Assembly: GCF_026914265.1 (NCBI RefSeq)
Contig: NC_069125.1
Location: 4,794,117 to 4,858,116, forward strand
Source: Mya arenaria
Taxonomy: Eukaryota > Mollusca > Bivalvia > Myida > Myidae
Reading direction: 5' to 3'
Length of the DNA: 64,000 nt
This document shows, one piece after another, positions 1-64,000 of this stretch. Below the pieces are notes generated by a model that was given only the letters and a program-made list of their open reading frames with translations, searched no databases and was not told the DNA's origin. The position numbers were made by a program, and so were the translations under genes. Numbering within the stretch: position 1 is the first letter of the stretch; every line of letters starts with the position of its first letter.

Positions 1-659
1 TTTTGCAATTCTTTATTCTATGTCTTTGTAGCAAACATTTTGTCAATATAGTTTATTCTTTTGTTGATCACAGCCTAGGCTAAGATACGGTTACCATGTG
101 AATGAGTTTAACACGCAGAAGTGTAAATAATACCAACAAATTCACACAATCCTCCAAATTTATGGGGAAAAAAGATGGAAATTAAATCCCATGTTTTCGT
201 TGAAACCATAGTTCATAAAGCTTTAAAAGGTCTAGGATTGGCCTTTGCCTTGCAGAACCATACCGTGTGCTCGTTTCAAAGTTACGAATTTGTCCTGCAA
301 TATGATCTGATATTTTTATGAGATAAAATTGGCGTAGTATGGGATTTTAATGTTTCCTGATATGAATGAAAATGATGAAACATAATCCAAGAAAAAACGG
401 ACACATTTGTGGCTCAGCATGTTCTTTTGAAATTATGGGTGTTCATTTTTCGCTTAACTGATTCAAGGTTACTTCCTATTCCATATACACTTTTAATCTT
501 CCTCATTTCTTTAAAAAAAAAGGTAGGCACATTGATTAATCAAAATGAAAGAAAATATATTTTTGGGGGGAATAATACATTGCATATATAATTGGTACGA
601 TCAAACAGTTCATTGGGGAGGGAGGGGGCACACTAGGAAACAGAGGTGACATGTGTGAT
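1..659. other. Intergenic, nothing recognised
   Basis: AT-rich sequence with no open frame that resembles a protein, no tandem repeat and no terminal inverted repeat. The short open frames on both strands are of the length expected by chance. Confidence 0.5.
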
Positions 660-972
660 TTTTTTATCCCTTCGCTACGACAAACTATCTCGTTCCAACG
701 ACCTCGGGTTGTCTCTATGTCGTACATGGTCATGACAAAACTAAGTCGTGGCCACAAGATAACTAAGTCGTTGGAACGAGTAAGTAAGTCGATGCCACGA
801 GATAACTAAGTCGTTGGAACGAGTTAGTAAGTCGTGGCCACGAGATAACTAAGTCGTTGGAACGAGTTAGTAACTCGTTGTCATGAGATAACTAAGTCGT
901 TCGAACGAGTTAGTAAGTCGTTGTCAAGAGATAACTAAGTCTTTGGAACGAGATAGTAAGTCGTGGCCACAA
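660..972. repeat. 43-bp tandem repeat with inverted flank
   Basis: The phrase GATAACTAAGTC recurs at about 758, 801, 844, 887 and 930, an exact 43-bp period, so about five copies are present. Each unit reads GTCGTTGGAACGAG then TTAGTAAGTCG. The left flank at 683-701 (ACTATCTCGTTCCAACGAC) is the reverse complement of the last unit near 940-958, so the block can fold back on itself. This suggests the internal array of a MITE or Helitron-like element, but no transposase is present and the family is not identified. Confidence 0.7.
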
Positions 973-2958
973 TATAACAATTAGCATAGTTGACACTGGA
1001 TAGAATAACCATATTTTAATCATCACTTTCTTTATAAACATCAAATGTTCAGACATTCTTTAAAACTCGGGATTGTTCAGTAATCGTTCAGTCTATATTT
1101 AACAAATCCACATATCAGGACTATGTGCTAACATATTCTTAATTGTGACAAAGCGTTGTAATTTATTTTCCACGTCAAAAAGGTTTCAAATGAAGTTAAT
1201 TATTATGAACTTCGTTGAACGCATTCCGTTTCGAGATTTTTTTTCGTCGGCAATTAATTATTTCGTCACCGTTACATGGTCGTGGGTGAAATAAATTTAT
1301 TATATTTTGCAAGATGTTTTCACGTTTAGTATGACTAAAATGTCTATGTCAACATCGTATGGTTTACTGTTCTCATTAAAACACGTTTTTAATTTACTTA
1401 AGCACTGCGAAATGAATTAAGCTTTATATTTGAATAAGACCTATCCTTGTCAGGGTCTCTCCACGATGTAAGTGCTTTATACCAAAGATTTTATTTCAAA
1501 TAGGCGTGTCTTGTTTAATTAACATGTGCCGCAAAGTTGAGAATGTTGAACATGTCTTCATTTTGGTGAAAACATCACCAGCAGTATTCTCATTAATCAA
1601 AAAGTGTGTTCATATAAATAACCTATACCTTTATCTACATAATATTTTCATATTTTTTATTTATGAGAGAGTTGTTCAATCGGACCGTTTCGCTTCATAA
1701 TAATTGCACTAAAAGCCTGAATTATTTCTCCTTGGAAACTTCAAAATGCATCAAACCCAAAATAACTCGATTTTGTTAAAATCTATAAAAAGGTGTATTT
1801 TCAGTCGTAAAAAGGCGTGCATCGACCATGTAATTTGTAACAAATGCAGACGCGAATTGAAGAAGATAATATCGATCCCTTTGGGGATACAAATTGACTA
1901 TTTGACAGGTTAATTTGTTGATAATAGTTGTCTTTACCCACATACCCACGAACTGACTTTCCTTTTACCTACTTTGTACATTTAAGTTATGATAAAAATC
2001 TTGGTATGTGTTCTTTTTTATTCTCGTTGATATAGTGTAATACATACATAATAGTTTTAGTCCTGATAACTGTTCGTACGTATTTTCGCCATATATTATC
2101 GCTGTATTTTTTATATTAAAGAAATTATAGATATTTATCTCTTATTCAGACATTTTACTTAGTGTTTAAAAATATATTTTATCAAATGAGATGGCAGTAT
2201 GTTTCAAATATACCGATAATGTATTTTGGTAAATCAACATTCAGTCATTATATATTTTAATCAGGTGAAACGGTAGATTTAAAAGGAGGCTGGGCCAGTA
2301 GACAAAATATACACTTGACCACTGTAAGGGGTGATCAGTAGGCATTTACCAGATCAATTGGGTGGGTGTGTTTGACTTTTCATACCGAGTTATAATGGAA
2401 AATGAATAAGTATAAACTTTAGCCATAACATGATACCAAATTAATATATTGAAAACACTTCCTATAAATCAGCGAGTTGCTTAATTGGTACATATTTTTG
2501 TTATTGTTATTGTTGTAAAACTTTACTTATGTTACAGAATTCAGCGTTTATACCAAGTCAAGTAAGGTCAATACTTTTTATAAAGAGACATTTATTATAC
2601 ACCAGTGACAAACTGTCATTAGTAAAGATTGATTGATTTGTATAATTAAAACAATGTTGTTATTGTTGTGATTGTACGGCATACAACAGAAAGACAAAAT
2701 AGTTTCTACGATCGTACATTTCGAAGTTTGACCATGTTTATGTTCACTGATATTGTAGATATTTCTTTCTGTCATAATTCATTAGTTTTTTTCCTGTTTT
2801 GTAAACAGATATTACAAATGCACAATATGCATTTAAATATTTCACAAAAGAAGAAACTTGGTCTGTATTGTGACCTGTTTGTGTCGCTGAAAATACCTGT
2901 CATAAATGTTAACAATTGTTACGATTTATACTTGAGTTTTTCTGTTACAGCTTATATA
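973..2958. other. Intergenic, nothing recognised
   Basis: About 2 kb of AT-rich DNA with no supported gene. Small open frames such as those at 1506-1700 and 2668-3003 have no recognisable composition, no partner exons and no conserved motif, and I do not call them. Confidence 0.45.
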
Positions 2959-3294
2959 TTAAAGCTGCACTCTCACAGATTGGTTGTTTTGACAACTTTT
3001 TAGTTTTTGTCTCGGAATGAGCTAATTTAAGCGTGAATGTATGGAAGCCAGTGATATAAGACAGCTGACAAGAGAGCAGATCGCAGCTTTCATATTTACG
3101 TTCGAAAATTTATTTTTTATGGCACAAAGCGTTATTAACGATGCAAAAAATTGAAAAATCGGTAGTTTACCAATTTATTGAGATACGTTCTTTTATGATT
3201 TATCTTACATTACTGAATTGAAGGCATTGATACCAAAATAAAATGATTCTGAGACATTATTTTTAAATGTCAATCTGTGAGAGTGCAGCTTTAA
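2959..3294. mobile_element. Foldback MITE, family A, copy 1
   Basis: The left end starts TTAAAGCTGCACTCTCACAG and the right end is its reverse complement (CTGTGAGAGTGCAGCTTTAA). The inner arms also pair imperfectly. The element is 336 bp with no coding capacity. Both ends carry TTAA, which may be the target duplication. Related copies lie at 5416-5803 and 28011-28374. It is a non-autonomous DNA element; the superfamily is uncertain, and TTAA ends are only suggestive of a piggyBac-type transposase. Confidence 0.8.
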
Positions 3295-4097
3295 ATATAT
3301 TAAATCACACTATTACCTTTAAATGACGTAACTTTGTTAACTGGCATCAATGCTACCACTCTATGTTTTTTCTTACATGTTCGACTAAAATCGAATGGAA
3401 TGCGTTATTTTCATTCTGGCCATCCCTCCAACTATCGAAGTATATTTAGGTTTAATTACAGTCTGTATAATCAATTTATAACAGTCTGTATAATCTATAA
3501 TATCGACAATTACACTGAAAGGTATGACAGATAGTTTGCAGGTGCATAAAATCTTAAAATTTGTTACTTGATATACCATTATTGTTATCCATGAGAACAT
3601 TACTTTTGTTTGAAAATGCATGCACGTTTGCGCCTTAATTAATTCACAGACAGTAAATATCTATCATGTTTATATATTTATGCTTTTCAAATATAAGGAT
3701 AACAATTATACAGCTGTCCGCATCTTCATAGTAGAACTAATTCTTAATATTACAAGCATGTCGGTTAAGTGCAATTTTTCAAATATTCATTTTATCAAAG
3801 CGAGCACCATTAGTGATATTTGTTTTATTCGTTAATTACCTATACATGTGTTATATGCATGCTACATTTAAAATCTTATAGTGACGTTTCACAATTAGCT
3901 ACTTACGTAATCATTTATTATGCTAACCCATATTTACTGGTGCATCCTTGACATATATAAGATAAAAATCAAAATTTGTAGCATATATGGTTTTCTTATT
4001 TTATTTGTATTTTCCTAATTTTTTCAAGTTATATGATGCTTTACAATGTTTAAAGTGTGTTTTTTGAAGAAAAAGGTCGAAGTAATTGTGTGGTCGG
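3295..4097. other. Intergenic, nothing recognised
   Basis: No supported gene or repeat. Open frames at 3334-3534 and 3620-3835 lack any recognisable feature. Confidence 0.45.
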
Positions 4098-4285
4098 ATT
4101 TGATGACGTCGGCTATGGCGTCGTCGAATGTGGTTTAGTCCACTTTGGTGTCGTCGGCTGTGATGTCGTCGGCTGTAGTATCGTCGGCTGTGGTGTCATT
4201 GGCTGTGGTGTCGTCCACTGTAGTGATTACGGCTGTGGTGACGTCGACTTGACGTCGGCTGTGGTGTCTTCGACGGCGGCGTCGT
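4098..4285. repeat. 15-bp GTCGTCGGCTGTGGT minisatellite
   Basis: A degenerate repeat of the form GTCGTCGGCTGTGGT runs for about 190 bp. Several short open frames cross it only because the unit is a multiple of three. I read it as a non-coding minisatellite. Confidence 0.65.
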
Positions 4286-5114
4286 CGTTCAAAATATATA
4301 ACCTAGATAATACCTATAAACAGTTAGTTATTCAAATGAAACTTGGTCCACATATTGCTAGAGACAATACCAACATGTAAAGCAAGCCCCATTACTCTAT
4401 CTTCCATAAGTGTCGAGTTATGGCCCCGATGTCTCGAACGAGTCCCTTATAACACTCTCAAGCTAAGCACCTTACTTTTGATATGGTATACAATATTATT
4501 CATCTACATAGTCTTGAGATTGTTTCACGAAATTTTATTTAAGATTATCACGTTTAATTTCATTTTCATGCAGTCACCGGAGATAGCAGGGAATGGGCCT
4601 TACCTGGGGATTGCCCTATGCATTTGGCGGGGATTTTGGAATTTTACCTCGAATTGGCAGGACCGACAGTCAACGTCCCCGCTAATCCCCGGACCTGGTG
4701 GGGGGGGGGCATGGCTACAATTGACTGGTGCATTAGCTAAATGAAATAAGATACTAAAGGATGTTACGCTTAAGATTTTTTGAGAAAGTGGCCCCTGACC
4801 TTTGTTCAACTGGGGAAAAACTTGGCAACAACAGACTGGCGTTTGCGTTCGACTCGCGGCGCTCTTGTTCCGTAACCTGTATATATATGTATGTCAAGTC
4901 GAGTTTGCCATATTTGTTATTGTTATACGATTTGTGTATATAACTTGTATATAACTTATATATAGATAGTGTGTTTATGTCACATTTAAATGTGTTTAAT
5001 AGTATTATGTTACTTTTATAATAGTTTAAGAGTGTACATTACAAAGTTTATGAAACTGTGTAATTATTGTAACGTTAGTTAGAGATTTTTTCTGGAGAAA
5101 ATTGTTAACAATGG
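4286..5114. other. Intergenic, possible old repeat fragment near 4578-4740
   Basis: The stretch at 4578-4740 is much richer in G and C than its surroundings and has a run of ten or so G after CCTGGT. It looks like a fragment of a dispersed repeat, but I see no terminal repeats. The rest is ordinary AT-rich DNA. Confidence 0.3.
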
Positions 5115-5210
5115 TTCTGTTAGCTAGGCTGTAAGCTGGGCGTTTAGCTAGGCTGTTAGCTAGGCTGTAGGCTAAGCGTTTAACGAGGCTGTAAGTAAAG
5201 GCTGTTTTAC
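5115..5210. repeat. Short tandem repeat of TTAGCTAGGCTGT
   Basis: About six imperfect copies of a 13-bp phrase (TTAGCTAGGCTGT, GTAAGCTGGGCGT and variants) lie head to tail. It is a small local minisatellite. Confidence 0.55.
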
Positions 5211-5415
5211 GCTTGTTTTAAATTTTAGAGTTTCAATTTCAGTTTATACATCTTAGAAAGACGGGCCATCCCATAAAGGCATTAGGCAATTTGTTCTCAT
5301 TGAATGTTTTAAATACATTGAACTGGTATAGCATGGTGAACATTTAAATGGCTCTGTGTAACAATAAGTAACAATATACATTGAGACAAATATCTAATCA
5401 TATCTTTCACTTGAT

Positions 5416-5803
5416 TTAAAGCTGCGATCTCACAGATGGACCGTTTTGACTTTTTTTTTCTTTTTTTGTCTTGGTATGAGCAAGTTTTGGCGCAAATCTC
5501 TGAGAACCAGTGATAAAAGACTGCTGACAAAATATCAGATCGCAGTTTTTCATATTTTAGTAATTTACGAAAATTGATGTTTAATGCCGAAAAACTCACT
5601 TTTCTTAAAACGTTAATAACGCTTAAATTAAACTAATAAAAATTCAATTTACGAACGTAAATATGAAAAACTGCCATCTGATCTTTTGTCAGCAGTCTTA
5701 TATCACTGGTTTTAAGATATTAACGCAAAAATTGGCTCAATACAAGACAACAAATATATATAAAAATTGTCAAAACGGTCAATCTATGAGAGTGCAGCTT
5801 TAA
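5416..5803. mobile_element. Foldback MITE, family A, copy 2
   Basis: The left end TTAAAGCTGCGATCTCACAG is matched by an inverted right end ending GAGTGCAGCTTTAA. Inside, the left-arm phrase with CAGTGATAAAAGACTGCTGAC is mirrored by GTCAGCAGTCTTATATCACTG in the right arm. The 388 bp are almost one long imperfect hairpin. It is the same family as 2959-3294 and 28011-28374. Confidence 0.8.
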
Positions 5804-6764
5804 GTTAGGATATTATATTCGGTATAAGCCAAATAATATTTTTATATGTAAATAACATCCGTGTATGAGCGTACACATAACTCAGTGACGTCAGTTGCCA
5901 AATGTTTATTATATACTCATAATACTTATTGTGATATGGTAGAGGATTATTATATCTCTAATTTACGTACACATCATATTGTAAATACCATTACCTAATA
6001 AAACAAACTTAATAATGTAATGTTCATAATTGAGTCTGCGCTCAAATGAACTTTCATAAGGTAGCCGACCCACAAATATGTGACAATTGATGTCCAGTGG
6101 CCTCATAGTAGTTTGGCTTCATTTAGAGCCAGAATCATACGTGGTTACCAGGCGTCAAAATTTGTCATAATGATTAATGCAGCTATCAGAAAACAAGCTT
6201 ATTTGTGGGCGGACTCCTTTAGTAAAAAGTAAAAATTTGTTCGCACTGTTGTTCAGATGGTCCTTTTTTGTTGGCCGTTTTAAACATGTGCCTTTATTTC
6301 ATATTCGCAAAACGAACATACAGTTTATATTAGGCATCGTAATGGCACAACCTAACGCTTTTTTACTGCTTAAAGTATTACTCGTAAGTCATGACCACTG
6401 TGTTAAAGAAATAGAACAGTTTGTTTTAAGTTCAGTTGGATATACAGACAGTTGAAGCCTCGTTTTGAGTGAGGAATCCCTCCTTTTTCAACATACATGT
6501 TTATAGTTATGTGACGCAATTTGCGAAACCTACGGGCTATAAGTGAAAATGACGTTACACCCGAAACCACATTATTGTGGCGTTGGTTTTATTTTTACAG
6601 TCAATTATCAAACAGACCGGATAATAAGATCATTATCACGCTAAAAAGTCAGCGCGTGGAAAAGCGGACATCTCGCGTTACGTCATTTTCGCCTGTAGCC
6701 TGTTTTTTGCAGACAGTGTCACATATGAATAACTTGAACATAACTATCATGATGTATGTTCTAG
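5804..6764. other. Intergenic, nothing recognised
   Basis: No supported gene. Open frames of 92 and 111 codons at 6177-6455 and 6521-6856 show no recognisable family; the second runs into the MITE at 6765. Confidence 0.45.
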
Positions 6765-6942
6765 TACAGTCGAACCTCGTTGGCTCGAACTCCCAGGGAC
6801 CGGCGAAAATATCTCGAGCCTCGAAAAGTCGTGCCAAGCGGGAATGCTTACCTTAAGGTTAGAGAAAACGGTCCTTTAAATCCAGTTCGAGCCAACGAGG
6901 ATTTCGAGTTAAGCGAGTTCGAGCCAGCGGGGTTCAACTGTA
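6765..6942. mobile_element. Small MITE, pogo/Tigger-like ends
   Basis: The left end TACAGTCGAACCTCGTTGGC and the right end GCCAGCGGGGTTCAACTGTA are imperfect inverted repeats flanked by TA. The TA flanks and ACAGT(C/T)GAAC-type ends resemble non-autonomous Tc1/mariner (pogo or Tigger) elements. There is no coding sequence. Related end sequences occur near 17290, 44552 and the equivalent places in later units. Confidence 0.6.
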
Positions 6943-8852
6943 TGTTGAGTGTTTGAAACGAAGCATACAAGTGCTTCTAGCTATTTCAAACATGATTCAT
7001 TTTTTTCCACATTTCTCTAAGTCAGACTTTTGTTATACATGTATATCCATAAATATATATCTACGAGTTGTATAGTACTAAAATACTCATTCACTAACAA
7101 TTTCTACATTGTATTCAGAGAGTAAATGAATAAAAAATGAAAGGAAAATCTAGTCTTTGAGCTTATGATTTTAGCCATACATGCGACATCTTATTTTTAT
7201 CCATAGTTAGTTCCTAAGACTTCAACATAACAGTAGATTTTGGCCAGGTGTACTTTAATACATTTTGAACACGTCTTTGATAATGGTACTGTTACGGCAT
7301 GCTAATTCATGAAAAAATCTGTCATGTCAAAAAGAACTACAAATAGTGGCAAGTCCATGCAATAACAAATGTAAATAAATTACCCAGCTGGGGTGGTATC
7401 CAATATGCGACTTAAGTCAATCTTATGGGCAAACATCATTGAATCCATGCACTGTAAAGGTCTGTTATTTATAACGAACAATCCGATTAGCTACATCGTT
7501 CTAAGTTCCAATTAACTGCATTGAATAACGCCTCGAATTGAACTGTACTTAGACCATATATGGTTGAATAGACCGAGATGTGTTTAACTTTATGAGAAAC
7601 CAAGGGAAAACATGATTTATTCTATCACCGTTGTATGGGTGTCCGCCTCACCCCCAAGGTTGTTTGGTCAAGCCCAACCACAATAGTATACACAGTACTG
7701 TTCTAAATGGGCTGAACATAGCTGCCCGCCAAAATAAATCGTCCATAGTGACATTAAAAACGTAACTTGAAAATATTTTTAAATAATATTTTATGTAGTC
7801 CTTTTTCGGAAAGAATGATCAATGTAGTCTCATTTAAGACAACAATGAAATCAAGACTAAATCGACAGAATCTATTTGCAATGGTTCAACATATTGAGCA
7901 AGAAAACTAAGGCGTTATTATGTTTGTTTGTTTCAACTAACCCGATCCTCCCCGACCCTACTTTTTTGCCGAAGTGTGGTTATTTTTCTAACTCTCCTAA
8001 ATATGTGAGTTTTTTGTGAAATGTTAAACCATTTTATATTTAAAACATAGGTCGGTGTGGTACAGAATCCCGGTTCTCAAGAAAAAAATATAGAAAATAG
8101 TTATGCCAGCCTACCTACCCTATTTATTTTAGATGTTAGTGGGAACAAAGAACATTTTTGGCCTAAGCACACACGGTACAGTTACCATTGCGGTTTGGGT
8201 TGCCTTACATTTAAATCTTGGTTGCATAATATTTCAATTGATTATGTTAATTGTGAAACTCATCTCTTGGAATTTACAAACGATAGCACATCTTACCTCA
8301 AAAGCGGACAACAAACAGACGTCTTACTAATTTTTTCGACAAAAACAGGACCCCTTTGTGGTGATAAGTTTGCTCTATAGGAAGAAACGAAGATAATGCA
8401 ATTTCGAATAGATAAATGCTATTTTCATAAAGTTATTTTCATACCATCAAACAAAACAACAAGCTTCATAACAATATATTCCAATACGTAAAGTCTGCAA
8501 AATTCCTCTGATACTCCGTCGAATAGCAACTTGAGAGAGTAGAACACACCAACAGTATTATTTTCAAATGAAAGGCGACTATGAAATATAGAAGCATCGT
8601 CAGCCGTATCCCCAACTTCGCCATTACTTCACGGCACCTACATGAAGCGAGTTGTGACTAGAACAGTGTATATAAACATTTCAACAATGTATCGTACTTC
8701 AATCGAAAAAAATAAATAAAAATAACAATAATAATATGTACACGTATTTTGACTGGTGTTCGCCAATCCAAACCATGGATATCGTCGGTGAAAGGGGGGT
8801 AATCCAATTAACATTTTCGCGCCGAATTTACCGGTGTCAATGTAAACAAACG
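6943..8852. other. Intergenic upstream of RAD51D
   Basis: No supported gene. The 107-codon frame at 8057-8380 has no recognisable motif. A TATA-like string (GTATATAAACA) lies near 8668-8678, about 180 bp before the RAD51D start. It may be chance in AT-rich DNA, and the real promoter cannot be fixed from sequence alone. Confidence 0.4.
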
Positions 8853-11800
8853 ATGTCGGTATTGCGACTAGGTATGTGTACAGCTTTAGATCAGGATAAC
8901 TTAGACAAATTAAAGTTGAAGAATATCAACAAGGCCACAGATTTCATCAGCAAAGACCCAGAAGAAATTGCGGAGCTTTGCAGCATACCATACAAGGTAA
9001 AAGTTGTGATTATTTTGGGAAGTGTATTAGTAGTTCGGATTATCATTGTATCGGATTACGATTGTAGAGAAACATTTATATTGAAAAAAAGTGTTATGAA
9101 TTACATATATGCGTGTACTTTGGAGACAACAGTTACATTAATATATTTTTTACCCAGCATCCTCGACAAGATGCCCACGGATGGACGACAATGAAGTTGA
9201 AGTTGAAATAAACATTGTTAAAGACTAGAATTACAGTATAAAACCTTACAACTCTTTTATTAAGAACAGCTTACAGTTCCCCCATCATTACTTATAAGCC
9301 TGAGAATATTTTTGCCATTTTAGTAATAGATAATCATAAAGGGGTGTTGGTAATTAATTTAAGGGTGTGGGGCGTGGCCATAGAGGTGTGACATGACAAC
9401 GCACCCGGTCCCTGTGATTAGTTTATATGTCCTTTAATATTTTACCTGTAATACATTCTGTTTTGTTCTGTTCTGTTTAATATTTTCTACTGTTTCTGAA
9501 GAAATGGTGTGCGTTCAGAATATGCTAATGGTGATTGTATTTTTTTTCGATTTCTAGGATGCTGTTGCCATTCGAAAGATTCTATTAGCCCAGTACTCGG
9601 CTGTACCTATCAACGGTAAACAATTGTACACACGTGTCGTGGAATCGTCGTGTATTTTATCGACAGGATGTGAAAGGTATTACTTCGACATATTAAATAA
9701 AACTTCTTTTTGAAAAGTCAAGATACAAAAACTGAAAAAAATGTTTTGATATATCGATGTGCTTAGTGTTGATCATTGCGAAACATAATTATGTTACCAC
9801 TAGCGGATTTAGGTATTGTTTGTGTGTTGGGGGGGGGGGGGGGGCACCCTTTAAACGTCTAAGTAAATCTCGGAGACAGAATCTAATAAAACATGCTCTT
9901 AATGCACCATTCGGACTAGACATTGTAAAATTTTCAAGGAGGAGTACCCCCACCCCCCTACCAACATTTGATGGTGGGACGAATGTTAGAAGGTTGTGCC
10001 CCGAACTTAAGCCCCCTCTAACGCAACTTCCTGGATCTGCCATGGTTACACTAAAACAGTATACATTTAACCAAAGGCTTGACAGTCTTTACCCGGCCTT
10101 GAACATCATAGTGAGATGAAGTTATATTATCAATCAGGGTTATTTCAATGCTATTCACCATTTTGAAACCTTGCCCCTGTTCACAAAATTAAAGTGAGTA
10201 GATCTTCTCAATTATAACCACTTATTCTAAGACTATGACCATAAGTCTCATCATTGACGATCCTTTCTGTGGCTAAGATGAACATACATTTTTTTTCTCT
10301 TATCATTATTTTATCGAATATACGTGGAACATAAGACTCATCTGACATTTACGATACTTTCTGTTGCTAAGATGAACATACAATTTTTTTCTCTTATCAT
10401 TATTTCATAGACTAGACGCCATTCTCGATGGCGGGCTATATACTGGAGAAGTAACGGAGGTTTGTGGGGGTGTGGCGGCAGGTAAAACTCAGGTGAGTCA
10501 TCAGCTTTTCGTCTCTGAAGCTAAAACGTCACTTCGAAATACAAATAGACGAGGAAGAATTGAAATAACTGAAACCCAAGTACAGGCAGCAGCTGCTAAT
10601 TATATATAATTGGTTGTCAAACGAAAATATAGTGTATTTATCAATACAATGCACTGTTTTATTTCGTTTTTATCCAAGTTCCTTGTGCTGAAGTTTATAA
10701 TAAGAAGTGTTTGAAAAAAGAAATCCAGACTTTTGAGTTTTTTTATGCACATATCAATAGACGATTTTGACAGCTATGGTCAACCGCGGAATGCGGATAT
10801 TATTATTTTTCAAAGGATTCTTGATGCCTGTAACACCCCTGACCCCAGAGTTTTTGACAAAAATGTATGCTCCGGTGTGGGATTTAGACATTTTTTCCAG
10901 TTTGTCTTATTTCCCACGATGTCACCCACCAACCCACCCACGGGCAAAAACATTGATAGGTACAATATTACGTGCCTTGCGTATTGTTAATTTGTTTATG
11001 TTCGTTTCCTTAGATATGTATGAGTGTCTGTGCCGGTGTCATTTCGAAGGAAGATCAGACGGCTGTGTGTATCGATACCAACTGTTCCTTCTCCGCACGA
11101 CGCCTCGAGCAGATGATGGCAGATGACGTCGACGTATGTATGACGTCACATGACGTAAACGTCGTAAATAGCAATGGTTAAATCCATGATGGCATATTTT
11201 CACTTTATCTCAAAACTGACAAAAGATTTAATTTCACTTTAAATTTATAAAATAATACAATTAAAGTGACATTCTTATTCAAAATCAGTACATACACATG
11301 TATAACAAACATCAATTTTGACTGATAAACCTTTAACTAATTACTAAATAATGTATTAATGGAAAATATTCATTACTGATAAAAAGATTGTAAACGTGTA
11401 TTTAATAGCAGAAAGCTCAAAAATATTAATAATTGGTGTATGCTAAAAGATTTACTGTGGTCTACTATAGTCTCATAAGGTAGAAATACCGTGTTTTATG
11501 CTCATTTCTTTCAAATTAAACTCGGTATCATTCATAAGACCATTGTTTTCGACATTTATTTATCCTTTTTGGAATATGTAAACAATTTTATTAATTGTAG
11601 TTAATCTTATTTGGGAGTAAGAGTGCATCTTTAAGCATTGACATTTAGAGAAAAAAACAAAACTGTTAAACTGGCCATTTTAAAGCATGAGACCTAGATG
11701 GTATTGCAAATAATGCTGTTTGAAGTGCAGTGAGGCGAACAGTTAAGGTTGATACAGTTCAATTGAAATACAATGTATTTTACTGACGATCGAGATAAAT

Positions 11801-14800
11801 GGTGTATCTCATTTCAATACCTGTAATACGAGTGCTAAGGCGACAACATGAACGTTACAGTCATCTGCCTGTTACAAGAAATGTACCGTACTTTAACGAC
11901 TCATGATCATGTCAAATATATGTTTTCAGAAAGATAACGCCCTCTTCAGAGTTCACGCGTACGATGCCTTCACTTACCACGAAGTTTTAGAAGTTCTGGA
12001 GACTTTAAAGTCAGATCTGAAGAAAGGGGACGACCCTTTTTGCACGTCCTTACGTCTGCTTGTTGTGGACAACGTAGCGTCAGTCATCTATCCATCTTTG
12101 GGTGGCGGATTCTTTGCTGACAGTAGGAATTGGTTGACTTTATTCTGCTACTCATTGTGTGTATTCATTTCATATGTCATGCTTTAAAAGTAACTCTTTT
12201 TTTTCTTCTGCTTGTTTATCAATATTTATTTTCCATTTTTGCAGACCAAGGGGGAATAACTCGATTGGGATTGACTCTGAAATCTATTGCTTCAGAATTT
12301 TCTATCGCAGTTCTGGTAATTATATTTTCGACATGTTGTAGTCAGTACGATTCTGTTTGCATTTTACATTTGTCATCATTTGGATATAAGCATTTAATCG
12401 CTAGCACCTAATGTGTTTAAATAGTATGAACGTGTTCTATTTTATGAATATGGTTGATCTATTTCTACAAAGTCAAAGCAGTAGGGTTCAATTGGAGGAT
12501 TTTGGTATGAGATAGATCAAAAACTTATATATAACCTACAGCGGCTAATTTCGTATATTCGCGTCGAATAAAATGCCAAATGGCGGTGTAAAATTACAAA
12601 AATACGACATATGCCAAGTGGCGGGGCATTTTTTCTCGAAAAAACGACGGTATGTCATGTGGCGGGGGAAAAACGACGGTACGCCATGTGACGGGGGACA
12701 ACGACGGTATGCCATGTGGCGGGGTAAAACGACGGTATGCCATGTGACGGGGGAAAACGACGATTTGCCATGTGGCGGGAGGAAACGACGGTTTCCCATG
12801 TGGCGGGGGGAAAACGACGGTTTGCCATGTGGCGGGGGGAAAACGACGGTACGCCATGTGACGGGGGACAACGACGGTATGCCATGTGGCGGGTGGAAAA
12901 CGACGGTACGCCATGTGACGGGGGACAACGACGGTATGCCATGTGGCGGGTGGAAAACGACGGTACGCCATGTGACGGGGACAACGACGGTATGCCATGT
13001 GGCGGGGGGAAATGACGGTATGTCATGTGGCGGGGGGAAACGACGGTATGCCATGTGGCGGGGTAAAACGACGGTATGCCATGTGACGGGGAAAAACGAC
13101 GGTATTCCATGTGGCGGGGGGGAAACGACGGTTTGCCATGTGGCGGGGGGGGGAAACGACGGTATGCCATGTGACGGGGGAAAACGACGGTTTGCCATGT
13201 GGCGGGGGAAAACGACGGTATGCCATGTGATGGGGGAAAACGACGGTTTGCCATGTGACGGGGGACAACGACGGTATGCCATGTGGCGGGTGGAAAACGA
13301 CGGTACGCCATGTGACGGGGACAACGACGGTATGCCATGTGGCGGGGGGAAATGACGGTATGTCATGTGGCGGCGGGGGGGGGGGGGAAACGACGGTATG
13401 CCATGTGGCGGGGTAAAACGACGGTATGCCATGTGACGGGGAAAAACGACGGTATTCCATGTGGCGGGGGAAACGACGGTTTGCCATGTGGCGGGGGGGG
13501 GGGGGGGGGGGGGGCGGGGAACGACGGTATGCCATGTGACGGGGGAAAACGACGGTTTGCCATGTGGCGGGGGAAAACGACGGTATGCCATGTGACGGGG
13601 GGCAACGACGGTTTGCCATGTGGCGGGGGATAACGACGGTATTCCATGTGGCGGGGGGAAACGACGGTATGTCATGTGGCGGGGGAAAACGACGGTATGC
13701 CAATATGACGGGGGGCAACGACGGTTTGCCATGTGGCGGGGGATAACGACGGTATTCCATGTGGCGGGGGGAAACGACGGTTTGTCATGTGGCGGGGGAA
13801 AACGACGGTATGCCATGTGGCGGGGGGGGGGACGACGGTTTGCTATGTGGCGGGGTAAAACGACGGTATGCCAATATGACGGGGGGAAAACGACGGTTTG
13901 CCATGTGGCGGGGGGGGGGGAAACGACGGTATGCCATGTGGCGGGGGGGGGGGGGAACGACGGTTTGCCATGTGGCGGGGTAAAACGACGGTTTGCCATG
14001 TGGCGGGGGAAAACGACGGTATGCCATGTGACGGGGGAAAACGACGGTTTGCCATGTGGCGGGGGATAACGACGGTTTGCCATGTGACGGGGGGCAACGA
14101 CGGTTTGCCATGTGGCGGGGGATAACGACGGTATTCCATGTGGCGGGGGGAAACGACGGTATGTCATGTGGCGGGGGAAACGACGGTTTGCCATGTGGCG
14201 GGGGGGGGGGGAAACGACGGTATGCCATGTGACGGGGGAAAACGACGGTTTGCCATGTGGCGGGGGAAAACGACGGTATGCCATGTGACGGGGGAAAACG
14301 ACGATTTGCCATGTGGCGGGGGATAACGACGGTTTGCCATGTGGCGGGGGGGGAAACGACGGTATGCCATGTGACGGGGGAAAACGACGGTTTGCCATGT
14401 GGCGGGGGAAAACGACGGTATGCCATGTGGCGGGGTGAAAACGACGGTATGCCATGTGACGGGGGGCAACGACGGTTTGCCATGTGGCGGGGGATAACGA
14501 CGGTATTCCATGTGGCGGGGGGAAACGACGGTATGCCATGTGACGGGGGGAAACGACGGTTTGCCATGTGGCGGGGGAAAACGACGGTATGCCATGTGAC
14601 GGGGGAAAACGTCGGTTTGCCATGTGGCGGGGTGAAAACGACGGTATGCCATGTGACGGGGGGCAACGACGGTTTGCCATGTGGCGGGGGATAACGACGG
14701 TATTCCATGTGGCGGGTGGAAACGACGGTATGTCATGTGGCGGGGGAAAACGACGGTATGCCATGTGGCGGGGGGGGGACGACGGTTTGCCATGTGGCGG

Positions 14801-16963
14801 GGTAAAACGACGGTATGTCAATATGACGGGGGGAAAACGACGGTTTGCCATGTGGCGGGGGAAAACGACGGTATGCCATGTGACGGGGGGCAACGACGGT
14901 TTGCCATGTGGCGGGGTAAAACGACGGTATGCCATGTGGCGGGGGGGGGAACGACGGTTTGCCATGTGGCGGGGTAAAACGACGGTATGCCAATATGACG
15001 GGGGGAAAACGACGGTTTGCCATGTGGCGGGGGAAAAACGACGGTATTCCATGTGGCGGGGGGGACGACGGTTTGCCATGTGGCGGGGTAAAACGACGGT
15101 ATGCCATATGACGGGGGGGGGCGACGGTTTGCCATGTGGCGGGGGGAAAAACGACGGTATTCCATGTGGCGGGGGGACGACGGTTTGCCATTTTGCGGGG
15201 TAAAACGACGGTATGCCATATGACGGGGGGAAAACGACGGTTTGCCATGTGGCGGGGGAAAAAACGACGGTATTCCATGTGGCGGGGGACAACGACGGTT
15301 TGCCATGTTGCGGGGTAAAACGACGGTATGCCATATGACGGGGGAAAAACGACGGTTTGCCATGTGGCGGGGGGAAAACGACGGTATTCCATGTGGCGGG
15401 GGGACGACGGTTTGCCATTTTGCGGGGTAAAACGACGGTATGCCATATGACGGGGGGAAAACGACGGTTTGCCATGTGGCGGGGGGAAAAACGGCGGTAT
15501 TCCATGTGGCGGGGGGACGACGGTTTGCCATTTTGCGGGGTAAAACGACGGTATGCCATATGACGGGGGGAAAACGACGGTTTGCCATGTGGCGGGGGGA
15601 AAACGACGGTATTCCATGTGGCGGGGGGAAACGATGGTTTGCCATGTGGCGGGGGAAAAACGACGGTATGCCATGTGGCGGGGGAAAAACGACGGTATGC
15701 CATGTGGCGGTGGAAAACGACGGTATGCCATGTGACGGGGAAAAACGACGGTATGCCATGTGACGGGGGAAACACGACGGTATGTCATGTGGCGGGGGAA
15801 AACGACGGTTTGCCATGTGACGGGGTAAAACGACGGTATGCCATGTGACGGGGGAAAACGACGGTTTGCCATGTGGCGGGGGAAAAACGACGGTGTGCCA
15901 TGTGACGGTGTAAAAAACGTCGGTATGCCATGTGGCGGGGATGAAAACGACGGCATGCCATGTGGCGGGGTGAAAACGACGGCATGCCATGTAGCGAGAT
16001 GAAAACGACGGCATGCCATGTGGCGAGGTGAAAACGAATACCACATGGCAAACCGTCGTTTTACCCCGCCACATGGCAAACCGTCGTTTTACCCTTCCAC
16101 ATTGCATACCGTCGTTTTTCCCCCGTCACATGGCATACCGATGTGTTACCCCGTCGAGGTGAAAACGACGGCATGCGATGTGGCGGGATGAAAACATCGG
16201 TATGCCATGTGGCGGGGATGAAAACGACGGCATGCCATGTAGCGAGATGAAAACGATGGCATGCCATGTGGCGGGGTGAAAATAAGAAAATACGACAGCA
16301 TTTTCAAATACGACAGCATACCATTTGGTGGGTAATTACAGATAATTATTTCGTTTGTTCACCCCACAACATAGCGTTTTTTCGCTCAACCACATGGCGT
16401 ATTTTCGTATTGTTATTTTTCGCGGTGAAAATGCAAAATTGCAGAAATCAGCCACAAAATTTAGCCATGCTGCATTTACGATTTGATTACTGTTTTAACT
16501 GTTGGTAAACTGTTATTTTTCCCGCCAGATATCGAATAATAATGTGACAGGCGAGGGCGGGGCCAAGGTCGCCTCTCTGGGTCGCCAATGGTCACAAATA
16601 CCACACGTGCGCTTCATGCTCGATGGTGGCGAAGAAACCCAAGATGAGAGAAGCGCCAGTGTTATAAAAAACACAAGAGGGGTATGTTTTTATGCATTCA
16701 TGGACTGAAAACGAAATTAAACCCGTCTGAATTCTGAGTGTGATAGTATACTTCAGTTTAACTTTGTTAAAGATTTTTTTTGTAAATATTGGAATCTGTT
16801 TCATTGATAATTACGTCTGTTTGTTGGTCGCCTTAACTGAAAGAGAATGTGTCTGATTATAAACAAGTGTCAGAGGAGTTGATCGTGTCATATGTTTCTG
16901 CTTTTTCAGGCGATAGGAGCTTGTACCAAATTCTCCATCACAGAAAACGGTCCTCTCAGATGA
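8853..16963 (+). CDS. RAD51D: RAD51D, DNA repair protein RAD51 homolog 4 (8 exons)
   Basis: Exons are 8853-8996, 9558-9676, 10411-10492, 11014-11133, 11930-12122, 12245-12315, 16529-16681 and 16910-16963. All introns are GT-AG and phases join exactly to a 311-residue protein (human RAD51D is about 328). The N-terminus MSVLRLGMC matches the MGVLRVGLC start of vertebrate RAD51D. The ATG at 8853 is therefore preferred over the in-frame ATG at 8736. Walker A GGVAAGKTQ is at residues 107-115 and Walker B LRLLVVD ends at Asp202. The family motif LGRQWSQIPHVRFMLD lies in exon 7. RAD51D is an ATPase of the BCDX2 RAD51-paralogue complex (RAD51B-RAD51C-RAD51D-XRCC2), which helps load RAD51 during homologous recombination in the nucleus. 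No key residue is missing and no frame break is seen. Intron 6 (4.2 kb) is mostly a G-rich minisatellite. Confidence 0.95.
9794..10048. mobile_element. MITE-like element in RAD51D intron 2
   Basis: The left end TTACCACTAGCGGATTTAGG and the right end CCTGGATCTGCCATGGTTA are imperfect inverted repeats enclosing about 255 bp. The element contains a G run of about 14 near 9831-9844 and opposing C-rich runs. An 84-codon minus-strand frame covers it but reads only the repeat. The family is not identified. Confidence 0.55.
10239..10409 (+). repeat. Duplicated pre-acceptor tract before RAD51D exon 3
   Basis: Two imperfect direct copies of a ~75-bp stretch (10239-10315 and 10331-10409) each contain GCTAAGATGAACATACA, a T run, then CTCTTATCATTATTT. 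The second ends TTTCATAG and is used as the 3' splice site of exon 3. The first has TTTTATCG at the same point and lacks the AG. The branch-point and pyrimidine tract seem to have been duplicated. Confidence 0.7.
12566..16334. repeat. G-rich ~28-30 bp minisatellite in RAD51D intron 6
   Basis: About 125 units of the form CGACGGTATGCCATGTGGCG, then a run of G, then AAAA. Unit length varies mainly by the G run, which reaches 20 or more near 13493-13514. Units often alternate between TATGCCATGTGACGG and TTTGCCATGTGGCGG, giving a two-unit higher-order pattern. Edges at 12566-12650 and 16260-16405 are degenerate. Long frames on both strands (up to 1,076 codons on the minus strand) exist only because the unit lacks stops. 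The array lies between exons 6 and 7 and the G-rich strand is the mRNA-like strand. Confidence 0.95.
16039..16157 (-). repeat. Inverted block of the minisatellite
   Basis: About four units here read in the opposite orientation (CCGCCACATGGCAAACCGTC and variants), while units on both sides are in the forward sense. This creates a local palindrome near the 3' edge of the array. Confidence 0.85.
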
Positions 16964-17289
16964 CAGGATAAATTTGATGAACAGTTTACCACAGATAACA
17001 TGGGGGGTTCTATTTGTTTGACAAGGGATTATGACTTGGATTCCATAATATACAAAGGAAAGCTTATTCAAGACGTATATATACCTGTCATTGTTTAATT
17101 TTAAACATAGTTGTCAATGAGCGAAGTAAAAAATGTTCACAACAGACATCTATACAGGTGTGAACATGCCCTGACTCATTTTAGAGCTACATGTATACAA
17201 TCATACGAGTACTGCCGCCATTGATATAACGTGATATAATGCTGGTACAGACTGGTGACGGTGTATTTTATCTATCACGGTTTTCCAAA

Positions 17290-17500
17290 CGACGGTCACG
17301 AGGCCGCATGAACTTTAGTCAAACTCGTTTTGTTCAAGTCATTAGGGTCCTGGGAAATGCTTCGAGATAACGAGCATTCGGTATAAGCAATATATAGAAA
17401 GTGTAAAACTAAACCGAAAAATGTCGAAAGGAGTAACGACATTACCCAATCATCGAGGTAATAGATTTCGACATAACGAGTGTAAATCTTGTACACTGGA
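17290..17500. mobile_element. Degraded pogo/Tigger-like MITE fragment
   Basis: Phrases such as AGTCAAACTCGTTTTGTTCA, TCGAGATAACGAGCATTCGG and TTTCGACATAACGAGTG resemble terminal regions of the TCGAACTCG-type elements seen at 6765 and 44552. No intact ends are visible, so this is a weak call. Confidence 0.35.
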
Positions 17501-17540
17501 ATTGTTGTGTCATTTTATTTTCAATGTTCATGGATTATTC

Positions 17541-17546
17541 AATAAA
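17541..17546 (+). promoter_or_regulatory. Candidate poly(A) signal of RAD51D
   Basis: AATAAA lies 578 bp after the RAD51D stop and is the first canonical hexamer I see in the sense direction. AT-rich DNA makes chance occurrence possible. Confidence 0.4.
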
Positions 17547-18114
17547 ATGTGTTTAATGCTCTGTGATTTGTGGTCATAATATCATAACTTGAAGGTGAAG
17601 CCCTCTCCCCTTTCAGGCCCTTGGATATTCCTAGAATCTGAATATTACATAAACTGGTTGCCAATGAATCTATATGTCTAACTTGACACAAAGCAGTTTA
17701 TCACATACCACCATTTTGCGTATCAATTAGTGATTAAAACCCTTTGAGAAATGCGTATCAAAATGCCCGAAACCTCGTATATAACGCCCCCAGTTCGTTG
17801 CATCCAACTGTCTCTTAAATTTGCCCGGCAAAAATGCGAGAGGTTCTCTCTGGAAAGAACTGGTAAAACGGTTCAACGTGCAGAAGTTCGTCTTAAAAGT
17901 ACAGCAAAACTGGTTTCTTGGACATTTGGCTTATATTATGTTCCTGCTACTTGACCTTATCCTGATGTTATTTTGATATTTTCTTTCGACTTATTTCTCA
18001 TTAGGTTAAAAAAATTGACAGATATTAAAGGGAAGCTACTCTCATGACAAAATTGTGAAATTTGCGTTGGCAATTTTAGTAGTTGTAAATTTCAGCTTTA
18101 CAGCATGACATGCT

Positions 18115-21100
18115 ATGCAAAGCTCATTTTATATTAATATGATACCTAACACGTCTCAAGAAATGGAAGAATCTTACGGAACATCATCATTGCGACGTCG
18201 GTACTTGAAAAACTCAACAGGCAAATTCACTTTCGCAGAGGAAAAGAGAAGTGGCTTTCACTCAGTTGGCCACTTTTTCCGGGTAATTGCTTTTAATATT
18301 TATGCATAGAATTCCTACAAGGACTGTCACAGCTAAGTCATCTTTAATGTAACGTTTAGTATTCTGCATATTTTCTTATCATAAACAACATTCGTTACAA
18401 CTCAAAGAAAAAGAAGCAAATATTGAGTTCTTACATTATGTTGTTGTAGTTCAGTCTTTCCGAAATGTGACAGGCATGTCTGGCAAATTATGCACGGGTC
18501 CAGCAGCTCTTTTGTAAATAATGGTCCGGATGACTGACATATTTTCAAACTACTGATTAGTGAAAATGTACCTAAAAGCGAAATGTATGTTTGCTGTTGA
18601 TTTATTTGCTTAAGCCGTAGTAAGTCATTCATGGGTATGGCACTCTGCCACGCCAAACTTCGCATGAATATCAATCTTTCTTCTATTTTTTCTTGATATT
18701 TTCTTGTATTTATAAATGTTTAAATGTAAGTGATAAGGATTATCATTCAGATTTCTTTTTCAGACTGTGTTTCTTCCTCAAGGTTACCCAGACAGCGTCA
18801 GTGATGACTATCTTACGTACCAGATATGGGACACCATACAGGTACATTGTGTAGCATGGAAAGTATGGGCTTCAAGCCTTGATATTGATCCATTATTTTA
18901 GAATTGTACTACTCTTCATTTGAAATGAAAACATATAATTTATAATGCCACTTAACAGGGTTAATAATTGATCCATTATTTTAGAATTGTACTACTCTTC
19001 ATTTGAAATGAAAACATATAATTTATAATGCCACTTAACAGGGTTAATAATTGATCCATTATTTTAGAATTGTACTACTCTTCATTTGAAATGAAAACAT
19101 ATAATTTATAATGCCACTTAACAGGGTTAATATTTGAATGTATGCCTACTAATTGGGTTTGTCCCTGTAATTTTCATTGTATTAATTAATGATGCATGCT
19201 TATGCTAATAAAGTCTTCAGACTTACAAATGTAAACATATTTAAGTACATGTTATTTGCTAAAACACTATAAACTTTTTTTAGCCTCTGCTTTAAGTCAA
19301 TTAAAGATCCTGAGTGCTTGTAAGCAGAAAATTTGCCTCAGTCAATGCTGAAATGTTGACTGTATTATTTAAACCTTTATAACAATATTTTTAGTTAGTA
19401 AACAAAAAACATACATTTATTTGCAGGCAGATTATTATCTTGAACTTTGACACCTATTTTCAGGCATTTGCCAGCAGTATAACGGGCACCCTGGCACACC
19501 AAGCTGTGCTGAAAGGCTATGGTGTTGGAGATGAGTCCGCCACAATATTAGCTGCCACACTCACCTGGCTTCTAAAAGGTTAGAATATAAATATCTATCA
19601 TGTGTTTCCGGTACCGATAGTAAAATCCAACCACAGAGCACGCATGTAAGCCGGCTTACGTGGCTTGCCGATCTGGACCGGAAAAACATGATTGATATTT
19701 TTTCTTCCATATCTAAAATGATCAAATTGTGGAAAAATTGACATAGAAAACGCACTTCAGTACAATTCACCAAAAAGCTTGTGTGAGGTTGTTTACTGAC
19801 TTCATAGAGCGCAGTAATTTTATATCACTTTTGACATCAAATAGTTCCTCTAAACATCACATTTTAAGAATTAATTATTTTCAATTGTTATTAAAAGTCT
19901 TGCATATTTAAATGTGTGATTGCTCTTTATTGAAATGGCATAATATACTTTTCATAAACCATACAATAAAAGAAATAAGAAGTGGCGGGTTGTTGCGCAT
20001 GACTCATCTTATATGGGGGGTGTAAGACGGGTTTTTCCAGCAATGGTCACATTACCGGAAACACACGTCCGGTATGCAAGAAATACAAAATCTATGGGAA
20101 CGAATGTATGCAAAAATGTGTGTCATTTTAGTTCATTAAAGCTAAACAGTAATGGGTTAGTGCCTATTTCTGTAGACAATTTGAAGTTTTTTTATAATAA
20201 GTTTATAGTTTACAAGCATGAACTATTAACAAAATATAGGGTAATTTTATAACTTTGTAAAGTAACAAAAAATGAAAAGTGATATCATCATTAACTTAAG
20301 TTACTAAACAGCATCAGTCATTTTTAAAGCAGCAGAGACGAGGGTTTTTTTCTTAGAGGAATAACGGTAATACACAAAAAATGTGACATCAATTCATTTA
20401 AACAAACATGTAAAATATCTTACCTGTAAGCATTTTGTTATTGCAACAAGTTGTATTGTATTGTATACAAATACAGAAAATCGAACTACACTTTACTGGT
20501 GAAGGAACATGTTTCATTGCAGAATGATGATATATTTCAAAATTGTTGACTGTAAACCTTAGGTACACGTACATTGTGTGGAATATTTGCTCATATCATT
20601 CGTGTGTATGTTTTTATGACTTTGCAGATGGCGCTGGAATGATGGGAAGAATATTGTTTGCCTGGATGCAAGGGTATTGCTTTTTCTAAGTTTAAAACAT
20701 ATCCAATCAAATATGTAAAACATAATCACAGTTATATGTGACAGTTTTTAGTTTTTATATGAAAAATAAGTATGCATAGGTTGCCAAATATTATTGAAAA
20801 TTTAAATATGATAATTAGCAAAGAATGGATATTTAATAGTAATCAATGTAAATGAAAGCTGTACACAGCTTAAGAAGTCTTCATGTATAAAACTCATGAA
20901 GTTGCTAACATATTGTAATAAAAACAAGTTATAATTTCAATAACAAGGGCAGTGGTAGACATTTTGTAAGATGTTGCCAAGGACATTCAATAACTTATGT
21001 TTGTTATAAGTGAATAGCGTTTAAATTGATCTTCATGCTAGTTACTGAATGCTTAAAGGGGCTGTACTAAGTATGATGAAATAGTGAAAAAAAATAAAAA

Positions 21101-24100
21101 ATTGTCGAATACTGACATAAACTTGGTATTGATGTGTACAATGCATTGAAACTTACTATATAACATAAGTACCACATAGTTTACAATTAATTTATTTTTC
21201 ACAGTTTTTTACTATTTTTCCATTAAAAAAGATTACTAGGTATGTCTACCTAGTACTACATGATATTACCAAGATAGGTATACAGCTTAAATATTCCAGC
21301 CATTTAGGGTAAGCCTTCGTAGCTCAATGGATACACAACACTGGAATGCAATTTTGGCGACACCGGTCTCCGACTCCATATCTTTTTGACATTTTAGTAA
21401 TTTTTTACAATTATGATATCAAAGAGTAAAACATTTTATTAAATAATTGTCCTGAGATTTGTTACAGAAAAAACTTTTTTGGTGCCAATCTGGTGTATAG
21501 TCCCTTTAAAAGGGCTCGATACCAGATGATACAATTGCAAAAAAAAATAAAAAAAATAGTCAAATACTTACATAACATGGACATCATTGTGTACAATGCA
21601 TTGAATTTTACTGATGTACATGTATCATATCGCTGAGGACAACTGCATCTTTCGCAGTTTTTGCACATTTTGTCAATTGGAAATTTACTGGGGTTGTCTA
21701 CCACATAAATCCCAGTAAGTTTAAAAATAGCATTTGTAAATTTATCTGTAGTCATAAACAGGTATGATTTAAACTGGAAAACCATAATGCACTATTTTTA
21801 AACTGGGAAATACAGATGAAAAAAGCAACATGATAGTTGCATTAATTATTTTAATAATGTAAAATGTTGGACTTTTGGTCTCCTACAAGCTAGCAATGAC
21901 CATTCTAGGCATGTTTGGAGGAAATACTGCATTTGCCAATTTTGGGACCATCTGGTGTCTAGCCCCTTTAAGCTCCACCTTCTTGTTACCGTCCCAATAG
22001 AGGGGCTAATGTATTGTCAGAAACAAAGAAAACACCCTTACAATATGGCCTATGAACATGTTAGACTGGTTATACACCTATGAACATGTTAGACTGGTTG
22101 TAGGCCTGTGAACATGTTAGACTGGTTATACGCCTATGAACATGTTAGACTGGTTATACGCCTGTGAACATGTTTGACTGGTTATACGCCTATGAACATG
22201 TTAGACTGGTTATACGCCTATGAACATGTTTGACTGGTTATACGCCTGTGAACATGTTAGACTGGTTATAGGCCTGTGAACTTGTTAGACTGGTTATACG
22301 CCTATGAACATGTTTGACTGGTTATACGCCTATGAACATGTTAGACTGGTTTTAGGCCTATGAACATGTTAGACTGGTTATACACCTGTGAACATGTTTG
22401 ACTGGTTATACGCCTATGAACATGTTTGACTTGTTATACGCCTGTGAACATGTTTGACTGGTTATACGCCTATGAACATGTTTGACTTGTTATACGCCTG
22501 TGAACATGTTAGACTGGTTATAATGCAATTGAAACATCATTTCAGGACCAATTTAGACTGCGATGCTAAAAGGTGGAGGTAAGTATCATCTGTGATAATA
22601 TTCGTACATTGTAGATAGCACATACATGTATGTGAAAGATGAAAAAAAAATTGTCTTAATATAAATAAACCAAGATTTTGCAATCAATATTTATAACTGT
22701 TACTTATGTCCTTTTAGGCTTTATAGGTACTGGGTTAGATCACTTATTTATCAGAATTTAACAAGTAATGGATTTTACAATAGATCTTAATATTTTCAGA
22801 ACAAAGATAACAAACTTAGGCTCATTCATTTAATCTTGATTTATTTTTAGCTCGACTATTCGAAGAATAAGGAGAGCTATACTACTCACCTTGGCGGCGT
22901 TGGCGTCACACCTTGGTTAAGGTTTTGCATGTAAGCACCTTTAAGTTATTATCTCATTAAATACATCAGTTATTGCATTGAAACTTTAAATATGTATTCC
23001 CAACTATCTTACATACTAAATTAATGAAGTTAGATAACAATTATTTGAATATAATGCAAATAATAGGCCTTTATTATTCGACTTAGAAATTCTGGTTAAG
23101 GTTTTGCTTGTAAGCACACATAGGTTAATATCTCAGCAATTACTTGAGGTATTGCATTGATACTTGATACAATGTTACTCAACCATCCAACCTACTAAAT
23201 TAACCAAGTTAGATAACTCTAGTTTGCATTTAATGCAAAATAATTGCCCTTTATTATTCGACTTAGAAATTCTGGTTAAGGTTTTGCATGTAGCCACATT
23301 TAAGTCAATATCTCAGCAAATATATCATGTATTGCCTTGAAATATTAGATATGTATTCCCAGATAACACTTTTTTTAATTTAATGCAAATTATGGGCCTT
23401 TATTATTTGACTTAGAAATTCTGGTTAAGGTTTTACATGTAAGCACACATAGGTTAATATCTCAGCAATTACTTGATGGATTGCATTGAGACTTTATACA
23501 ATGGTACTCAACCATCTACTTAAATAACCAATTAAGATAACTCCAGTTTGCATTAAATTAAAATAATGGCCCCTGTTTTTATTCGACATAGAAATTCTGG
23601 TTAAGGTTTTGCATGTAACCACTTTAAAGTCAATACCTCAGCGAATACATCATGTATTGCATTGAAACTTTACACACAGGCTCCCATCTATTTAACCTTC
23701 TTATTTAATCAAGTAAGATAACTCTATCTTTTATAATATATAATTTTTGCCCCTTTATTACGCTACTTAGAAATTCTGGTTAAGGTCTTGCATGTTAGCA
23801 CACATAGGATAATATCTCAGCAACTATTTGATGTATTGCATTGAGACTTTATACAATGGTATTCAACCACCCAACTTACTTGAATAACCAAGTTAGATAA
23901 CTGTATTTTGCAAATAATGGCCCTTTATTATTAGACTTAGAAACTCTTTTCAAATATTTTGCATGAAACTACATTTATGTTTATATCTCAGCTCACCATG
24001 TATTGCTTTGAAATCTTATCTAACAGTGATCCATGCATGTTTCACCAAAACTTTTCAATCCTTACATTGAAAAGCGGCGGAATAGTCGAGCGCGCTGTCT

Positions 24101-27100
24101 CTGTGACAGCTCTTGTTTAACATTACAGTAACTAACAAAATGATGTATCTACTGACACTTGTTTGTTATTTTTTCCAGATTGTTTGCAGACATCATCAAT
24201 GACATTGCCATCTGTCTGGATATTCTCGGACCACATTTTCCGGCTATGTTCACATTTATAGTGTGTGTATCAGGGGTGCTGAAGGTTAGATTGTACCATG
24301 TTTTGTTTCAAAATATAATAGTTTGCTTCCTACAAGAGCTCAATATAAAACTGCTGTAAACCAAAGTGAGGGCCTTTCTTTCAAAGAATCCTAGTAGCTA
24401 GTATAGGGTTTATCGATCATATAAACATCATATAAACATGTGTACACATGTGTATGAGTGTGTGTATGTGTACATAAGTATATAGCTTGTGTTTGTGTTT
24501 TTTCGTGTGTGTTATTAAGAATGCGCTTAGGTGTGGGAATTTATGAGTATGTGTGCATGTCGGAGCATTATTGTTTGTGTATACATGTTTATCCTTACAA
24601 AATGCATAGAAAATTGATGCATAGGTTGAAAATTTTGAATTGTGTGCTGATACATATTTTATGTGCAAAATAAATGAGAAAAAACTATAAGAATCCTTGT
24701 AGCCGTTTTTATGCAGGTATAAACTGCTTTAAGGATTCCCTATGAAATGACCCTCTTTTCTCTGACGATGGTAACCTTGTTTGGAAAAGAACTATTAACT
24801 TAAAATTAAAAAAGAACAGTCACAGAAGTATGACATATGCCCACATTTGGGAAAATGCTAATGGTTAATAAGATATATGCTAAATAAAAGGTTATATGAT
24901 ATGAGATCACAGATATCATACACGAATGGCACCCAAACAACAATAGCCATGTCTGATACATTTTTTGCTACAAAATCCATGAAGATTTGGTACAAATGCA
25001 TAGGACTGTACATAGTATAACAATGGTTTACCTGAGATTATTTATATTTATATATTGATATAGATAAGTGATAGTAGTGTGTTGAAACCTTTACATAGGT
25101 TCTTCATACAGTAGGAATGTCCATGTAAATAATAATGGTTCGAGATATTCCTTAGATTCAAATTATATTAGAAAACAACAATACTTCAATAAGTTTATAA
25201 ATGATGCTTAACTGAAGACATTTTGAGAACAATATCATAAATCCGATGGTGCATCATTTTAAGACAACATGAATTTTCAGTCTTTAATTTCTGATATTCC
25301 CAGCTTATAGAAAATTAACTATCCTATATTGTCAATATTTTCTTTCAGTCCATTGTGGGTGTATCAGGAGGTGCAACACGGGCGGCTTTAACTCAGCACC
25401 AGGCCCGCAGAAACAACATGGCCGATGTCTCTGCTAAAGATGGCAGCCAGGTCAGATTTGAGGAGACATTCTAAAATATTGAATCTTAAACAAACAAAAA
25501 GTTATCGTACGAATGTCATCATATCTGCTTAAGACAAAATATGACTGAAAATAGTATCTTCAAAAAAGAACTATATATGCTTGATTATACTACGGAATAT
25601 ATGACACAATTTTTGTAACAAATATATTCTATAGTTCATAACATGTTCGTAAAATGCTTTCAACAAAACATGAAATACATCTTGTGGTTAACATTATAAC
25701 TGTGTCAGTTTGAGTACTAAACTATTGAATTCGAAAACAACAATACATGAATGTTTTTGATGTCTTATAGGAAACTCTGGTGAACTTGGCGGCCCTTCTC
25801 TGCAGCTTCATTCTCGTACCCATTGTCACTGGACACCATGTGTATGTATAGGTGTTAGTCGCCATAATAAGAACATTATGTCACTTAAAGTCAGCAATTC
25901 AATATCTGATTCCTTTTTCATATGCAGTTATTGAGTTATTGCACCAGGAAAACAAATATAGTAATTTCTTTTTAAAATTTATAAAAAACTCTTAAAGAAG
26001 TAAATATAACGCATATTCTAGAACAACAAAAATAGTGAGTTTAGCTTAATCCTGTTATAAAGGACTTAAGAAGTTTTGAGAAATTGGGGCCAGTTCTTTA
26101 TAACATAAGGAAGCCATACAAAAAAGAATCAAGAATTATTTTTTTATCCCTCCATGTAATTAATATCAACACTGTCCATTTTTAGCTCGTCTGATTTTTT
26201 AAATAAAATGACGAGCTATTGGAGTAACTTGGTTGTCGTCATTGTCGGTGGCGTTGGTTAAGTTTTGCGTTTAGGTCACTTACATGGAAACTATCAAAGC
26301 TATCACTTTGAACCTTGGGGAACTTGTTCATCTAATACCCTTCTTCACATTGTACATGTACCTTAAAGATGCTGAGTCTCACCTGTTTTTTTGGGTAAAA
26401 AACATAAACTTTGATGGATTTTGGTTGATTTCAAGAATGGGACATAGCTTCTTCAATTTTTTTTGGATTGGTTTCAAAACATTTCACAGACAAAAATTGG
26501 ATTATGCCTTCAGTATATCAAACAGGTTTATGAGTCACACATTTGGAAGGGTGGGGGGAGGGGGGGATGATTATGATATATGTCATATTGTTATTATAAC
26601 AATAATGGTCAAAAATAAGATGCAAAACCAATTACCAATTATCACGTGTGTTCTTCCTCAGGTTGATATGGACCCTCTATATTCTGTTTACCTGCCTTCA
26701 TCTGTACTCAAACTTCTCGGCTGTACGTTGTGTTGTCATGGAAACGCTAAACCAGGCCCGTCTCCACATTTTACTGCAGGAATATTTTAAAACAGGAACC
26801 ATTCTTTCACCTAGGATAGTAAACAGCAGGGAACCAGTGCTTTGGAGTAGGTGGAATTATCAGTTTCTGGCTTGATATTAAATCAGTTCTTCGGCATTAT
26901 ATATTCATAGTAATTTTCACAAAATACAAGATTAACTGAGATTGTAACCTATACTAGGATGAATTGTAGTATTTTGAATGGTTTAGTGTTTGATTACAAA
27001 TATTTAGGAATTTCTTTCAATATATGTAGAAATTAAATAATGGATTTTATTTTTGATAAACAGTATTGACAAAAGTTGTTGGTTTTTGTGAGACCCAAAC

Positions 27101-30100
27101 TTTTGCGTTATTTATCCGAGCTAATCTGTATTACATATGTACATTGTTTCAAAACTAATATTTTTGCATATATTACAGGTACCCGAAGAACTTTAGATAT
27201 TAAATTAGGTGTTTCCATCTCAAGTTTAGCCAAAAGGTATGGTCAAATAAACATCAAGTTTGTGTTTATTAACTTAATTTAATGATAGAAGCAATGCTCA
27301 TTCATTACGACATTTCCCCACTATATAAGGTGTGAATTAACAGTGTTATCGGGGTAGTTCTTATGTAATATTTTAGTTTATACTTAGTTTATACTTATTA
27401 TTTTAGCTCAATTTTTCAATACAGTTGACAGCTGATATGAATCTCTCTTCAAATCTTAAGTCCATTTTCTGGGTATAATATAATAGGGTTATTAGTACTG
27501 CGTTTTGATCCGGGAGGTTGTATTCGACTCGAGTGGATTTTTGCAGATTCGGATTTCTCGAGATCAAAATCTGCAAGAATCCATTAGAGTCGAATACGAC
27601 ATTCTGGATCAAAACGCAGTACTAATAACCCTTTTATTATATACATTACTGGTTAAATCACTTAATAGCCAAAATGTTTCATAATAAATGTCATTTTAAC
27701 GACACACTATTTTGTTCTATGACGTCATTTTAACATCGCGCAATGATACTTGTTATGACGTGACAAGAGTGGAATATGGCCGTATTGCACTGGAGTGGAA
27801 TACGGACTACCATATTTTGTGATATTTATTGCATGTGGATTTTTGATTGGTATATAATAAAAACCAGTACCATTCTCATTCATCAGAGGTTTGATAATGA
27901 TAAATCTAATGCATAGCATCTAGACTCTGGTGTATAAGAATGACCAGAACTGGTGTCTTTTTTGCGAGGCCATAAGAAAGTCCTTTTGTTTGTGTAATAT
28001 TTTGGTAAGACTCAAAGCTGCACTCTCAAATATATACCATTTTAACAACTTTTTAATTTTTTGTCTTTGAAAGAGCATTTTTTTTGCATAAATATCTGCA
28101 AACCAATGATATAAGATTGCTGACAAAAAATCAGTTCGTAGATTTTCATATTTCCGTTCGAAAATGTATGTTTTATGACTTAAACCGTTACTAACGGTTT
28201 AAGAAAAATGCATAAAACTTCCATTTTTGAACTTAATTATATACATGTGCGATTTGATTTTTGTCAGCAGTCTTATATAACTGGTGTCCATGGGTGTTCG
28301 CAAAAAAAGGCTCGTTCCAAGACAAAAAATAAAAAAGTTGTCAACACGTTCAATCTGTGAGAGTGCAGCTTTAAGAGTTACGAAATAAGTTTCAAAGTGC
28401 AACGGCTTTTTCTGTAAGTTTTCACTTGATGGCAGTTGATGCATGCCTTCATCCTTTTTTCAGATCCCCAGATATGCAACACTTGTTAGAAATATTTAAA
28501 AAGAGGGGTTACCTATTATGGACAGAAAATAAAGGTATGGAAAATTATTTTTATTGCCCTAGTTTAGATTGTTTAAATGTTAAAACAACATGTAGATGTA
28601 AAGCATGCCAACCCGTTCCAAGTGAATAAATCTCAATGAAGTACTGATGTTAAGAAACTTTTTGAGAATATTCTTTGCCTTTGTCCATATGGTTCCGAGT
28701 CCGTTAGTATCATTCGGGTCATATCCAATAGCTGTAGTCATGCTATATTTAAGAGAATAAATACTTCTATAAACAAAAACAATTAGAGTACAATGTTATT
28801 ATATCCAGGTTCAGTAAACATCAGTCTGTCTAGCTCCTCCGGTGATTTGGATCAACTGAAGGCTTGCTACCATGCAGAGCTGCTGAACTTCCTTCGGGAG
28901 GGAAAATCTCTTGTAAGTTTGTAAACCCAAGACTTGTATGCCTCGGAAAGGGGGGCACATTGTATTAAGCCTTAATGTCAACTCGTTTGTCCGTTCCAAC
29001 AGTTCCAAATCAGTAACTGACGAAAGCGCCTCAAATTTGGTAGGCACTATGGTCATGACCAGCAAACCCCTATTGATTATAAAGCCAGTATGTCAAAAGT
29101 TAAGGTTGCTGTTACTGAGCTAAAAGCTGTTTCTGATTAATAACTGAAGAATGCTTTGGCTCAGGGGCTGTGATTACGAACAGTCTCAAGTCCAAATCTA
29201 GACTCAGACTCGGAAAAGCATTTTTTAAAGGAAGAAAAATCATATTTATTTCATTTCTTTTACAAAAAAATGATAAATATTAGTTAAATATTCATATAGC
29301 AATATGTTTCAGTAAATTTTAACATCAATACTCTGATAAAAGGAAAATTACAATGGAATGAAGTTTTGCAATAATGAGTCTTGAGTCTGAACTCAGACTT
29401 GAGACTGTTCGTAATCACTGCCCCAGGACCCTCAAACTTATTAGGCAGATGATAATGACAAGCAGATGACCCCTTTTTTAGTTTTGAGATCATTAGAACA
29501 AAAGTCAAGGCCATAGTGACCTTGTTACATATTAATATAAGCTCACAAAAATTTCAAGCTCTATACGAAAGTGATATACGCATGACAAGTGATATACGCA
29601 TGAAAAGTGATATACGCATGAAAAGTGATATACGCATGACATTTATGTTCCATCTTAAAGGTCAAGGTCACATTTTGTGGTCAAAGTTGAACAAGCAAAT
29701 TAGTATCTTAAACCTGATAATGGTAATTCAATCAATTTTCACAGATTTGTCACCTCTTAAAGGTGTTTGTTGAGACAACTGGGATTTCAATCAAACCCTT
29801 TCACCCTTTCATCCATATATGATATATACCAATGGCTACATTATCTATACAACAACGCTCAACTGGGTACATAATTTTATGTTGTTTTCTGTGAAAGCTC
29901 TTGTTTAATTCTACGATAACAAAACTTAAGTAATCATTTAACTTGTGGTTAAATGTCAAGGTCGCATTAACTGTTAGTATGTGATTCTGAGAATAGAAAG
30001 GTCAAGGATGTTCAAATTTTATGGATAAAAACAAGTAAAATCGTAATGGTTAATTATACATGTGCATACAGCAATTGGCAAGATGATTTTTACTTAGTTG

Positions 30101-33100
30101 GTAAAATAAACATTTTGATAGTAGTTCATATTTTTTTATTAAACCGAAATTGTTAGATAAATTGACAGTTTGAGGCATTGACCATGTCTGTTGAATTTGG
30201 CCACAATTGTTTGACTGGCCAAAGATCTGGGTATATAACTAGGGAGAGTATACAATCCGCCCATATAAGGCCTCTACAGAGGTATAGGTAAGAAAAACAC
30301 AGCACTAGGGTCTAACTTTTTTAATTCTTTACCAATTTAATAAATGTTGGTATTGTTGTAAAGAAGAAACAACCAGCTTTCAGAAAATAGTTTTGGTTCT
30401 TAATTACTAGTTTAAAAAATTATGCTAATATTATCTTAAAGTCATCTTTGAAAATCGCGTATTTTCACACAGAGAAACAGGTATGAAAAACACGGCCCTA
30501 GGGTCTAACTTTTTTAATTATTGATACTTTTTTAAAGTTTTGGTATTATTGTAAAGAAGGAACAACCAGCTTTCAGAAAATGTGTTTAGTTGAAAATTCC
30601 TACCTTTATAAGCTAGGCAAATAATATCTGAAAGTCATCGTTGAAATTCGCGTAAAATTGCACAGAAGTGCAAGTATGGAAAAACACGGCACTAGTGTCT
30701 AACTATTTTAATTCTTTATCAATTTTGGTATCGTTGCAAAGTAGACATAACCAGCTTTTAGAAAATGGTTTTGGTTTTAAATTCCTACCTTTATAAGCTA
30801 CGCAAATAATGTCTAAAAGTCATCGTTGAAATTCGCGTCATATCGCACAGAAGCGCAAGTATGGAAAAACACGGCCCTAGTGTCTCACTATTTTTTTTTA
30901 TTTTATTTTTTTTTATTTTTTTTCACGTACATGATTTATTCAACAATATGCATTTTACATAACATAGTATGACATTACATAATACCAATTTACAAGCGTG
31001 CTATAAGAATGCAGATATGTTATTTATGAATAATAATTGAGATACTATGAATGTAGAACCAATCTAAACCAAAAAAAGACTGGGGAAAAAAAGGAAGGAA
31101 AAGAAAAAAAAATCACAAAACATGCATGTTAATGATCTAATTGTACAAATGAATAAAACAATGTATCGAAATGAACAAACAACTTTTGAAAAAGTATAGT
31201 TACAAAAACAAATTTCTTACAATTGCCCAATTACTTTTAAATTTATCTGAGATATTTGTATTTTTATAAATGTTCCATGCTAACTGAAGGCTATTTCTGA
31301 AACCAATTACTGTTGGAACACACTTTTTTCTTTTACACAAAAAAATAAATTTCTTATATTCTAATAAAAGTATATCAAATTTAAAGTTATTATTCCCAGA
31401 ACCTAACAATACATACATACTGTTTATGACAATACTTGAGTCATTTGTATTCAATTTTTGTAGCATATCCGGCTGTATTTTATTGCAATCCCAAAATAGA
31501 TGTAAAAGAGTTTCTTTACAGCATTCACAAAAGGAGCAATTATCATTTTCAACTAGCTTCATTTTATATAATAATGAGTTTGTTGGTGTCTCACCATTTT
31601 AATTCTTTATCAATTTAATAAATTTTGGTATCGTTGCAAATAAGTTTGATAATGACAATAAAATAGGGTTATTAGTAGTGATGAAGCGATTATCGAGTAC
31701 AATCGATAAATCGTCGCTGACAATGCTATGTCTGCGACAATCGATAGTGGTTGTCCAAAATCGAAGTCGCTAATGCTACTTTCGGTAACTGCGTTTGTTT
31801 TGTGGTAAAAGTCGAGTTAATGTAAATTTTTCTTTCAGGTAAATTCTCGTTGAGTTCATTTAAACAAGAGATGTCACTCTCTTATACAAATGCGGTGAAT
31901 GTAAACACTTTTGCTTAAAAACTTACAACCTCTCCCCAAATTATAAATTAATCTTAATTGTTTTTATATTTCATAAAACATTCTTCAATAACCTGTCTCT
32001 ATGATGTAGTGGGTCCGGTCTTTCCTGTAAACACCGGGGATCCCGGCTCGATGCATTCTGTTTTTAAAACTGTTTTTGGTTTGGTTTGTAATTAACTAAA
32101 TTACTTTTTTGTTGAAAGTTTTATGAAATTAAGATATTCTAATGAAATGTTAAATTTAAGAGGTTCACAAAAATTTAATATGCATTTACATGGATATAAT
32201 ATTAAGATAACTTACATGTTCCAGTGTGCATCATTTTGCAGTAATATATAATGTTCAATTATCAAATATGTGTTGTGCTGTAATGTTTTTTTTGTTTAGT
32301 TGTTAAAAGACAGGAAGGGGTTATGGAAATTTACTTTCTGTTGCAAAAAGCATGTCTATAGCATCACACATACTGAATCCAGGTTAAACCATTTAAATAC
32401 TCGTGATACTATGTATAAATAATGTATTCTTTACTGATATTATGAACTTTCGATTATTGTCCGATAGTAGATTGAACTGCTTGGTCCGATTCGATTCGAT
32501 TATCGACAGCAAATGGAGTCCGATTTTCAAACACTAGTTATTAGTACTGCGTTTTGTTTCGGAAAGTTGTATTCGACTCGAGTGGATTTTTGCTTGTGCC
32601 TCGTGAAATCAAAATCTGCAAAAATCCACGAGAATTGAAGACGACATTCCGGATCAAAACCCAGTACTAATAACCCTTTTATTATATACATTACTGGTTA
32701 GATCACTTAAAAGCCACATGTTTTCATAATAATTGTCATTTTAACGGCGCACCGTTTTGTTTCATGACGTCATTTTAACATCACGCAACGATACTTGTTA
32801 TGATGTGATGTCAAAAGAGTGGAATATGGCCGTATTGCACTGGAGTATTTTGCGATATGAATTGCGTGTGGATTTATGATGGGTATATAGTAAACTCGTA
32901 CTCATTATATGAACACTTTAATATGTAGGTTAAGGTTATGTTTTTATTTCTTTACAGACAGTGCCTCCAGATATAAAGGTTACAGAAGATAGTACATTGG
33001 AAGGTAAACATTTTGTTGTATGCCAATAAAGATAGTAATGGCTACAAGCTATCTAAGATGTGGTTGAAGATCTGATTTATTGAATACTAAGATGCTGAAA

Positions 33101-34854
33101 TATTTTGTTTAGGTTGCTTAATTGGACAGCATCTTAAGGAACTTTAACAACAAAAATGTGAAATTTGGACCCCTGGTGACCTAATTTTCTTATGCCCCCC
33201 TTGGAAGAAGTGGGGATATAGTCCTGCACCTGTCTGTCGGTCGCTCAGTCGGCAGACCTAAGCTAATAATAAGTTTGGCCTAGCGATAATAGTGAAATGT
33301 CAGGACCTTTGGTACACAAACTTGACTTCAAGGCTGGACCTGACCAGTAGATGAATCTGATTGATATTGAGGTCATTATGTAAAGCATGTCCAAGTGATA
33401 ATTTAACAATCCCTGCACCAATGGCCTTTAAACTTGACCAGAAGGTTGGGCATCCAATAGCTGGACCTGTATGATTTTGAGACCTTGATCTTTGGTCCCC
33501 AAACTTGAAATAAAGGTCGGGCCATCAGGTCCAGAGGTCATGGTCACAACGACCTTGAAGGAGAAAAGTTTGTCTGAGTAATAAATTGACGATGCTTGTA
33601 TCGATGGTCCTCAAACTTGTGTAGTAGATGACCCCTTTTGATTGTGACCTCATAAGGACAAAGGTCAAATGTCATATGTACTACTATCGGAAGGATACAT
33701 GTTTGTCAGTCATCTCAGCCTGATTTAGAACTGTTCCTATTATCCTCAAACTTTGAATAATCATTTTTTATTATTATTGCATTTATGTTCAATTCATATG
33801 ACATTAAAAATAGAAAGAAAAAAAAGGCATCAATCTCTTTTGTTCATCTTTAAACCTGCTTCAAAGGCATCTTATGTGAAATAAAAATCAGCTGGCATTT
33901 CAGACCATGCATATTTTATCTAATTGTCCAAATATTTCTGACAACATGACGCTTAGGGGGGCATACTGTTTGACAAACAACTCTTGGTTTGGTTTAATTT
34001 AAAATTGTAATAACATATTATATATGTGTTTTATCCTTCAAAGATTGTATAATGCATTATGTCCGAACTCTAAAGGTTTATGTATACGGTGCTAAGGTAA
34101 TCTATTCAATACCATCAAATGCCTTTCAAATGATACCTACATTATATGGAGTCATGTGGAATAAAAATTTAACATCAAGGGTAATTAGGTAACAAATAAG
34201 CATTCGGAGCTTCTTGGCCATTTTTATCAAAAACAACCTCGGATGTATGCCGGTATACGAGTTGAAGTAGTTCGTAATTTTTTTAATAATATTATTAATT
34301 AAATGTAGTGTTTTAGAGTTGTATTTTTTATCTAAGTTTAAATTGATTGCCATTGAAGTGTATTATTGCAAACGTAGTTAAAATTCCCACGAGTTAAGTC
34401 ATAAAGTTTAACTGCAAAATAAAATTACTACGCGATCTACTTGCAGCGGACTTAAACGTACCACTTTGTGAGTATGTAAACCGTCCAAATACATCCGAGG
34501 TTGTTTTCGATTAAAATGGCCGAGGAGCTCCGAATGCCAAATAAGAACTAGCTGATTTGTTTGTCGGATGTCTTAATTATCTGAATTCACGCCTTGTAGG
34601 GATCGCTTGCACGCATAACTCCATGTACATTTGTAAAACAGTTGTACCAAGCTTAAACATCCTTACGACTTTATTTTTCAGCTGATCTGGCAGGTGAAAA
34701 TAACACATGGAGTTTTGCAGATGAAACATTTCCGCGGTTCCTTGAAGACCTTTCATCACATGACTGGAACACTGGGGTCCTCTTGTTAGGGGCTGACGAG
34801 TGGAGAACTCATCTAGGGCCAGGGGTTGCCTCCAGACATGTCAAACAATTATGA
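18115..34854 (+). CDS. RUSF1: RUSF1, RUS family member 1 (DUF647), 14 exons
   Basis: Exons are 18115-18282, 18764-18841, 19464-19578, 20628-20673, 22546-22578, 24179-24284, 25349-25450, 25771-25841, 26662-26846, 27179-27236, 28464-28534, 28809-28912, 32958-33003 and 34682-34854. All are GT-AG and in phase, giving 451 residues (human RUSF1, C16orf58, is about 468). Exon 2 (FLPQGYPDSVSDDYL) matches the family start of DUF647. Exon 7 carries the hallmark SGGATRAALTQHQARRNNM and exon 9 carries AVRCVVMETLNQARL. The C-terminal exon has FPRFLEDL and DEWR as in vertebrates. Plant RUS1/RUS2 act in root UV-B sensing and vitamin B6 homeostasis; the animal protein is poorly characterised and probably membrane-associated. 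The start could also be the ATG at 18139 or 18163, since the first 56 residues are weakly conserved. No break is seen. Confidence 0.94.
18885..19133. repeat. 83-bp tandem triplication in RUSF1 intron 2
   Basis: Three nearly perfect copies start at 18885, 18968 and 19051 (TTGATCCATTATTTTAGAAT). The copies are almost free of substitutions, so the amplification is recent. Confidence 0.9.
19579..20627. other. RUSF1 intron 3
   Basis: Intronic DNA between exons 3 and 4. A phrase at 19602 (ATGTGTTTCCGGTA) has a near reverse complement at 20052 (TTACCGGAAACACACG), perhaps the ends of an old element. The intervening arms do not pair well, so I do not call it. No gene is seen. Confidence 0.35.
21053..21509. 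mobile_element. TTAA-ended MITE with tRNA-like core, copy 1
   Basis: The ends TTAAAGGGGCTGTAC and GTATAGTCCCTTTAA are imperfect inverted repeats with TTAA at both outer edges. The middle contains a tRNA-derived segment (21313-21383). The copy at 35763-36248 is the same family in reverse orientation. It shares TGTACAATGCATTGAA-type and ATTACTAGGTATGTCTACC-type phrases. TTAA target duplication is typical of piggyBac elements; a tRNA head is typical of SINEs, so its class is ambiguous. Confidence 0.65.
21313..21383 (+). other. tRNA-like sequence inside the TTAA element
   Basis: GCCTTCGTAGCTCAATGGAT has the form of a tRNA 5' end with an A box, and GGTCTCCGACTCC is a decayed B box 50 bp later. 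The body does not fold as an intact tRNA and there is no matching acceptor 3' strand. It is a tRNA-derived module, not a functional tRNA gene. Confidence 0.6.
21506..21971. mobile_element. Second TTAA-ended MITE, abutting the first
   Basis: The left end TTAAAAGGGCTCGATACCAG and right end TCTGGTGTCTAGCCCCTTTAA are inverted repeats. It shares TGTACAATGCATTGAA with the preceding element but lacks the tRNA-like core. It shares the TTAA with the element at 21053-21509, so the two lie back to back in RUSF1 intron 4. Confidence 0.6.
22050..22522. repeat. 28-bp minisatellite in RUSF1 intron 4
   Basis: About 17 units of TATGAACATGTTAGACTGGT plus TATACGCC repeat with an exact 28-bp period. Variants differ at a few positions (TTAGACT/TTTGACT, CCTATG/CCTGTG). 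The array ends only about 24 bp before the 33-nt exon 5, so it sits in the branch-point zone. Confidence 0.93.
22849..24118. repeat. Dispersed bivalve-type repeat with ~180-bp internal units
   Basis: It begins TAGCTCGACTATTCGAAGAA and ends GCGGAATAGTCGAGCGCGCT and TGACAGCTCTTGTTTAA; the ends contain an inverted GACTATTC/GAATAGTC pair. Inside, the phrase AAATTCTGGTTAAGGTTTT recurs at 23087, 23267, 23416, 23592 and 23771, so about six ~150-180 bp units are present. I recall similar repeats from bivalve genomes. It has no coding capacity and fills RUSF1 intron 5. Confidence 0.7.
24285..25348. other. RUSF1 intron 6
   Basis: Intronic, with a TG/TA-rich low-complexity patch at about 24425-24560. 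Small frames on both strands there are products of that composition. Nothing else is recognised. Confidence 0.4.
26183..26560. repeat. Fragment of a GAGCTA-type dispersed repeat
   Basis: TAGCTCGTCTGATTTTTTAA and ATGACGAGCTATTGGAGTAA followed by GTCATTGTCGGTGGCGTTGG resemble the start of the repeat at 22849. It is probably a related family. The 168-codon frame at 26284-26790 overlaps it and runs into RUSF1 exon 9 in the wrong frame. Confidence 0.45.
27476..27870. mobile_element. Foldback MITE, family B, copy 1
   Basis: GGGTTATTAGTACTGCGTTT at 27486 is mirrored by AAACGCAGTACTAATAACCC ending at 27632, forming a ~150-bp hairpin. A further ~230 bp to about 27870 is shared with the copy at 31659-32895. 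That tail includes GAGTGGAATATGGCCGTATT. It has no coding capacity. Confidence 0.7.
28011..28374. mobile_element. Foldback MITE, family A, copy 3
   Basis: The right end CTGTGAGAGTGCAGCTTTAA is intact; the left end is slightly decayed (CTCAAAGCTGCACTCTCA). Internal arms with ATAAGATTGCTGAC and GTCAGCAGTCTTATAT pair. It lies in RUSF1 intron 10, 90 bp before exon 11. Confidence 0.75.
29164..29424. mobile_element. Foldback MITE inside a dispersed repeat
   Basis: GGGGCTGTGATTACGAACAG is mirrored by CTGTTCGTAATCACTGCCCC at the far end, 261 bp away. Inner arms with AGTCTCAAGTC and GACTTGAGACT also pair. TCAGG on the left and CCAGG on the right may be a short target duplication. The host repeat resumes directly after it. 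Confidence 0.75.
29570..29642. repeat. 18-bp tandem repeat, four copies
   Basis: GTGATATACGCATGAAAA occurs four times in a row with one or two changes, inside the dispersed repeat of RUSF1 intron 12. Confidence 0.85.
30230..31655. repeat. ~190-bp tandem array, interrupted by a LINE
   Basis: The phrase AAAAACACGGCCCTAGGGTC or variants recurs near 30291, 30485, 30678 and 30863, about 186-193 bp apart. Each unit continues with TTTAATTCTTTA and AACCAGCTTTCAGAAAAT. The fourth unit is cut by a LINE at 30895 and resumes at 31586. Confidence 0.8.
30895..31585 (-). mobile_element. 5'-truncated LINE with RT zinc-binding C-terminus
   Basis: The minus strand encodes a 120-codon frame (31562 down to 31200). 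It has C-X2-C-X8-H-X4-C with ETLLHLFWDC, as in the zinc-binding domain after reverse transcriptase in non-LTR retrotransposons. The T-rich stretch at about 30891-30923 on the plus strand is the A-rich 3' tail. The flanks are a 15-bp target duplication with one mismatch, GTGTCTCACTATTTT at 30880-30894 and GTGTCTCACCATTTT at 31586-31600. Only the last part of ORF2 and about 300 bp of 3' UTR remain. The clade is not determined. Confidence 0.88.
31659..32895. mobile_element. Foldback MITE, family B, copy 2, split by a hAT element
   Basis: The first ~17 bp (AATAGGGTTATTAG) and the rest from 32537 (TTATTAGTACTGCG onward to about 32895) match the copy at 27476-27870. An 861-bp element sits between the two parts. 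The tail includes GAGTGGAATATGGCCGTATT as in copy 1. Confidence 0.8.
31676..32536. mobile_element. Non-autonomous hAT-like element, 861 bp
   Basis: The left end TAGTGATGAAGCGATTATCG and right end CGATTTTCAAACACTA are imperfect inverted repeats of the TAGTG type. A perfect 8-bp duplication, GTTATTAG, flanks it at 31668-31675 and 32537-32544. Eight-base duplications and TAGTG/CAGTG ends are typical of hAT elements. No transposase frame is present. Confidence 0.88.
33190..33985. repeat. Dispersed repeat, TGCCCCCC ends
   Basis: It starts TTATGCCCCCCTTGGAAGAA with CTGTCTGTCGGTCGCTCAGT, and ends GGGGGGCATACTGTTTGACAA with CAACTCTTG. The TGCCCCCC/GGGGGGCA pair is inverted. I recall this type as abundant in bivalves. 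It lies in RUSF1 intron 13 and is non-coding. Confidence 0.6.
34192..34545. mobile_element. Foldback MITE with ~56-bp arms in RUSF1 intron 13
   Basis: The left arm (34192-34247, containing CATTCGGAGCTTCTTGGCCA and ACAACCTCGGATGTA) is mirrored by the right arm (34490-34545, TACATCCGAGGTTGTTTTCG and TGGCCGAGGAGCTCCGAATG). It ends 136 bp before the last RUSF1 exon. Confidence 0.8.
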
Positions 34855-35762
34855 TATCTGGTGTAGATTTACGTTGTCTGATAATGGTTTTATTTTGATT
34901 TTTGCGTTACATGTATATGAAACGTCTTGTATAGTACATATTGTATATTTGTATTCATATTTTGAAAAATACGTACAACCAACAGAAGACGAAATAAACG
35001 CAGTGCAAAATCCCAACTGTTATTGTAAGAAATGAAAATGCTTGTATAAACAAAACACGGGGACAATGGAAATGGTACATTTAGGGGTTTTAGAAGTTTG
35101 AACTCTAGCTTTGACCCTGACCTTTCGTGTAGGGACATTTGCTGTGTACGGGAGTCTTCATCTCATTGTGGTGATCATTTTTGCCAATTAATTTCGAAAT
35201 TTCCCCCAAAATGACAGTTCACGGAAAGTGACGTCATCCATGAATGTTCGACGGCGGTGTACACGGTTGCCATGCTTAGCAGACGACACACGGACACTGC
35301 AAATAACTACATGTACATAGTAATTGTCAGCCCATTGACCATTCACAAAGCTTATCAGCATAAACGAACTCGGTAATAGGACCACCCCACTATTAAGACC
35401 ATTTTCTCAAAGTCCCACAGGTGGTCCGAATAGAGAGGTTTTACTTATAACATTTATACAATTTAAAAATCGCTTGAAAATGTACTAAACAGTCAAAGAC
35501 ATGTCGACGTTTGTCAGTTCCAGAATTTCAAAAGAAAAAAGTTAACAAATCCGGATCGCTGTATACCGTACCAAACAAAGTGTTCATTTGACGGGTCTTT
35601 TTGATTTAGTTAAGGGTTTATATATGAAATAGATTGTGTGATTGGATTGCAAAATCCACCTGCGTCTTAACCCACATGTGAATTTGACCTTTACTCACGT
35701 AGAGTTCTTACTAGACCGTATAAAAAGGCTTCTTGTTCAACAGATAATCATATTCAGAAATA
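34855..35762. other. RUSF1 3' region and intergenic DNA
   Basis: An AATAAA at 34993-34998, 139 bp after the stop, is the likely RUSF1 poly(A) signal. Beyond it I see no gene; short frames on both strands are unsupported. Confidence 0.5.
34993..34998 (+). promoter_or_regulatory. Candidate poly(A) signal of RUSF1
   Basis: The AATAAA hexamer is 139 bp downstream of the RUSF1 stop codon on the sense strand. Confidence 0.5.
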
Positions 35763-36248
35763 TTAGGGGACTGTATCAGATTGGCACCAAATTTTTTTTT
35801 TCTGTAACGAATCTCAGGACAATTATCTAAAAGAATGTGTTACGCTTTGATATCAGTATTGTAAAAAAAAGTACCAAAAGGTAAAAAAAAATGTGTCTGA
35901 GACCGGGTTCAAACCCGTGTCGCCAAAATTGCAGTCCAGCGTTGTATCTACTGAGCTACGACGGTTAACTCTAACTGGGTAACATAATTAAGCTATAAAC
36001 CTACCTCGGTTTTATCACGTGATGACACCGACTAGCCAATCACGCATAAGGATTGAATTCTACCTGGTAGACATACCCAGTAATCTTTTTTAATGGAAAA
36101 ATACGAAATAACTGCTAAAGTTAAATAAATTGTAAACTATGTGTTACTTCAGTTAGTAAGTTTTAATGTATTGTACACATCGATGCCAAGTTTATGTCAA
36201 TTTTCTTTTTCCCCCGCTATTTTATCATACGCAGTACAGTCCCTTTAA
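35763..36248. mobile_element. TTAA-ended MITE with tRNA-like core, copy 2 (reverse)
   Basis: Read on the minus strand it begins TTAAAGGGACTGTACTGCGT and ends near CAGTCCCCTAA. It shares TTAAAAAAGATTACTGGGTA and CATAAACTTGGCATCGATGT with the copy at 21053. The tRNA-like core is at 35897-35968. Confidence 0.65.
35897..35968 (-). other. tRNA-like core of the TTAA element
   Basis: On the minus strand GCCGTCGTAGCTC-like and GTAGATACAACGCTGG lead to a well-kept B box GGTTTGAACCC. The A and B boxes are 40-50 bp apart as in a tRNA. The acceptor stem does not pair, so it is not a working tRNA gene, but the boxes could be an RNA polymerase III promoter relic. Confidence 0.55.
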
Positions 36249-37013
36249 GAGGAAATATGGACTATTCAATCGCAAAGAAATTCATAGTATATCGATATAT
36301 TGAACTTCCTAAAGTTTGTAAATATATGCACAAAACATTCTTGCAGCTGAATAACTATTCCATTATATCGTGAAACGAAAGCGCACTATGTACGCTTCTT
36401 GGAAGACCTGGCACATTCTATGTGCCCACCTATGGTTAGAAATCGTATTAAGAATGTCAAGTCCGATAAGCCAACTTAAAATACATATTAGGGTTATATC
36501 TGATTTAAAGTTTTGTCAAGTACATAAATAGATTTTGTAAGGAAAATATTATTTTACCACTCGATATGTATTTCCTGCCACATTGAAACAGTAAACGCGA
36601 GTTCTACCCCGTCAATCCAGTGTAACCTGAATGATTATATCTAACATGGATTGACAGCATCGTCACACTTTTACAGTGTTATAAGTATAACTGGCACAGC
36701 AAACCTAAGCTACATTAGAAATGCATTCTATTAAGCTAGTTTGGTATCAGTAATTTGTTGTTCATTAAATTAAGATAAAACTCATCTTGGTACGTTGCAC
36801 TTCCGGTGCGTGCCTATGAAATGTTTATTGGTATTATGTTGTAACCTAATTTACGGATTATTTAGAGTTGTTAATGTGCTACAGTGTTACCGAAAATGAT
36901 GTTTATGAATATATTAAAACTTATAATGTTGCCTTATAACTAAAAAAGTTTGAAACACACCTTTTTCTTTCGATTATATACCACATTTCACGTGAAAAGC
37001 GAAAGATAGTTGA
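36249..37013. other. Intergenic, nothing recognised
   Basis: No gene or repeat found. Homology to the later unit starts (45630, 52897, 60429) begins only at about 37014, so this DNA lies outside the tandem array. Confidence 0.5.
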
Positions 37014-37208
37014 ACCGAAAACGCAAGAAAACGGACTTTTCTAATCGCTATTTGACGATCAACACAATCGCATTTATTTCTACAAAGTCGAAAAGAGCCG
37101 ATCAAATATGGAAATGACCGAGAAACATTAACCGCGTCGATAACGTAAACTTAAATTTCACGAAAAACAAACGACCCGTGGCGGAAATAACCGAAAGGCA
37201 CCGAATGC

Positions 37209-37233
37209 GACGTCGACGTCGTGTATTGTGACG
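37209..37233 (+). promoter_or_regulatory. CRE-like palindrome upstream of gene copy 1
   Basis: GACGTCGACGTC (37209-37220) lies 65 bp before the ATG and is followed by TGACGT. These resemble ATF/CREB sites (TGACGTCA type). The motif is kept in all four copies at the same distance, at 45828, 53089 and 60621. It also occurs in the inverted promoter copies. Function is inferred. Confidence 0.5.
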
Positions 37234-37273
37234 TTTCTAAGTAACTGAGTTTTGCAACGACTAAAGATCAGCC

Positions 37274-39516
37274 ATGGGCTTTGTCGATGTACTAACACTT
37301 TGTGTTCAAAAGCGTTATAATAAATGTCTCTCAACGAGAACTTACAGGAAGTGTACCGGAAGAAGTGCCAGACGACTGAGTAAGTACAGATTATAGACTT
37401 CGATTCCAAAAGTAAAAAGCCAAATATCAATACGCAAAACTGTTTAATATAAAGTATCTATCTACCCTTATAATAATCTACTTGAAACTATATATTTAAT
37501 GAACTGACTTTGTTTCATGATTATGTGTTAACATAGGGGAATCTTGTCGTAATCGTTTCGTTAAGTCGTTATTCGTTATCAAAAATGCTGGTGGAATGGA
37601 GGCTTTATAATAAACATGAAACTACTTCCAGGAGGCTACCGGAAGGGGCGCACTGGAGTGGCCTGGCAAATAGCATGCGTAAGCGGCAACCAGGGGAGCA
37701 GGGCTCCTTTAAGGGTAACGTATATATAAGATACGGCGGGTGTGGTGTAGGCAGTGTTGATATTTTTTAATAAGTGTTGTCCTTATACATAATCAAAACA
37801 AAATTATGTATCTAAATTAACCTGCTAAATATAATTGAAATGAAATGAAATAAAAAATTGTATTCATATTTATCAATAGTCGGATTTCTTTACCATTGCA
37901 TATACAACTTAAATACAAATTGACTAAATATACTATATTGAGCAAATCACAAGGTATCATTAAAAATGAATATTTAAGAAAGAGGAATACATTGTTTCGC
38001 ATTGTTTTAGATCCGAAAATCGTTGAAAGGCGTGGCATCAAAGCCGGTTAGTAATGCTGACAGTAACCGCAAGCAGCTCATTCAGAGTAGAAAAGATCGC
38101 TACCGAAAGCAACAAATAAAACGGTTTGTATTATTTTACGGTCCATCCATCTCTTAATCCAATGCGATCCCATACAATTTCTATTGATTTGTTTTCGTTT
38201 TTTAACGATACCCTTCATTTATATCCTTGTAATTGAATTCCAGAGATGTCATTCGTGAACGCAAGCTTCAAAATGAAGGAGAGTTCAGACGGAAAACAAG
38301 AGAAAACATGCAAAGGAAACAGGGGGCTGCCGAAACCTTCGCCGCTAAGAAGATTGCGTCAGTTATTCCTAAAAATACTCATCCACGTGAAAAGCGTATT
38401 ATATTTCCAGCACCGTTGATCCCATTTCCCTTTCCACCTCCTAACCTACCACCTCCACCGCTTTACTTCCATTGGCCACCTGTACATATTCCCCCACCAC
38501 CTATCACTCCACAGTTCCCGCTAGCAATCCTTCCATCAGCAACAGCACCTCACACACAACCACTCATCTTCCCAGCACCATACATACCCTTCATACACCC
38601 TCCCTCACTCACCTGTCCATCCCCACCGCTCTACTTCCGCTGGCCGCCAGTCCATGTTCCACCTCCACCAGTTAGTCCACATTTTCCACTTCCAGTCTTT
38701 CTCCCGCCATATAAACAACAGCACACGTCCAACTTTCCCATTTACAATCCAGTATGTTACACCAACACCCTAACGCAACCAAAACAACCAAACACAACAT
38801 CCGCACAACCAAACACCACATCCGCACAACCAAACACAACATCCGCACAACAAAATACCACATCCGCACAACCAAACACCACATCCGCACAACAAAACAC
38901 CACGCCAACATACCAAAACATCACAGTCACACAACCAAACACCACATCCGCACAACCAAACACCACATCCACACACCCAAACACCACATCCGCACAACCA
39001 AACACCACATCCGCACAACCAAACACCACATCCGCACAACCAAACACCACATCCGCACAACCAAACAATACATCCACACAACCAAACATCACATCCGCAA
39101 CACCAAACACCACTACAGCACAACCAAACACTACATCCGCACAACCAAACACCACATCCGCACAACCAAACACTACCTCCGCACAACCAAACACCACATC
39201 CGAACAACCAAACACCACATCCGCACAACCAAACACTACATCCACACAACCAAACACCACATCCGAACAACAAAACACCACATCCACACAACCAAACACC
39301 ACATCCGCACAACCAAACACCACATCCACACAACCAAACACCATATCCGCACTACCAAATACCACATCAGCACAACCAAACACCACATCCGCACAACAAA
39401 ATACCACGCCAACATACCAAAACACAACAGTCACACAACCAAACACCTCATCCACACACCCAAACACGTATTTACCAACACAAACAAAATCCAGGACATC
39501 ACTTTCAACTTCCTGA
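37274..39516 (+). CDS. Proline-rich, PNTTSAQ-heptad protein, copy 1 (4 exons)
   Basis: Exons are 37274-37379, 37632-37714, 38011-38123 and 38244-39516, GT-AG and in phase, giving 524 residues. The start is MGFVDVLTLCVQKR in a GCCATGG context. This frame is supported by synonymous differences between copies: TGT/TGC and AGG/CGG in exon 1; TAC/TAT, GGG/GGT and GTG/GTT in exon 2. Residues 1-150 are rich in Arg and Lys (RERKLQNEGEFRRKTREN). Residues about 153-259 hold two ~43-residue Pro-rich repeats (PPLYFHWPPVHIPPPP and PPLYFRWPPVHVPPPP). About 30 heptads of the type PNTTSAQ follow to residue ~510. I see no clear signal peptide, membrane segment or known domain, and I do not recognise the family. 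The NTT tripeptides would be N-glycosylation sequons only if the protein were secreted. AATAAA at 39618 follows the stop. Confidence 0.72.
38788..39463 (+). repeat. 21-bp minisatellite coding the heptads, copy 1
   Basis: CCAAACACCACATCCGCACAA repeats about 32 times with scattered variants. The period is a multiple of three and the unit has no stop in several frames. Long frames therefore also appear in a second plus frame (284 codons) and on the minus strand (236 codons). Only the frame continuous with the unique part of exon 4 is called coding. Confidence 0.9.
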
Positions 39517-39617
39517 CCAACATAAACATAATTTTCAACTCAAAATCACAAGCGACCTACTCTCAATACCTAAAACCACAATATTTGATGTTAAACTTAA
39601 ATAGCTAAATTGATAGA

Positions 39618-39623
39618 AATAAA
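39618..39623 (+). promoter_or_regulatory. Poly(A) signal, gene copy 1
   Basis: AATAAA lies about 100 bp after the stop. Equivalents are at 48239, 55476 and 63008 in copies 2-4, so the hexamer is conserved in position. Confidence 0.6.
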
Positions 39624-39639
39624 GATGGAAAATGTATTT

Positions 39640-40290
39640 GTGTTGTTTGATTTCTGATGAAATACGCTTACACCAAAATGAATGGCCGAACGATGTTATT
39701 ATTTTTGGCTCCTCGCTCGTTTTGAAACACATCAATGTATGGTGTTAGCCTCGGTGTCGGTGATGATGTCGGTGTCGGTGTGCAAAACCTTAATCTTGGC
39801 TGTAACTCAACAATTCACAAGAATCCGTGTGCGCAATTTACCAGAGACATGCACTCATAACTTAATAATTTGTTTCGAGTTATGCCCATACCGGCAAAAA
39901 GCAACAATAGAAGAGCATTGGACCTCGCTCATCGGCGCTTTTGTCAGAATTGAATGGTGTGGTGTATGGTTTGTATGGAAGTCATGCTAGGTTGTGCGGG
40001 TGTGATGTTTTACTGGATACACATGCCGCTTTTGTTCGAATACCGCATCTCTGGAATTCGATTGCTAAGTTAATTTCTGACGATTTGCCACGCCCTTAAA
40101 TGATGACTATCGGACCTAAAAGACACAAAAAGATCTATACGACCTTCACAAAATCAATGTTTATTGTACCTTACTTTGAGCCATTCTCATCGGGTGGCCA
40201 CTAATGCGGGCTGCAACCTCCCATGTCACTCTGACATTCCCTTGCCGGTAAATGTCTTCAGTTCTGTAACTAAACACAAGCATCAATGTC
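39640..40290. other. Unit 1 counterpart of the 162-codon frame and minus-strand tail
   Basis: In units 2-4 this stretch carries an open 162-codon frame. Here the same DNA has small insertions and deletions that shift the frame, so no long frame survives. Toward the right (40165-40260) the minus strand reads TEDIYRQGNVRVTWEVAARI and SGHPMRMAQSK to a stop. A minus-strand AATAAA follows near 40160. Confidence 0.4.
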
Positions 40291-43200
40291 AACAGTAAGC
40301 CTCCTTTACTCGAGCAAAACTGGAGACAATAGACCTCCTTAACTCGAGCAACAATAATCCTCCTTTACTCAAGTGCAATGATAACAATAAACTTTCTTTA
40401 TTCGAGCAACAACGACAACAACAAGTCTCCTTTATTTGAGCAACAATAAGCTTCCTTAATTTGAGCAAAAATTGTTACAATAAGCGCTCTTGACTCAACC
40501 AACAATGGTCACGATGATCCTTCTTTTCTCGAACAACAAACGAAACAATAAGACAATAAGCCTCCTTTTAAGAGCAAAATGGCAACAATAAACCTTTATT
40601 AGCGCTATAATAAGCCTCCTTTACTCATGCAACAATAAGCGTCCTTACTCGAGCAACAATGGCAACAATAAGCCTCCTTTACTTGAGCAACAATGACAAC
40701 AGTAAGCGTCCTTTGCTCGAGCAACAATGGCAACAATAAGCGTCCTTCACTCTAGCAACAATGGCAACAGTAAGCGTCCTTTACTCGTGCAACAATGGCA
40801 ACAGTAAGCGTCCTTTACTCGAGCAACAATGGCAACAGTAAGCGTCCTTTGCTCGAGCAACAATGGCAACAGTAAGCGTCCATTGCTCGAGCAACAATGG
40901 CAACAATAAGTGTCCTTTACTCGAGCAATAATGGCAACAGTAAGCGTCCTTTACTCGTGTAACAATGGCAACAGTAAGCGTCCTTTGCTCGAGCAACAAT
41001 GGCAACAGTAAGCGTCCTTTGCTCGAGCAACAATGGCAACAGTAAGCGTCCTTTGCTCGAGCAACAATGGCAACAATAAGCGTCCTTTGCTCGAGCAACA
41101 ATAAGAGTCCTTTGCTCGAGCAACAATGGCAACAATAAGCGTCCTTTACTCGAGCAACAATGGCAACAATAAGCGTCCTTTACTCGAGCAACAATAAGCG
41201 TCCTTTACTCGAGCAACAATGGCAACAATAAGCGTCCTTTACTCGAGCAACAATAAGCGTTCTTTACTCGAGCAACAATGGCAACAATAAGCCTCCTTTT
41301 AAGAGCAACAATGGCTGCAATAAGCGTCCTTTACTCGAGCAACAATAAGCGTCCTTTACTTGGGCAACAATATGCGTCCTTTACTCGAGAAACAATGGCA
41401 ACAATAAACGACCTTTACTCGAGCAACAATAAGCGTCCCTTACTCAAGCAACAATGGCAACAGTAAGCGTCCTTTGCTCGAGCAATAATGGCAACAATAA
41501 GCGTCCTTTGCTCGAGCAACAATGGCAACAATAAGCGTCCTTTGCTCGAGCAACAATGACAACAATAAGCGTCCTTTACTCGAGCAGCAATGGCAACAGT
41601 AAGCGTCATTTGCTCGTGCAACAAAGGCAGCAATAAGCGTCCTTTACTCGAGCAACAATGGCAACAATAAGCGTCCTTTGCTCGAGCAACAATGGCAACA
41701 ATAAGCGTCCTTTGCTCGAGCAACAATGGCAACAATAAGTGTCCTTTACTCGAGCAATAATGGCAACAGTAAGCGTCCTTTACTCGTGTAACAATGGCAA
41801 CAGTAAGCGTCCTTTGCTCGAGCAACAATGGCAACAATAAGCGTCCTTTACTCGAGCAGCAATGGCAACAATAAGCGTCCTTACTCGAGCAACAATGGCA
41901 ACAATAAGCCTCCTTTACTTGAGCAACAATGACAACAGTAAGCGTCCTTTGCTCGAGCAACAATGGCAACAATAAGCGTCCTTTACTCGAGCAACAATGG
42001 CAACAGTAAGCGTCCTTTACTCGTGCAACAATGGCAACAGTAAGCGTCTTTTACTCGAGCAACAATGGCAACAGTAATCGTCCTTTGCTCGAGCAACAAT
42101 GGCAACAGTAAGCGTCCATTGCTCGAGCAACAATGGCAACAATAAGTGTCCTTTACTCGAGCAATAATGGCAACAGTAAGCGTCTTTTACTCGTGTAACA
42201 ATGGCAACAGTAAGCGTCCTTTGCTCGAGCAACAATGGCAACAGTAAGCGTCCTTTGCTCGAGCAACAATGGCAACAGTAAGCGTCCTTTGCTCGAGCAA
42301 CAATGGCAACAATAAGCGTCCTTTGCTCGAGCAACAATGGCAACAGTAAGAGTCCTTTGCTCGAGCAACAATGGCAACAATAAGCGTCCTTTACTCGAGC
42401 AACAATGGCAACAATAAGCGTCCTTTACTCGAGCAACAATAAGCGTCCTTTACTCGAGCAACAATGGCAACAATAAGCGTCCTTTACTCGAGCAACAATA
42501 AGCGTTCTTTACTCGAGCAACAATGGCAACAATAAGCGTCCTTTACTCGAGCAACAATGGCTGCAATAAGCCTCCTTTACTCGAGCAACAATAAGCGTCC
42601 TTTACTTGGGCAAAAATATGCGTCCTTTACTCGAGAAACAATGGCAACAATAAACGACCTTTACTCGAGCAACAATAAGCGTCCTTTACTCAAGCAACAA
42701 TGGCAACAGTAAGCGTCCTTTGTTCGAGCAATAATGGCAAAAATAAGCGTCCTTTGCTCGAGCAACAATAAGCGTCCTTTGCTCGAGCAACAATGACAAC
42801 AATAAGCGTCCTTTACTCGAGCAGCAATGGCAACAGTAAGCGTCCTTTGCTCGTGCAACAAAGGCAGCAATAAGCGTCCTTTACTCGAGCAACAATGACA
42901 ACAATAAGCGTCCTTTGCTCGAGCAACAATGGCAACAGTAAGCGTCCTTTGCTCGAGCAACAATGGCAACAATAAGTGTCCTTTACTCGAGCAATAATGG
43001 CAACAGTAAGCGTCCTTTACTCGTGTAACAATGGCAACAGGAAGCGTCCTTTGCTCGAGCAACAATGGCAACAATAAGCGTCCTTTGCTCGAGCAACAAT
43101 GGCAACAGTAAGCGTCCTTTACTCGAGCAGCAATGGCAACAATAAGCGTCCTTTACTCGAGCAACAATAAGCGTCTTTTACTCGAGCAACAATGGCAACA

Positions 43201-44091
43201 ATAAGCCTCCTTTACTCGAGCAACAATAAGCGTTCTTTACTCGAGCAACAATGGCAACAATAAGCGTCCTTTACTCGAGCAACAATGGCTGCAATAAGCG
43301 TCCTTTACTCGAGCAACAATAAGCGTCCTTTACTTGGGCAACAATATGCGTCCTTTACTCGAGAAACAATGGCAACAATAAACAACCTTTACTCGAGCAA
43401 CAATAAGCGTCCTTTACTCAAGCAACAATGGCAACAGTAAGCGTCCTTTGCTCGAGCAATAATGGCAACAATAAGCGTCCTTTGCTCGAGCAACAAGAAG
43501 CGTCCTTTGCTCGAGCAACAATGACAACAATAAGCGTCCTTTACTCGAGCAACAATGGCAACAATAAGCGTCCTTTGCTCGAGCAACAAGAAGCGTCCTT
43601 TGCTCGAGCAACAATGACAACAATAAGCGTCCTTTACTCGAGCAGCAATGGCAACAGTAAGCGTCCTTTGCTCGTGCAACAAAGGCAGCAATAAGCGTCC
43701 TTTACTCGAGCAACAATGGCAACAATAAGCGTCCTTTACTCGAGCAGCAATGGCAACAATAAGCGTCCTTTGCTCAAGCAGCAATGACAACAGTAAGTGT
43801 CCTTTGCTCGAGCATTAATGGCAACAATAAGCGTCCTTTACCCGAGCAACAATACGTCTCTTTTATTTGCGCAACAATATGTCCCCTTTATTCCAGCAAA
43901 AAAAGTAACAATAAGCGTTTTGTACTCGAGCAACAATGGTAACAATAAACCTCCTTTACTCCAGCAAAAAGTAGTAACAGTAAACGTTCTTTACTCGAGC
44001 ATCTATAAGCGTCATTTACTCGAGCAAGAACAACAACAATACTTACTTGAGCGACAATAGCAACTGTAAGCCTTCATCACTCAAGCAACAA
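40291..44091. repeat. 34-bp satellite array 1 (GCTCGAGC-containing)
   Basis: About 110 units of AAGCGTCCTTTGCTCGAGCA plus ACAATGGCAACAAT, mostly 34 bp with a shorter 25-bp variant lacking TGGCAACAA. Each unit carries the 8-bp palindrome GCTCGAGC or its variant ACTCGAGC. Both edges are degenerate (AAGCCTCC forms). Minus-strand frames up to 185 codons arise because three units equal 102 bp; they are repeat translations. Confidence 0.95.
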
Positions 44092-44282
44092 GATATCCGT
44101 TTAATTAAATTTGGTCACAGTTATGACCATGAGAACGTTTTAGGGTACTGACGGTACAAAATGATTTGTATACCGGTACATTATATTCATCTGTATTATT
44201 AAGTTATCGAACGCGAGATATTTGTTTAACGACACGATGAAACATAACTTCTAAAATCATAAAGCACAAGGCTGGTCTCCGT

Positions 44283-44424
44283 CTTTGCAAAACACAGTTG
44301 CTTAAAACGTCACAATTTTCGACGTCGACGTCGCATTCGTTGTTTCTCGACACGGATCATTTGTTATCGTGAAACAGCTGATGCGGCATCGTCACTTTTT
44401 GATAGAAGTTCCGTCATTTCCGTA
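44283..44424 (-). repeat. Inverted, ATG-less copy of the gene promoter (spacer 1)
   Basis: Read on the minus strand it has CGTGTCGAGAAACAACGAAT, then GCGACGTCGACGTCG (palindrome at 44321-44332), TTGTGACGTTTTAAGCAACT and GTTTTGCAAAGACGG. These align with the region before the gene start (GTGACGTTTCTAGGCAACTG, GTTTTGCAACGACTA). Where the gene has CAGCCATGG the inverted copy has CAGCCTTGT. It is a relic or a divergent promoter. Confidence 0.75.
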
Positions 44425-44551
44425 CTAGGTCTGCTTTTTTCGTTTATTTCAAGAAATAATGAATATGCCGTTCGTAAACAGCCGGTTATTTCTGTAAATG
44501 TCTGTCTATTTTTGTAGCCGTTGTTAATGGCGTTAACTAATTTAACTTTTT

Positions 44552-44730
44552 CAGTCGAACTCGCTACGTCGAACTCTGTTATCTCGATGTTTTGGTTATG
44601 TCGAACTTTTTAACGAATGGGTTGGGTTTAGTAGTCATGTTTTGTTTTTCGGTTATATCGAATTTTCGTTATTATTAAACTTTGTCCCAACGACATCGAC
44701 ATATCGATCGTTGACAGTTCATGCATTGAT
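44552..44730. mobile_element. MITE-like end, TCGAACTCG type (spacer 1)
   Basis: CAGTCGAACTCGCTACGTCG and TTATCTCGATGTTTTGGTTA resemble pogo/Tigger-type terminal regions. An inverted partner may be the CGGTCGCAGTTGAACTGTA phrase at about 45454-45472, giving a ~920-bp element, but the arms match poorly. Confidence 0.35.
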
Positions 44731-45892
44731 GCTCTAAATGATCAAGTTATAAGAAATAATAATCTTCCGTGAATCAACACCATGGCATTTGTTTCGGAAA
44801 TTCAGGCATTAGGACATTCATATTAAATAAAATCGTTTATCTGAAAATTTGTATGTATCACCTTTAGCATTGCAATATTATCAAATTTTCTCTTTTCAAA
44901 CAATGTTTTCCTTACCACCATAAGTGTAGCATTGTCATTTCACTACCTTTTGAAATGTTGAAACCTCCTATGTGCGAAGCTCAAAGCAGACATTTGAAAA
45001 TATTTCGATGTTGGACCGTTATGGCAAGTGTTCATTATTCATTAACATTTCCCACAATTAAATTGTACTCATAAACTTATCACAATTATCTTCTCAGATG
45101 CCCTTATCAAGTAATAGCGGTTTTGCGTAAACGGTGATAACGGGTTTTCACATCTTCTCAAATTTCTTTCATCTGTCATTGCATTTTTTACAACTTTCAA
45201 AATGTTTTAACACCTGTTATTTGTTTTTTTATTTGAAAACAGGCTTTCGGAAAAAGGCATGAACTTTTAACCTCGAGGTGATCATAAGGTTTGATAATTT
45301 GGGACCGGCAATGCCAATGGTGCTCGAGTCCTCGGCTTATCTTAGTTTCGATCCATTGTCTATATTTTTTATATGAAAATAGAAGGAATAATGGTCTGGA
45401 CAAAGCCTCGACTTCGACCGATCGCCAGTTTTCGACGACCGCCTGTTCGAACGGTCGCAGTTGAACTGTATATAGAGTCTACATACATGTGTTTTTCGCG
45501 TAATTGCAATATCGCTTGTTTTATTTCGCGAATGAATGTTATTTGTTTAATAAAATTGATTATCTAGAAGAAATAAGCATGTATTGGTCAAAGCGTGTCG
45601 TATTGGTGCAAAGTGAAAGAAAGTTGCACAAAAATCGAAAACAAGACGGACTTTAGTAATCTCCAATGAACGACCAACACATTTGTCTGTATTTCTACAA
45701 AGTCGAAAATAGCCGATCAGAATTAATACGAATATGACCGAGAAACATTAACCGCGTCGATAACGTAAAAATAAATTTCACGAAAACAAACGATCCGTGG
45801 CGGAAATAACCGAAAGGCACCGAATGCGACGTCGACGTCGTGTATTGTGACGTTTCTAGGCAACTGAGTTTTGCAACGACTAAAGATCAGCC

Positions 45893-48137
45893 ATGGGCTT
45901 TGTCGATGTGCTAACACTTTGTGTTCAAAAGCGTAAAAACAAATGCCTCTCAACGAGAACTTACCGGAAGTGTACCGGAAGAAGTGCCAGACGACTGAGT
46001 AAGTACAGATTATAGACTTCGATTCCAAAAATAAACGTAAAAAGCCAAATATCAATACGCAAAACTGTTTAATATAAAATATCTATCTACCCTTATAATA
46101 ATCTACTTGAAACTATATATTTAATGAACTGACTTTGTTTCATGATTATGTGTAAACATAGGGGAATCTTGTCGTAATCGTTTCGTTAAGTCGTTATTCG
46201 TTATCAAAAATGCTGGTGGAATGGAGGCTTTATAATAAACATGAAACTACTTCCAGGAGGCTACCGGAAGGGGCGCACTGGAGTGGCCTGGCAAATAGCA
46301 TGCGTAAGCGGCAACCAGGGGAGCAGGGCTCCTTTAAGGGTAACGTATATATAAGATACGGCGGGTGTGGTGTAGGCAGTGTTGATATTTTTTAATAAGT
46401 GTTGTCCTTATACATAAACAAAACAAAATTATGTATCTAAATTAACCTGCTAAATATAATTGAAATGAAATGAAATAAAAAATTGTATTCTTATTTATCA
46501 ATAGTCGGATTTCTTTACCGTTGCATATACAACTTAAATACAAATTCAATAAATATACTATATTGAGCAAATCACAAGGTATCATTCAAAATCAATATTT
46601 AAGAAAGAGGAATACATTGTTTCGCATTGTTTTAGATCCGAAGATCGTTGAAAGGCGTGGCATCAAAGCCGGTTAGTAATGCTGACAGTAACCGCAAGCA
46701 GCTCATTCAGAGTAGAAAAGATCGCTACCGAACGCAACAAATAAAACGGTTTGTATTATTTTACGGTCCATCCATCCATCTATTGATTTGTTTTCGTTTT
46801 TTTAATGATACCCTTCATTTATATCCTTGTAATTGAATTCCAGAGATGCCGTTCGTGAACGCAAGCTTCAAAATGAAGGAGAGTTCAGACGGAAAACAAG
46901 AGAAAACATGCAAAGGAAACAGGGGGCAGCCGAAACCTTCGCCGCTAAGAAGATTGCTTCAGTTATTCCTAAAAATACTCGTCCACGCGAAAAGCGCATT
47001 ATATTTCCAGCACCTTTGATCCCATTTCCCTTTCCACCTCCTAACCTACCACCTCCACCACTTTACTTCCATTGGCCACCTGTACATATACCCCCACCAC
47101 CTATCACTCCACAGTTCACGCTAGCAATCCTTCCATCAGCAACAGCACCTCACACACAAACACTCATCTTCCCAGCACCATACATACCCTTCATACACCC
47201 TCCCTCACTCACCTGTCCACCCCCACCGCTCTACTTCCGCTGGCCGCCAGTCCATGTTCCACCTCCACCAGTTAGTCCACATTTTCCACTTCCAGTCTTT
47301 CTTCCACCATATACACAACACCACACTTCCAACTTTCCCATTTACAATTTACCATATAACACCAATACTCCAACACAACCTAAACAACCAAACACAACAT
47401 CCACACAACCAAACACAACATCCGCAAAACAAAACACCACATCCGCACAACCAAACACCACATCCGCACAACCAAACACCACATCCGCACAACCAAACAC
47501 CACATCCGCACAACCAAACACCACATCCGCACAACAAAATACCACATCCGCACAACCAAACACCACATCCGCACAACCAATCACCACATCCGCACAACAA
47601 AACACCACATCGGCACAACCAATCCCCACATCCGCACAACAAAATACCACATCCGCACAACCAAACACCACATCCGCACAACCAAACACACCATCCGCAC
47701 AACCAAACACCACATCCGCACAACCAAACACCACATCCGCACAACCAAACACCACATCCGCACAACCAAACACACCATCCGCACAACCAAACACCACATC
47801 CGCACAACCAAACACCACATCCGCACAACCAAACACACCATCCGCACAACCAAACACCACATCCGCACAACCAAACACTACATACGAACAACCAAACACC
47901 ACATCCGCACAACCAAACACCACGCCAACACACCAAAACACCACATTCGCACAACCAAACACCACGCCAACACACCAAAACACCACATTCGCACAACCAA
48001 ACACCACGCCAACACACCAAAACACCACATTCGCACAACCAAACACCACGCCAACACACCAAAACACCACATCCGCACAACCAAACACGTATTTACCTAC
48101 ACAAACACAATCCAGGACATCACTTCTAACTTCCTGA
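45893..48137 (+). CDS. Proline-rich, PNTTSAQ-heptad protein, copy 2 (4 exons)
   Basis: Exons are 45893-45998, 46257-46339, 46636-46748 and 46844-48137, in phase, giving 531 residues. Exon 1-3 sequences match copy 1 with few changes. Exon 4 is 21 nt longer than in copy 1, exactly one heptad. The heptad tract contains distinctive variants QPITTSAQ and QPIPTSAQ, also found in copy 4 but not in copy 3. It ends with alternating PNTTPTHQ and NTTFAQ units. The ORF is intact. The CRE-like palindrome is at 45828-45839. Function is unknown. Confidence 0.72.
47388..48088 (+). repeat. 21-bp heptad minisatellite, copy 2
   Basis: About 33 units of CCAAACACCACATCCGCACAA, ending with CACGCCAACACACCAAAACA variants. 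Other frames are also open, including 291 codons in another plus frame and 248 on the minus strand. Confidence 0.9.
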
Positions 48138-48230
48138 CCAACAAAAACATAATGTTCAACTCAAAATCACAAGCGATCTTCTCTCAATACCTAAAACCAC
48201 AATATTTGATGTTAAACTTAAATATATAAA

Positions 48231-48719
48231 TTGATAGAAATAAAAATAGAAAAATATATTTGTGTTGTTTTAATTCAGGTGAAATACGCTAACACCAAAA
48301 TAAATGGCCGAACTAATTCCGATGTTATTATTTTTGGCTCCTCGTTCGTTTTCAAACACCAATGTATGGTGTTAGCCTCGGTGTCGGTGATGATGTCGGT
48401 GTCGGTGTGCGAAACATTAATCTTGGATGTAACTCATCAATTCACAAGAATCCGTGTTCGCAATTTACCAGAGACATGCACTCATAACTTAATAATTAGT
48501 TTCGAGTTATGCCCATACCGGCCAAAAGCAACATTAGAAGAGCATTGGACCTCGCTCATCGGCGCTTTTGTCAGAATTGAATGGTGTGGTGTATGGTTGT
48601 ATGGATGTTATGCTAGGTTGTGTGATGTTTTACTGGATACACATGCCGCTTTTGTTCGAATACCGCATCTCTGGAATTCGATTGCTAAGTTAATTTCTGA
48701 CGATTTGCCACGCCCTTAA
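48231..48719 (+). other. Open frame of unclear status, 162 codons (unit 2)
   Basis: A frame after the heptad gene's poly(A) signal, opened by a TTG codon with no ATG at its start. An acceptor-like TTTTAATTCAG lies at its beginning. The product has HQCMVLASVSVMMSVSV and LEEHWTSLIGAFVRIEW and matches nothing I know. It is identical in units 2, 3 and 4 but frame-shifted in unit 1. Differences from unit 1 are not biased to third positions. I think it is probably non-coding. Confidence 0.22.
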
Positions 48720-48787
48720 ATTATTATCGGATCTAAAAGACACGAAAAGATCTATACGACCTTCACAAAAGCAATGTTTATTATACC

Positions 48788-48890
48788 TTACTTTGCAGCC
48801 ATTCTCATCGGGTGGCCGCTAATGCGGGCTGCAACCTCCCATGTCACTCTGGCATTCCCTTGTCGGTAAATGTCTTCAGTTCTATGACTA
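48788..48890 (-). other. Conserved minus-strand segment with stop (unit 2)
   Basis: The minus strand reads TEDIYRQGNARVTWEVAARI then SGHPMRM and a stop. Two of three differences from unit 1 are synonymous in this frame (CGG/CGA, AGT/AGC). It could be the last exon of a divergent gene whose body is now the satellite array. Unit 2 has one extra base near the end that changes the final residues. Confidence 0.25.
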
Positions 48891-48910
48891 AACAGAAGCC
48901 TCAATGTCAA

Positions 48911-51351
48911 CAGTAAGCCTCCTTTACTCGAGCAAAACTGGCGACAACAGACCTCCTTAACTCGAGCAACAAAAAAACATCCTGTACTCAAGAGCAATGG
49001 TAACAATAAACTTTCTTTATTCGAGCAACAACGACAACAACAAGTCTCCTTTATTTGAGCAACAACAAGCCTCCTTAATTCGAGCAAAATGGTCACAATA
49101 AGCGCTTTTGACTCAACTAACAATGGTCACGATGATCATTCTTTTCTCGAACAACAAATGAAACAATAAGACAAAAAGCCTCCTTTAAGAGGAAAATGGC
49201 AACAATAGACCTTTATCAGCGCAACAATAAGCCTCCTTTACTCATGCAACAATGGCAACAATAAGCCTCCTTTACTCGAGCAACAATGGCAACAATAAGC
49301 GTCCTTTGCTCGAGCAACAGTAAGCGTCCTTTGCTCGAGTTTCAATGGCAACAATAAGCGTCATTTGCTCGAGCAACCATGGCAACAATAAGCGTCATTT
49401 GCTCGAGCAACAATAAGCGTCCTTTACTCGAGCTACAATTGCAACAATAAGCGTCCTTTGCTCGAGCAACAATAGCAACAATAAGCGTCCTTTGCTCGAG
49501 CAACAATAAGCGTCCTTTGCTCGAGCTACAATTGCAACAATAAGCGTCCTTTGCTCGAGCAACAATGGCAACAATAAGCGTCCTTTGCTCGATCAACAAT
49601 GGCAACAATAAGCGTCCTTTACTCATGCAACAATGGCAACAATAAGCGTCCTTTGCTCGAGTAACAATGGCAACAATAAGCGTCCTTTGCTCGAGCAACA
49701 ATGACAACAATAAGCGTCATTTGCAACAATAAGCGTCATTTGCTCGAGTTACAATGGCAACAATAAGCGTCCTTTGCTCGAGCAACAATGGCAACAATAA
49801 GCGTCTTTTGCTCGAGCAACAATGGCAACAATAAGCGTCCTTTGCTCGAGCAACAATGGCAACATTAAGCGTCCTTTGCTCGGGCAACCATGACAACAAT
49901 AAACGTCATTTGCTCGAGCAACAATGACAACAATAAGCGTCACTTGCTCGAGCAACAATGACAACAATAAGGGTCATTTGCTCGAGCAACAATGACAACA
50001 ATTAGCGTCATTTGCTCGGGCAACAGTAAGCGTCATTTGCTCGAGCAACAATGACAACAATAAGCGTCCTTTGCTCGGGCAACAGTAAGCGTCCTTTGCT
50101 CGAGTTTCAATGGCAACATTAAGCGTCCTTTGCTCGAGCAACAATGGCAACAATAAGCGTCCTTTGCTCGGGCAACAATGGCAACAATAAGCGTCATTTG
50201 CTCGAGCAACAATGGCAACAATAAGCGTCCTTTGCTCGGGCAACAATGGCAACATTAAGCGTCCTTTGCTCGGGCAACCATGACAACAATAAACGTCATT
50301 TGCTCGAGCAACAATGACAACAATAAGCGTCACTTGCTCGAGCAACAATGACAACAATAAGCGTCATTTGCTCGAGCAACAATGACAACAATTAGCGTCA
50401 TTTGCTCGGGCAACAGTAAGCGTCATTTGCTCGGGCAACAATGACAACAATAAGCGTCCTTTGCTCGGGCAACAATGGCAACAATAAGCGTCATTTGCTC
50501 GAGCAACAATGGCAATAATAAGCGTCCTTTGCTCGAGCAAAAATGACAACAATAAGCGTCATTTGCAACAATAAGCGTCCTTTGCTCGAGTTACAATGGC
50601 AACAATAAGCGTCCTTTGCTCGAGCAACAATGGCAACAATAAGCGTCCTTTGCTCGAGCAACAATGGCAACAATAAGCGTCCTTTGCTCGGGCAACAATG
50701 ACAACAATAAGCGTCATTTGCAACAATAAGCGTCATTTGCTCGAGTTACAATGGCAACAATAAGCGTCCTTTGCTCGAGCAACAATGGCAACAATAAGCG
50801 TCCTTTGCTCGTGCAACAAAGGCAGCAATAAGCGTCCTTTGCTCGAGCAACCATGGCAACAATAAGCGTCATTTGCTCGAGCTACAATGGCAACAATAAG
50901 CGTCATTTGCTCGAGTTACAATGGCAACAATAAGCGTCATTTTCTCGAGTTACAATGGCAACAATAAGCGTCATTTGCAAATATAACCGTCATTTTCTCG
51001 AGTTACAATGGCAACAATAAGCCTCCTTTGCTCGTGCAACAATTGCAACAATAAGCGTTCTTTACTCGAGCAACGATGGCAACAAATGCGTCCTTTACTC
51101 GAGCAACAATACGTTTTATTTGCGCAACAATAAGTCCCCTTTATTCCAGCAAGAAATAGTAACAATAAGCGTTTTGTACTCGAGCAACAATGGTTACAAT
51201 AAACCTCCTTTACTCCTGCAAAAAGTAGTAACAATAAACGTTCTGTACTCGAGCATCTATAATCGTCATTTACTCGAGCAACAACAACAACAATAAAGTC
51301 ACTTACTTGAGCAACGATAGCAACTGTAAGCCTTCATCACTCGAGCAACAA
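48911..51351. repeat. 34-bp satellite array 2
   Basis: The same unit as array 1, about 72 copies over 2.44 kb. Variants with CATTTGCTCGAG and GCTCGGGC are frequent here and in array 3 but rare in array 1. Confidence 0.95.
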
Positions 51352-52896
51352 GATATCCGTTTAATTTAAATTTGGTCACAGTTATGACCATGAGAACGTT
51401 TTAGGGTACTGACGGTACAAAATGATTTGTATACCGGTACATTATATTCATCTGTATTATTAAGTTATCGAACGCGAGATATTTGTTTAACGACACGATG
51501 AAACATAACTTCTAAAATCATAAAGCACAAGGCTGGTCTCCGTCTTTGCAAAACACAGTTGCTTAAAACGTCACAATTTTCGACGTCGACGTCGCATTCG
51601 TTGTTTCTCGACACGGATCATTTGTTATCGTGAAACACCTGATGCGGCATCGTCACTTTTTGATAGAAGTTCCGTCATTTCCGTACTAGGTCTGCTTTTT
51701 TCGTTTATTTCAAGAAATAATGAATATGCCGTTCGTAAACATCCGGTTATTTCTGTAAATGTCTGTCTATTTTTGTAGCCGTTGTTAATGGCGTTAACTA
51801 ATTTAACTTTTTCAGTCGAACTCGCTACGTCGAACTCTGTTATCTCGATGTTTTGGTTATGTCGAACTTTAACGAATGTGTTGGGTTTAGTTAGTCATGT
51901 TTTGTATTTCGGTTATATCGAATTTTCGTTATTATTTAACTTTGTCCCAACGACATCGAAATATCGATCGTTGACAGTTCATGCATTGATGCTCTAAATG
52001 ATCAAGTTATAAGAAATAATAATCTTCCGTGAATCAACACCATGGCATTTGTTTCGGAAATTCAGGCATTAGGACATTCATATTAAATAAAATCGTTTAT
52101 CTGAAAATTTGTATTTATCACCTTTAGCAATGCAATATTATCAAATTTTCTCTTTTCAAACAATGTTTTCCTTACCACCATAAGTGTAGCATTGTCATTT
52201 CACTACCTTTTGAAATGTTGAAACCTCCTATGCGCGAAGCTCAAAGCAGACATTTGAAAATATTTCGATGTTGGACCGTTATGGCAAGTGTTCATTATTC
52301 ATTAACATTTCTCTCAATTAAATTGCAATCATAACTTTATCACAATTATCTTCTCAGATGCCCTTTTCGAGTATAGCAGTTTTGGGTAAACGGGTTTTCA
52401 CATCTTCTCAAATTTCTTTCATGTGCAATTGCAATTCTTACAACTTGCAAAGTGTTTTAACACCTGTTATTTGTTTTTGTTTTTATTTGAGAACATGCTT
52501 TCGGCAAAATTCATGCAATTTTAACCTCGAGGTGGTCATAAGGTTTGCGCATCATTTGATAATATTGGGACCGGCAAAGGAGCTCAAGTCCTCGACTTAT
52601 TTAAGTTTTGATCCATCGTCAGTACTTTTTATACGAACATAGAAGAAATAATGGTCGGGACTAAGCCTCGACTTCGACCGATCGTGAGTTTTCGAACTAC
52701 TAAATATCGCCTGTTCGAACGATCGCAGTTAAACTGTATATAGAGTCTATATACATGTGTGTTTCGCGTAATTGCAAAATCGCTTGTTTTGTTTCGCGAA
52801 TGATGTTATTTGTTTCATAAAATTGATTATCTAGAACAAATAAGCGTGTATTGGTCAAAGCGTGTCGTATTGGTGCAAAGTAATGGAAAGTTGCAC
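51352..52896. other. Spacer 2 between units 2 and 3
   Basis: Collinear with spacers 1 and 3 and nearly identical to spacer 3 at an offset of 7,532 bp. It holds the inverted promoter copy (51544-51685) and the TCGAACTCG-type stretch from about 51815. Small frames at 51782-51997, 52358-52642 and 52700-52954 recur in spacer 3 only because the spacer is duplicated. Confidence 0.6.
51544..51685 (-). repeat. Inverted promoter copy (spacer 2)
   Basis: Same as 44283-44424, with the GACGTCGACGTC palindrome at about 51582. It lies about 1.47 kb upstream of gene copy 3 in opposite orientation. Confidence 0.75.
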
Positions 52897-53153
52897 CAAA
52901 AACGAAAGAAGACGGACTTAAGTAATCTCCTATGGACGACCAGCACATTCGCATTTATTTCTACAAAGTCAAAAATAGCCGATCAAATACGGAAATGACC
53001 GAGAAACATTAACAGCGTCGTTACTGTAAAATTAATTTTCACGAAAACAAACGATCCGTGGCGGAAATAACCGAAAGGCACCGAATGCGACGTCGACGTC
53101 GTGTGTTGTGACGTTTCTTAGCAACTGAGTTTTGCAACGACTAAAGATCAGCC

Positions 53154-55374
53154 ATGGGCTTTGTCGATGTACTAACACTTTGTGTTCAAAAGCGTAAAAA
53201 AAAATGTCTCGCAACGAGAACTTACAGGAAGTGTACCGGAAGAAGTGCCAGACGACTGAGTAAGTACAAATTATATATTTTGATTACGAAAAGCCGTAAA
53301 AAGTTTAATTTCATCTCGCAAAGCTTTTTAATATGAAATTTCGAGCTACCCTTATAAAAAGCAAATCGAAACTATTTATGATGTTTAACATCAGGGAATT
53401 TTGCCTTTTTAACAATTGTTTCGTAAGGATATTTGTTATCATTAACGCTGGTGGAAAGAAGGCTTTATAATAAAAATGAACATACTTCCAGGAGCCTATC
53501 GGAAGGGTCGCGCTGGAGTTGCCTGGCAAATAATAGCTTGCGTAAGCGGCCACCGGGGAAGCAGGGCTCCTTTAAGGGTAACTTGTATATATATGATATG
53601 GCGGAGGTGGTGTAGGCAGTGTTGATATTTAATTAGTGTTGTCCTTACACAGAAACAAAACAAAATTATGTATCTAAATAAACATAAATATAATTGAAAT
53701 TAAAAAATATTTTTGTATCAATAGTCGGATTTCTTTACCGTCACATGCATAACTTAAATACACTTTAAATAAATATACTTTTTTAAGCTCATCACAATGC
53801 ATCACTATAAAATCAGTATTTAAAAAGGGGAATACATTGACTCGAATTGTTTTAGATCCGAAGATCGTTGAAAGGCGTGGCATCAAAACTGGTCCGAAAT
53901 GCTGACAGTAACCGCAAGCAGCTCATTCAGAGTAGAAAAGATCGCTACCGAAAGCAGCAAATAAAACGGTTGGTATTATTTTACGGTCCATCCATCTCTT
54001 ATTTCAATGCGATCCCATACATTTTCTATAGATTTGTTTTAATGATATCTTTCATTTAAATCCTTGTAATTGAAATCCAGAGATGCCGTGCGTGAACGCA
54101 AGCTTCAAAATGAAGGAGAGTTCCGACGGAAAACAAGAGAAAACATGCAAAGGAAACAGGGGACTGCCGAAACCTTCGCCGCTATGAAGATTGCTTCAGT
54201 AATTCCAAAAAATACTCGTCCACGCAAAAAGCGCATTATATTTCCAGCACCGTTGATCCCATTTCCCTTTCCACCTCCTAACCTACCACCTCCACCACTT
54301 TACTTCCATTGGCCACCTGTACATATACCCCCACCACCTATCACTCCACAGTTCCCGCTAGCAATCCTTCCATCAGCAACAGCACCTCACACACAACCAC
54401 TCATCTTCCCAGCACCATACATACCCTTCATACACCCTCCCTCACTCACCTGTCCACCCCCACCGCTCTACTTCCGCTGGCCGCCAGTCCATGTTCCACC
54501 TCCACCAGTTAGTCCACATTTTCCACTTCCAGTCTTTCTTCCACCATATACACAACACCACACTTCCAACTTTCCCATTTACAATTTACCATATAACACC
54601 AATACTCCAACACAACCTAAACAACCAAACACCACATCCGCACAACCAAACACCACATCCGCACAACAAAACACCACATCCGCACAACCAAACACCACAT
54701 CCGCACAACCAAACACCACATCCGCACAACCAAACACCACATCCGCACAACAAGACACCACATCCGCACAACAAAATACCACATCCGCACAACCAAACAC
54801 CACATCCGCACAACCAAACACCACATCCGCACAACCAAACACCACATCCGCACAACCAAACACCACATCCGCACAACAAAATACCACATCCGCACAACCA
54901 AACACCACATCCGCACAACCAAACACACCATCCGCACAACCAAACACCACATCCGCACAACCAAACACCACATCCGCACAACCAAACACCACATCCGCAC
55001 AACCAAACACACCATCCGCACAACCAAACACCACATCCGCACAACCAAACACCACATCCGCACAACCAAACACACCATCCGCACAACAAAACACCACATC
55101 CGCACAACCAAACACTACATACGAACAACCAAACACCACATCCGCACAACCAAACACCACGCCAACACACCAAAACACCACATTCGCACAACCAAACACC
55201 ACGCCAACACACCAAAACACCACATTCGCACAACCAAACACCACGCCAACACACCAAAACACCACATCCGCACAACCAAACACCACGCCAACACACCAAA
55301 ACACCACATCCGCACAACCAAACACGTATTTACCAACACAAACACAATCCAGGACATCACTTCTAACTTCCTGA
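53154..55374 (+). CDS. Proline-rich, PNTTSAQ-heptad protein, copy 3 (4 exons)
   Basis: Exons are 53154-53259, 53492-53577, 53856-53968 and 54081-55374, in phase, giving 532 residues. Exon 2 has one extra codon (Ile) against copies 1 and 2. That keeps the reading frame through this exon and supports coding. Substitutions specific to copies 3 and 4 include GTAETFAAMK for GAAETFAAKK and RPRKKRIIF for RPREKRIIF. The heptad tract lacks the QPITTSAQ and QPIPTSAQ variants and has a QQDTTSAQ unit. The CRE-like palindrome is at 53089-53100 and AATAAA at 55476. Confidence 0.72.
54625..55325 (+). repeat. 21-bp heptad minisatellite, copy 3
   Basis: About 33 units. Exon 4 is exactly as long as in copies 2 and 4 (1,294 nt), although the order of variant units differs. 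Confidence 0.9.
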
Positions 55375-55467
55375 CCAACAAAAACATAATGTTCAACTCA
55401 AAATCACAAGCGATCTTCTCTCAATACCTAAAACCACAATATTTGATGTTAAACTTAAATATATAAA

Positions 55468-55956
55468 TTGATAGAAATAAAAATAGAAAAATATATTTGT
55501 GTTGTTTTAATTCAGGTGAAATACGCTAACACCAAAATAAATGGCCGAACTAATTCCGATGTTATTATTTTTGGCTCCTCGTTCGTTTTCAAACACCAAT
55601 GTATGGTGTTAGCCTCGGTGTCGGTGATGATGTCGGTGTCGGTGTGCGAAACATTAATCTTGGATGTAACTCATCAATTCACAAGAATCCGTGTTCGCAA
55701 TTTACCAGAGACATGCACTCATAACTTAATAATTAGTTTCGAGTTATGCCCATACCGGCCAAAAGCAACATTAGAAGAGCATTGGACCTCGCTCATCGGC
55801 GCTTTTGTCAGAATTGAATGGTGTGGTGTATGGTTGTATGGATGTTATGCTAGGTTGTGTGATGTTTTACTGGATACACATGCCGCTTTTGTTCGAATAC
55901 CGCATCTCTGGAATTCGATTGCTAAGTTAATTTCTGACGATTTGCCACGCCCTTAA
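55468..55956 (+). other. Open frame of unclear status, 162 codons (unit 3)
   Basis: Translation identical to the frame at 48231-48719. The identity reflects recent duplication and is not evidence of selection. A probable non-coding tail. Confidence 0.22.
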
Positions 55957-56146
55957 ATTATTATCGGATCTAAAAGACACGAAAAGATCTATACGACCTT
56001 CACAAAAGCAATGTTTATTATACCTTACTTTGAGCCATTCTCATCGGGTGGCCGCTAATGCGGGCTGCAACCTCCCATGTCACTCTGGCATTCCCTTGTC
56101 GGTAAATGTCTTCAGTTCTATGACTAAACAGAAGCCTCAATGTCAA

Positions 56147-58882
56147 CAGTAAGCCTCCTTTACTCGAGCAAAACTGGCGACAACAGACCTCCTTAACTCG
56201 AGCAACAAAAAAAACATCATGTACTCAAGAGCAATGGTAACAATAAACTTTCTTTATTCGAGCAACAACGACAACAACAAGTCTCCTTTATTTGAGCAAC
56301 AACAAGCCTCCTTAATTCGAGCAAAATGGTCACAATAAGCGCTTTTGACTCAACTAACAATGGTCACGATGATCATTCTTTTCTCGAACAACAAATGAAA
56401 CAATAAGACAAAAAGCCTCCTTTAAGAGGAAAATGGCAACAATAGACCTTTATCAGCGCAACAATAAGCCTCCTTTACTCATGCAACAATGGCAACAATA
56501 AGCCTCCTTTACTCGAGCAACAATGGCAACAATAAGCGTCCTTTGCTCGAGCAACAGTAAGCGTCCTTTGCTCGAGTTTCAATGGCAACAATAAGCGTCA
56601 TTTGCTCGAGCAACCATGGCAACAATAAGCGTCATTTGCTCGAGCAACAATAAGCGTCCTTTACTCGAGCTACAATTGCAACAATAAGCGTCCTTTGCTC
56701 GAGCAACAATAGCAACAATAAGCGTCCTTTGCTCGAGCAACAATAAGCGTCCTTTGCTCGAGCTACAATTGCAACAATAAGCGTCCTTTGCTCGAGCAAC
56801 AATGGCAACAATAAGCGTCCTTTGCTCGATCAACAATGGCAACAATAAGCGTCCTTTGCTCGAGCAACAATAAGCGTCCTTTACTCGAGCTACAATTGCA
56901 ACAATAAGCGTCCTTTGCTCGAGCAACAATAGCAACAATAAGCGTCCTTTGCTCGAGCAACAATAAGCGTCCTTTGCTCGAGCTACAATTGCAACAATAA
57001 GCGTCCTTTGCTCGAGCAACAATGGCAACAATAAGCGTCCTTTGCTCGATCAACAATGGCAACAATAAGCGTCCTTTGCTCGAGCAACAATGGCAACAAT
57101 AAGCGTCCTTTGCTTGAGCAACAATGGCAACAATAAGCGTCTTTTGCTCGAGCAACAATGGTAACAATAAGCGTCCTTTACTCGAGCAACAATGGCAACA
57201 ATAAGCGTCCTTTACTCATGCAACAATGGCAACAATAAGCGTCCTTTGCTCGAGTAACAATGGCAACAATAAGCGTCCTTTGCTCGAGCAACAATGACAA
57301 CAATAAGCGTCATTTGCAACAATAAGCGTCATTTGCTCGAGTTACAATGGCAACAATAAGCGTCCTTTGCTCGAGCAACAATGGCAACAATAAGCGTCTT
57401 TTGCTCGAGCAACAATGGCAACAATAAGCGTCATTTGCTCGAGCAACAATGGCAACATTAAGCGTCCTTTGCTCGGGCAACCATGACAACAATAAACGTC
57501 ATTTGCTCGAGCAACAATGACAACAATAAGCGTCACTTGCTCGAGCAACAATGACAACAATAAGCGTCATTTGCTCGAGCAACAATGACAACAATTAGCG
57601 TCATTTGCTCGGGCAACAGTAAGCGTCATTTGCTCGAGCAACAATGACAACAATAAGCGTCCTTTGCTCGGGCAACAGTAAGCGTCCTTTGCTCGAGTTT
57701 CAATGGCAACATTAAGCGTCCTTTGCTCGAGCAACAATGGCAACAATAAGCGTCCTTTGCTCGGGCAACAATGGCAACAATAAGCGTCATTTGCTCGAGC
57801 AACAATGGCAACAATAAGCGTCCTTTGCTCGGGCAACAATGGCAACATTAAGCGTCCTTTGCTCGGGCAACCATGACAACAATAAACGTCATTTGCTCGA
57901 GCAACAATGACAACAATAAGCGTCACTTGCTCGAGCAACAATGACAACAATAAGCGTCATTTGCTCGAGCAACAATGACAACAATTAGCGTCATTTGCTC
58001 GGGCAACAGTAAGCGTCATTTGCTCGAGCAACAATGACAACAATAAGCGTCCTTTGCTCGGGCAACAATGGCAACAATAAGCGTCATTTGCTCGAGCAAC
58101 AATGGCAATAATAAGCGTCCTTTGCTCGAGCAAAAATGACAACAATAAGCGTCATTTGCAACAATAAGCGTCCTTTGCTCGAGTTACAATGGCAACAATA
58201 AGCGTCCTTTGCTCGAGCAACAATGGCAACAATAAGCGTCCTTTGCTCGAGCAACAATGGCAACAATAAGCGTCCTTTGCTCGGGCAACATTAAGCGTCC
58301 TTTGCTTGAGTTTCAAAGGCAACATTAAGCGTCCTTTGCTCGAGCAACAATGGCAACAATAAGCGTCCTTTGCTCGAGCAACCATGGCAACAATAAGCGT
58401 CATTTGCTCGAGCTACAATGGCAACAATAAGCGTCATTTGCTCGAGTTACAATGGCAACAATAAGCGTCATTTTCTCGAGTTACAATGGCAACAATAAGC
58501 GTCATTTGCAAATATAACCGTCATTTTCTCGAGTTACAATGGCAACAATAAGCCTCCTTTGCTCGTGCAACAATTGCAACAATAAGCGTTCTTTACTCGA
58601 GCAACGATGGCAACAATAAGCGTCCTTTACTCGAGCAACAATACGTTTTATTTGCGCAACAATAAGTCCCCTTTATTCCAGCAAGAAATAGTAACAATAA
58701 GCGTTTTGTACTCGAGCAACAATGGTTACAATAAACCTCCTTTACTCCTGCAAAAAGTAGTAACAATAAACGTTCTGTACTCGAGCATCTATAACCGTCA
58801 TTTACTCGAGCAACAACAACAACAATAAAGTCACTTACTTGAGCAACGATAGCAACTGTAAGCCTTCATCACTCGAGCAACA
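56147..58882. repeat. 34-bp satellite array 3
   Basis: About 80 units over 2.74 kb. It is collinear with array 2 except for an internal duplication: units around 56645-56830 recur at about 56865-57060. It lacks a short block near 50700-50830 of array 2. Confidence 0.95.
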
Positions 58883-60428
58883 AGATATCCGTTTAATTTA
58901 AATTTGGTCACAGTTATGACCATGAGAACGTTTTAGGGTACTGACGGTACAAAATGATTTGTATACCGGTACATTATATTCATCTGTATTATTAAGTTAT
59001 CGAACGCGAGATATTTGTTTAACGACACGATGAAACATAACTTCTAAAATCATAAAGCACAAGGCTGGTCTCCGTCTTTGCAAAACACAGTTGCTTAAAA
59101 CGTCACAATTTTCGACGTCGACGTCGCATTCGTTGTTTCTCGACACGGATCATTTGTTATCGTGAAACACCTGATGCGGCATCGTCACTTTTTGATAGAA
59201 GTTCCGTCATTTCCGTACTAGGTCTGCTTTTTTCGTTTATTTCAAGAAATAATGAATATGCCGTTCGTAAACAGCCGGTTATTTCTGTAAATGTCTGTTT
59301 ATTTTTGTAGCCGTTGTTAATGGCGTTAACTAATTTAACTTTTTCAGTCGAACTCGCTACGTCGAACTCTGTTATCTCGATGTTTTGGTTATGTCGAACT
59401 TTAACGAATGTGTTGGGTTTAGTTAGTCATGTTTTGTATTTCGGTTATATCGAATTTTCGTTATTATTTAACTTTGTCCCAACGACATCGAAATATCGAT
59501 CGTTGACAGTTCATGCATTGATGCTCTAAATGATCAAGTTATAAGAAATAATAATCTTCCGTGAATCAACACCATGGCATTTGTTTCGGAAATTCAGGCA
59601 TTAGGACATTCATATTAAATAAAATCGTTTATCTGAAAATTTGTATTTATCACCTTTAGCAATGCAATATTATCAAATTTTCTCTTTTCAAACAATGTTT
59701 TCCTTACCACCATAAGTGTAGCATTGTCATTTCACTACCTTTTGAAATGTTGAAACCTCCTATGCGCGAAGCTCAAAGCAGACATTTGAAAATATTTCGA
59801 TGTTGGACCGTTATGGCAAGTGTTCATTATTCATTAACATTTCTCTCAATTAAATTGCAATCATAACTTTATCACAATTATCTTCTCAGATGCCCTTTTC
59901 GAGTATAGTAGTTTTGGGTAAACGGGTTTTCACATCTTCTCAAATTTCTTTCATGTGCAATTGCAATTCTTACAACTTGCAAAGTGTTTTAACACCTGTT
60001 ATTTGTTTTTGTTTTTATTTGAGAACATGCTTTCGGCAAAATTCATGCAATTTTAACCTCGAGGTGGTCATAAGGTTTGCGCATCATTTGATAATATTGG
60101 GACCGGCAAAGGAGCTCAAGTCCTCGACTTATTTAAGTTTTGATCCATCGTCAGTACTTTTTATACGAACATAGAAGAAATAATGGTCGGGACTAAGCCT
60201 CGACTTCGACCGATCGTGAGTTTTCGAACTACTAAATATCGCCTGTTCGAACGATCGCAGTTAAACTGTATATAGAGTCTATATACATGTGTGTTTCGCG
60301 TAATTGCAAAATCGCTTGTTTTGTTTCGCGAATGATGTTATTTGTTTCATAAAATTGATTATCTAGAACAAATAAGCGTGTATTGGTCAAAGCGTGTCGT
60401 ATTGGTGCAAAGTAATGGAAAGTTGCAC
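58883..60428. other. Spacer 3 between units 3 and 4
   Basis: Nearly identical to spacer 2. It holds the inverted promoter copy at about 59076-59217 and a TCGAACTCG-type stretch from 59347. No supported gene. Confidence 0.6.
59076..59217 (-). repeat. Inverted promoter copy (spacer 3)
   Basis: Same as those at 44283 and 51544, with the GACGTCGACGTC palindrome near 59115. Confidence 0.75.
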
Positions 60429-60685
60429 CAAAAACGAAAGAAGACGGACTTAAGTAATCTCCTATGGACGACCAGCACATTCGCATTTATTTCTACAAAG
60501 TCAAAAATAGCCGATCAAATACGGAAATGACCGAGAAACATTAACAGCGTCGTTACTGTAAAATTAATTTTCACGAAAACAAACGATCCGTGGCGGAAAT
60601 AACCGAAAGGCACCGAATGCGACGTCGACGTCGTGTGTTGTGACGTTTCTTAGCAACTGAGTTTTGCAACGACTAAAGATCAGCC

Positions 60686-62906
60686 ATGGGCTTTGTCGAT
60701 GTACTAACACTTTGTGTTCAAAAGCGTAAAAAAAAATGTCTCGCAACGAGAACTTACAGGAAGTGTACCGGAAGAAGTGCCAGACGACTGAGTAAGTACA
60801 AATTATATATTTTGATTACGAAAAGCCGTAAAAAGTTTAATTTCATCTCGCAAAGCTTTTTAATATGAAATTTCGAGCTACCCTTATAAAAAGCAAATCG
60901 AAACTATTTATGATGTTTAACATCAGGGAATTTTGCCTTTTTAACAATTGTTTCGTAAGGATATTTGTTATCATTAACGCTGGTGGAAAGAAGGCTTTAT
61001 AATAAAAATGAACATACTTCCAGGAGCCTATCGGAAGGGTCGCGCTGGAGTTGCCTGGCAAATAATAGCTTGCGTAAGCGGCCACCGGGGAAGCAGGGCT
61101 CCTTTAAGGGTAACTTGTATATATATGATATGGCGGAGGTGGTGTAGGCAGTGTTGATATTTAATTAGTGTTGTCCTTACACAGAAACAAAACAAAATTA
61201 TGTATCTAAATAAACATAAATATAATTGAAATTAAAAAATATTTTTTTATCAATAGTCGGATTTCTTTACCGTCACATGCATAACTTAAATACACTTTAA
61301 ATAAATATACTTTTTTAAGCTCATCACAATGCATCACTATAAAATCAGTATTTAAAAAGGGGAATACATTGACTCGAATTGTTTTAGATCCGAAGATCGT
61401 TGAAAGGCGTGGCATCAAAACTGGTCCGAAATGCTGACAGTAACCGCAAGCAGCTCATTCAGAGTAGAAAAGATCGCTACCGAAAGCAGCAAATAAAACG
61501 GTTGGTATTATTTTACGGTCCATCCATCTCTTATTTCAATGCGATCCCATACATTTTCTATAGATTTGTTTTAATGATATCTTTCATTTAAATCCTTGTA
61601 ATTGAAATCCAGAGATGCCGTGCGTGAACGCAAGCTTCAAAATGAAGGAGAGTTCCGACGGAAAACAAGAGAAAACATGCAAAGGAAACAGGGGACTGCC
61701 GAAACCTTCGCCGCTATGAAGATTGCTTCAGTAATTCCAAAAAATACTCGTCCACGCAAAAAGCGCATTATATTTCCAGCACCGTTGATCCCATTTCCCT
61801 TTCCACCTCCTAACCTACCACCTCCACCACTTTACTTCCATTGGCCACCTGTACATATACCCCCACCACCTATCACTCCACAGTTCCCGCTAGCAATCCT
61901 TCCATCAGCAACAGCACCTCACACACAACCACTCATCTTCCCAGCACCATACATACCCTTCATACACCCTCCCTCACTCACCTGTCCACCCCCACCGCTC
62001 TACTTCCGCTGGCCGCCAGTCCATGTTCCACCTCCACCAGTTAGTCCACATTTTCCACTTCCAGTCTTTCTTCCACCATATACACAACACCACACTTCCA
62101 ACTTTCCCATTTACAATTTACCATATAACACCAATACTCCAACACAACCTAAACAACCAAACACAACATCCACACAACCAAACACAACATCCGCACAACC
62201 AAACACCACATCCGCACAACCAAACACCACATCCGCACAACCAAACACCACATCCGCACAACCAAACACCACATCCGCACAACCAAACACCACATCCGCA
62301 CAACAAAATACCACATCCGCACAACCAAACACCACATCCGCACAACCAATCACCACATCTGCACAACAAAACACCACATCGGCACAACCAATCCCCACAT
62401 CCGCACAACAAAATACCACATCCGCAAAACCTAACACCACATCCGCACAACCAAACACACCATTCGCACAACCAAACACCACATCCACACAACCAAACAC
62501 CACATCCGCACAACCAAACACCACATCCGCACAACCAAACACACCATCCGCACAACCATACACCACATCCGTAAAACCAAACACCACATCCGCACAACCA
62601 AACACACCATCCGCACAACAAAACACCACATCCGCACAACCAAACACTACATACGAACAACCAAACACCACATCTGCACAACCAAACACCACGCCAACAC
62701 ACCAAAACACCACATTCGCACAACCAAACACCACGCCAACACACCAAAACACCACATTCACACAACCAAACACCACGCCAACACACCAAAACACCACATT
62801 CGCACAACCAAACACCACGCCAACACACCAAAACACCACATCCGCACAACCAAACACGTATTTACCAACACAAACACAATCCAGGACATCACTTCTAACT
62901 TCCTGA
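60686..62906 (+). CDS. Proline-rich, PNTTSAQ-heptad protein, copy 4 (4 exons)
   Basis: Exons are 60686-60791, 61024-61109, 61388-61500 and 61613-62906, in phase, giving 532 residues. Exons 1-3 and the start of exon 4 equal copy 3. The heptad tract has QPITTSAQ and QPIPTSAQ as in copy 2. It also has unique changes (SAKPNTT, NTPFAQ, QPYTTSVK). The ORF is intact. The CRE-like palindrome is at 60621-60632 and AATAAA at 63008. Confidence 0.72.
62157..62857 (+). repeat. 21-bp heptad minisatellite, copy 4
   Basis: About 33 units, with more private substitutions than copies 2 and 3. Minus-strand frames up to 248 codons are by-products of the repeat. Confidence 0.9.
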
Positions 62907-62999
62907 CCAACAAAAACATAATGTTCAACTCAAAATCACAAGCGATCTTCTCTCAATACCTAAAACCACAATATTTGATGTTAAACTTAAATATATAAA

Positions 63000-63488
63000 T
63001 TGATAGAAATAAAAATAGAAAAATATATTTGTGTTGTTTTAATTCAGGTGAAATACGCTAACACCAAAATAAATGGCCGAACTAATTCCGATGTTATTAT
63101 TTTTGGCTCCTCGTTCGTTTTCAAACACCAATGTATGGTGTTAGCCTCGGTGTCGGTGATGATGTCGGTGTCGGTGTGCGAAACATTAATCTTGGATGTA
63201 ACTCATCAATTCACAAGAATCCGTGTTCGCAATTTACCAGAGACATGCACTCATAACTTAATAATTAGTTTCGAGTTATGCCCATACCGGCCAAAAGCAA
63301 CATTAGAAGAGCATTGGACCTCGCTCATCGGCGCTTTTGTCAGAATTGAATGGTGTGGTGTATGGTTGTATGGATGTTATGCTAGGTTGTGTGATGTTTT
63401 ACTGGATACACATGCCGCTTTTGTTCGAATACCGCATCTCTGGAATTCGATTGCTAAGTTAATTTCTGACGATTTGCCACGCCCTTAA
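63000..63488 (+). other. Open frame of unclear status, 162 codons (unit 4)
   Basis: Same translation as at 48231 and 55468. Probable non-coding tail, open by recent duplication. Confidence 0.22.
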
Positions 63489-63678
63489 ATTATTATCGGA
63501 TCTTAAAGACACGAAAAGATCTATACGACCTTCACAAAAGCAATGTTTATTATACCTTACTTTGAGCCATTCTCATCGGGTGGCCGCTAATGCGGGCTGC
63601 AACCTCCCATGTCACTCTGGCATTCCCTTGTCGGTAAATGTCTTCAGTTCTATGACTAAACAGAAGCCTCAATGTCAA

Positions 63679-64000
63679 CAGTAAGCCTCCTTTACTCGAG
63701 CAAAACTGGCGACAACAGACCTCCTTAACTCGAGCAACAAAAAAGACATCATGTACTCAAGAGCAATGGTAACAATAAACTTTCTTTATTCGAGCAACAA
63801 CGACAACAACAAGTCTCCTTTATTTGAGCAACAACAAGCCTCCTTAATTCGAGCAAAATGGTCACAATAAGCGCTTTTGACTCAACTAACAATGGTCACG
63901 ATGATCATTCTTTTCTCGAACAACAAATGAAACAATAAGACAAAAAGCCTCCTTTAAGAGGAAAATGGCAACAATAGACCTTTATCAGCGCAACAATAAG
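63679..64000. repeat. 34-bp satellite array 4, start only
   Basis: The degenerate left edge of the array (AGTAAGCCTCCTTTACTCGA onward) as in arrays 2 and 3; it runs off the window. Confidence 0.85.

Follow-up and report, generated by a model that had tools for sequence, protein, structure and literature searches.

From about position 36991 of the 64,000-nucleotide stretch of the Mya arenaria genome analysed here (C4:4794117-4858116, termed the window), and continuing past its end, lie what are likely to be five intact protein-coding genes in tandem, apparently lineage-restricted (the eukaryote search being of this genome), whose product is basic, largely disordered and perhaps nuclear, in an array that evolves by unequal exchange. 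Judged from sequence, the genes probably constitute a real, functional and uncharacterised family in a recombining array, with a function that we infer. The kind of system, a tandem gene array with satellite, is already known, and this one provides a compact natural case of an uncharacterised gene under selection during array expansion, in which gene, promoter, satellite and exchange breakpoints can all be read.

The homologous units start at ~36991, 45606, 52873 and 60405 (spacings of 8615, 7267 and 7532 bp, the next being 7312 bp), and the array extends to ~74,240 in window-extended coordinates, where the satellite of the fifth copy stops. Five genes (c1-c5) alternate head-to-tail with four spacers, with ATGs at 37274, 45893, 53154, 60686 and, in window-extended coordinates, 67998; the last of these is 3998 bp beyond the window end, at C4:4862114, the c5 gene occupying C4:4862114-4864481. 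The initial annotation of the window had envisaged four gene-plus-satellite units: their tandem arrangement, with spacings of 7267-8615 bp, stands, the copies being five in number. Its intact four-exon gene in each unit is borne out by the absence of internal stops and by GT-AG introns in all five copies, as is a separate 34-bp satellite block per unit, present alongside the 21-bp heptad array. Genome-wide searches covered 1,216,080,610 bases in 18 contigs, one of which, 17,947 bp long and with an in-frame TGA in its COX1 gene, was taken as mitochondrial, leaving 17 others; the published reference is described as 1.22 Gb in 17 scaffolds (PMC10663159). A 301-base piece of the gene, and a promoter/exon-1 piece, had matches within the array only. 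Elsewhere in the window, upstream of the array, an ORF at 8736-9194 (+) with a RAD51D N-terminal domain (PF21794, E 3.2e-14) is a RAD51D exon; a 28-bp/113-bp tandem array at 12641-16037 has its minus strand open for 1076 aa, with no Pfam match at E<=0.1, and further minisatellites are at 22048-22522 (28-bp units) and 18884-19137 (83-bp units).

Table 1. Coordinates, within the window, of the genes, promoter copies and satellite blocks of the array
Feature	Position	Strand	Remarks
c1 promoter/5'UTR cassette	37151..37273	+	carries CGACGTCGACGTCG...ATTGTGACGTTT
c1 exon 1	37274..37379	+	begins MGFVDVLTLCVQKR...; start in GCCATGG
c1 exon 2	37632..37714	+	open frame, GT-AG boundaries
c1 exon 3	38011..38123	+	open frame, GT-AG boundaries
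c1 exon 4	38244..39516	+	encodes basic helix, then Pro-rich module twice, then 32 full heptads (QPNTTSA type) and stop; AATAAA at 39618
c1 34-bp satellite block	40629..44001	+	repeat detection and pattern search
Inverted promoter copy, spacer 1	44261..44374	-	covers promoter plus initial 9 coding bases at 76-78% identity; core motif unchanged
c2 gene	45893..48137	+	exons 45893-45998, 46257-46339, 46636-46748, 46844-48137; mosaic
c2 satellite block	49221..51255	+	repeat detection and pattern search
Inverted promoter copy, spacer 2	51522..51635	-	match to gene 5' end
c3 gene	53154..55374	+	exons 53154-53259, 53492-53577 (extra codon), 53856-53968, 54081-55374
c3 satellite block	56458..58787	+	repeat detection and pattern search
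Inverted promoter copy, spacer 3	59054..59167	-	match to gene 5' end
c4 gene	60686..62906	+	exons 60686-60791, 61024-61109 (extra codon), 61388-61500, 61613-62906
c4 repeat region start	63804..64000	+	satellite-like 25-bp units start at 63804 and 34-bp units at ~63990, the latter running beyond window end

The frame is open over the four exons of every copy, all 15 introns being GT-AG, and yields proteins of 524, 531, 532, 532 and 581 residues (c1-c5) that in c1 open MGFVDVL..., with an AATAAA 102 bases 3' of the stop in each of the five. Exon 1 has two competing frames, of which canonical donors and acceptors join only that of the GCCATGG at 37274; the alternative (MSLNEN in c1) was rejected since canonical splicing cannot join it, and in c3-c5 it would be disrupted by a 2-base insertion immediately following the donor of exon 2. 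An additional exon-2 codon, initially ascribed to a single copy, is an Ile codon in three of the five (c3, c4 and c5), absent from c1 and c2. Also rejected was a second conserved ORF in the 3' region, which is 165 aa in c2-c4 (identical there), 102 aa in c1 and 71 aa in c5.

Upstream of the heptads, the reading frame and splice sites of the five-copy gene are kept under purifying selection. There dN/dS is 0.38 for c1-c3 (Fisher p 0.0009), 0.29 for c2-c3 (0.0006) and 0.32 for c1-c2 (0.0005), and with such values, each at p<0.001, the gene is probably functional. For exons 1-3 alone the corresponding figures are 0.48 (p=0.09), 0.29 (p=0.005) and 0.30 (p=0.09), the first being the comparison, copy 1 with copy 3, to which the initial annotation had pointed, and which is below 1 and not significant; c3-c5 are too alike for the test (3 silent and 2 replacement differences, p=0.10). 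Four of the ten copy pairs entered the dN/dS computation, two the simulation, two the region tests and three the indel comparison, and owing to their shared history through exchange the pairs are non-independent tests. Under neutral simulation with the intron spectrum, a replacement fraction as low as that observed upstream of the heptads for c1-c3 arose in 0.06% of runs; with the same spectrum, the fraction for exons 1-3 and the basic part of exon 4 was matched in 0.44% (c1-c3) and 0.08% (c2-c3), the simulated lists for these two pairs omitting the indel-adjacent codon at 37673 that the dN/dS count includes. Outcomes free of stops made up 6%, 9% and 11% of runs, and so are not rare.

Divergence over exons 1-3 and the basic part of exon 4 is 34/462 sites between c1 and c3 as against 101/609 in introns (p=3.1e-6), and 30/462 as against 95/587 between c2 and c3 (p=6.5e-7), the exon side of these region tests ending at 38403, with the Pro part, heptads and tail left out. 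Promoter and exon 1 differ from flank and intron 1 in the same direction (9/228 versus 78/381 for c1-c3, p=1.3e-9; p=7.6e-8 for the second pair tested); the contrast between exons 2-4 (basic) and introns 2-3 is weaker (p=0.019 and 0.013 in two pairs), with exon 2 scarcely better conserved than intron 2 (10/83 versus 41/275, c1-c3). In c1-c3, where exchange between copies blurs the signal, conservation of the Pro part does not exceed that of the 3' flank (18/377 versus 12/291). A single coding indel, of 3 bp, separates c1 from c3; their introns have 11 (lengths 4, 27, 6, 3, 2, 3, 3, 14, 1, 1 and 8), six of them not multiples of 3.

In order, the protein comprises ~150 K/R-rich residues with a predicted helix, two ~48-residue Pro-rich modules and 32-40 heptads of the QPNTTSA type. 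In c1, c2, c3 and c5, the copies for which composition was calculated (c4 was left out), the first 151-152 residues are 28-31% K/R with a pI of 11.5-11.8, the Pro part is 34-35% Pro and the whole protein has a pI of 10.7-11.2 and 9-10% K/R, while S, T and N account for 52-58% of the repeat part, making these PTS-rich tandem repeats. AlphaFold, given 179 exon-4 residues from the four copies in the window, predicted a helix at residues 2-38 and nothing confident elsewhere (mean pLDDT 57, pTM 0.18). The full heptads number 171 over the five copies (32, 33, 33, 33 and 40), in 50 distinct forms, and no constraint on them was detectable in the five copies: normalised N/S is 0.91 in the coding frame, a value that only one of the five other frames does not fall below. 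Since a 21-bp period is enough to preserve frame, and other frames through the heptads are open too, frame retention here is no evidence for coding. The initial suggestion that a frame kept through the repeats bespeaks function therefore falls, and the functional family that it proposed is upheld on the dN/dS of 0.29-0.38 upstream of the heptads instead. The heptads look like a length-variable tail of which composition alone is kept.

Divergence between copies varies along the unit. Between c1 and c2 it is 0.8% in intron 1 and 17.6% in the 5' flank; between c2 and c3 it falls from 22.6% in intron 1 to 0.8% across the Pro part and 0% over the 3' flank, c2 being a mosaic of c1-like introns and a c3-like 3' part. 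This is how copies look after unequal crossing-over or conversion whose breakpoints lie inside the unit. Exons 1-3 of c3-c5 are identical, with 0-1 intron differences per pair, and these copies are accordingly recent or freshly homogenised; despite that identity, c5 differs from c3 by 3.4-3.8% after the stop. The initial view of an expanding family is thus no more than partly right, in that these three copies may be recent and exchange is visible. The main role of satellite and heptads would be to provide homology for unequal crossing-over, through which both copy number and heptad number would change. Known tandem arrays subject to unequal crossing-over or gene conversion likewise have head-to-tail units, mosaics, near-identical recent copies and varying repeat number; this array differs in having a satellite found here only and a gene that matches no known family searched.

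The promoter cassettes of c1, c2 and c3 diverge by 3-4%, compared with 13-18% in the flank immediately upstream. Each of the four spacers has a 127-bp inverted match to the 5' end of the gene, a minus-strand promoter copy (76-78% identical) in which TTG replaces ATG, the fourth spacer being beyond the window. The core CGACGTCGACGTCGNNNATTGTGACGTTT, in its c1 and c2 form, is unchanged in all four spacer copies, c3-c5 being one base off, and at <=3 mismatches it occurs in nine places genome-wide, all of them array promoters or their spacer copies (a backward control pattern had one match). The 26 kept core positions against a background of 76% suggest constraint, or could be due to chance. Spacers 1 and 2 differ at 2/500 sites in 44100-44600, which could reflect exchange or constraint, and by as much as 10-24% in 45100-45400; the spacer part at ~45000-45475 is a dispersed genomic repeat (40 scored and matched of 2844 first-look candidates genome-wide). 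The satellite is private to this locus at <=3 mismatches: a 35-base search pattern at that threshold had 226 forward and no reverse matches genome-wide, all in the array among the matches listed, and a count in the array alone also gave 226 (70, 30, 39, 34 and 53 per block).

It is very unlikely that the units are decaying or non-coding repeats whose open frames persist through recency and low stop density, without selection. The near identity of c3-c5, heptads open in several frames and stop-free neutral runs (6-11%) are what this would lead one to expect, but dN/dS is well below 1 between diverged copies, promoter and exon 1 stay similar although the sequences on either side of them have diverged, and splice sites and polyA signals are kept in all five copies. 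Highly improbable is a mobile element, the unit being a gene-carrying transposon with the inverted promoter copies as its terminal inverted repeats: though the 127-bp inverted match is in every spacer, the inverted segments are ~1.2 kb inside the start of the next unit, away from the unit ends, the c1 queries match no Pfam transposase, and gene, promoter and satellite, the Pro module excepted, have no match outside the array genome-wide. A search for dispersed copies, as expected of a DNA transposon, found none, five C9 stretches sharing no unit DNA at E 1e-8.

A different kind of alternative, rather unlikely in our estimation, concerns the product, which would be a secreted mucin-like or structural glycoprotein, cleavage at a conserved RxKR releasing the heptads, as a glycosylated Thr/Asn stalk, from a basic propeptide. 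In its favour, the repeat part is rich in S, T and N, each protein has 27-34 NxS/T sequons (32, 28, 29, 27 and 34 in c1-c5), and the RxKR, which in all five copies precedes the Pro modules (residue 149 or 150), would suit a secreted precursor and so counts against a nuclear location; however, in a region with 28-31% K/R that motif is likely to occur by chance. By hydropathy, no convincing signal peptide is apparent, the most hydrophobic 9-mer of c1, FVDVLTLCV, containing Asp, and c1 has an in-frame TAA (read by eye) four codons 5' of its ATG. Mucin-like Thr/Ser/Pro repeat proteins resemble the array protein in freely varying T/S/N/P-rich heptads and in varying repeat number; the latter, in contrast, has no clear signal peptide, a strongly basic N-terminus and no Pfam domain. 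For the reading preferred here, that of a disordered basic protein from an exchanging array, composition and short K/R clusters hint at an intracellular, perhaps nuclear, product, whose basic N-terminus might associate with an acidic partner, nucleic acid for example, with the Pro modules perhaps acting as docking motifs and the heptad tail as a disordered spacer. Sperm nuclear basic and protamine-like proteins are basic, fast-evolving, largely disordered and bound to sperm chromatin; the likeness extends to the first three properties, but the K/R content of the array protein is only 9-10% overall, and there is almost no charge in its long Pro and heptad parts. Expression in gonad, haemocytes or mantle, if it occurs, would make the array protein a candidate for a fast-evolving protein of the clam.

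Neither the array protein nor its module has a credible match in Pfam, the PDB or the viral contigs searched; the module has kin within its own genome. Two c1 queries (282 aa without heptads, and the first 155 aa) gave no Pfam family at E<=10, HMMER filters dropping most weak matches, and in the PDB the c1 query gave no credible relative, a ribosomal L14e match (E 0.042) being rejected as basic low-complexity (best stretch i-Evalue 2.1). Viral origin was also rejected: of the 80 pattern matches that an exon-4 alignment had in IMG/VR, tblastn confirmed none. The strings PNTTSAQ, TTSAQPN, NTTSAQP and PPPPLYF were not found as plain text in the literature searched. As regards Pfam and the PDB, then, the initial description of the protein as unrecognised stands; it is qualified by a Pro-rich module common to other loci of the same genome.

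Outside the array, protein matches in this genome are to the module only, C9 having four and C3 a single one (E 0.003-0.005), with three further C9 places when one relative serves as query, eight in all; a reversed-query control was negative (best E 9.2). Four aligned modules, of which each array protein has two, share 13 invariant columns, and the pattern IFPAP..PPPLYF..PPVH.PPP is common to array and C9/C3 loci; the module offers a handle for finding relatives. In two relatives examined in detail it begins behind what looks like an AG acceptor and terminates in a stop, and is therefore probably a last exon; one of the two, at C9:57486302, appears frameshifted. The C9/C3 loci have a single module and no heptads, whereas array proteins have two modules and heptads, and their C-terminus differs (IKIEDASDND... 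at C9:48.73 Mb). A shared basic exon was not found upstream of the three C9 relatives compared (A, B and C), A-B matches being mainly interspersed-repeat-like, A-C having none and B-C one that was weak. A broader scheme, in which the module defines an undescribed bivalve gene family, one branch of which gave the five-gene array, and in which antisense transcription from the inverted, constrained spacer promoter runs through the private satellite, regulating or recombining the array, is speculative and unlikely. Single-module Pro-rich exons are at C9:41073405, 46838572, 48638928 and 48730910 and at C3:89230097; four of these loci (three on C9 and that on C3) share 98-99% identity across 3 kb, while the remaining one has 90-91% identity to them across 1.9 kb, reflecting either recent spread or segmental duplication.
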